Source of the DNA: a virus
Strand: one strand, 5' to 3'
DNA: 41,170 nt
Virus record (IMG/VR): IMGVR_UViG_3300030116_003902
Span: 1 to 41,170 of that record
Shown here: piece after piece, positions 1 through 41,170 of the stretch
How the letters are laid out: the number at the start of each line of letters is the position of its first letter
Position numbering within the stretch: position 1 is the stretch's first letter
Translations under genes and position numbers: made by a program
The notes under the pieces: model-generated
Told to the model about the DNA's origin: nothing
What the model saw: only the letters and a program-made list of their open reading frames with translations
The model's database searches: none

Positions 1-34
1 CATTGTTTCACTTGGTTTCCACCTGAGAACCAAA

Positions 35-44
35 ACCATATGGT
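35..44. promoter_or_regulatory. ACCATATGGT palindrome, copy 1
   Basis: A perfect 10-base palindrome, the same core that recurs between genes up to about 3980. This copy lacks clear AAAGTC/GACTTT arms and has no TAAATTGGG-like box about 38-55 bases downstream, so it may be a degenerate or partial copy. It sits in the gene-free first 314 bases, where I see no credible coding sequence. Confidence 0.5.
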
Positions 45-141
45 CGGAGGTGGGACGCTTTCTTTTACATATTAAGCATCATCATCATTCATTGCGTTTC
101 ACCTCCATATGACCCGGCGGGGTGGGGCCAACCAATGACCC

Positions 142-204
142 ACCATATGGTTTGATTGTGGAGCAATCATAGTGACTTTGTAAACGTAGACACCTTAAAT
201 TGGG
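142..204 (+). promoter_or_regulatory. Palindrome cassette, copy 2, upstream of the first gene
   Basis: The core ACCATATGGT is at 142-151. It is followed by a small inverted repeat (TGATTG / CAATCA, about 153-169), GACTTT at 174-179 and the box CTTAAATTGGG at 194-204. The stretch from GACTTT to the box closely matches the copy at 2384-2414 (both contain CGTAGACACCTTA). It is probably a promoter/operator for the gene at 315. A TATA-like role for the CTTAAATT part is inference. Confidence 0.55.
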
Positions 205-314
205 TCTTTGGGTCGTTAGAATTGTCAGCGAGTGGAGAGAACCACTATTCCCGATGATGTGACATCGAGAGAAACCGATAAATTCGGGGAAAAAAAAACA
301 GGAAGTGAACAAAA

Positions 315-986
315 GTGAGTGAAACAAGCAAGAGCCTCAGTAAACTAATAACGGACGCAAACAACAGAATAGCACAATGGGATTTGTGGGAGCCGGACTA
401 TTACGATAAGTCCAACCGCCGACACAATTCCGCAAAGGAGCAGGTTGATGGCCTTAAGGAAGAAATTTCCAAAAAGGAAGCAGATATGTCAGAAGACGAC
501 ATCGCCTATTTCCTAAATATGTGTGAAACTGCATTTAGAGCCGCACCAAACGCCTCAAACAACGAACCCCCAATTATGAACAGGGGTAAGTCTGTTGTGA
601 CACCTAGAGTAAAGGGAATTAGAATGGAAATTGAGACATATGCCCAGAACGCATTTGAGTATATGTTGGAGAAGTTCCCCGGAATGCTACATCTTTACAG
701 AACTGCATGGAGTGATTCCGAAACTACAGGTGGTGAGTCATACGCAATTGCAGGTAAATCTGCAACTGATTTGGCAAAGCACGAAGCATCGGGATTGGCA
801 GACAAAGCAACAAGTCAGCCTTTCCGCGCTTTCCACAACAAAGCCCATGAAGAGGACACAAATGTGATTGTCGCAGAATTTGACGAAAGCAAGGAAGTGT
901 CTACCTTCACGACAGATGATGGTCTAACCCTAGTCACCTTGACTGCTTACAGGAATAAGCCATCTAAGGATGGGGGTGAGTCCTAG
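315..986 (+). CDS. Hypothetical protein, 223 aa
   Basis: I do not recognise this family. The reading frame is long and uninterrupted and starts with GTG; the only in-frame ATG choices lie far inside. The protein is hydrophilic, with a charged helical N-terminal third (KEEISKKEADMSEDDIAYFLN around residues 48-68), a GES/GKSA segment near residue 140 and a beta-like C-terminus. No membrane segment or signal peptide is seen. It stands alone: cassette copy 2 lies upstream, and a 13-bp stem-loop spans its stop codon. It is probably an early or accessory protein, judged only by its place outside the packed virion operon. Confidence 0.75.
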   Translation: MSETSKSLSKLITDANNRIAQWDLWEPDYYDKSNRRHNSAKEQVDGLKEEISKKEADMSEDDIAYFLNMCETAFRAAPNASNNEPPIMNRGKSVVTPRVKGIRMEIETYAQNAFEYMLEKFPGMLHLYRTAWSDSETTGGESYAIAGKSATDLAKHEASGLADKATSQPFRAFHNKAHEEDTNVIVAEFDESKEVSTFTTDDGLTLVTLTAYRNKPSKDGGES

Positions 987-1004
987 AGTAATCTAGGATT
1001 CACC
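975..1004 (+). terminator. Stem-loop over the stop codon of the first gene
   Basis: GGTGAGTCCTAGA at 975-987 pairs with TCTAGGATTCACC at 992-1004 around a GTAA loop, 13 pairs including one G-U. The stem includes the TAG stop of the gene at 315. A 3'-end or RNA-stability element is likely. No long T tract follows, so termination itself is inferred. Confidence 0.55.
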
Positions 1005-1049
1005 TTCTGACGTAATCTCCACTCGCTGGCACTCGGAGATTTAGTCAAT

Positions 1050-1083
1050 TTGAGAAATTTGGTGGTTTTGCAAGTTTCTCAAA
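1050..1083 (+). terminator. TTTGAGAAA / TTTCTCAAA hairpin
   Basis: A nine-base inverted repeat (1050-1058 and 1075-1083) lies in the intergenic space between the genes at 315 and 1217. It could be a second 3' hairpin of the upstream gene or part of the regulatory region before the cassette at 1111. Confidence 0.35.
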
Positions 1084-1110
1084 CACCCAAGTTAAGGTCA
1101 CTACGATTAC

Positions 1111-1179
1111 AAAGTATCTGTTCGCTTTGCTCAGACCATATGGTTCTAGGACTTTAGTAGAAGAACCCCATATATTGGG
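1111..1179 (+). promoter_or_regulatory. Palindrome cassette, copy 3
   Basis: A partial left arm AAAGTA is at 1111, the core ACCATATGGT at 1135-1144, the right arm GACTTT at 1150-1155 and the box CATATATTGGGA ends at 1180. The GGG of the box is about 38 bases from the core centre, as in copies 4 and 6. The gene start at 1217 is 40 bases further on. This layout suggests a promoter with a dimeric-regulator site upstream. Confidence 0.55.
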
Positions 1180-1216
1180 ACTCGGAAGGCTTAGTGTCGT
1201 AAGAGAGGCGTAAACA

Positions 1217-1603
1217 ATGTTGAGTAGCGAAGATAATGAGAAAATAATGATTATCATGACTAATATGCATCAGGCAATGGAGCAGATTGCTGAGTATTGG
1301 GTTCATGTGGCTGAGATGTCTGTTAGTCAGACAATGGAGAGTAGGCTTTTCCAAAGAGAGGGATTGTCTAGAGTGAAAATATGGAAAACTATCTCTGATA
1401 GTGCTATTCGTGTGGAGTGGAAGCCCAGAACCTTGTCAGAATCTCAAATGTATAGTATAGCACAGTCTAGAGCAAGTGCTTGCTCCCCAGAAGCCAAACT
1501 TCGCCTCATCCAAGAAATGTTCGATGGGTATGAACAGGCGGATATCGAGAAACTCAAGAAATCCATCGAAGCACAGAAGAAAAGGAGGGAGAGGTATAGT
1601 TAG
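1217..1603 (+). CDS. Hypothetical small helical protein, 128 aa
   Basis: This family is unrecognised. The protein is Met- and charge-rich and mostly helical. Its N-terminal part (MLSSEDNEKIMIIMTNMHQA) could form an amphipathic helix, and its last 30 residues are a Lys/Glu/Arg-rich helix ending in KKRRERYS, suggesting nucleic-acid contact. The ATG start was chosen because it is the first ATG after the cassette box, preceded by GAGAGGCG. It is a single-gene unit flanked by cassette copy 3 and a strong hairpin at 1641. No enzyme motif is visible. Confidence 0.8.
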   Translation: MLSSEDNEKIMIIMTNMHQAMEQIAEYWVHVAEMSVSQTMESRLFQREGLSRVKIWKTISDSAIRVEWKPRTLSESQMYSIAQSRASACSPEAKLRLIQEMFDGYEQADIEKLKKSIEAQKKRRERYS

Positions 1604-1640
1604 ACTCGACGATGACTGCTAGATAGTCACGGACACAGTT

Positions 1641-1671
1641 GGGCATAGGGAGAACGCCTCCCCCTATGTCC
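1641..1671 (+). terminator. GC-rich hairpin after the gene at 1217
   Basis: CATAGGG (1644-1650) pairs with CCCTATG (1662-1668), extended outward by GGG/TCC with one wobble. It lies about 40 bases past the stop codon and before cassette copy 4, which fits a transcription terminator or 3'-end stabiliser. Confidence 0.55.
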
Positions 1672-1700
1672 TTCTGTGGTTTTCGGGTCGCTTTTTTACC

Positions 1701-1759
1701 AAAGTCTTTAGCGACCATATGGTGTGAGAGACTTTAGTAAGACACGCCCTCAAATTGGG
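1701..1759 (+). promoter_or_regulatory. Palindrome cassette, copy 4 (best symmetric copy)
   Basis: The left arm AAAGTC is at 1701-1706, the core ACCATATGGT at 1714-1723 and the right arm GACTTT at 1730-1735, giving an imperfect inverted repeat of about 40 bases. CTCAAATTGGG follows at 1749-1759. The arms lie 12.5 and 11.5 bases from the centre. It precedes the gene at 1817 and is a probable operator plus promoter. Confidence 0.6.
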
Positions 1760-1816
1760 TTGTTTTCGTTATTTTACTGTTGGAGTGGGGCCACAACAAC
1801 ATACGGATGTGATGAA

Positions 1817-2287
1817 ATGAATAAGAAGGAATGGAATGATTGGCTTATGTCAATTTGGGGAGTATTACTCTCCAAGTTGCCAGCAGAAGGCGAACCCAAG
1901 AATGCTCTACTAAGGAGTCTCACAGGATGGGACTTTGAGGTAGGGATGGAGATGAAGGATTTCAGAGATTTGGAGATTTTCAAGACTAAGGATGATAGGA
2001 TTGACTTTCAGAATACTATGAATTTCTACAAGGTCAAACCCCCTCGCGGGGATTGGGCGAAGTTGTCCGAATCCCAGAAAACTAAGATTCTGGACTTCCG
2101 AAGTCATATGGAGAAGTCCGGGGTTGCGAAATATCTCGATGACCATTATCCGGGATTCTTCGATTTGGTTCTGAGAAGAAATGGGGATGGATTCGGAAAG
2201 GGGCAGTCGTGGATTGACTCAATCGAGACTTCCATCATTCGGAGATGGGTTTCCGAGAAGAAAAAGAAGTCGGAGGGCAAAAAGTAG
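1817..2287 (+). CDS. Hypothetical protein, 156 aa
   Basis: This family is unrecognised. The frame is open upstream to a GTG at 1724, but that region is the conserved cassette. The ATG at 1817, preceded by GGATGTGATGA, is therefore the better start. The protein begins with a Trp-rich helical stretch (MNKKEWNDWLMSIWGVLLSK); its middle is mixed and charged, and it ends in a Lys-rich tail (SEKKKKSEGKK). Trp-rich N-termini recur in this genome, but this one lacks the ILK tag. It is a single-gene unit between cassettes. Confidence 0.75.
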   Translation: MNKKEWNDWLMSIWGVLLSKLPAEGEPKNALLRSLTGWDFEVGMEMKDFRDLEIFKTKDDRIDFQNTMNFYKVKPPRGDWAKLSESQKTKILDFRSHMEKSGVAKYLDDHYPGFFDLVLRRNGDGFGKGQSWIDSIETSIIRRWVSEKKKKSEGKK

Positions 2288-2330
2288 GTTGGTGGTGGCC
2301 CCACACCACACCTACCCTCCGATTTCGGAG
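2284..2330 (+). terminator. Two tandem hairpins after the gene at 1817
   Basis: GTAGGTTGGTGGTG (from 2284) pairs with CACCACACCTAC (ending 2315) with a two-base bulge. CTCCGA (2317-2322) then pairs with TCGGAG (2325-2330). The first stem overlaps the stop codon. They separate this gene from cassette copy 5 and are probable 3'-end signals. Confidence 0.5.
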
Positions 2331-2342
2331 TTTGTTAATACT

Positions 2343-2414
2343 AAAGTCCTACAAACCATATGGTTTGAGATTCATCTCATAGAGACTTTGTATTCGTAGA
2401 CACCTTATGTTGGG
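2343..2414 (+). promoter_or_regulatory. Palindrome cassette, copy 5 (long variant)
   Basis: AAAGTC is at 2343-2348, ACCATATGGT at 2355-2364, an inserted small palindrome GAGATTCATCTC at about 2367-2378, GACTTT at 2384-2389 and the box CACCTTATGTTGGGA up to 2415. The insert moves the box about 15 bases further out than in copies 3, 4 and 6. It is very similar to copy 2 from GACTTT onward. Confidence 0.55.
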
Positions 2415-2433
2415 ACGTTTGTTTGTTAGAGTT

Positions 2434-2724
2434 GTGTCACGAACTAAGACAGTATGGATGTGTAGCCCCAATCTAGAACACCCCGAACCAATTAAAGTGT
2501 ATGGAGATATAATACGAAGAGTGGAAGTATTTGAAACTCGTCAGCAAGCACAAGATTATGTTGATGAGCAACAGGATAGTTATGTTTACTCAAAACTAGT
2601 TGAGGCCGGAAAATTGACCGGAACTCAAAGAGGCGATGGTCGGAGAATCATCGAGGAAATGAGAGAATTGGTAAAAATCCGCAGATGGAAAATCGTAGAC
2701 TCCACCATTACTAAAAGATGGTGA
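2434..2724 (+). CDS. Hypothetical protein, 96 aa
   Basis: This family is unrecognised. The frame is open from an ATG at 2407, but that ATG is inside the conserved cassette box, so the GTG at 2434 (VSRTKTVWMCSP) is preferred; an ATG at 2455 is another option. The sequence has alternating beta and helix features: IIRRVEVFETRQQAQDYVDEQ looks like a strand followed by a helix. It ends in a basic segment, VKIRRWKIVDSTITKRW. It is a single-gene unit followed by a very strong hairpin. No catalytic motif is seen. Confidence 0.65.
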   Translation: MSRTKTVWMCSPNLEHPEPIKVYGDIIRRVEVFETRQQAQDYVDEQQDSYVYSKLVEAGKLTGTQRGDGRRIIEEMRELVKIRRWKIVDSTITKRW

Positions 2725-2731
2725 AATAGTT

Positions 2732-2758
2732 GGGTCTGGGGGCTTCGGCCCCCGACCC
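2732..2758 (+). terminator. Strong GC hairpin with TTCG loop
   Basis: GGGTCTGGGGGC (2732-2743) pairs with GCCCCCGACCC (2748-2758) around a TTCG tetraloop, with one bulged T. It lies directly after the stop codon of the gene ending at 2724. This is the most stable hairpin in the window and a probable terminator. Confidence 0.7.
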
Positions 2759-2779
2759 TTCTTGAAGACTCGATTTACG

Positions 2780-2837
2780 AAAGTCTTTCGACCCATATGG
2801 TGTTAGAGACTTTTGTAAGAAACAGCCTCAAAATGGG
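2780..2837 (+). promoter_or_regulatory. Palindrome cassette, copy 6
   Basis: AAAGTC at 2780-2785 and GACTTT at 2808-2813 lie symmetrically, 11.5 bases either side of the CATATG centre (core CCCATATGGT 2792-2801). The box CCTCAAAATGGGA follows, its GGG at 2835-2837. The first start codon downstream, at 2857, is only 20 bases further, so it should drive the four-gene run 2857-3804. Confidence 0.6.
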
Positions 2838-2856
2838 ACTTTAGTTTACTTTAATC

Positions 2857-2946
2857 ATGCCAAGAAAATGTGCTAAGTGTGGTTCGGACATGACCCTAAG
2901 AGTGTCAACCAAGAATGGATGCTGTAAGATTGTGGTGATGAGATGA
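2857..2946 (+). CDS. 29-aa zinc-knuckle microprotein
   Basis: A short frame reads MPRKCAKCGSDMTLRVST and then a C-C pair. The CxxCG knuckle plus a second CC gives four cysteines, typical of a minimal zinc ribbon. It is supported by position: it is the first gene after cassette copy 6, and its stop overlaps the next start by ATGA, the usual coupling in this genome. A role in nucleic-acid or protein binding is inferred only from the cysteines. Confidence 0.55.
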   Translation: MPRKCAKCGSDMTLRVSTKNGCCKIVVMR

Positions 2947-3200
2947 TTCAGCATAGTTTCATTTGTTATTGTGGATTTGAAACTCCACCAACTGATGACA
3001 TTCCCTTCAAGCCTATGCTTGAAGTGTTAAAGGAGCATCAAGTGGTTTGTGAGTTTAAGCCGGATTGGTCTGATGAGACTGTGGCTCAATTATTAGCAGG
3101 GAGAAAGATAGTTCCTGTCTCCAAACTAATCAGAAAAGGGAAGAAAACTGTTGATTGTTATTCTAATAATCTTCTGAGGCTTATGGAGGAAGAAGAATGA
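2943..3200 (+). CDS. Small C2HC zinc-finger-like protein, 85 aa
   Basis: The pattern CYCG near residue 9 followed by HQVVC about 25 residues later gives a possible Cys-Cys-His-Cys metal site. The rest is helical and charged and ends LMEEEE. It overlaps both neighbours by four bases, so it is part of a coupled four-gene run (2857-3804). The family is unrecognised. DNA binding is possible, but so is a structural zinc in a protein-interaction domain. Confidence 0.75.
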   Translation: MIQHSFICYCGFETPPTDDIPFKPMLEVLKEHQVVCEFKPDWSDETVAQLLAGRKIVPVSKLIRKGKKTVDCYSNNLLRLMEEEE

Positions 3201-3505
3201 AAGATACTGAAATTCGATGGATGGGGAATATTGCATTGGAAGTTAAGGGAAGTGCCGCACATGAAGCAGAACTTTTGTTTAAAGGCATAATGGAACTCAA
3301 TGATAAGATATTTGACATGATGGAAAAGAGAAAGCAATGTGTCGAACAACTAACTGAGATAATTAGTTTGGAGACAACGACTCTCGATAAGAATGCTTAT
3401 CGGATTATGCGCTATTTGTCGAGAATAATGTATTTTGATACTGAAATCCCATTCCAACAAAAGCGACTTGATAGTCTGTTTCTTGAGATGAAGGAGGGAG
3501 AATAA
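3197..3505 (+). CDS. Hypothetical coiled-coil protein, 102 aa
   Basis: This family is unrecognised. Residues 20-60 and 75-102 have heptad-like spacing of Leu, Ile and Met with many charged residues (AELLFKGIMELNDKIFDMME), which suggests a helical hairpin or coiled coil. It starts within ATGA of the upstream gene, and its stop overlaps the next start (TAATG). No metal site or enzyme motif is seen. Confidence 0.75.
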   Translation: MKDTEIRWMGNIALEVKGSAAHEAELLFKGIMELNDKIFDMMEKRKQCVEQLTEIISLETTTLDKNAYRIMRYLSRIMYFDTEIPFQQKRLDSLFLEMKEGE

Positions 3506-3804
3506 TGCCATTACTCAGTTATTGTGAACCCAATGGAAGAATAGATACTGACTATGTGCCTACAGTCAGAGTTATGGATAGTGCCGGAAAACAACTCTGG
3601 ATTCCTGTTTGGCATGGAGTTGTGTTTCAATCCAATGGTGCGAATGTTGCCTATGTGAGAGAAGGTCGGGTTCATGTGTATAAGCCATATTGGAATATGT
3701 ATTCTCAGTCTACTAACAAGTATCTATTGCAATTTTTGAGAGAATCATCAATTGATGATATCAGGAAGAAAGTCAAATCGGGGGAATATATCGAATTAGA
3801 GTGA
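3505..3804 (+). CDS. Hypothetical beta-rich protein, 99 aa
   Basis: This family is unrecognised. Alternating hydrophobic residues (TVRVMD, LWIPVWHGVVFQ, NVAYVREGRVHVY) indicate a small beta-barrel or SH3-like fold, followed by a helix (SSIDDIRKKVKSGEYIE). It is the last gene of the left cluster and is followed by a strong hairpin at 3813. Its start overlaps the previous stop. Confidence 0.75.
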   Translation: MPLLSYCEPNGRIDTDYVPTVRVMDSAGKQLWIPVWHGVVFQSNGANVAYVREGRVHVYKPYWNMYSQSTNKYLLQFLRESSIDDIRKKVKSGEYIELE

Positions 3805-3812
3805 TACTATAC

Positions 3813-3846
3813 GGAGAGGGGGTTCTTGGCACATTGCCCCCTCTCC
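3813..3846 (+). terminator. Perfect 10-bp GC hairpin ending the left cluster
   Basis: GGAGAGGGGG (3813-3822) and CCCCCTCTCC (3837-3846) are perfectly complementary around a 14-base loop. It lies nine bases after the stop of the gene ending at 3804 and is the probable terminator of the 2857-3804 run. Confidence 0.65.
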
Positions 3847-3888
3847 AAACACTTTAATGAAGTCTCAATTTCTGGGCTTGTCATTACG

Positions 3889-3980
3889 AAAGTCTTGCAA
3901 CCATATGGTATCAATGTAAAAATAATACATTGTTTGGATAGGCATTTGCCCTACTCAAAATAACAATGCAACCATATGGG
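3889..3980 (+). promoter_or_regulatory. Palindrome cassette, copy 7, with two cores
   Basis: AAAGTC is at 3889-3894 and ACCATATGGT at 3900-3909, then a hairpin CAATGTA / TACATTG (3912-3918, 3926-3932) and a second core ACCATATGGG at 3971-3980, followed by GGCC-GAA-GGCC. It is the last cassette before the long AT-rich region and is not followed closely by a gene, so it may regulate the late operon from a distance or mark the edge of an origin. Confidence 0.5.
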
Positions 3981-3984
3981 CCGA

Positions 3985-4450
3985 AGGCCAAAAAAAATTT
4001 TTTTGATTTGTTTTTTTGAGTGTTTTATTTTGTTTGTTTTTTTAGATTATCTATAGGCCAACCGTTCAGTTCCAAATAAACAAACAAATTATTTAAACAA
4101 ATAAATTAGTTTGGCCGCCCGTTAATCCTAACAATACAAATAAACAAACAAATATAATTAATCGCGCCCTCTAATCATTAAGAATACACATACACACCGT
4201 TCAAATAAACAATACAGAATAAAATACATTCTTTTTTTGATTGCGCCTTCTCACAAATAATATTGTGAAACCGTTCAAACAAATTAATTTGTTCATATTA
4301 TATTTTTAAATTGGGAATACAAATATTTTGATTAAATTTTTTTCGCTAGTGGCAAAAAAATGACAGCCCATTTTTTGAAAAAAGCGAGTTTAATTAATTT
4401 TACCCTTGTTTTCCTAAACAAGAAAAAGATAAAGGGTTCTTCTCCTTACG
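3985..4450. other. AT-rich non-coding region with iterated words (candidate origin or late promoter)
   Basis: No gene is seen here. The 16-mer AAATAAACAAACAAAT occurs identically at 4074-4089 and 4138-4153. CCGTTCA occurs at 4062, 4197 and 4271. ATCGCGCC and ATTGCGCC, each followed by CTCT or TTCT, occur at about 4160 and 4239. A hairpin TCACAA/TTGTGA is at 4251-4268. TTTTAAATTGGGAA at about 4305 resembles the box of the left cassettes and lies about 145 bases before the late operon. Iterons of an origin, a promoter array or a packaging site are all possible. Confidence 0.45.
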
Positions 4451-4457
4451 ACATGGC

Positions 4458-5072
4458 ATGGCTAACCGATGGTTTGACCTTCTAAGGAGTTCTGGTAGTA
4501 TAGGAACAGGGGGAGGAACCGGGGTTAGCGCACTATTCAACAATCAGACAGGTGGCACTACCCTAAAACCAAAAAAGAAAAGGAAAGAGAAGCCATTTCG
4601 GGGAGTATTAATTAGAAAGATGCCAGCAAAAGATAGACGATACAAGATAAAACCCGAAGATATCAAACTAATGAAGAAATTGAGGGATGATGGTTTATCC
4701 TATGCGGCTGTTGCTAGGATATTAACAGAAGAACACAATATACCCATTCATGGCTCAACCGTTGCATATTGGACAGACCCGGAATATCAAAGAAAGATGA
4801 GAGAGAAAAACGCAAAACGCCGGGTTATACCGGGTTCCGCAGAACACGCTCACAAGATTAAACGAGATATGGATAAGAGGAAGGAAAATTGGGAAGAAGA
4901 CCCAGATATGAAAAGAAGGCATCTGATACAATCACGATTAAATGACAAAAGGCCACTAAAGGATGGTGTCACTCCACGGACTGTGCATACTATTGAGGGA
5001 AGACCCGTAGAGGAAGCAATCGAGGAATTAGAGAGTGGTAGGCTAAAGAGAAAGAATAGGAAGATTGATTGA
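4458..5072 (+). CDS. Helix-turn-helix protein with divergent WFDLLR tag, 204 aa
   Basis: This is the first gene of the long virion operon. The N-terminus MANRWFDLLRSSG is a divergent form of the tag that begins about twenty proteins here. Residues 30-55 are very basic (PKKKRKEKPF). About residues 70-115 read as a helix-turn-helix (LMKKLRDDGLSYAAVARILT, then HGSTVAYW), like resolvase or transposase HTH domains. The C-terminal half is charged and helical. It probably binds DNA; it could be a regulator, a packaging factor or an internal virion DNA-binding protein. The start lies seven bases after an acgac motif; an overlapping out-of-frame ATG at 4453 was rejected. Confidence 0.8.
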   Translation: MANRWFDLLRSSGSIGTGGGTGVSALFNNQTGGTTLKPKKKRKEKPFRGVLIRKMPAKDRRYKIKPEDIKLMKKLRDDGLSYAAVARILTEEHNIPIHGSTVAYWTDPEYQRKMREKNAKRRVIPGSAEHAHKIKRDMDKRKENWEEDPDMKRRHLIQSRLNDKRPLKDGVTPRTVHTIEGRPVEEAIEELESGRLKRKNRKID

Positions 5073-5073
5073 T

Positions 5074-6258
5074 ATGTGGTTTTCAATTCTCAAGGATGAG
5101 AGATTCAAACAGAAGGTAAAGGAACAACAATATGAAAATGACTTTGATGAGCATCCTACTAAGGTAGGCCCAGATGCAGAAACCACGATGTATCAAAGAA
5201 AGGATAAATCTGGAGAATATCGAAGAACAGGAAAAGCACCTGTATGGGAAAAATTTGGTATTGCTCAAGGTTTAGCCGCAGAAACCTTCCGAAGAGAAGG
5301 ATGGAAGAGAGTAAACACGCTTAAGGGTAAAGGATGGGTAATGGAAGTTCAAGCACCCGAAACAAATCAGGGAGACAAATATTCATCCCAATTGCTAATT
5401 CCCCTAAAGAAACAGAAATACAAGAAAAGAACTTCTGCTAAAACACAACCTAGAGAAAGGAGAGTAAGAGATATTCCACAAGGGCCAAGACAAGATGAGG
5501 ACTATGAAAAATGGTGGAAGAAAATGAAACCACAAGAGAGGGCAAATTGGAGAGAGACTGTGGTAGATACTAATGTGCCTCAAAAAGTTGTGCCTACCGG
5601 AACTACTGAAGTAGAGAGCCTAAATGAGACTTATAGTTGGGATGAGAAAGATTGGATAGTTATGAGGCAAAGTGGATTTGTTATCTTGGATAAGGATTGG
5701 AAGGATATTTCCTTAGACACCGAACAACCACATTTGTGTATGCATCCAATTTTCATGCCACATGATGTTTATGGAAAAAGAGTAGACTTCCCAAATTGGG
5801 TGGATAACTATGATAAAGTTAGACTCACTAATATGAATCAAGACTACTTTGGCACACTTTGCATAGAAGTTGAATCTAAGTCAGCAACAGGAAAACCCAT
5901 TGGAGATGCTTATGCGGCTTTAGCATTGGCAATAAAACCGCAGAATATTAATATGACCTTTAACGAACTTGGTCATATGACAGGATTTGAATTCAAGGAG
6001 TTTGCCCATGAACAGATTCGACATAAGGATAAATATGCTATTATGCCGTATGAAAATGCTTGGGATAGTCGTAAGCAGTTTCCAGAATATTATGATATGC
6101 TTGTTAAGGTGTCCTTAGTAGGACAAGGACATTTCAGAGATGAAGATTTCGTAAAGCCAGCAGAAGAGAGGGTTTGGCCCAAATTCCCAGAAAAGGGAAT
6201 GTATCTAATTAATGGAAATTGGGAGGCTATGGATGGCGTGGGAGATGAAGAAGAATGA
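5074..6258 (+). CDS. Hypothetical ILK-tagged protein, 394 aa
   Basis: The family is unrecognised. With the ATG at 5074 the protein begins MWFSILKDERF, a tag form without the usual second residue; an in-frame TTG at 5065 would add three residues. The first 180 residues are basic and polar, and the rest looks globular with many aromatic residues (for example LCMHPIFMPHDVYGKRVDF). It ends acidic (GVGDEEE), because the purine-rich region also forms the ribosome site of the next gene, whose ATG overlaps its stop. It is a candidate internal virion protein. Confidence 0.85.
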   Translation: MWFSILKDERFKQKVKEQQYENDFDEHPTKVGPDAETTMYQRKDKSGEYRRTGKAPVWEKFGIAQGLAAETFRREGWKRVNTLKGKGWVMEVQAPETNQGDKYSSQLLIPLKKQKYKKRTSAKTQPRERRVRDIPQGPRQDEDYEKWWKKMKPQERANWRETVVDTNVPQKVVPTGTTEVESLNETYSWDEKDWIVMRQSGFVILDKDWKDISLDTEQPHLCMHPIFMPHDVYGKRVDFPNWVDNYDKVRLTNMNQDYFGTLCIEVESKSATGKPIGDAYAALALAIKPQNINMTFNELGHMTGFEFKEFAHEQIRHKDKYAIMPYENAWDSRKQFPEYYDMLVKVSLVGQGHFRDEDFVKPAEERVWPKFPEKGMYLINGNWEAMDGVGDEEE

Positions 6259-6572
6259 GTTGGGAAAGTATTTTGAAAAGGCGCAGTTATTGTCTTGAGG
6301 GAGTGGCAAGGGATTTGTTCAAATTAGATTTAAAATACTTTTATTATTGGCTTCAAAACGCGACTCCATACGATAAACAGATGGTGAGTGGAGAGTTAGA
6401 TGAGAAACAACTCATGGAGATTGTTATGGACTCAATTGGAGAAATTGCAAGATATCGTGATAAAGGTAGAATAGATAACCAGCGATACATAGAACTCACG
6501 GAAGAGTATGAAAAGATAATAGATGACATAAAAAATTGTAAAGACGTAAAGAATTGGGATGATGGAAAATGA
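6255..6572 (+). CDS. ILK-tagged small helical protein, 105 aa
   Basis: It begins MSWESILKRRSY, a canonical tag. The remainder is helical with aromatic residues (DLKYFYYWLQNATPYDK) and a C-terminal coiled stretch (ELTEEYEKIIDDIKNC). Both ends overlap neighbours by ATGA, so translation is coupled. No enzyme motif is seen. Its membership in the tagged set is the main information available. Confidence 0.85.
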   Translation: MSWESILKRRSYCLEGVARDLFKLDLKYFYYWLQNATPYDKQMVSGELDEKQLMEIVMDSIGEIARYRDKGRIDNQRYIELTEEYEKIIDDIKNCKDVKNWDDGK

Positions 6573-6991
6573 GTTGGGAAAACGTTCTGAAGATATCCCC
6601 AGAAGAATATGGGGCTGATGAAAAGGATGGTAAGAGGCCATTGACTGATTCTGAAATAAAAGAAATAACTTATACATTTCAGAGAAAATTAAAGGAACTT
6701 GAAAAGAAACATCATGGTCTTGTTGCTGAACATGAAGTAGAGGAATTATTGGAAAAGGTAGTTCAAGATTTTGTGGATAAACATGAAGAGGCGTTTCAAC
6801 GTAAAGTAGAGAATTCAGATTCATGTGAGGAATGTGGGAAACTTCTACCAAAACCAAAACCCGGCATCCAGAGAAAGAACCCAAAGATTTCTAGAACTCA
6901 CTATGCCGCTAGAAAATTGAATCTGTGTTTGGGTTGTCTTATCAGGAGACAGTCAAGAAGACGCTTGAAGACTAGGGAGGGTTGGAGATGA
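6569..6991 (+). CDS. ILK-tagged zinc-ribbon protein, 140 aa
   Basis: The tag is MSWENVLK. Residues 25-80 form a long charged helix (ITYTFQRKLKELEKKHH). A zinc ribbon follows: CEECGK at about 91-96 and CLGC about 30 residues later, with a basic tail RRQSRRRLKTREGWR. This looks like a helical spacer plus nucleic-acid-binding ribbon, so the protein could be DNA-associated inside the capsid. It is coupled by ATGA to both neighbours. Confidence 0.85.
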   Translation: MSWENVLKISPEEYGADEKDGKRPLTDSEIKEITYTFQRKLKELEKKHHGLVAEHEVEELLEKVVQDFVDKHEEAFQRKVENSDSCEECGKLLPKPKPGIQRKNPKISRTHYAARKLNLCLGCLIRRQSRRRLKTREGWR

Positions 6992-7545
6992 ATTGGTTCG
7001 ATATTCTCAAAACCACAGACCCATTTTTCGTGGCAATTGATGAGATGGTTTCCTATTGGGAGAACCTTCACGATTGGTATGAACACATTTGGAATCAGAT
7101 TAAGCGTATGAAGAATGACCCTGTTTATGCCGGAGAGATGCAAACCTTAGTTGGTGCGTCAGAATTCACAGATAGCCAACAAGGGGCATTTCGTCAACAG
7201 GGTGAGAGTGTAGAAGACAAAAAAGGTGTGGCACAACACCATATAGACAAACTAACACAGATGCGTGATACTAATGCAATCCGTGATTTCTATTACTATC
7301 TCAAAACTCACCTTAGAAATTCTCAACAGTTGGAAGACACGAATAATATGATTTACAATGTGTTGAGAAATGAGAAACCTGCGGGAATGAGAGGATGGTT
7401 TTCAAGGTTGGATATACCAAAGCCTCCAGAAATGCCGACTTATGATTCTATTGAAAAACACACACAAAGACTAGAAGAGTTATTCTTAGTTTATGTCCCC
7501 GGTGAGAAACAGGGACATATGGGAAAATGGGTTCAGAGGAGATAA
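6988..7545 (+). CDS. ILK-tagged helical protein, 185 aa
   Basis: The ATG at 6988 overlaps the previous stop and gives MNWFDILKTTDPF; a TTG two codons earlier is less likely. The protein is helical with several Trp and Tyr residues (MVSYWENLHDWYEHIWNQIKRM). No recognised domain is present. The next gene follows after a single base. Confidence 0.85.
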   Translation: MNWFDILKTTDPFFVAIDEMVSYWENLHDWYEHIWNQIKRMKNDPVYAGEMQTLVGASEFTDSQQGAFRQQGESVEDKKGVAQHHIDKLTQMRDTNAIRDFYYYLKTHLRNSQQLEDTNNMIYNVLRNEKPAGMRGWFSRLDIPKPPEMPTYDSIEKHTQRLEELFLVYVPGEKQGHMGKWVQRR

Positions 7546-7546
7546 C

Positions 7547-7891
7547 ATGAGTTGGTTTAATCTTCTAAAAGATAAAAAATATCATGTGACTACAAGTGGA
7601 GCCGTTCCTAAAATAATGGAAGATGGAATTCAACCAAGAGGTAGTCCTAAATCTATATTGAGGGGAAATGCTTGGACTTTCACAAACTTAGATGATGCTA
7701 GAGAATATCAAAAAGAGAGTAAAAGAGATTTAGATGTTATTCTTGAGATAGAACCGGATGCTGATATTCATTTTGAGAGAGGGCCGGATGAATTAATTGG
7801 AACAGGTGGTAAGTCAGGAGTTCGTGGAAAACTACTAGAAACATCAGTTGCTAATATTCCTATTACGGGTAAGATGAAGGTGGTGGGATAA
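7547..7891 (+). CDS. ILK-tagged putative ADP-ribosyltransferase-fold protein, 114 aa
   Basis: The ATG at 7547 gives MSWFNLLKDK; the frame extends upstream, but that part belongs to the previous gene. After the tag, YHVTTSGAVPKIMEDGIQPRG (residues 12-32) resembles the first NAD-binding strand (YHxT...I...G) of small ART/KptA-like transferases. WTFTNLDDAREY (43-54) fits the second strand and helix, and VILEIEPD the third. Glu98 in LLETSVANIP could be the late catalytic acid. The H13 and E98 roles are inferred. If active it would transfer ADP-ribose from NAD to a host or viral target. Phage T4 packages an ART (Alt) behind a capsid-targeting sequence, a suggestive parallel. Confidence 0.6.
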   Translation: MSWFNLLKDKKYHVTTSGAVPKIMEDGIQPRGSPKSILRGNAWTFTNLDDAREYQKESKRDLDVILEIEPDADIHFERGPDELIGTGGKSGVRGKLLETSVANIPITGKMKVVG

Positions 7892-8262
7892 TGAAGTGGT
7901 TTGATTTAGTTAAAGACAATGTAGACGATGCTATTGACGATTTGGAAGAAGTTGCAGAAGAGTATGATTTATCTGAGCATGAATGGGAATCTGTTGATGA
8001 TGCCTCGGATTATCTCTTTGAGCATAAGGTCAAGAAATTCGTGCCAAATGACATAGGGTTTCCATTTGGGCAATACAGGAATAATAGGACTAAAAGCCTA
8101 GTCACGGTTGTTGGTGTGGATTTAGAAGAGAAAAATTTGATTTATAGATACAAAGAGTTTGGTTCAAATGAAATCAAAAGAATGTCAGAAAAGAATTTCA
8201 AGAGTGTTCATACTAGACTTGCAGATTGGAGACAAACCCTACAAAACCAACCTAAAGAATAA
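7891..8262 (+). CDS. ILK-tagged acidic protein, 123 aa
   Basis: It begins MKWFDLVKDN, a tag variant. An acidic helical segment follows (VDDAIDDLEEVAEEYDLSEHEWE), then a beta-rich part (SLVTVVGVDLEEKNLIYRYKEF) that could be a small SH3-like or Tudor-like barrel. The start overlaps the previous stop (TAATG). The function is unknown. Confidence 0.85.
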   Translation: MKWFDLVKDNVDDAIDDLEEVAEEYDLSEHEWESVDDASDYLFEHKVKKFVPNDIGFPFGQYRNNRTKSLVTVVGVDLEEKNLIYRYKEFGSNEIKRMSEKNFKSVHTRLADWRQTLQNQPKE

Positions 8263-8303
8263 AGGGATAATGTATTATGCGCCACAATTAGGGGATAGGT
8301 CAA

Positions 8304-9398
8304 ATGTCAAAAACAGTAAAGATTGGTAATTTTAAGGGCATTCTTGAAGTAGATGGAATTGACGAATTAAAAAAAAGATTTACAGAGTGGCGTGACAATT
8401 GTGAAGACCTCAAGGGAGAGGAAATAGGCGTTAGGAGAACCAAAGACAATCTCTATGGTATGATTAAGAAACACGGCGTTGCAAAGAGAATAGTGTTTGA
8501 CAAGAAGGGTTCTAAGGAAAGCAAGAAAATGGCTAAGGCCGTAGGAGGCGCACATCTAATTCCTCTTGTGGAGCAATTGTTCACCCAAGAGAATTATGAC
8601 CCTACTGCTACTGATGCAGTATTAGAGATAAAGAGACTAATGGATGACTACGGTAGGCCGGAGAGTCCGTTGAATCCTCGGAACATCACATTCAATGGAA
8701 TAGACGAAGTTGATGATGAACCCATGAAGATGCGTGGTAAGGTAGTCAAGGATAAGAAGGGACTTCCTGTTCATAAGATAAAACATACACCTGTGTATGG
8801 ACATTATAGAACTAAGAAGTATGTTCAGTATCGTAATGTCTACAAGGACAAAGACGAATTTGACGCTAAGGATGACAAATGGTATTCTCCTACAAAGGGA
8901 ACTGCCGAGCCTCCCATGTGGCAATGTCTTTATGGAAAAGGGGAAGGTAAATTAGGATTCAAGGAGAGTCTAGATACTATTGTGGATGATATGATATTGG
9001 CCCTACAAGAAGGCGAATTGACAATTACCAAAGATACTCCACTACCAATAGAAGGTAGGGGTGCGGCGGAGAAGATATTCAATGAGATTCCAGAAGTTAG
9101 GGAATGGTTTGAGAGAGCAGTCAAGAACCCACAATACAGAACCAAGAGTGGGAAGTTTTCCTCAGATGCCGCCTCTAGGTTTTGGAGAAATACTCCACTA
9201 ATTCTAGAGAATGATGATGAGTCTGATGCCATAAAAGAAATAATGGGTGTGGTTGCTACGAAATATCCAGCAGATATAACTGAGGTTCCTCTCAAGATTT
9301 CTAGAGGACAATGCAATCACCTTGCTAGATTAGCAGGTTTCAAAGAGGAACAAGTAGAGAAGATGGAGACAGATTGGAAGAGGTTGATGTTAGCATGA
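8304..9398 (+). CDS. Hypothetical protein without the tag, 364 aa
   Basis: The family is unrecognised. It begins MSKTVKIGNFKGILEVDG and lacks the Trp tag. The sequence is globular and rich in Lys and Asp, with a Trp/Tyr-rich middle (TPVYGHYRTKKYVQYRNVYK) and a helical C-terminus (QCNHLARLAGFKEEQVEKME). It is preceded by a 41-base gap with GGGGATAGG just upstream, one of the few breaks in the coupled chain, so a fresh ribosome entry or promoter may lie there. A structural role is suggested only by context. Confidence 0.85.
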   Translation: MSKTVKIGNFKGILEVDGIDELKKRFTEWRDNCEDLKGEEIGVRRTKDNLYGMIKKHGVAKRIVFDKKGSKESKKMAKAVGGAHLIPLVEQLFTQENYDPTATDAVLEIKRLMDDYGRPESPLNPRNITFNGIDEVDDEPMKMRGKVVKDKKGLPVHKIKHTPVYGHYRTKKYVQYRNVYKDKDEFDAKDDKWYSPTKGTAEPPMWQCLYGKGEGKLGFKESLDTIVDDMILALQEGELTITKDTPLPIEGRGAAEKIFNEIPEVREWFERAVKNPQYRTKSGKFSSDAASRFWRNTPLILENDDESDAIKEIMGVVATKYPADITEVPLKISRGQCNHLARLAGFKEEQVEKMETDWKRLMLA

Positions 9399-9493
9399 GT
9401 TGTTGTGGTGCGGGAATAAGTTTAGATAATGAAAATGTAGGTGCGCCAACAGGTTGTCCCTACTGCTATCGGAATTGGAGTGATGAAGAATGA
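9395..9493 (+). CDS. 32-aa cysteine-rich microprotein
   Basis: The frame MSCCGAGISLDNENV ends with TGCPYCYRNWSDEE. It contains a CC pair and a CPYC pair, enough for one zinc site. It begins and ends with ATGA overlaps with the genes on either side, exactly filling the gap between them, which strongly supports translation. The role is unknown; it may be a structural zinc peptide or redox-like CPYC motif. Confidence 0.65.
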   Translation: MSCCGAGISLDNENVGAPTGCPYCYRNWSDEE

Positions 9494-9972
9494 GTTGGAG
9501 AGACATAGTAAAAATAGCCTCTAGCCGGGATGAAGACCAATTTAATGAAGTGTGGAATGATGAGGAAGACAAAAAGAAATTTCTTGTCTATCTATCAGGA
9601 CAAGAGAGAACGAATAGTCTTCATGGTAAGTGGGTATATCTGTTTTCGGCTGATACTAGACAAGAAGCATATAACGACTTAAAACAAAGAATGCATGATG
9701 GTGGAAACCCTCATCCGTGGACTGTTGAAGGAAGTCTATATGAAGGTCATGCAGTTGTTTATGATGATAGCAATCCTTTCCGGTCTTTAATGCTCATGGC
9801 TCCTTCTTATTGGTATTATATTGCTGATGGCCCAGATGATTTACCACCTTCTGAACCTGAAACAATAAGAGTTGATTGGACTTCTTCCGAGAGAGTATTG
9901 GATAGATTGGCAGGTGCAGATTATGACGAAACTAGAGAAGAAAGACAAACATGGGATGAGGATGAACAATGA
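9490..9972 (+). CDS. ILK-tagged protein, 160 aa
   Basis: It begins MSWRDIVKIASS. The first 20 bases of this gene are identical to those of the gene at 9969. The middle appears globular with aromatic residues (WVYLFSADTRQEAYNDLKQR; MAPSYWYYIADGP), and the C-terminus is acidic (RQTWDEDEQ). The family is unrecognised. The start overlaps the preceding microprotein. Confidence 0.85.
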   Translation: MSWRDIVKIASSRDEDQFNEVWNDEEDKKKFLVYLSGQERTNSLHGKWVYLFSADTRQEAYNDLKQRMHDGGNPHPWTVEGSLYEGHAVVYDDSNPFRSLMLMAPSYWYYIADGPDDLPPSEPETIRVDWTSSERVLDRLAGADYDETREERQTWDEDEQ

Positions 9973-10211
9973 GTTGGAGAGACATAGTGAAAGAGGATGA
10001 ACCTAAGACGTTCCGAGGAACAGAAGAACAAGGATTGACCATTACAGAAGAACAAAAGCAATTCTTAGTAGACAGAATAGTAGAAGCAATAGATAAAGAA
10101 ATAAAAATATTATCTGATACTAAACAGGTCACTATGGAAGATGCTAAAGAAATTCAAGAAAGAGTTCAAAGAAGGATAATAGCAGAATTTAGAGAAAGTG
10201 AAAACACATGA
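9969..10211 (+). CDS. ILK-tagged small helical protein, 80 aa
   Basis: It begins MSWRDIVKEDEP and shares an identical 20-base start with the gene at 9490, but the rest is unrelated. The body is a helical hairpin rich in Ile, Glu and Lys (QFLVDRIVEAIDKEIKIL and EIQERVQRRIIAEF). It is coupled by ATGA on both sides. Confidence 0.85.
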   Translation: MSWRDIVKEDEPKTFRGTEEQGLTITEEQKQFLVDRIVEAIDKEIKILSDTKQVTMEDAKEIQERVQRRIIAEFRESENT

Positions 10212-10864
10212 TAACGAGAAAGAGATGCAAGTTTTGCAATCACGATGAGCGAGAGCAAATGGAAGAATCCCTACATAAAAACGAAGTCTCACATGATGAC
10301 TTGGACAAAAGCATGGGTTGGCCTAGTGGAACGACTTCCAAGCATTTCCGAAATCACATGGGAGAGTATGTTGATTCCTCTAATCCCCGTTGCGTTATTT
10401 GCACAAGCCCCGGTAGGAGAGATATAGAGATAGCATTGCATAATGGGGATATGTCTGCTACTGAGGTTGCTGAGATGGAGGGTTGTTCTGAACAACAAGT
10501 GATGCGTCATATGAGAAGTCATCTCCAACCATTGGTTCAGCAGTCTGCCGCTAACATAGTGGCACAACAGGAAATGAATGAGATAGATATAATCACGAAT
10601 AACGTAGTTAGGTTGGATGCCAAGTTAGACTTATTGTTGAATGATGATGATGTTAGTCCGAAGGCCATAGATTCCCTAACCAAACTTGCTAAGGAGGTTC
10701 GTGAGAGTTTGAAGTATGCTCTAGAGTTCAAGGGCAAATTGGTTCACAAGAGACAAGATACGGTTATCGTTCACCAGATGCAAGTAATCAAGGAGGTTCT
10801 AGCACAGAACCATCCCGATGTCTGGTTAGATGTGAGAAAGCAAATGGAGGAAAAGATGCAATGA
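10208..10864 (+). CDS. Tandem zinc-HTH protein, candidate terminase small subunit, 218 aa
   Basis: Two repeats of about 55 residues each carry CxxC, a helix-turn-helix-like segment and HxRxH: C7/C10 with H46/H50, and C62/C65 with H101/H105. A helical region follows (VVRLDAKLDLLLNDDD, then LTKLAKEVRESLKYALEFKGK) and an amphipathic C-terminus. DNA-binding N-terminus, central oligomerising helices and a C-terminal partner segment match the layout of small terminase subunits, and terL lies downstream at 17687. It lacks the Trp tag. A regulator is the alternative. Confidence 0.6.
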   Translation: MITRKRCKFCNHDEREQMEESLHKNEVSHDDLDKSMGWPSGTTSKHFRNHMGEYVDSSNPRCVICTSPGRRDIEIALHNGDMSATEVAEMEGCSEQQVMRHMRSHLQPLVQQSAANIVAQQEMNEIDIITNNVVRLDAKLDLLLNDDDVSPKAIDSLTKLAKEVRESLKYALEFKGKLVHKRQDTVIVHQMQVIKEVLAQNHPDVWLDVRKQMEEKMQ

Positions 10865-11532
10865 GTTGGTGGAACGTAATTAAGGATGACAGGAAACAGG
10901 ACTTGAAAGAATGGTTCGATAGGCAATCTAAAAGTAAGCAAGATGAACTCTATGCTATCTCATATGGCAGAGCCGCAGTAATTAACGATATGAAGGCTAT
11001 TGATGTTGCGTGGCTAGATGAATTTCACCCACAATGGAGAGAGAAAAACAAGAAAACTATGAAGGAACGTGGTTCCAAAGTATATCAAAAGAATACACCT
11101 AGAATTAAGAATTTAGATGAAGATAGATGGATGGATGAAAGAAACCCAATGGATAAAAGAATACTAAGAAAACTAGACGATTTGTTTGTCTATTGGGGAG
11201 TAGGAGAGAAGTTCTCTATTGACTATAATAATGCTAAGAAAATGGCAGACGCATTCCCCCAAGTAGATGTCACCGGAAAACCTGATGACTTTGAGATGAT
11301 GTGGAATGGAAAGACATTGGGTAGCATGAAAGAACTTGATGCAGGTAGGGATGAAGAGTTCAGTTCGGAAGGAGAGTATCTTGGAAAATCTAAGTTATTC
11401 GCATTAGATACTAAGTTATTCGCCTTGCCTTATTTCGGATATAGGCCGGAGACAGGAGTAGAAGACTATGCGCCCGTAGAAAGTCGAAGTGTCATTAGAG
11501 ATAATAGAAAGGAAACAGGCTTTAGAGGTTGA
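10861..11532 (+). CDS. ILK-tagged protein, 223 aa
   Basis: It begins MSWWNVIKDDRKQ. A Trp-containing basic helical part (IDVAWLDEFHPQWREKNKKT) is followed by a region with KKMADAFPQVDVTGKPDDFE. LGKSKLFALDTKLFALPYFGYRPE near the C-terminus contains a short internal repeat (KLFAL twice). The family is unrecognised. The start overlaps the zinc-HTH gene by ATGA. Confidence 0.85.
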   Translation: MSWWNVIKDDRKQDLKEWFDRQSKSKQDELYAISYGRAAVINDMKAIDVAWLDEFHPQWREKNKKTMKERGSKVYQKNTPRIKNLDEDRWMDERNPMDKRILRKLDDLFVYWGVGEKFSIDYNNAKKMADAFPQVDVTGKPDDFEMMWNGKTLGSMKELDAGRDEEFSSEGEYLGKSKLFALDTKLFALPYFGYRPETGVEDYAPVESRSVIRDNRKETGFRG

Positions 11533-11536
11533 TGCA

Positions 11537-11977
11537 ATGAGTTGGCAGAAAATCCTCAAGGCTGATACTGAACCGAAATGGTCAGAAGAGAAAAAGAATC
11601 AGATGAGAGAACAACTCAAAGATGATGGAACTCCAGACGAATATATTGAACAATACATCTACGAAGGGCCAACCAAAACGCTTGAAGATGATTTAGGTAA
11701 GGAATACATAGGTGAATGGTGGAAAGAATACCAAATGTATGTGGAGGTAGTAGGTGAAGAAGAATCTAGAGATACTTTTCTATCTATTCTAAGTGAAGTT
11801 GACCCAGAAGTAGAGGCGAGAGGTGAATCAATGTCAACTGAGGAACTAAGTCGAAGGTTTGGAGACAAGGCTAGTTGGCAGGGCATGACAGAAATACCTC
11901 CAGAAGCAATGGAATCTGCTGAAGCATTGGAAGAACACTTCAGACGAGAATCAAAAAAACAGGAGGAATTTGAATGA
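11537..11977 (+). CDS. ILK-tagged acidic helical protein, 146 aa
   Basis: The ATG at 11537, four bases after the previous stop, gives MSWQKILKADTEP. The upstream extension of the frame overlaps the preceding gene and was not used. The protein is acidic and helical (KEYQMYVEVVGEEESRDTFL; ESAEALEEHFRRESKKQEEFE). No enzymatic motif is seen. It ends with an ATGA overlap into the 730-aa gene. Confidence 0.85.
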   Translation: MSWQKILKADTEPKWSEEKKNQMREQLKDDGTPDEYIEQYIYEGPTKTLEDDLGKEYIGEWWKEYQMYVEVVGEEESRDTFLSILSEVDPEVEARGESMSTEELSRRFGDKASWQGMTEIPPEAMESAEALEEHFRRESKKQEEFE

Positions 11978-14166
11978 GTTGGAAGAATCTATTGAAGACA
12001 CAGGAGAAACTACCCAAAGAAATCCTAGAGGCTTATGCTAAACATACTGAAATGTCTGATAAGATAAAAGAAGGGATGGAAAAGGATAGACAAGATGAGC
12101 CTCAGAAACCTATTCCCAAGAAAGAAAGCCAAGCGAATACTCCGTGGGGCGTTAATGAAAAAAGAAAAAAGATTCATCGGGCTAAACAAGAAAAGGCCAA
12201 AAGACAAAAACAAACAGACAGAACTTCTCAATTAGATTTGAGTGGGAATGTAATCAAAGCAAAAGCCTCACATCCAGAAGGGTTTCAATTAGACACATGG
12301 AACAATCTGAAACTGAATTACCTTAGTTTTAGCAATGAGAACGAGATGAAAGAAATCATAGATGAGATTAACAAAGAAGGTAATTTTTCAGAAGTGACTC
12401 GTTTGTTATCTAGACTACTTAGATTGGATGACGGCATACAGGAGACTGTATTGTTCAGTAGCAAATTACCACTAAGTCTGATGAAGGAGAGAGGCAAGGC
12501 ATTACAGGAAGCATTGTCCACAGTTAGTCAACAAGAGATTGAGGAATTAGTAAATGCTTTCTTGGCAGGTAATCATGAAAGTCTGATGGATTATGTAGGA
12601 AGAGAAGGAATTCCTAAACAAACAATAAGTGATAGACAGAAGAAGGTTCGCACTTGGGTTCAAAATGCAGAAGGCGTGAGAGAAAAAGTAGAAGCCGAGT
12701 TAGAGAAGAACCCAGATTTGAAGCAGACTGCTATCGGTAAGACATTTGGTTTGTTTGAGGAATATGGGGAAGAAGCAAGCCTCACTACTAGTTGGGAGAA
12801 CATCAAGGATGAGATAGCCGCAGAATACCTACGTTTTGTCATTACTTCTAGTAATATAAAAAGAGCAGAAAGACCAAAATTACTACCTAAAGATAAGAAT
12901 GGTCAACCTTTCAAATGGCTTATTCAAGGAGGTAGGACTAGAGAGATACCTGCAATTACATACATCCTAAAGAATGAGCAGTTTGACATGGGAGATACTG
13001 CTTTCCAAACTTCTTCTTCTGATGCCATAAATAGGAACAAGGCAATAGCGCATCTCAAGAGAAACTACACTACTAAGACTTGGAAGAAGAATAACAAGGA
13101 TAAGGTGACTACCGACCCATTGCAGTTAGAATTCGATAGGCTTGTTGAGACACAACAAACAGGTAAGACAGTTGGAGAAGGTAGGTCAGATACTAGAGGC
13201 GCACGACAAGCGACTAAATTGATTACTAATCCAAAAACAGGTAAGCCCGATAAGGTGTCAGTTCCGGTTGAGGGTAGAGCGAGAAACCTAAATAAATTTT
13301 TTACAATGCTCGCTAAACCTAGTAAGGCACAGGGACAGAAAGGCTATCCCAAACTTTGGGAAGAGTTAGTTGCTAGTATGGGAACCAATCCAAGATATGC
13401 CATATCAACTGAGACTTGGGAAAACTTGAATGAGTATCTAGAGTTGAAGGATTTGCCTTCTGAGACAGAAGAAGAGATTGAAGAGAAAGAGGATGCTCTT
13501 GAAGAACAAGAGGATGTTATAGAGCAACTACTTCCTATTGGTTCCTTTACTGAAATAGATGAGTTGACAGGTGAATTCGATGCAACAGGAAAAATCGAAA
13601 CACCGGGCTATCTAGATGATAATGAGGTTGCAGAAGCAATCAAGAGAATGACCCCTTCTGCTGATGCCCTTACTGTAAAGCCATCTACTTTGGAGGATGT
13701 TGAGACTCTAAAGAAACTGTTTGTAGGGTCGGGGTCTGCTAGGAACATACTCAGTATGAGATTCCCAGACAGACAATCTAGGCAGACTATGAAGATGAGG
13801 GATGAGAATGGTAGGATGTATGGTATGCTTACTGATGGTAAGTTGGATGGAAATCTTGAGAAGCCCGAAGATGTTATCGAGGTATTGAAAATATTTGAGA
13901 AGCATTTCGACCATGAGAAGGGGCCGGAAGGAAATCTGAGAGATGTCTACATGGATTTGAAATCTAGTTTAACTCCTTCAAAGGATGATGACAAGCATGA
14001 AGAGGAATGGAAGAACGCAATAGAGAAACTATATGCCGTGTTAGAAAGCGAACAGTATGGAAATCTTAGAAAGGCATTCTTGGATGCCATCAAAAAGGAA
14101 ATATTTGAAGAGTCTAAGGCAGTCGAATCTCCAGCAAAGGATTGGATAATGGATAAGATTGGGTGA
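11974..14166 (+). CDS. Large ILK-tagged protein, 730 aa
   Basis: It begins MSWKNLLKTQEKLP. The first 90 residues are Lys/Glu/Gln-rich and probably disordered. The body is helical with moderate charge and includes a strongly acidic linker (SETEEEIEEKEDALEEQEDV, about residues 488-507) before a C-terminal domain containing NILSMRFPDRQSRQTMKMRD. I recognise no family. A large, tagged, soluble protein in a head operon is a good candidate for an internal virion (ejected) protein. Polymerase or protease motifs were looked for and not found. Confidence 0.85.
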   Translation: MSWKNLLKTQEKLPKEILEAYAKHTEMSDKIKEGMEKDRQDEPQKPIPKKESQANTPWGVNEKRKKIHRAKQEKAKRQKQTDRTSQLDLSGNVIKAKASHPEGFQLDTWNNLKLNYLSFSNENEMKEIIDEINKEGNFSEVTRLLSRLLRLDDGIQETVLFSSKLPLSLMKERGKALQEALSTVSQQEIEELVNAFLAGNHESLMDYVGREGIPKQTISDRQKKVRTWVQNAEGVREKVEAELEKNPDLKQTAIGKTFGLFEEYGEEASLTTSWENIKDEIAAEYLRFVITSSNIKRAERPKLLPKDKNGQPFKWLIQGGRTREIPAITYILKNEQFDMGDTAFQTSSSDAINRNKAIAHLKRNYTTKTWKKNNKDKVTTDPLQLEFDRLVETQQTGKTVGEGRSDTRGARQATKLITNPKTGKPDKVSVPVEGRARNLNKFFTMLAKPSKAQGQKGYPKLWEELVASMGTNPRYAISTETWENLNEYLELKDLPSETEEEIEEKEDALEEQEDVIEQLLPIGSFTEIDELTGEFDATGKIETPGYLDDNEVAEAIKRMTPSADALTVKPSTLEDVETLKKLFVGSGSARNILSMRFPDRQSRQTMKMRDENGRMYGMLTDGKLDGNLEKPEDVIEVLKIFEKHFDHEKGPEGNLRDVYMDLKSSLTPSKDDDKHEEEWKNAIEKLYAVLESEQYGNLRKAFLDAIKKEIFEESKAVESPAKDWIMDKIG

Positions 14167-14170
14167 TATT

Positions 14171-17122
14171 ATGGAAATAGATACAAGCACACTACTATCC
14201 GATACTTCTTGGATTCCCGCATATGTGGAAGAGGGTAAGAAGGGACTACGACAGTATGTTATATCTAAATTACCAGAAGATATACCTGCAAGAAATAAGA
14301 GAGGTGCGGCGAGAGCAGTAATTAGAAACAGTTTGGCTTCGCTTTACAATAGTGAGCAATTTCAACAAGAAGTTGTAGATGTTATTCTTGAAAAATTTAC
14401 ACACAAGGGAGATTTTGGTGCTAATAGGGGTGAAGTATTCTGGTATGTCACAGAAGATGAAGGTGAATCATTTGTTGGGCCATCTGGAGATATTTTAGGC
14501 CCATCTCGCACAGAAGGAGGAGCCGCACAATATGATAGTGATAAATTGAAAGGATTTCTCATGAAGAAAACTCAAATGTTTGCTGAAAAGGGACAAGATT
14601 CGCAAAAAAATAAAATTGTGTTAATGTTGATTAGAAAAATGAGTGCATTGGAGAAAGAAAATGACCCAAAATTCACAAGAACTCATACTAGCACTAGAAA
14701 TCTACAAGAAAGTAAGAAAGTAGATAGAAAAGAGGAAAATATCAAGAAAAAAATAAATTTGGTTCTCTCAAAACATAAATTTCATGGTGAAATTGTAGAT
14801 AATATTGACGATTTACCTAAAAATGTCAAAAAAGAGGATATTAGACAAGATGCATTTGTCAATGAAAAGGAAATGGCAGATTTTCTAAAGACAATTGACA
14901 GATATCAAGAATTTTTTGGAAATCATCCTGTGTTAAGACAATTAAGACTAGCAATTTTGGATTTTATGGAACCCAAACAAGGTATAGTTATCATTGATAC
15001 TAATATAGATGAAATCATTGCTTCCTTAGATTTGAAAGACTCTTCAAGACGAGAGAGAATATACCAATATTGGGAAAAAGTGAAAGACAGGGAAAAGGAA
15101 GTAAAAGAAGCCATCATTGATTTCCAAAAAAGCGTTGAAGAAATTGAAGGCACAGATATTGATGAAGAGTTAGTAAAATTAAACGCTAAATATGCTAAAG
15201 TAGCAGAAAGATTACTAAAACAAAAGAAAGGTAAGGATGCTTTTAGTTATCTAGTTTCTTTTGATACTAATGATGATGATTATCGTAATGCTATGGCAAT
15301 TGGTAGGGTTGCTGATGAAAATATGGCAGGTCTACAGATTCTCGCAGATTTCAATCGAGAGAGAGCCATGCGTGATGCGATTGCTACTAGAGAGGACTTT
15401 AGGGGAATGAGTGATGAGCAATTAGATATGGCTTTTGAAAGAAGCAAGATAATGGAGTCAAAATTATCTCCGGGGACACCTACTTTTGACAAAGAAGGAA
15501 AACAAACAGGACATACTAGAGCCACAGAATTGAGTAATGTTCCTACTGATGGAGAATTGGAAGACATAAGCGAAGGAATAACTACGTTCTTAGAATCTGT
15601 TCCAGACCCACTATTCTACTATGTGTATATGCGTGGCGGCAAGAAAAGTATCTTGAATAAGATGGGCCTATTCTCTAAGGAGATGAAGAGGATTAGAAAT
15701 CACGTTCATTATCTAGCAAGAGGAAATATTGTCCCTAGAGTTGTAGACATAGAAGGCTCTAAGGGATATCGGGACTTAGAGAGATATCTAGATAGATTAG
15801 AGAAGGAAGCAATAGAACCATTTGAGAATAGAGTCTTCCATCTTCCACTTACTCCTAATCTAATAGACCAATTAAACCAGCCAACCCAACTTAAAGTGGA
15901 TGAAGAAAAATCTTCCGACTCTACCAATACAAAGAGTTTGAAAGATGTAGTCAAATACAATGACAACAATAAACTGATAGGGACATTGATACAAATCCTA
16001 GCACAGTATGAAAATCATGGAGATAGACTACTACGAAATGCACCGCCTGTTTTAACAAGGCCAAAACCCGGATTAAAAAATAACTTGGTTATGGCACATG
16101 GAACACAAACTACAGGTAGAGATACAGGTGAAAATATACTTCCAAAAACTAGGAAAAAGATACACAAGGAATTTAATAAGAACTACAATGCATTAGTTAG
16201 AGCCGTAATAAATTATTACTTGTTCCCCAATTATAGTAGATACGCTCCATTCAGGGATGGTGGCCCAGAATTCATGGGAGGCCCATATGTTAGAGATTTA
16301 ATGACATTGGAAGGAAAGGGAGAGGGTTCTGAGGGACTACGAATAGTGTTGAACTTAGAGAACACATACAGTTATGGTATCATTGATGATGACACAATTA
16401 AGAAGATGACTGATATTCTAAGACAAATATCTTCCCCACGTTCTAGGAAGAACACTAAAAATTTGGCTAATCAATTTGAATCTCTATCAGACGTTATTGT
16501 ATCGGAATTGATAGAGGCTACCGATATGGATAATGATGCAGACTTGGAAGGATATGATTTGGAAGAAGATGTTCATACTGAGTTAGGTGCAAATCTAGAT
16601 AGAATCCTACAAAAAAATCAGATTACGGAACAAGTTGAATTTGCAGGTCAACCTAGTTCCTATTGGAACGATAAGTTTGTTCAGAATGAAAATGATGGTG
16701 GAAGAATATATCCTTTAGAGGCAATCATAAGTCATCTAGATAGAATGGCTGAGATGTATGAAGATGAGAGTCCTACGCAATTTAGAGGTGGTAGGCTAAT
16801 TATGAATGCCGCTAAGGAATTCATGCAGGTATTTGAGAAACTTCATGAAACCATTGTGAAGGCAGAAGAGAGTAAAGTCTTGGATGCACACGATATGATA
16901 AGAAAGATGCAAGGTAAGCCTGTGTATAATTGTGCAGGTAAGTTAGATGATTTCAATGATGTTGATGAGGTTCTAGGAATGCTGAAGGAGGATTACAATA
17001 CTGAATTAACTCCCTTTGAATTAGAAACAATTGTGTTGGATTTCGATTCACATTCTAATTTGAGCAAGAAACATGGAGTGTCAACCGAAGTAATCTACTT
17101 TACCAAGAGTATGTTTAGGTGA
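14171..17122 (+). CDS. Very large helical protein without the tag, 983 aa
   Basis: The ATG at 14171 follows GGGTGATATT, a clear archaeal ribosome site that contains the previous stop codon. The sequence begins MEIDTSTLLSDTSWIPAYVEE and is mostly helical, charged and coiled-coil-like. The last 45 residues (ELTPFELETIVLDFDSHSNL, then SKKHGVSTEVIYF) resemble a helix-turn-helix. The family is unrecognised. It has no transmembrane segment. Its place just before the GNAT and terminase genes suggests a virion or packaging-associated role. Confidence 0.85.
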   Translation: MEIDTSTLLSDTSWIPAYVEEGKKGLRQYVISKLPEDIPARNKRGAARAVIRNSLASLYNSEQFQQEVVDVILEKFTHKGDFGANRGEVFWYVTEDEGESFVGPSGDILGPSRTEGGAAQYDSDKLKGFLMKKTQMFAEKGQDSQKNKIVLMLIRKMSALEKENDPKFTRTHTSTRNLQESKKVDRKEENIKKKINLVLSKHKFHGEIVDNIDDLPKNVKKEDIRQDAFVNEKEMADFLKTIDRYQEFFGNHPVLRQLRLAILDFMEPKQGIVIIDTNIDEIIASLDLKDSSRRERIYQYWEKVKDREKEVKEAIIDFQKSVEEIEGTDIDEELVKLNAKYAKVAERLLKQKKGKDAFSYLVSFDTNDDDYRNAMAIGRVADENMAGLQILADFNRERAMRDAIATREDFRGMSDEQLDMAFERSKIMESKLSPGTPTFDKEGKQTGHTRATELSNVPTDGELEDISEGITTFLESVPDPLFYYVYMRGGKKSILNKMGLFSKEMKRIRNHVHYLARGNIVPRVVDIEGSKGYRDLERYLDRLEKEAIEPFENRVFHLPLTPNLIDQLNQPTQLKVDEEKSSDSTNTKSLKDVVKYNDNNKLIGTLIQILAQYENHGDRLLRNAPPVLTRPKPGLKNNLVMAHGTQTTGRDTGENILPKTRKKIHKEFNKNYNALVRAVINYYLFPNYSRYAPFRDGGPEFMGGPYVRDLMTLEGKGEGSEGLRIVLNLENTYSYGIIDDDTIKKMTDILRQISSPRSRKNTKNLANQFESLSDVIVSELIEATDMDNDADLEGYDLEEDVHTELGANLDRILQKNQITEQVEFAGQPSSYWNDKFVQNENDGGRIYPLEAIISHLDRMAEMYEDESPTQFRGGRLIMNAAKEFMQVFEKLHETIVKAEESKVLDAHDMIRKMQGKPVYNCAGKLDDFNDVDEVLGMLKEDYNTELTPFELETIVLDFDSHSNLSKKHGVSTEVIYFTKSMFR

Positions 17123-17126
17123 TATC

Positions 17127-17687
17127 TTGAATTGGTTTTCCATATTAAAAAAAACAAGGATTGATTATCCTACTACTGTTTTTAGCGAAGAAGAGATAGT
17201 CAAATATTGGAATGAAAGTAATCCAGATAATGAAAGACCAGCAAGACTAACTAACCCTAGAGTAAATCCCTATTCAAACGATGGGTTATATCTAACTGCT
17301 TGGCACAAGAATAGGATAGTCGGTTATAGTGGTTGGCAAACACATTTTGGCGAGGATAAGGAATTTTTCGTATTAGCAGGGGCAAGAGTTCATCCAGATT
17401 ATCGAAGGGGTGGGAAGATGGGAGAAGAGGGAATAGGCAGTAGGCTACAAGATGATAAAATGGAAAAGTTGGGTTCAAAACCCGGAATAGGATTACTCAA
17501 TAATGAAACACTACCAGAAGGGACTTGGCAAGAATCCATGCAAAGAAGATATTGGTCTGTTCTTCCTCAAAACATAGAGAGATTCACTAAGTATATCCCA
17601 GAAGAAGTTCTGAAAACACACCAAAGATTAGCAAAAGAAAAGAACTCTACAGTAATCATATACATTCCAGATAGGAACGTGAACTAA
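17127..17687 (+). CDS. ILK-tagged GNAT acetyltransferase, 186 aa
   Basis: The start is TTG after GGTGATATC and gives MNWFSILKKTR, so the tag fixes the start. The GNAT core is visible: LYLTAWHKNRIVGYSGW (residues 54-70, strands 2-3), then VLAGARVHPDYRRGGKMGEEG (82-102). The latter is strand 4 with the acetyl-CoA pyrophosphate-binding loop (R94-G95-G96-K-M-G99). IGLLNNETLP and a C-terminal YW segment fit later strands. It probably acetylates an amine on a protein or small molecule; the target is unknown. With the tag it may be carried inside the virion. Confidence 0.8.
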   Translation: MNWFSILKKTRIDYPTTVFSEEEIVKYWNESNPDNERPARLTNPRVNPYSNDGLYLTAWHKNRIVGYSGWQTHFGEDKEFFVLAGARVHPDYRRGGKMGEEGIGSRLQDDKMEKLGSKPGIGLLNNETLPEGTWQESMQRRYWSVLPQNIERFTKYIPEEVLKTHQRLAKEKNSTVIIYIPDRNVN

Positions 17688-19126
17688 TGGTCGAGTTAGA
17701 AGGCGTGGATTTCATGTCCGAGATGGACATGGAGATATCCAAAACCTCTTTTCCATACTTCTTCCAGAATGTCCTCGGAATGATGTTTCCAAAGTATATG
17801 CAAGAATGGCTAGAATCCATGCATAAGACAGATAGGACTGTCATCATCTGTAGTCGTGACCACGGTAAATCCGTATTCATGCATTCATGGGTAGTTTGGA
17901 ATCTCATCTTTCAAGAGCCACCATATCAGATGCTATACATCTCATCTAACCAAAAGCAGACACTTGTTCACATGAGGGAGATTGACAGATACTTCAACCA
18001 TCCAGCATTGAAACAATTCAGACCCTCAAGGGGATGGGCCATTGGGAACATTCAACTAACCAACGGTAATGCGATTCTAGAGCGTTCCGTTGGTTCACAG
18101 ATTCGTGGGTTGCACCCGCAAGAAATCATCATTGACGACCCTTTGAAGGAGTTTAGCCTAGCGGCTATTCAGCGAGTGACTGATTGGTTCTTCGGTGACA
18201 TGATACCCACTCTTCACCATACTTCCAATCTTAGGATGATTGGAACTCCTTTCACATATACGGACATATTTGCTCAGTTAGAGGAAAATCCCGCATACAA
18301 TGTAAAGAGATATCCGTGTCTTAATTCATTGAATGAACCATTGTGGCCTGAACGTTGGGACTATGATGCACTCATGCAAAGGAAGGCTGAGATTGGCTCA
18401 TTGAAATTTACGAGAGAGTATTTGTGCGTTCCAATATCAACAGGGACTGCATTATTCAATCCAGAATTTGTCAATAACTGCAAGGACAAAGATGTTATTC
18501 TGAAACTAGGAAATCGCAAGGATAAGGGCTACAAGTATTATGTTGGTGTTGACCCTGCTATCTCTACTGATGGTGATTACAATGTCATTACAGTATTGGA
18601 AGTAGATGAAGAGAAGAACAAACGTATAGTCCATATAGATAGGGCGAAGAACGTAGAGTTTAGGGAGAACATAGAGAAGATAAGGGTCATAGGTAAGATA
18701 TTCCAACCCGAAGTAGTCTTGTATGAGACTAACACTTTCGCTAAGGCATTCACTCAAGAGTTGAGAAACATATCTGATTTGAATGTGCAAGACTTCAACA
18801 CTACTAGGAAGAAGAAGCAAGAGGTTATTTTGAACCTCCAGATGAATATCGAAAATGGAAAAATGCGTTTTCCATATGGTGATGAGACAAGTAGGAGAGT
18901 CACCAATCTATTGATTGAGGAATTGTCAATGTTTTCTATAACTCATTCTGGTAAGTTTGAGGGCGTTGGCGCACATGACGATTTGGTGATGAGTTTGGCT
19001 TTAGCGAATGCCGCAACTCATGTTATGGGACAGACTTTCCTTCTCCTTGATGACATGGGAATATTTGATGAGGTAGCCCCCACTCGGCTTACTGAGCCTA
19101 ACGCAGTTTATGGTTTGAATATGTGA
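17687..19126 (+). CDS. terL: Terminase large subunit
   Basis: This is the ATP-driven DNA packaging motor and nuclease. The ATPase domain shows a Walker A-like SRDHGKS (residues 56-62, K61), Walker B IIIDDP (147-152) and a coupling segment RMIGTPF. The RNase H-like nuclease shows VGVDPA (D289), VLYET (E347) and HDDLVMS (D431/D432), the expected three acidic sites. The 479-aa length is normal. The start overlaps the GNAT stop (TAATG); an ATG at 17714 (MSEMDMEIS) is an alternative. It lacks the Trp tag, as expected for a motor that docks outside the portal. Confidence 0.95.
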   Translation: MVELEGVDFMSEMDMEISKTSFPYFFQNVLGMMFPKYMQEWLESMHKTDRTVIICSRDHGKSVFMHSWVVWNLIFQEPPYQMLYISSNQKQTLVHMREIDRYFNHPALKQFRPSRGWAIGNIQLTNGNAILERSVGSQIRGLHPQEIIIDDPLKEFSLAAIQRVTDWFFGDMIPTLHHTSNLRMIGTPFTYTDIFAQLEENPAYNVKRYPCLNSLNEPLWPERWDYDALMQRKAEIGSLKFTREYLCVPISTGTALFNPEFVNNCKDKDVILKLGNRKDKGYKYYVGVDPAISTDGDYNVITVLEVDEEKNKRIVHIDRAKNVEFRENIEKIRVIGKIFQPEVVLYETNTFAKAFTQELRNISDLNVQDFNTTRKKKQEVILNLQMNIENGKMRFPYGDETSRRVTNLLIEELSMFSITHSGKFEGVGAHDDLVMSLALANAATHVMGQTFLLLDDMGIFDEVAPTRLTEPNAVYGLNM

Positions 19127-19130
19127 TAAT

Positions 19131-20507
19131 ATGGCAAAGGAAAAAATCAATTCTGAACAGGCTAGAACCTTGTCGGAAACGTATGCTGATGCGGCAGAAG
19201 AGATAGAAGCAGTAGAAGAGAACGTGGATAGAGAGAAGTCTAAGATTGAAGAATTAGGTAGAATAGCCATGATGGATTGGCTAGATGACCAACCTATTTC
19301 CAGCCATTTTGACATTGAGAAAAAGTATGCTACCACTTACAATATGTCTTTGACTGATTCAAGAAACAAATTAGTCAACCAAGTGAAGAAATACGAAATT
19401 GACGGAAAGGACATTCCAACTCTCATAAAGGAACTACGAATCTATCGTAGGACATTGAAGGGAGAAACTAAGGTAAATTTCACAAACTCCATTGAGGATT
19501 TGATAAAGGCGTATAGTGACCATTTGGACAAATCCATAGATAATATCTATTGGCTTAGAAAATACAAACCACTAGTCAAGGACATGACTTGTTCTGAATC
19601 CCATTTGTTAAATCTCTCCAAGATAGATGATGAAGATACTAGAAGAGAAGTGATTGATGTTCTGTGTAAGTATTGGGAGGCTAAATTAGATTTGAGGGGA
19701 AGAGGGTTCTCCCCAGAATATTCACAACTCACCAAAGAAATGACAGGGGCCAAGAAGGAATTCAAGAAGATAATAAAAACCCATAAGGGATATCTGAAAA
19801 ATTGGTCAGAAAAGGATGAGATAAAGAAGCATATTTTGTATCATGTATGTGAAGAACCCGGAGTGTCCGTTAGGCAAATACAAGAAAGGCTCCCTAAGAA
19901 TCTAGCCAAGAGGACTACTAGCAGTATGATTTCCAAAATGGCAAAAACACAAAATGTCACTAATGTAAATGGTTCGCTATACAAGTTTAGTGATGAATTG
20001 AAGAAGGATATCTATTCCTATACTGCCGCCTTCATAGACTCAGATGGATATATCACTATGGATAAGAACCACAATCCAAGAGTAGGTCTAGTAGCAACAG
20101 GAGATAGAGGAAAGGCATTCATGATGGAGATGCATAAGTCTCTAGGTTGTGGTAGACTACATCTTGACCAGAAATCTCCACAAGGAACTAGACCCGTCAA
20201 TAGATTGAATTTCTATTCTATGGATGATTGCAAAGAGATACTTACAAAGTGTCTTCCACACTTCAAGATGAAGAAGGCTAATGCTGAAATTATTCTTGAA
20301 TTGATTAGGATGAAAAAATCCCATAAGAAAGCAGATTGGTATAATACTAGAAAGGAAGAATTATTCCAACTGATGAAATATGAGAATCACAAAGACCATG
20401 TAGGGTATGACTTTACGCAATACAACATAGACATTGACTCCGTTGCCAAATTGCATGGGAATTCTAAGATGGAGGAAATGGATAGAATCGAAGGAGTGTT
20501 AGCATAA
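19131..20507 (+). CDS. Helical-winged helix-LAGLIDADG endonuclease fusion, 458 aa
   Basis: Residues 1-60 are acidic coiled coil and 60-230 helical. About 235-285 resemble a winged helix (KKHILYHVCEEPGVSVRQI onward). A LAGLIDADG homing-endonuclease-like domain then starts with AAFIDSDGYI (299-308), followed by RVGLVATGDR, GCGRLHLDQK and ILELI. Only one LAGLIDADG motif is clear, so it may act as a dimer or be inactive. It lies between terL and the portal with TAATG coupling to the portal. It may be a free-standing homing nuclease fused to a virus protein, or a nuclease recruited to packaging. Confidence 0.75.
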   Translation: MAKEKINSEQARTLSETYADAAEEIEAVEENVDREKSKIEELGRIAMMDWLDDQPISSHFDIEKKYATTYNMSLTDSRNKLVNQVKKYEIDGKDIPTLIKELRIYRRTLKGETKVNFTNSIEDLIKAYSDHLDKSIDNIYWLRKYKPLVKDMTCSESHLLNLSKIDDEDTRREVIDVLCKYWEAKLDLRGRGFSPEYSQLTKEMTGAKKEFKKIIKTHKGYLKNWSEKDEIKKHILYHVCEEPGVSVRQIQERLPKNLAKRTTSSMISKMAKTQNVTNVNGSLYKFSDELKKDIYSYTAAFIDSDGYITMDKNHNPRVGLVATGDRGKAFMMEMHKSLGCGRLHLDQKSPQGTRPVNRLNFYSMDDCKEILTKCLPHFKMKKANAEIILELIRMKKSHKKADWYNTRKEELFQLMKYENHKDHVGYDFTQYNIDIDSVAKLHGNSKMEEMDRIEGVLA

Positions 20508-22192
20508 TGGCAAGAAGAAGATTTAGCGTGACGAATTTATTTAGGAGAACGACTCCTAAACCAGCAGACAGAACCATATTCAATCCGGGTATTCAAGAGC
20601 ATAAATCAACCAACATGATTACTGCTCCTATAATTTATCACGTTGCTAGTCAATCGGTTATAGTTAGGACTTGCACGACCCAACTGAAAAACGAGATATT
20701 CAGAAGAGGCTATGTGTGGGAAGAGAAGTTTGCCGCAAAATGTAGTGATTGTGGTAAGGAACATAAGGAAGTCGTTCAAGAGTGTTCTGAATGTGGCTCA
20801 ACTGATTTAGAGAAACCAGATAAAACTCAGTTGGAATACGCAAAGAAATTCCTAAGTAGATATGTCAACAAGTCTGAGCAATTATTCATTGATGTTCTCA
20901 AAGAATTAGAGGATGATTTGAATATCATGGATGATGCTTATCTTGTGATGGTCAAAGAATACTATATGGATAGTGACAGTAATATCAAGATGCATAGGAT
21001 AAAGGAAGTCTATCGAGCAGACCCTGTGGGGATGAGCATATATTCTGATGAGTTAGGACAAAAGGGAATAGATGGTTATACTTGTTTGAAACATCGAGAC
21101 TTCCTATCTAAAGAGGTGTCAGATAAATGTGAGATATGTAATGGTGACTTGCATCCTGTTCATTATGTAAATAAGATAAAGGGAGAAGAACAGTATTTCG
21201 TAGAGGGAGAGGTGCTTCATTTCAGTAAGTATGCACCCTCTAGACTCTATGGGCTTTCTCCCATAATTACCCTTTGGAATAACATCACGACATTATTGGC
21301 TATGGAAAACTATGTCAATTCTTCATACACTAAAGCGAGAATGCCAAGAGGACTATTGGCAGTTCAGACTAGAAACATAGAATCAATGAAATCCTTTTGG
21401 CGTGGGGTCAAGGAGAAGATGGAACAAGACCCACACTTCATTCCTGTTATGGGAATCGAAGCAGAAAATGGAAAGGGTTCCATCGAATGGGTTAATTTCA
21501 TGGATAGCCTAAAAGAGATGGAATACATACAGGTCAAGGATGATTTGCGTGATAGGATATCAGCCTTCTATGGTGTTAGTAAGATATTCCAGAATGATGC
21601 TTCTGCTGGAGGTGGAATGAATAACGAGGGCTTGCAGATTCTTGTCACTAATAGAGCAGTCGAGATGGCACAAACTGTTTGGAATAACTATGTATTTCCA
21701 TTTGTAGTAGAAGAGTTTGGGATTACAGATTGGAAATTAAAACTACCACCTTCAGAAGAAGAAGATGAAATTGCAGGGTTGAGGAAAAGGGAGATTGAGG
21801 TTTCCATAGCGGGACAAATAAAAAATCTAGGCTTTGAGGTAGAGATGGATGACAAAGGCAGATTCATCTATACTAAACCGGAACCCGTTGAGGGAGATGA
21901 ACAAGGAAAGAATCAATCTGGTGGAGGTGGAGAAATTGAACGTGACCCATACGCAGGGACAGACATAGACCAACAACATCTAGGTCAAATGATGGCAGAA
22001 GGAAATAAGCCTACTTTGGAAGAAGCCGGACAACCTGCAAAAGTAAAAGGAGAAGGAAAACCACAGGAAAATCCAAACCCCACAAAGAATAAAGCATCAT
22101 TAAGTGTAGGGCCGGACAAGAGGTTTAGTGGATTACCTACAGATGCTGGCAATCAGAATGTGGATAAGAGAACCGAGAGGCGAACAAGATGA
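20507..22192 (+). CDS. Portal protein with two zinc knuckles
   Basis: The portal forms the dodecameric DNA channel at one capsid vertex. Evidence is its place after terL, its 561-aa length, the typical stretches GEVLHFSKYAPSRLYGLSPI and MENYVNSSYTKARMPRGLLA, the clip/stem-like segment around YIQVKDDLRDRISAFYGVSK, and NNEGLQILVTNRAVEMAQTV. Unusually it carries two CxxC-type knuckles, C79/C82/C93/C96 and C193/H196/C208/C211. The C-terminal 110 residues are low-complexity (GGGG, PKENPNPTKNK-like), probably disordered. Membership in the HK97/SPP1 portal superfamily is inferred from pattern. Confidence 0.85.
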   Translation: MARRRFSVTNLFRRTTPKPADRTIFNPGIQEHKSTNMITAPIIYHVASQSVIVRTCTTQLKNEIFRRGYVWEEKFAAKCSDCGKEHKEVVQECSECGSTDLEKPDKTQLEYAKKFLSRYVNKSEQLFIDVLKELEDDLNIMDDAYLVMVKEYYMDSDSNIKMHRIKEVYRADPVGMSIYSDELGQKGIDGYTCLKHRDFLSKEVSDKCEICNGDLHPVHYVNKIKGEEQYFVEGEVLHFSKYAPSRLYGLSPIITLWNNITTLLAMENYVNSSYTKARMPRGLLAVQTRNIESMKSFWRGVKEKMEQDPHFIPVMGIEAENGKGSIEWVNFMDSLKEMEYIQVKDDLRDRISAFYGVSKIFQNDASAGGGMNNEGLQILVTNRAVEMAQTVWNNYVFPFVVEEFGITDWKLKLPPSEEEDEIAGLRKREIEVSIAGQIKNLGFEVEMDDKGRFIYTKPEPVEGDEQGKNQSGGGGEIERDPYAGTDIDQQHLGQMMAEGNKPTLEEAGQPAKVKGEGKPQENPNPTKNKASLSVGPDKRFSGLPTDAGNQNVDKRTERRTR

Positions 22193-22401
22193 CATGGGAA
22201 GACATTCTGAAGTATAGAAAAATACAGATGCAAGCAAAAACGAAGATAGAGAATATCAAATGGGATAGTGATAGAGAGGATTTACCGGATAGCCAAATGG
22301 TAGAAAGTAAATATCTAAAGGATAAACAAAAGGTGTTAGATTTTCTGAGTAAAAAATACGGCGCAAAAGCATTGGATTATGATAAATATGAGTTCTTCTG
22401 A
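22189..22401 (+). CDS. ILK-tagged small protein, 70 aa
   Basis: It begins MTWEDILKYRKIQ, then a basic helix and an acidic linker, and ends DFLSKKYGAKALDYDKYEFF. W-E-D-I here matches the W-D-D-I and W-N-D-I C-terminal peptides at 26391 and 31130. The start overlaps the portal stop by ATGA. No other domain is seen. Confidence 0.85.
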   Translation: MTWEDILKYRKIQMQAKTKIENIKWDSDREDLPDSQMVESKYLKDKQKVLDFLSKKYGAKALDYDKYEFF

Positions 22402-22522
22402 ATTAATGGAAACCGTAAAGAAATGGAAGGAAGAGATTGATAAATTAAATGCAGAGACAGATAAAAGAATAGAAGAGTTTCAAAAGATGAGTAGACAAAG
22501 TAGGAGTGAGAAAGATGAGTGA
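22388..22522 (+). CDS. 44-aa coiled-coil microprotein
   Basis: The frame MSSSELMETVKKWKEEIDKL continues as a highly charged single helix ending RQSRSEKDE. It overlaps the previous gene by 14 bases and the next by 8 (ATGAGTGA), bridging what would otherwise be a gap in the coupled chain. A short helical linker or scaffold-like peptide is possible; the function is unknown. Confidence 0.55.
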   Translation: MSSSELMETVKKWKEEIDKLNAETDKRIEEFQKMSRQSRSEKDE

Positions 22523-22742
22523 AGAAAAAAGTGTAAGACAACTAGAGAGAGAATTGAAAGCCGCAAGAGTAAGAGAATTAGCAGACCACCAATCAAAGAT
22601 TACCGTGAATAGGGACTTTGCTCCCATTGGTGTTGATAGAGATAATGTGCGTAAAGACACACAGACTTCTACTTCAACTCCCGATGCCATTAGACTACCT
22701 CCAAAAAGGCAATCTAAGAAACCTAATCAACCATACTATTGA
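22515..22742 (+). CDS. Small basic protein, 75 aa
   Basis: The ATG at 22515 is within ATGAGTGA, overlapping the stop of the 44-aa gene; a GTG at 22506 is an alternative. The sequence is MSEEKSVRQLERELKAARVR followed by a polar, probably disordered tail rich in Thr, Ser, Pro and Lys (TQTSTSTPDAIRLPPKRQSKK). No tag and no motif are seen. Confidence 0.75.
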   Translation: MSEEKSVRQLERELKAARVRELADHQSKITVNRDFAPIGVDRDNVRKDTQTSTSTPDAIRLPPKRQSKKPNQPYY

Positions 22743-22751
22743 GTGAGATAC

Positions 22752-25373
22752 ATGGATTCGGATTTCATACAGATTTTGAAAATAGAATCAGATGAATTCG
22801 TAATAGATGAAGAAGAGACTATTCTGTTGAAAGTTGATTATTGGAAAGATATGGTGAGTCAAAGTAAGAAGAAAGACTATGAAAATAAAATAAAAGAACA
22901 ATTGTTTGGTGACAAATCAGAAGTGGAAATAAAAATTGGGGATGATAAACTAAAATATACTCCAGATGAATATTTTAGCCTAGCAAGAGAAGCAGAATCA
23001 AAGTATGATAAAGCATACCCACATTTTCAAGAAGATATAGGAAACCCTGTTCCCGCCGGAATACCTGCCCCTACTTTACGAGAAGAGAAAGATGAAGATG
23101 GCAAAAAAATCTTGATTAGAGAATACATGACGGAAAAAGAATTTAGAGAGTTTCACAGATTAAAGGCTAAAGAACCAAAAAAGAAACCAAAATATGAGAA
23201 ATTAACAAAACCAAAAGGTGGAAAAGATGACGAATTTTTCATGAATGTGACTCCAACTAAAGAAACCAGATTTACAGAAGAAACAGAATTGACTGCTAAT
23301 TGGAGTTTTAAAGGTGTTTCTCTAGAAAAACTAGAAGCAGAATTAGAGGCTAATGAATACAAGAATTTGACTGATGATGCAGTAAGTGAAAAGGTCGCAA
23401 AACTAACTAGCAACATCAATAAGAAACAAGAACAAATAAGAAACAAGGGTCGAGGTAGTGAAAAGACCTATACTAAAGCCGCTTGGAAAGAATATCAAAA
23501 ACTAATTACAGAAGTCAAGGAACTAGAGAAGAAAAACAATAGTCTACCTAGTATGCCAACAATGGATGACGCTAAGAAAATTAGAAGTAAGAGCAAATTA
23601 AAAGACTTAAAACTAAAAGAAAACGCTACAGATTCTGATAAATTAAAAGCATTGAAGAAAATATACAAGGAACAATTACAAGAAGCCATGAAGAGTAGAA
23701 GGGCAATTACAGATAAGAAAGAGGAAATTGCTGAGTTTAATAAAAAATTTAGAGTGGGTTCCACCCATGCCCAAAATAGACTCAAGAGTTGGATAGAACA
23801 AAGAGATTCGTTATTGAAATTAATTTCTTTGAGGTCACAAATAGCCTATGTGAAATTTCAAAACACTACTGATGAATTGACAGAAGAAGAACCTGAAGCA
23901 AAGGATTTCAAGGATGTTCCAGATTCATTATACGTCTTTGTTTCTACGGCTCTATCCGATGATGATTTCAAACAACTAGTAAGCCTATTAGAAAAATTAA
24001 ATGTATTGCATCAAGAGTCTCAAGGAGAGAAAGCAAAATATGTAGAAGACATGAAGGAAGAAGTGTCTTACAGGGGTGGTGAAAGTGAAGACCATAAAGA
24101 TAGTTTCAATGACTTCTTACTTCAAAGACTAGAGAAATTCTTCAAACCCATTAAAGTAAATAATAATGCAGTTAGAGATGACATGAAAAGAAATATAGAA
24201 AGGCATTTAGAAGAAATAATCAGACATGACCCAGAAAATACTGCTATCATCGTAAGTGAAGATGTTATTGAATCCGTGAATGCAGACGTAAATGAAAAAA
24301 TAAAAAGAGATGAGGATGCTAGAGAAAACCTCAAACAGAGTTCAAATTTACTAGATAATGTCTTTAGGAATGTCAAAGAATTTTATAATAAATTTGATTA
24401 TGATGTTTCTCAACCTAGAAGCCAATCATCAGAAGATGCATTGTTGTTTAGAATAATAAGCCAAGAAGTAGCGGGTATGGATTCACAAGAAACTTTTGAC
24501 TCGTTAGAAGAAAGAAATTTCTTTTCAGATAAGAACTTATACAAACTTGCCAAGATAATATCTATCTTAGATGAAGGACGTTCAGAAAAACAATTACAAA
24601 AAGCATTAAAAATTAGCAAGCGTAATCAAATTACAAACCATCGAAAGGTGGTCAAAGTTCTAAATAACGAATATGGCGGTGAGGTAGGACACAGAATATT
24701 TTTGAAGATTCTACGAGAACATGGTATAGATTTACCGTCTGTAAAAGATATCAAAGATGCCACTAGAAAGATAGTTTCTAGGTCTAAGAATATACGAGGA
24801 TTAGAACAAGAATTAATGGACATAAATAAAATATTTGCATCTCCATCAATGTCAGATGATATTTCTTTCTTGATGAATCCAGAATATGTTCAACAAATGT
24901 TGGATTTAGCAGAAAGAAGTTATTTCAATGCAATTGATGAAATTGACGATGATACTAATCCCGATTTAACAATGCCTATGAAACTAGAACGCAAGAAACA
25001 AATTAGAGATACTTTTGGTAGATTAGCCTATGTTGGACAATATTTGAATGCCATTAGTAGAGGCACAAACTTCTTATCCTCGGTAAATAACCAAATAATA
25101 GTATCAAATAGGGTGTTGGAGAATATGGGTATGACTTATCCTCAATTAAAATCTGAATATGGTGACACCTTGAGTAAGGAAGTTAAGCAAAAAATAAGAA
25201 AAATAGTGGCAGGGAATGCAAAAGACCCAGAAGGCCAAGACCTAACATTCTCAAGACCTCAATCAGAACCGACAGAAAAACCCGAACCTAAGAGACAACC
25301 ACTAGATAGGACAAAGCCAACAGAAGAAGAAGTTGAGAGAATAAGAGCAAAATGGAGAGGTGAACAAGAATGA
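22752..25373 (+). CDS. Very large helical protein with divergent FIQILK start, 873 aa
   Basis: With the ATG at 22752 the N-terminus is MDSDFIQILKIESDEF, which keeps the ILK but not the Trp; a GTG three codons upstream is less likely. The protein is long and strongly helical (KQEQIRNKGRGSEKTYTK; KELEKKNNSLPSMPTMDDAK; FNKKFRVGSTHAQNRLKSWI) and ends in a Pro/Glu/Arg-rich tail. The family is unrecognised. Size, helicity and context suggest a large structural, internal or tape-like protein; a true tape measure would be expected further right in the tail module. Confidence 0.85.
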   Translation: MDSDFIQILKIESDEFVIDEEETILLKVDYWKDMVSQSKKKDYENKIKEQLFGDKSEVEIKIGDDKLKYTPDEYFSLAREAESKYDKAYPHFQEDIGNPVPAGIPAPTLREEKDEDGKKILIREYMTEKEFREFHRLKAKEPKKKPKYEKLTKPKGGKDDEFFMNVTPTKETRFTEETELTANWSFKGVSLEKLEAELEANEYKNLTDDAVSEKVAKLTSNINKKQEQIRNKGRGSEKTYTKAAWKEYQKLITEVKELEKKNNSLPSMPTMDDAKKIRSKSKLKDLKLKENATDSDKLKALKKIYKEQLQEAMKSRRAITDKKEEIAEFNKKFRVGSTHAQNRLKSWIEQRDSLLKLISLRSQIAYVKFQNTTDELTEEEPEAKDFKDVPDSLYVFVSTALSDDDFKQLVSLLEKLNVLHQESQGEKAKYVEDMKEEVSYRGGESEDHKDSFNDFLLQRLEKFFKPIKVNNNAVRDDMKRNIERHLEEIIRHDPENTAIIVSEDVIESVNADVNEKIKRDEDARENLKQSSNLLDNVFRNVKEFYNKFDYDVSQPRSQSSEDALLFRIISQEVAGMDSQETFDSLEERNFFSDKNLYKLAKIISILDEGRSEKQLQKALKISKRNQITNHRKVVKVLNNEYGGEVGHRIFLKILREHGIDLPSVKDIKDATRKIVSRSKNIRGLEQELMDINKIFASPSMSDDISFLMNPEYVQQMLDLAERSYFNAIDEIDDDTNPDLTMPMKLERKKQIRDTFGRLAYVGQYLNAISRGTNFLSSVNNQIIVSNRVLENMGMTYPQLKSEYGDTLSKEVKQKIRKIVAGNAKDPEGQDLTFSRPQSEPTEKPEPKRQPLDRTKPTEEEVERIRAKWRGEQE

Positions 25374-25573
25374 CTTGGGAAGAGATTGTTAAATGGTCAT
25401 CTACGCAGATGAGACAATGTGGTGCAACCTCATGTGATTATCATAAGCATCATGGGCATAACAATTGTAGTCTCCCAATTATCGAAATAGATAGACAAGG
25501 TAAATGTGCTAGATTCAAACCCAAGAGACTACCAAAGGAATCGGGTTCTGCAATAAGGGAGGGTAGAGAATGA
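25370..25573 (+). CDS. ILK-tagged Cys/His-rich protein, 67 aa
   Basis: The tag is MTWEEIVKWSS. It is followed by MRQCGATSCDYHKHHGHNNC and a later C in RQGKCARF. The C-x4-C-x-x-H-x-H-H spacing suggests a metal site, perhaps zinc. The C-terminus is basic. It overlaps both neighbours by four bases. Confidence 0.8.
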   Translation: MTWEEIVKWSSTQMRQCGATSCDYHKHHGHNNCSLPIIEIDRQGKCARFKPKRLPKESGSAIREGRE

Positions 25574-25905
25574 GTTGGCAGGGAATTCTAAAGTCTAAGC
25601 CTCTATTAGAGAAGGTGGATAGCAAGCAGAAAAAGAAATTGAAGAAACTGTTGCAATCCTCACAACCTACTGAGTTCTTTGGGCAAGACATGACTAAATT
25701 AAGTGGGGTAATTGAGGGTCTTATGGACTTAGATTTGGTTCAGAAAGATGAAGCCTTCAAGAAGAAGATGAAAAAATACGAGGAAAAGAATTTAGATATC
25801 CTATCGTCTGCCGCAGAATTGAGGAAGGACTACGAGACTCTATATGGGCAGTTGAGGCAAGAGATTCTACCAAAGAAGAAAGGTAAAGTGGGGAAAAAGA
25901 AATGA
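25570..25905 (+). CDS. ILK-tagged Lys-rich helical protein, 111 aa
   Basis: It begins MSWQGILKSKPLLEK. The body is Lys-rich and helical (SKQKKKLKKLLQSSQP; AFKKKMKKYEEKNLDILSSA), ending in KKKGKVGKKK. The strongly basic tail could contact packaged DNA. The residue after the ILK is Ser, as in several other tag copies and the capsid protein site. ATGA coupling is present on both sides. Confidence 0.85.
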   Translation: MSWQGILKSKPLLEKVDSKQKKKLKKLLQSSQPTEFFGQDMTKLSGVIEGLMDLDLVQKDEAFKKKMKKYEEKNLDILSSAAELRKDYETLYGQLRQEILPKKKGKVGKKK

Positions 25906-26168
25906 TTTGGCAAACTATACTAAAATCAGAAGATGCGCTAAAAGAATGGATGGAAGAGTGGCAACTAGCCAAACAAAAGTTAGATGAGGAATTCATTGAA
26001 AAATATGAAGCGATTAGGGAGAGTCTAAAGAGAGAAGCACCAAAGGCACATCAATCTTCCAAGAATCTAAGAAGGAAACATCCCCATACAGGTAGAAAGA
26101 GACAACCTGTTGAAATATCTAATAAAGAAAGAGCAAGAGCAGAATTAGAGGTAGATGAAGATGAGTGA
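25902..26168 (+). CDS. ILK-tagged helical protein, 88 aa
   Basis: It begins MIWQTILKSEDALKEW. One long amphipathic helix (WMEEWQLAKQKLDEEFIEKY) is followed by a basic, His/Pro-containing segment (NLRRKHPHTGRKRQPVEIS) and an acidic end. No enzyme motif is present. Possible DNA or scaffold contact is inferred from the basic stretch. Confidence 0.85.
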   Translation: MIWQTILKSEDALKEWMEEWQLAKQKLDEEFIEKYEAIRESLKREAPKAHQSSKNLRRKHPHTGRKRQPVEISNKERARAELEVDEDE

Positions 26169-26391
26169 AGAAAATAAAGATGAAATGGTTTTACTATTGA
26201 AAACATTAGTAGACAAAGTGAAAAATTTAGAAAGAGCAGTTTATGATAAGGATAATCTACTCATGAAGAGTGGGTATGTCATGGTTAATAGCCCAACTCC
26301 ACATACTGCACATGAAAGTGGTATTAATGGAGATACCATTGCTAAGATGGAATGGGATGATATTCATAAGATGGCTGAAAATCTAGGATGA
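26161..26391 (+). CDS. Small helical protein ending in a scaffold-like EWDDIHKM peptide, 76 aa
   Basis: The ATG at 26161 (ATGAGTGA overlap) gives MSEENKDEMVLLLKTLVDKV; an ATG at 26155 is an alternative. A coiled-coil helix is followed by a linker and a C-terminus ending AKMEWDDIHKMAENLG. This closely matches the last residues of the protease-scaffold protein (EMDWNDIHNLVGGV) and the N-terminal tag W-x-D-I. The coiled coil plus terminal peptide looks like a mini-scaffold or adaptor. Confidence 0.75.
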   Translation: MSEENKDEMVLLLKTLVDKVKNLERAVYDKDNLLMKSGYVMVNSPTPHTAHESGINGDTIAKMEWDDIHKMAENLG

Positions 26392-26396
26392 TTGAA

Positions 26397-26843
26397 ATGA
26401 GTTGGATGGCTGTTCTAAAATCTCCATTATATGCAGATTCTCCCAACCCACAACTTGATGTTAAGAGATTAGAACAAGATGCTCGTTATGATGAATATCT
26501 TTCTAACCCTATGTTTAGTAATAAGAAGAATCCATTTACATTTCAATCTAATGATGGTAATGCTAGAGGTAAATTTTCTCTTGGAACTGATATTGATGGC
26601 AATGCTATTTGGACTTTGAATCTTTTTGAAATAGCAAATACTCATAGAGGAAAAGGATTAGCAAGAAAATACTTAAAAGAATTAGTATCAGATATTAGAG
26701 AGGTAGAAGATAACCCCAATTTTAATTTACATGAAGATAGTCCTTTAGATATAGTAGCCACACAATCTTTAATGGAAATAGAATTTTGGGATAAGATGAT
26801 TAGAGAAGGAATTATACAAGGACAGGATGGTAGCCCGATATGA
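26397..26843 (+). CDS. ILK-tagged GNAT-like acetyltransferase, 148 aa
   Basis: The ATG at 26397 places MSWMAVLKSPLYAD at the start; the ATG at 26388 would add MIE and give the ATGA overlap usual here, so the start is uncertain. A GNAT motif A is visible: LNLFEIANTHRGKGLARKYL (residues 74-93), with R-G-K-G-L-A as the acetyl-CoA loop. Preceding strands (ARGKFSLGTDIDGNAIWTL) and a C-terminal helix fit a compact GNAT. It is unlike the GNAT at 17127 apart from the tag. The substrate is unknown. Confidence 0.7.
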   Translation: MSWMAVLKSPLYADSPNPQLDVKRLEQDARYDEYLSNPMFSNKKNPFTFQSNDGNARGKFSLGTDIDGNAIWTLNLFEIANTHRGKGLARKYLKELVSDIREVEDNPNFNLHEDSPLDIVATQSLMEIEFWDKMIREGIIQGQDGSPI

Positions 26844-27046
26844 GTTGGATGGATATTCTAAAGCGGAAATGCTTCTACTGTGGTCAAAGTCCATGTGTAT
26901 GCACAGATGAAGCCACCGGAGAAATGCCAAAAAAGAATTTAGAAGAAACTAATCTACAGGGAGAACTTGATTTGAAGGATAAGGAAACAGATAAAGAGGG
27001 AGTCCTAGTAGCAGGGGCATTAATGGGAGGTAAAGACGATGAGTGA
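26840..27046 (+). CDS. ILK-tagged zinc-knuckle protein, 68 aa
   Basis: It begins MSWMDILKRKCFYCGQSPCVC. CxxC and CxC form a four-Cys metal site immediately after the tag (about residues 11-21). The rest is acidic and disordered, ending in a small hydrophobic stretch and GGKDDE. Coupled to its neighbours by short overlaps. Confidence 0.85.
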   Translation: MSWMDILKRKCFYCGQSPCVCTDEATGEMPKKNLEETNLQGELDLKDKETDKEGVLVAGALMGGKDDE

Positions 27047-27281
27047 TTTTAGAGTAGGTGTTCATAAGAAAATAGAAAAGACTGAGAAATTGGCGGAGAT
27101 AGCCATACAGAAGGCAAAAGATTTGCTTCTAGAAATGTCTGAGAACAATAGCGTTGTTGAATTAGAAGATGAAACTGAGGAAGTCAAGGTGAAAAGACCT
27201 CCTAAGAGTGGCAAGAAAGAGAAACTATCTATGCCAACAGATTCTAATGATGCTTTTGCAGGTGAAGAGTCCGAAGGTTGA
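27039..27281 (+). CDS. Small charged helical protein, 80 aa
   Basis: It begins MSDFRVGVHKKIEKTEKLAE with no Trp tag. An amphipathic helix (AIQKAKDLLLEMSENN) is followed by a charged, low-complexity tail (EVKVKRPPKSGKKEKLSM). It overlaps the previous gene by eight bases and ends nine bases before the ligase gene. The family is unrecognised; a spacer or chaperone-like role is only a guess. Confidence 0.8.
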   Translation: MSDFRVGVHKKIEKTEKLAEIAIQKAKDLLLEMSENNSVVELEDETEEVKVKRPPKSGKKEKLSMPTDSNDAFAGEESEG

Positions 27282-27290
27282 GTGAAATGA

Positions 27291-29870
27291 ATGCCACTTT
27301 CGGGTTTAGAATTTGATAAGAAAAGTAAGCCTCTAACTAAGCGCATACTAAATTTCTTTGAGAAATCTAGATTCTCTTTCCTTTCTGCTTCGGAAGACCC
27401 TGCTGAATACGGTGATAAATGGAAGAAGACTGTTAAGAGCATTCAGATGCAATTTGACGGTTTGGATGATTTCACTAGGGAAATGAAGAAATATATCAAA
27501 GAGGATGTTCTGTTCAATAAGGAGATAGATGACCCAGAATCTAATTCTGCTAAACAACTCTGGGAATCAATCAAGGAATTTAGATTTAAGTCTGATAAGG
27601 TAAGTGACCCATTCTCAGACCAATTGGGAGATGAGGTAATAGAAACATTGTTAGAAAACGAGTCTATCTTTGTCGCTTTCATACATTTCGCACTTCGTTC
27701 CCATAGTAATGCTTTACCCGATAAATTGCTTGAAGACAATGGCTTGGAACCGGATGAGATATCTGATGGTGAAATGGGATTGGACTTAGAAGCAAATGAC
27801 ATACCCATGTATATCACAGAACACTATGGGGATGATAAGGACACTAAGAGAATCAAGCCTAAATTCAAAATGTTGTATAACAAATTCAAGAAGATATTCA
27901 GACAACAATATGATGAGGAACAATTAGAGAATCTAATTGAAGTGGATATGCCAACTATCAAGAAAGAACAGAAAGAGTTAGGATTTATTCTGCCTAACAA
28001 ACCCATGTATAGGATATTTGAGATAAAGGATATGGACAGCATCAAAGGATTTTCTGGTGAGTATCTAGTGCAAGAGAAGTATGATGGAATGAGAATTCAG
28101 ATACATAAGAAGAAAGATGATGTTAAGATATACTCATACAATGAGAAGGATATCACTTCTAAGTGTCCCCTACAAGTAAAAGAAATGAAAGAAAAACAAT
28201 ACGGAGATTGTATTTTGGATGCAGAATTAATGTTATTCAAGGGCGATGAGGCACTACATAGGGCAGACACCGTTAAACACGTTTTCAAGAAAGAAACTGA
28301 AGGCACACTAAGAGCGCACGTTTTCGATATCATGAAACATGAGAAAAAGAATATTATGGACACTCCCCTAAGAGAACGAATAAACATCTTATTCTACCAA
28401 TACTCAGAACACTCTTCCGAGAACCTAGCGTTCCCATCTAAGAAGGACACTAAGATTGCAGACTCCATGAAAGAAGTAAATGACTATTCTATGGATATTA
28501 TGTCAATGCCTACTGCGGAAGGAGTAGTCATAAAGGACATGGAATCCACTTATTATCTTGGAACAAAAAAGAATCCTAAATGGATTAAGTGGAAGAAATT
28601 CGTTGATTTGGATGTAATCATATTGGATAAGAAGAAAACCAAGAGCAATCTCCATTCATACACAATGGGAGTGGGGCCACTTAGTATAGAAGAGACTGAG
28701 GAATATCATAGCATAGAATACGATGATAAGAATTATGCTCCTGTAGGTAAGGCACTCAATACTAAGAAATCTCTAGATGTTGGTTCTATTATGAGAGTTA
28801 AGGTAGATGAAGTCAAAAGAAAGGGAAACAAATTCAGCCTATATTCTGCTAAGTTTTCTGAAATACCGGAAGTCACTTCTCCAGATAGATTGACTACAAT
28901 TATGCAATTATCTGAGAAAACCAAAAAATCATTGGGATTGATGGCAGAAAAAATTGGAGAAGCATTCAAAGTCACTAGTGGAGTAAAGGACAAGAAAAAA
29001 TCCTACCATATTACAGACAACATACACGGTGAAGCAGATATAATACTCAAACATGATTTAGATGGATTCACTATCTATGGTTTTGAGGGAGATTCTTTGA
29101 TGCAAAAGAATGCACTACATTCAATAGATTTATGGAAAGAACAATTAAGTGAACTCATAGATAAATCTAGAGTTAATTTCAGAAGGGGAATATACAATTG
29201 GTTGAAGGACAAAGATAAGCCAACGCCCTTCACGGATATTGTAGAAATGGTAAAACGCCATCCTAGAATGGGGCCATTGTTTGAGGAAATGGAGGCATTT
29301 GATGGACAACGAGACAAATTATACTCTTGGCTCAAAGAACCAAGTGGGGATGATTCTAAACAATATGGCATATTATATGTCAATGATGGTTCTAAATATG
29401 GGAAATTCAAAGTAGACGCTACAACTGTGATGAAAGACGAAGTAAGAAATGATGATAATTTCAAGATATATATTAGAGAAGATGGTAATCTCAATGTCGT
29501 TCTAGATATCAAGGATAGTAAAATGGCATGGACTATTAGATTAGATGAGGATTCAGATATCTATGAGTTATTTGGTAAATCTGGAAAATTCCCTGCAATA
29601 GTAAGTGAGAATGTAGATGAACATAAACTACTTGATGAAGGTGAATTAATTGTAGGGGTTCAGAAACATGGTTATCATGAATACAAAATTATTGGTGATA
29701 AATTTGAGACAAGACTACACTTCCGAGTTATTCCTGTTAAAGATAAAAAATCATGGTTAGCGTGGACAGGTAAAAAACAGGAAATGCTTCCAGAAGCCAA
29801 AGAAAAGGGTATTGTGAACATTAAAGAAGATAAATATCAAGACCTTCCATTCCCAGAAAGAATCGCATAG
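27291..29870 (+). CDS. ATP-dependent DNA ligase with long C-terminal extension, 859 aa
   Basis: It seals DNA nicks through a ligase-AMP intermediate. Nucleotidyltransferase motifs are clear: EKYDGMR with K263 as the adenylated lysine, ILDAELM, RAHVFDI, EGVVIKD (410-416) and WIKWKK (431-436), followed by an OB-fold part to about residue 545. The first 230 residues are helical. About 300 residues after the OB fold are not part of usual ligases and contain FTDIVEMVKRHPRMG and a beta-rich end with DEGELIVGVQKHGYHEYKI. It sits immediately before the protease, within the head operon, and carries no tag. Confidence 0.9.
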   Translation: MPLSGLEFDKKSKPLTKRILNFFEKSRFSFLSASEDPAEYGDKWKKTVKSIQMQFDGLDDFTREMKKYIKEDVLFNKEIDDPESNSAKQLWESIKEFRFKSDKVSDPFSDQLGDEVIETLLENESIFVAFIHFALRSHSNALPDKLLEDNGLEPDEISDGEMGLDLEANDIPMYITEHYGDDKDTKRIKPKFKMLYNKFKKIFRQQYDEEQLENLIEVDMPTIKKEQKELGFILPNKPMYRIFEIKDMDSIKGFSGEYLVQEKYDGMRIQIHKKKDDVKIYSYNEKDITSKCPLQVKEMKEKQYGDCILDAELMLFKGDEALHRADTVKHVFKKETEGTLRAHVFDIMKHEKKNIMDTPLRERINILFYQYSEHSSENLAFPSKKDTKIADSMKEVNDYSMDIMSMPTAEGVVIKDMESTYYLGTKKNPKWIKWKKFVDLDVIILDKKKTKSNLHSYTMGVGPLSIEETEEYHSIEYDDKNYAPVGKALNTKKSLDVGSIMRVKVDEVKRKGNKFSLYSAKFSEIPEVTSPDRLTTIMQLSEKTKKSLGLMAEKIGEAFKVTSGVKDKKKSYHITDNIHGEADIILKHDLDGFTIYGFEGDSLMQKNALHSIDLWKEQLSELIDKSRVNFRRGIYNWLKDKDKPTPFTDIVEMVKRHPRMGPLFEEMEAFDGQRDKLYSWLKEPSGDDSKQYGILYVNDGSKYGKFKVDATTVMKDEVRNDDNFKIYIREDGNLNVVLDIKDSKMAWTIRLDEDSDIYELFGKSGKFPAIVSENVDEHKLLDEGELIVGVQKHGYHEYKIIGDKFETRLHFRVIPVKDKKSWLAWTGKKQEMLPEAKEKGIVNIKEDKYQDLPFPERIA

Positions 29871-29900
29871 TTCATATAGTAAAAAAATGGGCTAGTGTTG

Positions 29901-31130
29901 ATGCTTAGTTCTGAAGGACTACTACTAAAAAGCGGAGAGGGATATTTCGATATACTAAAATCGGACAATTTAATCATAGGAGGATATGCATCAATAGAAG
30001 TTGTTGATAAGCAAAATGACTTAATCACATTAGAAGCACTAAATGAAGCAGTCCACAAATTCATGGGAGAAAAGAATTTTAGAAACGTAATGTCAAATCA
30101 TTCAAATGTTCAAGTCGGGGAGGTAGTAGAACAATATAGAGATAAAAACGGAGTCTTACACAAAACAGGTGTAGATGACGTTGGATTCTATGTAGTAATA
30201 AAACTCCGAGAAGATATAGAAAAGGCAAAGGAGATTTCAAGAGGCATAAGGAAAGGAACACTTAGGTCATTTAGTATAGGAGGGCAAGCGATTTCTAAGA
30301 AAAGCAGAACAAATTCTGAACTTGGTAAGTATAATGAAATAGACAAGTTAGAATTACATGAAGTGACAATCTGTGAAAAGGGAATCAATCCAGAAGCGAA
30401 ATTCGACATTTTGAAACAAGATGTTGGAGGTGAAAAACACATGAGTGAAAAATTGGAAAAAGCACTTGAGGAATTGAACGGCCTGATGAATCAGGTTCAG
30501 GAAATCCGCAAGGAAGAGATGACTGAAAAGGGGGATGGTGAGGAATCACTTGACCCGACTGTAATGGATGAGGCAGATGACGCTGATGCATCTATGAATT
30601 ACAGTAAGAATGCGGGAGAAGTCCTAGACAAAGATGATGGAGAAGAAGCAGAAACAGTAGCAGAAACTCCAGCAGACCCGTCTGATACTAAGGAACTTGA
30701 CAGGGACGAAGCGGCTTTGAATGAGGCAGGGACACTTGTAGTAAAGACCCTAAAGGGATATGAGAATGATGATTTCTCAACCCTAAATCTATCTGTTGAG
30801 AATGTGGAGAAGGCTTACGAGGCTTTCAAGGCAGAACAACTTGAGAAGATTGCCTACGATGACCTACAAAAGCAGTTTGCGGCTCGCTTTGAAGCCGAGA
30901 ACGAAGTTAGAAAGTCTGCCGCAGAAAGAGCAGAATATGACGCTCGTTCAGAAGTTGCTGACCTAAAAGCAGAATTTGCTGAGTTGAGAAAGTCCCTAAC
31001 TGAGAAGGACGAAGAGATTCGCAAGAGCGCAGAAGTCGCTTTCAGCCTACCCGAAGGTTTCCCAACATCTGTTGATGAAGCCGCAGAGATGGATTGGAAC
31101 GACATCCACAATCTTGTTGGAGGTGTGTAA
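29901..31130 (+). CDS. XkdF-like prohead serine protease fused to scaffold, 409 aa
   Basis: It cleaves head proteins during procapsid maturation. LIIGGYASIEVVDKQNDLIT (24-43), SNH (H67), GFYVVIKL and RSFSIGG (S125) match the XkdF/S78_2-type protease layout; H67 and S125 are the likely catalytic pair. From about 181 the protein is an acidic coiled coil (scaffold) ending MDWNDIHNLVGGV. Tag-like peptides occur at LLLKSG (7-12), YFDILKSD (15-22) and FDILKQD (168-174), possible self-cleavage sites. The start could also be GTG 29895 or TTG 29898. It lies directly before the capsid protein, the canonical order. Confidence 0.85.
   Translation: MLSSEGLLLKSGEGYFDILKSDNLIIGGYASIEVVDKQNDLITLEALNEAVHKFMGEKNFRNVMSNHSNVQVGEVVEQYRDKNGVLHKTGVDDVGFYVVIKLREDIEKAKEISRGIRKGTLRSFSIGGQAISKKSRTNSELGKYNEIDKLELHEVTICEKGINPEAKFDILKQDVGGEKHMSEKLEKALEELNGLMNQVQEIRKEEMTEKGDGEESLDPTVMDEADDADASMNYSKNAGEVLDKDDGEEAETVAETPADPSDTKELDRDEAALNEAGTLVVKTLKGYENDDFSTLNLSVENVEKAYEAFKAEQLEKIAYDDLQKQFAARFEAENEVRKSAAERAEYDARSEVADLKAEFAELRKSLTEKDEEIRKSAEVAFSLPEGFPTSVDEAAEMDWNDIHNLVGGV
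30441..31130 (+). CDS. Probable nested scaffold protein from an internal start, 229 aa
   Basis: In the same frame as the protease, the ATG at 30441 (MSEKLEKALEELNGLMNQV) follows GGAGGTGA at about 30426-30433, a near-ideal archaeal ribosome site. It would yield the coiled-coil scaffold without the protease domain, as in lambda C/Nu3. The fusion's FDILK sequence lies just upstream of this start. The scaffold is acidic, with a long helical end (FAELRKSLTEKDEEIRKSAE) and the C-terminal MDWNDIH peptide, a probable capsid-binding segment. Confidence 0.6.
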   Translation: MSEKLEKALEELNGLMNQVQEIRKEEMTEKGDGEESLDPTVMDEADDADASMNYSKNAGEVLDKDDGEEAETVAETPADPSDTKELDRDEAALNEAGTLVVKTLKGYENDDFSTLNLSVENVEKAYEAFKAEQLEKIAYDDLQKQFAARFEAENEVRKSAAERAEYDARSEVADLKAEFAELRKSLTEKDEEIRKSAEVAFSLPEGFPTSVDEAAEMDWNDIHNLVGGV

Positions 31131-31131
31131 A

Positions 31132-32538
31132 ATGGCAAACGGATATATTAACACAATGGCAGATTTGGAAGCCGCAACTTATGGCTTCAAAGGAACGGGG
31201 GGAGGAAACTCTCTCTTGAAGTCTAGCGGCGTAGTCGGTGGCTTCTTTGGTGCATACGGTTCTGGAGGAACCCACGATGCCGCAAATACCGGACTATCTG
31301 GTGGTGCGGCTGGTCTTGGCGACCTTTACGGTGTGCTTTATGGACAAAAGGTATGGTCTATGCTAAATAGGGAAGTCAACGCTTTCTCTATGATTGCTAA
31401 GAGGCCATATACTTCTAGTGGTTGGAGGATTCTGAAATCCCGACCTACAGGTGGTTCAGATGGTGCATTCGGAATTGGAACAACCGCAGTAGCGGCAAAC
31501 ATTACTGATTTGTCTGCTCCACGCGCTGACCAGATTGGAGGTGTGCAAGAGAATGCACCACTAGCCTCACAAGATGGGTTCCAACCACTATCCCCAGAAT
31601 ACACCAAACTCTATGTAAGCCCTAAGACGATTGCTCATATGTTTGAGTTCTCGGAATTGGGAATGGAGATGGCAAAGATTGATGACGGAGTTGGAGATAT
31701 CCGTTCAATCGTAAGAGAGGATATGGCAAAGCATCACACAGAAGTGCAGAACAAGATGCTTCTAATGCCTATTACTCGGTATGATGACGGAACCGCTACG
31801 GCTATAGACAGAAACTACACTTCTCTAATGAAGGTAATTACATCTAACCTAGAACTGCGTGACCTATACAATGCTGACCTATTGGCTCAAGGAAAGACCG
31901 ATGGTGGAGGACTTGTTTCCGATGTTGGAAAACTATTCGGTGCAACAAGAGCATTGGCTAACACAGGTGCAGGTGCAACCGCTACTGCAACAAACGATTT
32001 CATGAGTGCAGAAGTGGATAATGGCGCAGGTTATGCGGCGGCTAATGCTAGGGTTCTAACTCTAACCATACTAAACGACATGATTCGCAGAATCCGTGTT
32101 AATGGTGGAAACCCGAAGGTTATGCTAACCGGATATGATACCATACAGCATCTATCTGACCTTCTCCAATCACAGGAGAGGTTCATGGACACCGCAGAAA
32201 TCGTCCCAACCCACAATGGCGTTAAGGGCGTTAAGGGTTCTGAGGTTGGATTTAGGGTTGCTTCCTATTACGGCATCCCACTAATCCCATGCAAGGATAT
32301 GCCTACGACTGCTCACGGAAGCGCAACTAACACGCTAAGTGACATACTGATTCTGGACACAGACCACCTATGGATGGCTATGATGAAGCCTACTCAATAC
32401 TTTGAGGATGGAATTACTTCTGGAAACCCATTCGGTGTCAAGAAACTCGGAAACCAAGCGATGTATCGAACAATGGGAGAGATGTGTTGTTCGTTCTTCC
32501 GAGGACAGGGTAAAATAACCAACCTAAAGAGTGCGTGA
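31132..32538 (+). CDS. Major capsid protein (HK97-fold, inferred), 468 aa
   Basis: The ATG at 31132 follows directly after the scaffold gene; the upstream frame extension overlaps that gene. Placement after protease-scaffold, the 468-aa length, a Gly-rich N-arm (residues 20-60), GIPLIPCKDM and a C-terminal MYRTMGEMCCSFFRGQGKIT fit HK97-like capsid proteins. LLK at 28-30 followed by SSGVVGG could be the maturation cleavage site, matching the LK-S context of several tags. Codon use and GC are slightly richer here than in surrounding genes, as expected for a highly expressed protein. Confidence 0.8.
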   Translation: MANGYINTMADLEAATYGFKGTGGGNSLLKSSGVVGGFFGAYGSGGTHDAANTGLSGGAAGLGDLYGVLYGQKVWSMLNREVNAFSMIAKRPYTSSGWRILKSRPTGGSDGAFGIGTTAVAANITDLSAPRADQIGGVQENAPLASQDGFQPLSPEYTKLYVSPKTIAHMFEFSELGMEMAKIDDGVGDIRSIVREDMAKHHTEVQNKMLLMPITRYDDGTATAIDRNYTSLMKVITSNLELRDLYNADLLAQGKTDGGGLVSDVGKLFGATRALANTGAGATATATNDFMSAEVDNGAGYAAANARVLTLTILNDMIRRIRVNGGNPKVMLTGYDTIQHLSDLLQSQERFMDTAEIVPTHNGVKGVKGSEVGFRVASYYGIPLIPCKDMPTTAHGSATNTLSDILILDTDHLWMAMMKPTQYFEDGITSGNPFGVKKLGNQAMYRTMGEMCCSFFRGQGKITNLKSA

Positions 32539-32542
32539 TTGT

Positions 32543-32890
32543 ATGGCATTGACATACACATCTGGTATATTGGCTGACCACAAAGGCATGACCACTCCAA
32601 AAGTATCTGGAGATGAGTATTATGTTGATTGCTGGCTAGACATAACAGAAGGTGTTGCTGGAGGTGCGGCTTTTGCGTCAACTCTTTTCGGATTGTCTAC
32701 TGTGAATGCAGTTGTGATTACCGGACAGGAGGACTTACTTCTAAATATCTTTACAGAAGTGACCGCAGAAACAGGTGCATACGCTAGTGGTTCATCCTTT
32801 GAACTGAGAGCAACAACCGCATCTTCCGGTGCTGATAAAGGAACAGGTGCATGGGGAACCATTCGCCTACGAATTTACGGCCTTCTCTGA
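32543..32890 (+). CDS. Small beta-rich head protein, 115 aa (decoration candidate)
   Basis: The start ATG at 32543 follows the capsid stop by four bases. The protein is Ala/Gly/Thr-rich and beta-patterned (VNAVVITGQEDLLLNIFTEV; GAWGTIRLRIYGLL), without charged coils. Small beta proteins directly after the capsid gene are often decoration or cement proteins; that role here is inference from position and composition. It is followed by a strong hairpin at 32910. Confidence 0.75.
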   Translation: MALTYTSGILADHKGMTTPKVSGDEYYVDCWLDITEGVAGGAAFASTLFGLSTVNAVVITGQEDLLLNIFTEVTAETGAYASGSSFELRATTASSGADKGTGAWGTIRLRIYGLL

Positions 32891-32909
32891 GTAAAACATA
32901 AAGTAGTGG

Positions 32910-32936
32910 CCCTTGCCCTGTGGGGGCAGGGCAGGG
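32910..32936 (+). terminator. GC hairpin after the capsid and decoration genes
   Basis: CCCTTGCCCTG (32910-32920) pairs with CAGGGCAGGG (32927-32936) with one bulged T around a TGGGGG loop. It may terminate or attenuate transcription after the highly expressed capsid genes, lowering expression of the genes to the right, or stabilise the capsid mRNA. Confidence 0.6.
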
Positions 32937-32957
32937 GTGCTACCCAAAGGTGATACT

Positions 32958-33446
32958 ATGGCTAAAATGACATTAATTGCACAACATTTAGAAGAATACG
33001 AAGACAAGAGTAAGTTTGGATATAAATTCCAAAAAGGAAAACCTCTAGAGGTTAATCCTAGTTTTGCCTTGAATTCTCTAGGTAGTCCTTTATTTACAAT
33101 AGAATTTGATAGAAAAGACCATCATTTTCTAGATAATGTAGATGAAAATCAAAGAAACATCCTAAAACAATTTAGCGTTAATCTAGGAAGTTTGTCCAAG
33201 ACTCTTAAGATTCCTTCATTAAAAAAGAAAGAGATAGAGCCATTAGCACCAGAAAAGCCCTCTAAGGAGGCAAAAGAATACATGAAGAAGGAACAGGAAG
33301 AAGCAGATGACCCTCTTCCAGAACCTCTACCACCTAACTTGGAGAAACTAACCAACGCTAAACTCCAAGATTTGCTAAAAGAAAGAAACCTATCAACAGA
33401 AGGTAAAAAAGCAGACCTCGTTAAGAGGCTAGTGGAGGAAGGCTGA
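32958..33446 (+). CDS. SAP-domain protein, 162 aa
   Basis: The ATG at 32958 follows AAAGGTGATACT, a good ribosome site; the frame upstream of it crosses the hairpin and was discarded. Residues 1-90 form a mixed globular domain (FGYKFQKGKPLEVNPSFALN), followed by a Pro/Glu/Lys linker. The last 35 residues, LEKLTNAKLQDLLKERNLST onward to LVKRLVEEG, are a clear SAP motif, a short helix-extended-helix DNA-binding element found in several phage head-tail proteins. It may be a neck or head-completion component that contacts DNA. Confidence 0.8.
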   Translation: MAKMTLIAQHLEEYEDKSKFGYKFQKGKPLEVNPSFALNSLGSPLFTIEFDRKDHHFLDNVDENQRNILKQFSVNLGSLSKTLKIPSLKKKEIEPLAPEKPSKEAKEYMKKEQEEADDPLPEPLPPNLEKLTNAKLQDLLKERNLSTEGKKADLVKRLVEEG

Positions 33447-33742
33447 TGTTGGGATGTGCAACAAGTGGAGTATTAGGGTCAAGTGATGTTGTCACGGCTA
33501 GTAGATGTAAACTAGTAAGCATTCATGTCACATCGAATTCTTCTAATTCTAACGTCATTAAAATCTTCGACAATGCTAGTGCGGCATCGGGAACGGAGAT
33601 TGTTAGAATAAACACTAGTGCCGCAAACAACGTGACTGCGTTTAATATGGAATATGATATGCATGGGGTAATTGCGGCAAACGGACTATATTGTTCGATA
33701 ACAGGGTCGGGTTCCTGTTCCGTGACTGTAAACTATGTGTGA
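33446..33742 (+). CDS. Small Ser/Asn-rich beta protein, 98 aa
   Basis: The start overlaps the SAP gene stop (TGATG). The sequence is polar and beta-patterned (CKLVSIHVTSNSSNSNVIKI; GLYCSITGSGSCSVTVNYV) with four cysteines and few charges. It resembles small virion surface or decoration proteins by composition only; no family is recognised. A secreted or surface fold is possible, but no signal peptide is evident. Confidence 0.75.
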   Translation: MLGCATSGVLGSSDVVTASRCKLVSIHVTSNSSNSNVIKIFDNASAASGTEIVRINTSAANNVTAFNMEYDMHGVIAANGLYCSITGSGSCSVTVNYV

Positions 33743-33747
33743 TTAAT

Positions 33748-34152
33748 ATGCCAAGTATAGATACCGATACAAGACTAGTGATGACAATACTGTTCGTTGG
33801 GGCAGTAAGTGGAACCAATATTTACTTCTACAACCAATATGGAATAACATTCCCATATGGGCAATTAGAACACGCCCTGCTCTTTGGTATAGTGACAGTT
33901 GGAGGAATCATGTGCATCAAGGCTTTCTTTGATTTGTTCATGAATGACTACATAGAGGAATGGCTATTGCAAAGAAGGATTGATGCTTATTGGGCTAGAA
34001 AGGCTAGAGAAGAAGAGAATCGCAAGAGAGTTAGAGACACAATGCGAACCTTCCAACAGAATTTTGGGATGTATGGTGATACTAATCTGCCAAAGATGGA
34101 ACCCGAAACACAGGGAGTTAATCCTACATTCCTAACGATAGAGAATCAGTAG
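33748..34152 (+). CDS. Two-helix membrane protein, 134 aa
   Basis: The ATG at 33748 is five bases after the previous stop; the longer upstream frame overlaps the neighbour and was not used. Two hydrophobic segments are visible, about residues 10-27 (LVMTILFVGAVSGTNIYF) and 43-62 (LLFGIVTVGGIMCIKAFF). A basic helical cytoplasmic-type region follows (LLQRRIDAYWARKAREEENR). A holin-like or envelope-associated role is possible, but its place beside a GTPase and another membrane protein suggests a local membrane module. Confidence 0.75.
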   Translation: MPSIDTDTRLVMTILFVGAVSGTNIYFYNQYGITFPYGQLEHALLFGIVTVGGIMCIKAFFDLFMNDYIEEWLLQRRIDAYWARKAREEENRKRVRDTMRTFQQNFGMYGDTNLPKMEPETQGVNPTFLTIENQ

Positions 34153-34166
34153 TGTGAGGAATATGT

Positions 34167-34391
34167 ATGGTCAGCGAAATCCTATTCGGAATGGATGAAT
34201 CCACTCTCGCATATGACTTACAAAGAGCGCATTCTGCTGATATCTGGTTTCTAAGGGCTAGATTTTGGTTCTGGGGAGCAGTCGCTTGTGCCTGTAGTTT
34301 TGTCTTAGGACAAGCAATGGCTATTGCAGGTGTGAATACTCTTTCTATTGCTTGGAATGGCTTAGTGGATTTCTGGAATCATCTGTGGTGA
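34167..34391 (+). CDS. Single-pass membrane protein, 74 aa
   Basis: An N-terminal soluble helix (DESTLAYDLQRAHSADIW) is followed by a hydrophobic, Trp-rich span (FWFWGAVACACSFVLGQAMA) and a short amphipathic end (LSIAWNGLVDFWNHLW). It is followed by GGTGATATC and the GTPase gene, so the two are probably co-translated. The function is unknown; it may be a membrane anchor or partner for the GTPase. Confidence 0.75.
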   Translation: MVSEILFGMDESTLAYDLQRAHSADIWFLRARFWFWGAVACACSFVLGQAMAIAGVNTLSIAWNGLVDFWNHLW

Positions 34392-34395
34392 TATC

Positions 34396-35070
34396 TTGTC
34401 AGTAATGGCAGGGTTTGCCATATTGATAGTCGAGGGACTTAACAAAATATACCAAAGAGTCCATGCTATAAATTTTGGAATATACGGTGCTACTCAAGCA
34501 GGTAAAACTACCATGCATCATCAATTAAGAACAAGAGGTGAAGTGCCGGACATTAGAGAAAGAACCGTTGGTAGGGGAAGGGCAACAAGAAAATATGTAA
34601 AATTAGATGGTGATGCTCATACAGTAAAGTCTGCTGATATAGGAGGACAGACAGTATATTGGAACGATTGGCTACATGACATGAGAACAAGGAGAGTCAA
34701 ATACATCATATTCATGATAGATGATAGACATATGGACAAGCATTATGACATTGAACAACAATTATGTTGGACTTTCTTAATAGATACTATCTGTGCAAGT
34801 GAATGGAGCCTACCTAATGGCAAAAGAAAGAAGAAACGTGACCATGATTATCCAATAGCAGTAGGAGTATGGGCTAACAAATATGACTTATGGAAAGACA
34901 AGTATAACCATGAGGGGCCAATAGAACAACATCCAATTTTTGAGGCATTTAGAGATGGAATGCAACGATTGAATGACAAGGGAATTCCTTGTTTCAAATA
35001 CATAGTTAGTGCCAAATCCGACTCAGAGATGGTTTACAGGGGAGTCCTAACAATGATAAAGGACTACTGA
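34396..35070 (+). CDS. Arf-like small GTPase, 224 aa
   Basis: The start is TTG after GGTGATATC, the same arrangement as the gene at 17127. The G motifs are all present: G1 GATQAGKT (31-38), G3 DIGGQ (81-85, the Arf/Sar-type D-x-G-G-Q), G4 NKYD (161-164) and G5 SAK; Thr57 may be switch I. A hydrophobic N-terminal segment (MAGFAILIVEG) could insert in a membrane, as the Arf amphipathic helix does. It lies directly after two membrane proteins. It probably binds and hydrolyses GTP as a switch; the effector is unknown. An AAA or P-loop kinase is unlikely given DIGGQ plus NKYD. Confidence 0.85.
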   Translation: MSVMAGFAILIVEGLNKIYQRVHAINFGIYGATQAGKTTMHHQLRTRGEVPDIRERTVGRGRATRKYVKLDGDAHTVKSADIGGQTVYWNDWLHDMRTRRVKYIIFMIDDRHMDKHYDIEQQLCWTFLIDTICASEWSLPNGKRKKKRDHDYPIAVGVWANKYDLWKDKYNHEGPIEQHPIFEAFRDGMQRLNDKGIPCFKYIVSAKSDSEMVYRGVLTMIKDY

Positions 35071-35082
35071 TACGGCAATACT

Positions 35083-35769
35083 ATGTCTATGCAATATCAG
35101 ATGCCATCATTAATTGGTGCATCTACGACTACCGCCCCCAACGCATTCATGGATAGATTTGATGCGGCAAGAGCCGCAGGTGCAATAATGGTCTATGAAT
35201 TCAAAAACATAAAGCCCAAGAAACAACTTAAGGAGATAATCAAAATATTGATGCCGGAAAAGAAAACCTTCCTTAAGGTTCCATACAAATTCAAGTATAA
35301 CATCAAGGATAGGTGCGTTATCTGTGGAACCCATAAAGTATGGGATTCTAGTGATAACCTAAGACCACCACTTCCGCTTCACAAGGTTCGCAAGGGATAT
35401 CCAATGAGAGGGACATATTGTGAGAAACACGCCGCAATACACAGACAGTATGAGATGCTAGAGCAACAGATACTAGCAGAAGAACACGGTCTTTCCTTTA
35501 GCGCATATGTTCCAAAGGCATCTACATTGAACCCAATGAATCTAGTTTCGACAGGGCCAATGACCACTTTGAAAGAAGCGGATATTGTTTCTTTGGCGGG
35601 AGTAGGATGGACAATCAAACCTCCTGTCAATGAAGAAAACAAAGAACAGGAACTATTTCGACTTTTGATAGAAAGCAACACAATTAACGAAAGAGTGAAA
35701 ACATTATTGAGTGAAGGTGCGAAGGTAGAACCACAAGTGAGTAGCGGGGCTACGCCGGAGGCTGAGTAA
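35083..35769 (+). CDS. Zinc-finger protein, 228 aa
   Basis: It begins MSMQYQMPSLIGASTTTAPN, with an alternative ATG at 35089. Basic residues 45-75 precede CVICG and, about 30 residues later, YCEKH, giving a C-x-x-C / C-x-x-H zinc site. A helix (AAIHRQYEMLEQQILAEEHG) and a polar C-terminal tail follow. The family is unrecognised. It follows the GTPase by 12 bases and may be its partner or a structural protein. Confidence 0.8.
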   Translation: MSMQYQMPSLIGASTTTAPNAFMDRFDAARAAGAIMVYEFKNIKPKKQLKEIIKILMPEKKTFLKVPYKFKYNIKDRCVICGTHKVWDSSDNLRPPLPLHKVRKGYPMRGTYCEKHAAIHRQYEMLEQQILAEEHGLSFSAYVPKASTLNPMNLVSTGPMTTLKEADIVSLAGVGWTIKPPVNEENKEQELFRLLIESNTINERVKTLLSEGAKVEPQVSSGATPEAE

Positions 35770-35770
35770 T

Positions 35771-36472
35771 ATGGGACTTTTTGGGACTAGTAATTCTACG
35801 CTATATAGCCAAATGAATCAAAATCAGCAACAATCGTTCAAAACAATGAACAATCTTTTGACGCTACAGGAGAACCACGTTGAGGATTTTTTCCAATATC
35901 ACGGTGAGGCTTTTCTAGTTGCATTAGCACAATTAGTAGAAGACGTAGTAGAAAAGGTCGTGAGCCAAACGCTAGTAAACCTATCATTTGAAACTGCTAG
36001 TAATGGCGCAATTACCTTGAGTAATGATGCAGTAGCCGCACTTAACGGTATAACTCAAGCCAACATTGATTTGGATATACAGAATCTATTGGCAAGTGCA
36101 ATTAACTCAGAAGTCATCATGCAAAGAAGAATGGCAAAAGCACAGTATCTGGAGACACAAGGATTCGCTATGCCTCAAGCAGAACAACAAATGGGACAAC
36201 AACAAATGATGGCTAATCCCGGCGGAGTAGACCCATCAATGATACAAGGGGGTAATGCATCAGTTCAAGCAAACGCCATGATGCAACAACAACAGATGGC
36301 TTTCAATAATCAATCTGGATATCCTATACCACCTGCGGGTTATGACAACATGAATAATCCATATTGGATAGACCCACAAACAGGTCAAATGTCCTACACA
36401 CCACCGTCTAGCGGTCTTGGTCTAGCATCTGCAATGAGCAAGGGTATCGCATGGGCAAAGTGGTTGGCATAA
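35771..36472 (+). CDS. Gln/Met/Asn-rich structural-like protein, 233 aa
   Basis: Residues 1-25 and 135-215 are Gln-, Met-, Asn- and Pro-rich low complexity (EQQMGQQQMMANPGG; MMQQQQMAFNNQ). The middle (50-125) is a helical domain with hydrophobic heptads (FLVALAQLVEDVVEKVVSQT). The end, GLGLASAMSKGIAWAKWLA, is amphipathic and may be membrane-active. The composition suggests a self-assembling virion component; no family is recognised. Confidence 0.8.
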   Translation: MGLFGTSNSTLYSQMNQNQQQSFKTMNNLLTLQENHVEDFFQYHGEAFLVALAQLVEDVVEKVVSQTLVNLSFETASNGAITLSNDAVAALNGITQANIDLDIQNLLASAINSEVIMQRRMAKAQYLETQGFAMPQAEQQMGQQQMMANPGGVDPSMIQGGNASVQANAMMQQQQMAFNNQSGYPIPPAGYDNMNNPYWIDPQTGQMSYTPPSSGLGLASAMSKGIAWAKWLA

Positions 36473-36473
36473 T

Positions 36474-38966
36474 ATGGCAATATACATTCCATCTGGTGAT
36501 GATGCGAATCCATTATTATTTGATATTACAATACCAGATGATGTTAAAACATTAGATTCTACTGCACTATTAAGGTCTAATAGAAAAAATAGATTATTTC
36601 TTGCTTTTATTTATTACTTAGTCTCTAGATTAGTAGTGAGTAAAAATGATGCCATGAATGACATTAAAGATGGAATGTATCAAATTACTAAAAAATCTAA
36701 GCAACAAGATAATGCCTATCGAGAGGCTTTGTTGCATTTTGCTAGTCAGATACGAAAGTCTGTCTTATTTTCAGATGATTTAGAACTTGAGCCTCTAATT
36801 ACTAGACAATCAAGAATGAAGGATGGCAAGGAAGTAAGAAGTGCAAATTATACTATTAATACTGAGTTTGAGGGAAGACATACTTTCAAACTAAGTAATA
36901 AAATGGATTTAATGCCTTTCGATGGTATGACAATTGATGAAATTTTAACAAAATCTGAAAGCGAAATAGTAGGATATCTATACGAAACAGGGGCCATGTC
37001 TGATGAAGATAGAAAGGCTTTGAGAGAAAAATATAGCGAATTGGAAGACGAGGATTATTTAATACCACTAGATGAATTTCAAGAAGGTAGAAGATTACTC
37101 ACATTTTTTGATGAAGGTAAAATACCGTTAGAAGAGGATTTATTGCAAGACCCAAAGATACTAGAAGTAGTAGATAGCCCACACGATGAAAATCATAAAG
37201 TAATACGATTCAATACATATGAATATTATAGAAAATTACTATTGAAATCTCAATTAGTTGAATTGAAACCTCTATCACCTGTTAAAGAAGGGGCATATGA
37301 TATGACTCAAACAGATACCGGATATATATCATTTAGAATACAGGGAGCAACCGCAGATAGTCCAAAGGGAAAATACAGAATGGGCCGAAAGGTTATGTCT
37401 GATAAAGAAGCAGAAGAACTCGGTCTTGACATTTCTCAGATAGATAAGAAACCCGATAAGAAAAAGAACGAGAAAAGAAAAAATCTAGGTCTGAATGTTG
37501 TTTATGATAATGGTATAATTATTGAAGAAACAGATAAGAAAGGCCAATCTATTCCGGGTTCAATCAAAGAAATGGTTGGCACGTTCAAGGATTTAGAAGA
37601 GAACGATGTTTATTCTGTGACTTTCTTATCAAGAACAACTCCAGAAGGAAAACAAGGATATCATGAAAAGAATGAACAAGGTGAAACCATTAGAGTATTT
37701 TCCAAAGTATTAGAATCTGGGTTATTTGCTACACCACAAGTAAAGGAAATAGAACAAGACCCCCGAAGAAAAAATTACCGTAAGAATCTGATAAAGGAAA
37801 TAAATTTCTATTTAGACCGTGTTAAAGGGTGGAGAGACAGTAGTAAAATTAAACGTGAAGTCATTGAAGATATGACAAGAGTGAATAATACTGCAAAAGT
37901 AGACGTTAAGGGGTATAAGTTCGACCCACAGTATTTTCATTATCTAACGGGTTTCTTGAAGCCGGAAGATAAACAACTCAATTTGGGTGTAGTCACACTT
38001 GAATTAGTATTCAATGAAAAACGTGGGAAGTTAGATTTAACGGATGCAAGGCAAATAGCCAATAAATTAGAGACAGGTAGTGCAGTTGAAGAAGAAGTTG
38101 CGGCTAGGGATGCTAGAGCAAAGGAAACCTCAGACCTAGCAGAAGACGAAAAAGAATATTGGGAAAAACAAAGTGAAAAAAATAGTCAGTTTGTAAAAGA
38201 GGATTTGTATGCTGATTTGAAAAGAAATCCAATTACAGGTGCATCTCAATTAATTGGGCAAGTCAACAGGGCAGAAGCAATACAATGGCCTGAATTATTA
38301 TTTGAGTATTTTCTGGGAAATGCAGATGAATATGAATTTCCCGATACAGTATTTGATGCGTCTTTCAAGGATTTTAATGACATAGAGGATTTAACTAATG
38401 AATTGGTTGAAGAAAAAGAGGCAATTTCTGGAAAGCAATTAGAAGAAGAAGCAGAAGAAATGGATGAGTTCATAGATGAATCCAATCTTGAATCTGGAGA
38501 TTTAGGGGAAGAATCTGCGGAAGAAAGACAAGAACGCCTTGAGGAAAATAGAGTAGAACTCCAAACAAAAGATAAAACTCTATCTGTAGATGATGCTCTT
38601 TCAGCAGGTCAAGCAGATAAAAAGAAAAAGACTTTTTATGAAATGACCAAATATACAAAACTAATAGAAAAGGCTACAGAAAGATTTAGAATAAACCATC
38701 CACTACAAGAAAAATCTCAACTTTCTACTTCTCATTTGGATGTTAGGAGAAGACTACCATTCGTGGAAACAGGGGATGCATTTTATCAACACTTGGCATC
38801 AGTAGAATTAGCACCACCTAAGAAAAAGAGAATCAAGCGAGCAAGAAATGTTCCAGAAGCAACACATCCAACAAAAGATGCAAGCCAAAAGAGAATTGCA
38901 TCTACCTTGAAGATGATAAAAAGAATGTTTAACACTATGCAAAATCTAATTAGGAGTATCAAATAG
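36474..38966 (+). CDS. Large charged protein, 830 aa
   Basis: The family is unrecognised. It begins MAIYIPSGDDANPLLFDITI, with a beta-like start and then helical domains. An acidic coiled region lies at about 640-700 (KQLEEEAEEMDEFIDESNLE), and the end is basic (PPKKKRIKRARN, near residue 785, and a Met/Lys-rich last helix). The long protein with a basic C-terminus placed before the connector genes could be an internal or portal-associated protein. No enzyme motif is apparent. Confidence 0.85.
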   Translation: MAIYIPSGDDANPLLFDITIPDDVKTLDSTALLRSNRKNRLFLAFIYYLVSRLVVSKNDAMNDIKDGMYQITKKSKQQDNAYREALLHFASQIRKSVLFSDDLELEPLITRQSRMKDGKEVRSANYTINTEFEGRHTFKLSNKMDLMPFDGMTIDEILTKSESEIVGYLYETGAMSDEDRKALREKYSELEDEDYLIPLDEFQEGRRLLTFFDEGKIPLEEDLLQDPKILEVVDSPHDENHKVIRFNTYEYYRKLLLKSQLVELKPLSPVKEGAYDMTQTDTGYISFRIQGATADSPKGKYRMGRKVMSDKEAEELGLDISQIDKKPDKKKNEKRKNLGLNVVYDNGIIIEETDKKGQSIPGSIKEMVGTFKDLEENDVYSVTFLSRTTPEGKQGYHEKNEQGETIRVFSKVLESGLFATPQVKEIEQDPRRKNYRKNLIKEINFYLDRVKGWRDSSKIKREVIEDMTRVNNTAKVDVKGYKFDPQYFHYLTGFLKPEDKQLNLGVVTLELVFNEKRGKLDLTDARQIANKLETGSAVEEEVAARDARAKETSDLAEDEKEYWEKQSEKNSQFVKEDLYADLKRNPITGASQLIGQVNRAEAIQWPELLFEYFLGNADEYEFPDTVFDASFKDFNDIEDLTNELVEEKEAISGKQLEEEAEEMDEFIDESNLESGDLGEESAEERQERLEENRVELQTKDKTLSVDDALSAGQADKKKKTFYEMTKYTKLIEKATERFRINHPLQEKSQLSTSHLDVRRRLPFVETGDAFYQHLASVELAPPKKKRIKRARNVPEATHPTKDASQKRIASTLKMIKRMFNTMQNLIRSIK

Positions 38967-38974
38967 GTGAAAAT

Positions 38975-40081
38975 ATGGGCAAGTTATCCTCCCCTAGTGA
39001 CTTTACTTCTATAAATCCAAATTATGCAGAAGGCCGTGGGTATTATACTACAAGCAATACTGTTGCCGCATTATTGCAAATAGGAAATTTTACTGATACC
39101 ACTACACCTAGCAAGTCAGAAGTTGGAGAATTAATCAAGCGAGCAGAAGATAGAGTGGATAGCACTACCAAGTTATCTTGGCGACCATTGATTTATCAAA
39201 ATGAATTTCATAGTTTTGAGACTATTAATAGAAGCGCATACCCCTTGATGGCTTGGAAGAATTACATAGGTTTCATTCAATTATCACATAGAAAGATTCA
39301 GAAAATCGTCAGATTAGAAGTATGGAAAGGTTCACAATATGAGGATATAGCGTCTGCTACTGCTACGATAACAATTCCCAATAGTGCTACAGGTTCAAGT
39401 GTTAGTTGGAGAATAAGATTGACCGTTGGTGCTAGAACCTTCGATTTAGTTGAAGGAACTCATTTCTATGACACATATGGCCCTAAGACTACTGCAAGTC
39501 AAATCGTTGATGCCATCAATGAGGTTTATCCAGCAAAAACTGCTAAATTTACAGGTGAAACTGTGGCAAAATCTGTGACTGCTAATGGTGCATCTGGTGT
39601 GCATATCTCAGATTTTTTCTATGCTACTGTTGATTCAGATGATTCAAGTAAAGTAGTCATCTCATCATTGTTGATGGGGGAAGATGGAACGGCTTGCACA
39701 ATAACATCGGTTGATACTGATGCAGGTAATGCGGCAATAGGTTCTGTGACTACCTTTACAGACAATGAGGATTCTTCTAGATTAGGGGATTTTTGGATAT
39801 TGAAAGATGACGGTAAGATATTCTTTAGGAATAACTATCCCTATCATCAGAATCACTCTATCAAAGTCACTTATGTTTCTGGTTCTGGGAGAGTCCCTGC
39901 GTCTATTCATGATGCCGCCACAAAGATTGTAGCGGCTGAAGTAATACGACATGATGATAATTCCATACTAATAGCAGAAACGGGTTCTAACATAGATTTG
40001 AAGACCAAGCATGATATATTATTAGAAGAGGCGGATAAAATTTTACAAGGCAAGAAAGATATAGTGCATTTCATTTCGTGA
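38975..40081 (+). CDS. Head-tail connector (gp6-like) with inserted beta domain, 368 aa
   Basis: The start follows AGGTGAAAAT. The N-terminal SEVGELIKRAEDRVDSTTKL (about 47-66) and the C-terminal ASIHDAATKIVAAEVIRHDD plus a helical tail are the helical elements expected of a gp6/gp15-like connector that binds under the portal. Between them lies a large beta-rich insertion of about 200 residues (TATITIPNSATGSSVSWRIR; ISDFFYATVDSDDSSKVVIS). Such proteins are usually near 100-200 aa, so the insert makes this one long. The family call is inferred from pattern and position. Confidence 0.65.
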   Translation: MGKLSSPSDFTSINPNYAEGRGYYTTSNTVAALLQIGNFTDTTTPSKSEVGELIKRAEDRVDSTTKLSWRPLIYQNEFHSFETINRSAYPLMAWKNYIGFIQLSHRKIQKIVRLEVWKGSQYEDIASATATITIPNSATGSSVSWRIRLTVGARTFDLVEGTHFYDTYGPKTTASQIVDAINEVYPAKTAKFTGETVAKSVTANGASGVHISDFFYATVDSDDSSKVVISSLLMGEDGTACTITSVDTDAGNAAIGSVTTFTDNEDSSRLGDFWILKDDGKIFFRNNYPYHQNHSIKVTYVSGSGRVPASIHDAATKIVAAEVIRHDDNSILIAETGSNIDLKTKHDILLEEADKILQGKKDIVHFIS

Positions 40082-40086
40082 TATTT

Positions 40087-40320
40087 ATGGCAGATATGTT
40101 TGAATTTATGAAAATTCTAAAGGATGTTTCTACTTTAGCAAAAGAACGAAATGAGATGCTTAAAGATAGTCAATATGCCGCATTTGCGCTTTCAGACGAA
40201 GCGTTGGAAGAAGAAGCCATGAAGACTGCTAGTGAAATTTTTAAAAAAAAGACTAGTATAATGTTTCAAGATATGTATAGTGATGCATTTAGAAAACTAA
40301 GGGAGATAAAGGTGAGATAA
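40087..40320 (+). CDS. Small helical protein with internal FMKILK, 77 aa
   Basis: The ATG at 40087 gives MADMFEFMKILKDVSTLAKE; a GTG three codons upstream is less likely. ILK at residues 10-12 recalls the tag, but it is not N-terminal and lacks Trp, so it may be a chance match or a very divergent copy. The protein is helical, Met/Lys/Glu-rich. Its position between connector and neck genes suggests a small head-tail joining protein. Confidence 0.75.
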   Translation: MADMFEFMKILKDVSTLAKERNEMLKDSQYAAFALSDEALEEEAMKTASEIFKKKTSIMFQDMYSDAFRKLREIKVR

Positions 40321-40869
40321 ATGGCAGTAGTGATTTTAGATGAGGTGACTTTTCTAACAAGAGTGCTATCTGATAATTGGGCTAGTGCGTCAAATACTCT
40401 CTATGATAGTGGTTCTGCAAATAAAAAAATAAACAGTAATCTAGCCGTTCCAAAAATAATTGATGTTAGGTCAATAGCACCAAATGAGGGTAGAAGAGTA
40501 GATGCAGATTCTGATACTGCAATAGTGATTGTCTATGAGGATAGTAGCACTACTGAATACCCGACAATTGACTACGCCGTGAGGAATGAGACATTTACTT
40601 TCACAATTCATATTAGAGTATTAGCGAGAAGAGACTTTGCCACTAACAATACTGCAAGAGATAGATTACAGGATTTGTATAGAATCGTTAGATACATTTT
40701 AGAGAACAACGCTATTAGACCGACTATCACAACCGTAGATGGTGGCACTACAAACACTCAATCGGCAGAAATATTAAAATTAAAAAGTAGAAGTGAAGCG
40801 AATGATAAAGGGAAACGGTTATTGGGCTACAAGTTATCGGTGGAGATGAAGAGGTTCGGTAGGAGTTAG
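40321..40869 (+). CDS. Neck or tail-completion-like protein, 182 aa
   Basis: It starts at the base after the previous stop. A helical start (EVTFLTRVLSDNWASASNTL) is followed by beta strands (DTAIVIVYEDSST; ETFTFTIHIRVLARR), a helix (RDRLQDLYRIVRYILENNAI) and a final strand (LGYKLSVEMKRFG). This beta-helix-beta order fits tail-terminator/neck proteins. The assignment rests on the fold pattern and on its place between connector and probable tail gene. Confidence 0.6.
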   Translation: MAVVILDEVTFLTRVLSDNWASASNTLYDSGSANKKINSNLAVPKIIDVRSIAPNEGRRVDADSDTAIVIVYEDSSTTEYPTIDYAVRNETFTFTIHIRVLARRDFATNNTARDRLQDLYRIVRYILENNAIRPTITTVDGGTTNTQSAEILKLKSRSEANDKGKRLLGYKLSVEMKRFGRS

Positions 40870-40874
40870 AGATT

Positions 40875-41170
40875 ATGCCATCATATGCAGATTTATCAAA
40901 TGAGGTTTGGGTTGGTGCAGGGGGCGCAGTCACCTTTATTCCAGAAAGTCATATTTACTTAGGTGCTTCAATAACATATACTAATGATGGTTCAGAACCC
41001 TTTGGCTCAACCATTACTATAACTAATACAGATTTTGAGATGGTTCCCAATATCTATACCGGATGCACAATAAAAATACACAATGCTTCGGTGACTCAAT
41101 TTGCAGTAATAAAATCCAATACTGAAACTACTCTAGAATTAGCAGAAGTAGTAAATACAAATCTTGTTAG
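40875..41170 (+). CDS. Partial beta-rich protein, probably tail-related, cut by window edge
   Basis: The ATG at 40875 opens a frame that runs off the right edge without a stop (98 codons visible). The sequence MPSYADLSNEVWVGAGGAVT and FIPESHIYLGASITYTNDGS is beta-rich with Thr/Asn repeats. Its position after the neck gene suggests a major tail or tail-tube protein, but only the N-terminal part is seen and the call is weak. Confidence 0.6.
   Translation, partial: MPSYADLSNEVWVGAGGAVTFIPESHIYLGASITYTNDGSEPFGSTITITNTDFEMVPNIYTGCTIKIHNASVTQFAVIKSNTETTLELAEVVNTNLV

Follow-up and report, generated by a model that had tools for sequence, protein, structure and literature searches.

The window analysed here is a stretch of 41,170 nucleotides in which twenty reading frames open with a short peptide, hereafter the tag (consensus M-S-W-x-D-I-L-K), or with a divergent form of it, and in which head genes of the virus are also found. 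Its features are as follows, with a slash marking a proposed cut:

4458..4487, +, tag MANRWFDLLR, divergent (ORF 4458-5072)
5074..5094, +, tag MWFSILK (ORF 5074-6258); residue 2 is absent, and this M-W form also occurs in tagged families elsewhere
6255..6278, +, tag MSWESILK (ORF 6255-6572)
6569..6592, +, tag MSWENVLK (ORF 6569-6991; CxxC pairs, zinc-binding-like by eye)
6988..7011, +, tag MNWFDILK (ORF 6988-7545); includes FDILK, as at the protease/scaffold junction
7547..7570, +, tag MSWFNLLK (ORF 7547-7891)
7891..7914, +, tag MKWFDLVK (ORF 7891-8262)
9490..9513, +, tag MSWRDIVK (ORF 9490-9972)
9969..9992, +, tag MSWRDIVK (ORF 9969-10211)
10861..10884, +, tag MSWWNVIK (ORF 10861-11532)
11537..11560, +, tag MSWQKILK (ORF 11537-11977)
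11974..11997, +, tag MSWKNLLK (ORF 11974-14166, 730 aa)
17127..17150, +, tag MNWFSILK, TTG start (ORF 17127-17687, weak GNAT match)
17687..19126, +, terminase large subunit, untagged anchor gene
20507..22192, +, portal protein, untagged
22189..22212, +, tag MTWEDILK (ORF 22189-22401)
22752..22781, +, W-less tag MDSDFIQILK (ORF 22752-25373); the ILK half is retained, compare MDRLESILK of family 29
25370..25393, +, tag MTWEEIVK (ORF 25370-25573)
25570..25593, +, tag MSWQGILK (ORF 25570-25905); apparently the family for which the loci contain 56 homologs
25902..25925, +, tag MIWQTILK (ORF 25902-26168)
26155..26391, +, small coiled-coil, scaffold-like protein; conserved NLLMK/SG (26254-26268) and scaffold-type C-terminus MEWDDIH (26347-26367)
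26397..26420, +, tag MSWMAVLK (ORF 26397-26843)
26840..26863, +, tag MSWMDILK (ORF 26840-27046)
29895..31130, +, prohead protease (Peptidase_S78, Pfam) fused to a coiled-coil scaffold domain
29946..29963, +, putative autocleavage site FDILK/S, N-terminal to the protease domain
30402..30416, +, putative cleavage site FDILK, protease/scaffold junction
31089..31109, +, scaffold C-terminus MDWNDIH, the motif copied by the first half of the tag
31132..32538, +, major capsid protein, SU10-type, HK97 fold family
31207..31224, +, putative capsid cleavage site NSLLK/S, residues 26-31

All 20 N-termini named by an earlier, sequence-only reading of this DNA are ORF starts on the plus strand of the window. 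For three of them the peptide is present but the start needed correcting: MNWFSILK (17127) opens with TTG, MNWFDILK begins at 6988 within a longer frame opened by TTG, and for MWFSILK the start is the ATG at 5074 instead of the TTG at 5065. MDSDFIQILK is a variant of the tag that lacks W. The mechanical gene set has 52 ORFs, of which 17 start with a W-containing tag; two further tagged ORFs (6255 and 6569) were lost from it solely to a spurious antisense ORF. By chance, about 0.01 tagged starts would be expected among the roughly 46 genes, as judged from the frequency of the strict motif at internal positions of the same genes (3 of 11,878). Terminase, portal, capsid, ligase and GTPase start without the tag, as the same reading had said. 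Its functional labels held less well: the GNAT label has a weak Pfam match for the 17127 protein (E 0.008), and the ART-like label for the 7547 protein found no support in the Pfam search. Against a defence library, the tagged proteins gave three weak single matches. One tagged protein matches a head-maturation-protease PHROG (E 2e-6). Two features had been overlooked. In the translated genes, the ILK half of the tag is present in the prohead protease and the capsid protein, and the MSWxDI half closes two scaffold-type proteins.

Across 198 related or tag-scan loci, the strict tag was found on 657 distinct proteins belonging to 321 non-homologous families. The claim that the tagged proteins are unlike beyond the tag holds for these families, in which conservation collapses after residue 8; an alignment of 131 non-homologous tagged proteins has only MSWxxILK in common, with W3 invariant and K8 in at least 90%. 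Among 241 homologs of tagged proteins, 149 keep the strict tag and 29 a relaxed one; residues are often changed while the pattern is the same. Copies also occur internally (22 observed, 1.3 expected) and at C-termini (3 observed, 0.05 expected), and W-less variants retain ILK. The expected enrichment in head operons was borne out in 17 large contigs, in which all 146 hits fall on the strand that encodes terminase, nearly always close to that gene; the reversed pattern gave 2 hits in the same contigs. In relatives, PolB lies on the strand opposite to the tags and head genes. Three contigs (51-73 kb) that each gave a single pattern hit and contain neither terminase nor S78 protease look like background.

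The head proteins of the relatives contain both halves of the tag. The scaffold ends in M-S-W-x-D-I-H, with W in 74/74, D or E in 74/74 and H in 73/74; most relatives have MSWGDIH, and the window has MDWNDIH. A second small protein, unrelated to the scaffold, has the same type of C-terminus, and this scaffold-like protein also contains a conserved candidate site LMK/S. The protease beside the capsid gene matches Peptidase_S78 well above the cut-off (Pfam E 3e-9, 37.5 bits against 21 bits). F-x-I-L-K-S, preceded by a variable leader, is found in 73/73 relatives, and FDILK at the protease/scaffold junction in 74/74. In the capsid protein, K30 is conserved in 80/80 relatives, with Ser or Ala at residue 31. 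These sites and the scaffold end are retained in deep clades whose capsid proteins are 42-57% identical. The tag thus looks bipartite: MSWxDI copies the scaffold C-terminus, and ILK matches likely sites of the prohead protease.

An AlphaFold model of the protease, of low confidence and used for domain layout alone, placed both ILK sites in unstructured segments flanking the protease domain and ended the scaffold in a short helix pair. The junction FDILK may belong to the terminal folded part of the S78 domain, in which case its invariance would be partly structural. A PDB fold search with this low-confidence model returned noise, the AlphaFold capsid model was unusable (pLDDT 42), and a PDB sequence search with both alignments gave no meaningful match.

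The residues that follow the tag are also constrained. Pro is absent from residue 9 in all 657 proteins (per 321 families, 0 against 12.2 expected, P=4e-6) and is tolerated or enriched at residues 10-12. Asp at residue 10 is enriched (64 against 24.7 expected, P=2e-12), which mirrors the K/S-D at the protease's own putative site. Residue 9 behaves like a P1' position and residue 10 resembles P2' of the protease's own site, both of which suggest a cut after Lys8. Small residues (Ser/Ala/Gly) make up 20% at residue 9 against a background of 16%, whereas the protease and capsid sites have Ser or Ala; residue 9 is varied in the tags, and therefore the enzyme would need to tolerate varied P1' residues.

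Taken together, the tag is probably a removable capsid-targeting propeptide, and we hold this reading with good confidence. The sequence-only reading had proposed a procapsid sorting tag resembling the capsid-targeting sequence (CTS) of T4; this remains the best explanation, and the match of the two halves to the scaffold C-terminus and to the protease and capsid sites supports it. M-S-W-x-[DN]-I would bind the partner of the scaffold C-terminus M-S-W-G-D-I-H; this partner is presumably the capsid shell on its inner face, or alternatively the scaffold, and therefore any protein bearing the peptide would be carried into the growing procapsid. [IVL]-[LIV]-K would then be recognized by the S78 prohead protease and cut after Lys8, a putative step to which the residue statistics lend support. 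The same protease presumably cuts FxILK/S and FDILK on either side of its own domain, LLK/S or LLK/A in the capsid protein, and LMK/S in the small scaffold-like protein. The released cargo would remain beside the DNA inside the head, and some or all of it may be delivered to the next host cell, to serve there, probably in large part, in takeover or counter-defence. New cargo may arise by fusion of the tag to a reading frame, which would account for the hundreds of unrelated cargo families.

Targeting without cleavage is an unlikely competitor, in which ILK would resemble the protease sites merely as the hydrophobic-hydrophobic-Lys end of a binding helix. Residue 9 is not limited to the small residues of the protease and capsid sites, and the aromatic residue lies six places before the proposed cut in the tags and five at the protease sites; both observations fit an uncut tag. 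It accounts poorly for Pro being missing from residue 9 but not from the residues that follow, for an Asp preference that is common to the protease's own site, and for the retention of ILK by variants that have lost W. Docking to another hub, such as a replication factory, a host chaperone or the membrane, with the location among head genes a matter of operon convenience, is improbable. It suits a cargo that is diverse and mostly without assigned function, but the two halves match the scaffold C-terminus and the head protease and capsid sites, and the tags cluster near terminase on the head-gene strand, opposite to PolB.

The codons bear on two further explanations. Ser2 uses AGT in 96% of the tagged families, compared with 55% of the MS- genes that lack the tag, and a G-rich, Shine-Dalgarno-like stretch precedes the tagged starts, as a translation-enhancing leader or a start-region DNA signal might produce. 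However, codons for Ile, Leu, Val, Asp and Lys are near background, with all six Leu codons in use; apart from Ser2, amino acids rather than codons are conserved, contrary to a purely synonymous signal. This codon diversity, the internal and C-terminal copies, and the absence of the tag from structural genes of the same operon rule against such a signal, which we consider very improbable. TCN and AGY serine codons are not interconvertible in a single step, so the AGT bias suggests that many tags were copied from one another. This would suit a functionless mobile 5' gene segment spread by recombination, the least credible of the explanations, since tags are kept across diverged homologs and their amino acids are strongly constrained while synonymous change is free.

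A removable targeting propeptide would resemble known systems in part. In the T4 CTS, residues 4 and 7 determine targeting, and residues 8 and 10 processing (PMC9026906). As in the CTS of IPI-IPIII, which is cut by gp21, about ten N-terminal residues are placed on otherwise unrelated proteins, the presumed targeting determinants come before the presumed processing determinants, and a short hydrophobic-x-charged motif (in T4 the cleavage site L/I-X-E, here a putative one) is also present on capsid and scaffold proteins (PMC9026906). Here, too, a common short N-terminal peptide is found on unrelated proteins encoded near head genes. In contrast to T4, Lys rather than Glu precedes the presumed cut, Trp is near-invariant, the presumed binding half is a copy of the viral scaffold's C-terminal motif, and there are hundreds of cargo families, up to about 20 per genome, with archaeal hosts inferred. 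The last residues of the tags are [ILV][ILV]K instead of L/I-X-E, and sequence homology to the T4 CTS was not found; the tag would work like a CTS but is not a homologous member.

The HK97 capsid protein is cut at K103/S104, a Lys-Ser bond (PMC10275583). Similarly to HK97 gp4, the window protease matches Peptidase_S78, and K/S cuts are proposed at K30/S31 of the capsid protein and K22/S23 of the protease. Unlike in HK97, where the scaffold is the N-terminal domain of the capsid protein, this virus has protease and scaffold fused in one protein, and the site recurs in many cargo proteins. In the jumbo phages phiKZ and SPN3US, the prohead protease removes propeptides of many head and ejection proteins, cutting after S/A-X-E with few other determinants (PMC9026906), whereas here one eight-residue tag is common to the cargo.

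Encapsulin cargo-loading peptides, to which the tag had also been likened, are short and load unrelated proteins into an HK97-fold shell. They are usually C-terminal, non-viral and not cut by a head protease. The likeness would hold for a short peptide that loads an HK97-fold shell, but the analogy is weaker because encapsulin peptides are not cleaved in this way; the shell here is the virus capsid protein, not an encapsulin.

The virus probably belongs to a marine group infecting Poseidoniales archaea (magroviruses). Members of the order Magrovirales have genomes of about 90-110 kb with PolB and an ATP-dependent ligase; their head module lies on one strand and their replication module on the other, and their capsid protein is related to that of Druskaviridae (PMC12999244). 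These properties were found here, with size, PolB and strand layout taken from relatives, not from the 41 kb window. By capsid protein, the nearest isolated relatives are HVTV-1 and HCTV-1 (Druskaviridae; about 25% identity), with which the gene order of protease then capsid is shared. At gene starts in the HVTV-1 head region the W tag was not found, and candidate sites there were only K/A-like, which counts against the propeptide reading, although HVTV-1 is a distant relative. A host search with the capsid protein in genome contigs returned only stray contigs in two bacterial MAGs, of Maricaulis and Altibacter.

In sum, it is fairly likely that one exchangeable bipartite label, combining a scaffold mimic with a maturation-protease site, loads several hundred protein families into heads across an abundant marine virus group, and the tagged genes are predicted to encode virion cargo. 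For most genes of uncultured archaeal viruses, homology gives no assignment. A tag that served as a head-loading signal would predict which of these proteins travel in the virion, and would list no fewer than 321 families of candidate injected proteins from a marine virus group that is probably among the most abundant. Such a tag would further mean that archaeal viruses arrived at a T4-like solution through an unrelated sequence code, and would offer a short peptide for loading proteins into a virus shell.

The window, a 41 kb IMG/VR record, encodes a tailed-virus head module with a terminase large subunit, portal, ATP-dependent DNA ligase, S78 prohead protease and SU10-type capsid protein. 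The sequence-only reading had listed 20 N-termini bearing one tag (MSWxxILK, three of them divergent), and all 20 are present in the window sequence. The strict motif occurs at 3 of 11,878 internal positions of the window's own genes; hence, chance alone would give 0.01 tagged starts among about 46 genes. Far from the tag cluster, a small protein near the tail genes (40096-40320) begins MFEFMKILK, a possible divergent tag. Features of the window considered here are:

167-225, 1150-1179, 1715-1759, 2339-2435, 2776-2837 and 3896-3996: related direct repeats with ACCATATGG and GACTTTxGTA, intergenic, to the left of the tagged genes; they may serve as promoters or regulatory sites
26155-26391: second small coiled-coil protein, with an invariant LMKSG mid-protein and an M-[DE]-W-x-D-I-H end in most relatives
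29895-31130, + strand: S78 prohead protease fused to a coiled-coil scaffold part
31132-32538: capsid protein

Scanning IMG/VR with the capsid protein gave 530 stretches encoding relatives, of which 80 were kept; a scan for the DNA pattern of the tag itself brought the combined set to 198 loci. These loci carry the strict tag on 657 distinct proteins, which form 321 families that BLAST cannot join after tag removal. Core genes of the virus group lie inside the fetched stretch in 53 of the 118 tag-scan loci (L083-L200). Another 44 records were traced from loci of the range L085-L160 that have no core genes in the stretch, and 31 of them hold the same terminase (59-87% identity). As had been proposed, nothing is shared past the tag: residues 2, 3 and 5-8 carry much information, residue 9 and those after it little, and the alignment of 131 longer tagged representatives reads MSWxxILK, followed by no consensus. 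Trp3 is invariant and Lys8 reaches at least 90% in this alignment, fixed positions that are partly made by selection because families were chosen by M, W, K and the hydrophobic residues; positions 2, 4, 5, 9 and 10 are free of this selection and informative. When the tag was not required in the search, homologs of the larger tagged families kept it in strict form in 149 of 241 cases and in relaxed form in 29. The relaxed forms include MWQDIVK, MDWFDTLK and MDRLESILK; the motif's end thus persists longer than the Trp. Among the homologs without a match, some carry the peptide within a longer frame. In a shuffle test, 22 internal copies were observed versus 1.3 expected, and 3 C-terminal copies versus 0.05. 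Some proteins contain two copies, or an internal or C-terminal one (L182:12283-13131, L199:6537-7280; C-terminal in loci L160 and L162), an arrangement reminiscent of two cargo units fused through a cleavable linker.

A DNA signal conserved only at synonymous level does not account for the tag. Its amino acids are conserved, and its Ile, Leu, Val, Asp and Lys codons differ little from the background usage of these genes. Ser2 alone deviates, with AGT in 96% of tagged families versus 55% of untagged genes starting Met-Ser, a bias that may reflect copying of the tag between genes. The expected enrichment with head genes was also recovered: in 17 contigs of 66-103 kb, a loose DNA pattern of the tag matched 146 times, always on the terminase strand, versus 2 matches for the reversed pattern. 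All ten large contigs tested have DNA polymerase B on the opposite strand. Three other contigs (51-73 kb), which lack both terminase and S78 protease and match once each, look like background.

Among the large relatives (e.g., contigs G014:C1:14776-15740 and G007:C1:11982-13631), the eight close ones tested have their DNA polymerase B matches divided over two separate stretches, mostly in different open frames, possibly a split gene or an inserted element; in both deeper-clade contigs tested there is one stretch. In the window, an ORF between terminase and portal (19131-20507) holds a LAGLIDADG-like stretch, seen by eye only (AAFIDSDGYITM), which suggests that a domain of the homing-endonuclease type has been joined to a different protein.

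Each half of the tag has its match in the head-assembly proteins that the virus itself encodes. M-S-W-G-D-I-H closes the scaffold part (W in 74/74). The N-terminal leader of the protease gene varies freely in sequence and length among relatives, and F-x-I-L-K-S follows it directly before the protease domain in 73/73. FDILK is invariant at the protease/scaffold junction (74/74), and capsid protein residues 26-31 are N-[AS]-L-L-K-[SA], with K30 in 80/80. Distant relatives, with capsid proteins 42-57% identical, retain the same features. Thus, the tag reads like the C-terminal end of the scaffold (MSWxDI) with a protease-type site (ILK) attached, and its first half may bind the partner of that scaffold end. 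In a low-confidence model of the protease-scaffold protein (mean pLDDT 54), both ILK sites lie in unstructured segments on either side of the protease domain; a long helix (301-382) comes next, and the protein ends in two short helices, the last opened by W401. The capsid protein model was unusable.

If the protease cut after Lys8, residues 9 and 10 would be P1' and P2'. Pro is found at residue 9 in none of the 657 tagged proteins and at each of residues 10-12 in 42-53 of them; by family, 0 were observed versus 12.2 expected (P = 4e-6). Asp at residue 10 occurs in 64 families versus 24.7 expected (P = 2e-12). Both patterns point to a cut at this place. The protease N-terminal site is K-S-[DE] in 73/73, with the putative cut after K, and the junction site has Glu or Asp two residues past Lys in 67/74. 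The K103/S104 cut in the HK97 capsid protein (PMC10275583) is a precedent for Lys-Ser cutting in a head-maturation system. A small-residue bias at tag residue 9 was looked for and not found, which counts against cutting.

The nearest known thing is the T4 capsid-targeting sequence, ten N-terminal residues on otherwise unrelated internal proteins, in which residues 4 and 7 serve targeting and 8 and 10 processing (PMC9026906). On the evidence available, the present tag works like it, without homology, in keeping with the procapsid sorting role first proposed. No prior description was found in the searchable literature, its magrovirus part incompletely covered. The group is assigned to the magroviruses on its gene content and layout (PMC12999244), not on a host link; two of its contigs lie inside bacterial MAGs (Maricaulis, Altibacter; L202, L203), apparently through binning contamination.

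Few of the 131 tagged representatives could be placed in a family. A PAP2 phosphatase, pentapeptide repeats and a 2H-type tRNA ligase phosphodiesterase domain are among those matched once, as is a CCA-adding tRNA nucleotidyltransferase (L135:6432-7679; PHROG E 3e-62), which may be tRNA-repair cargo. If tagged proteins are carried inside the head and injected, such matches would be compatible with takeover or repair functions, though they do not show them.
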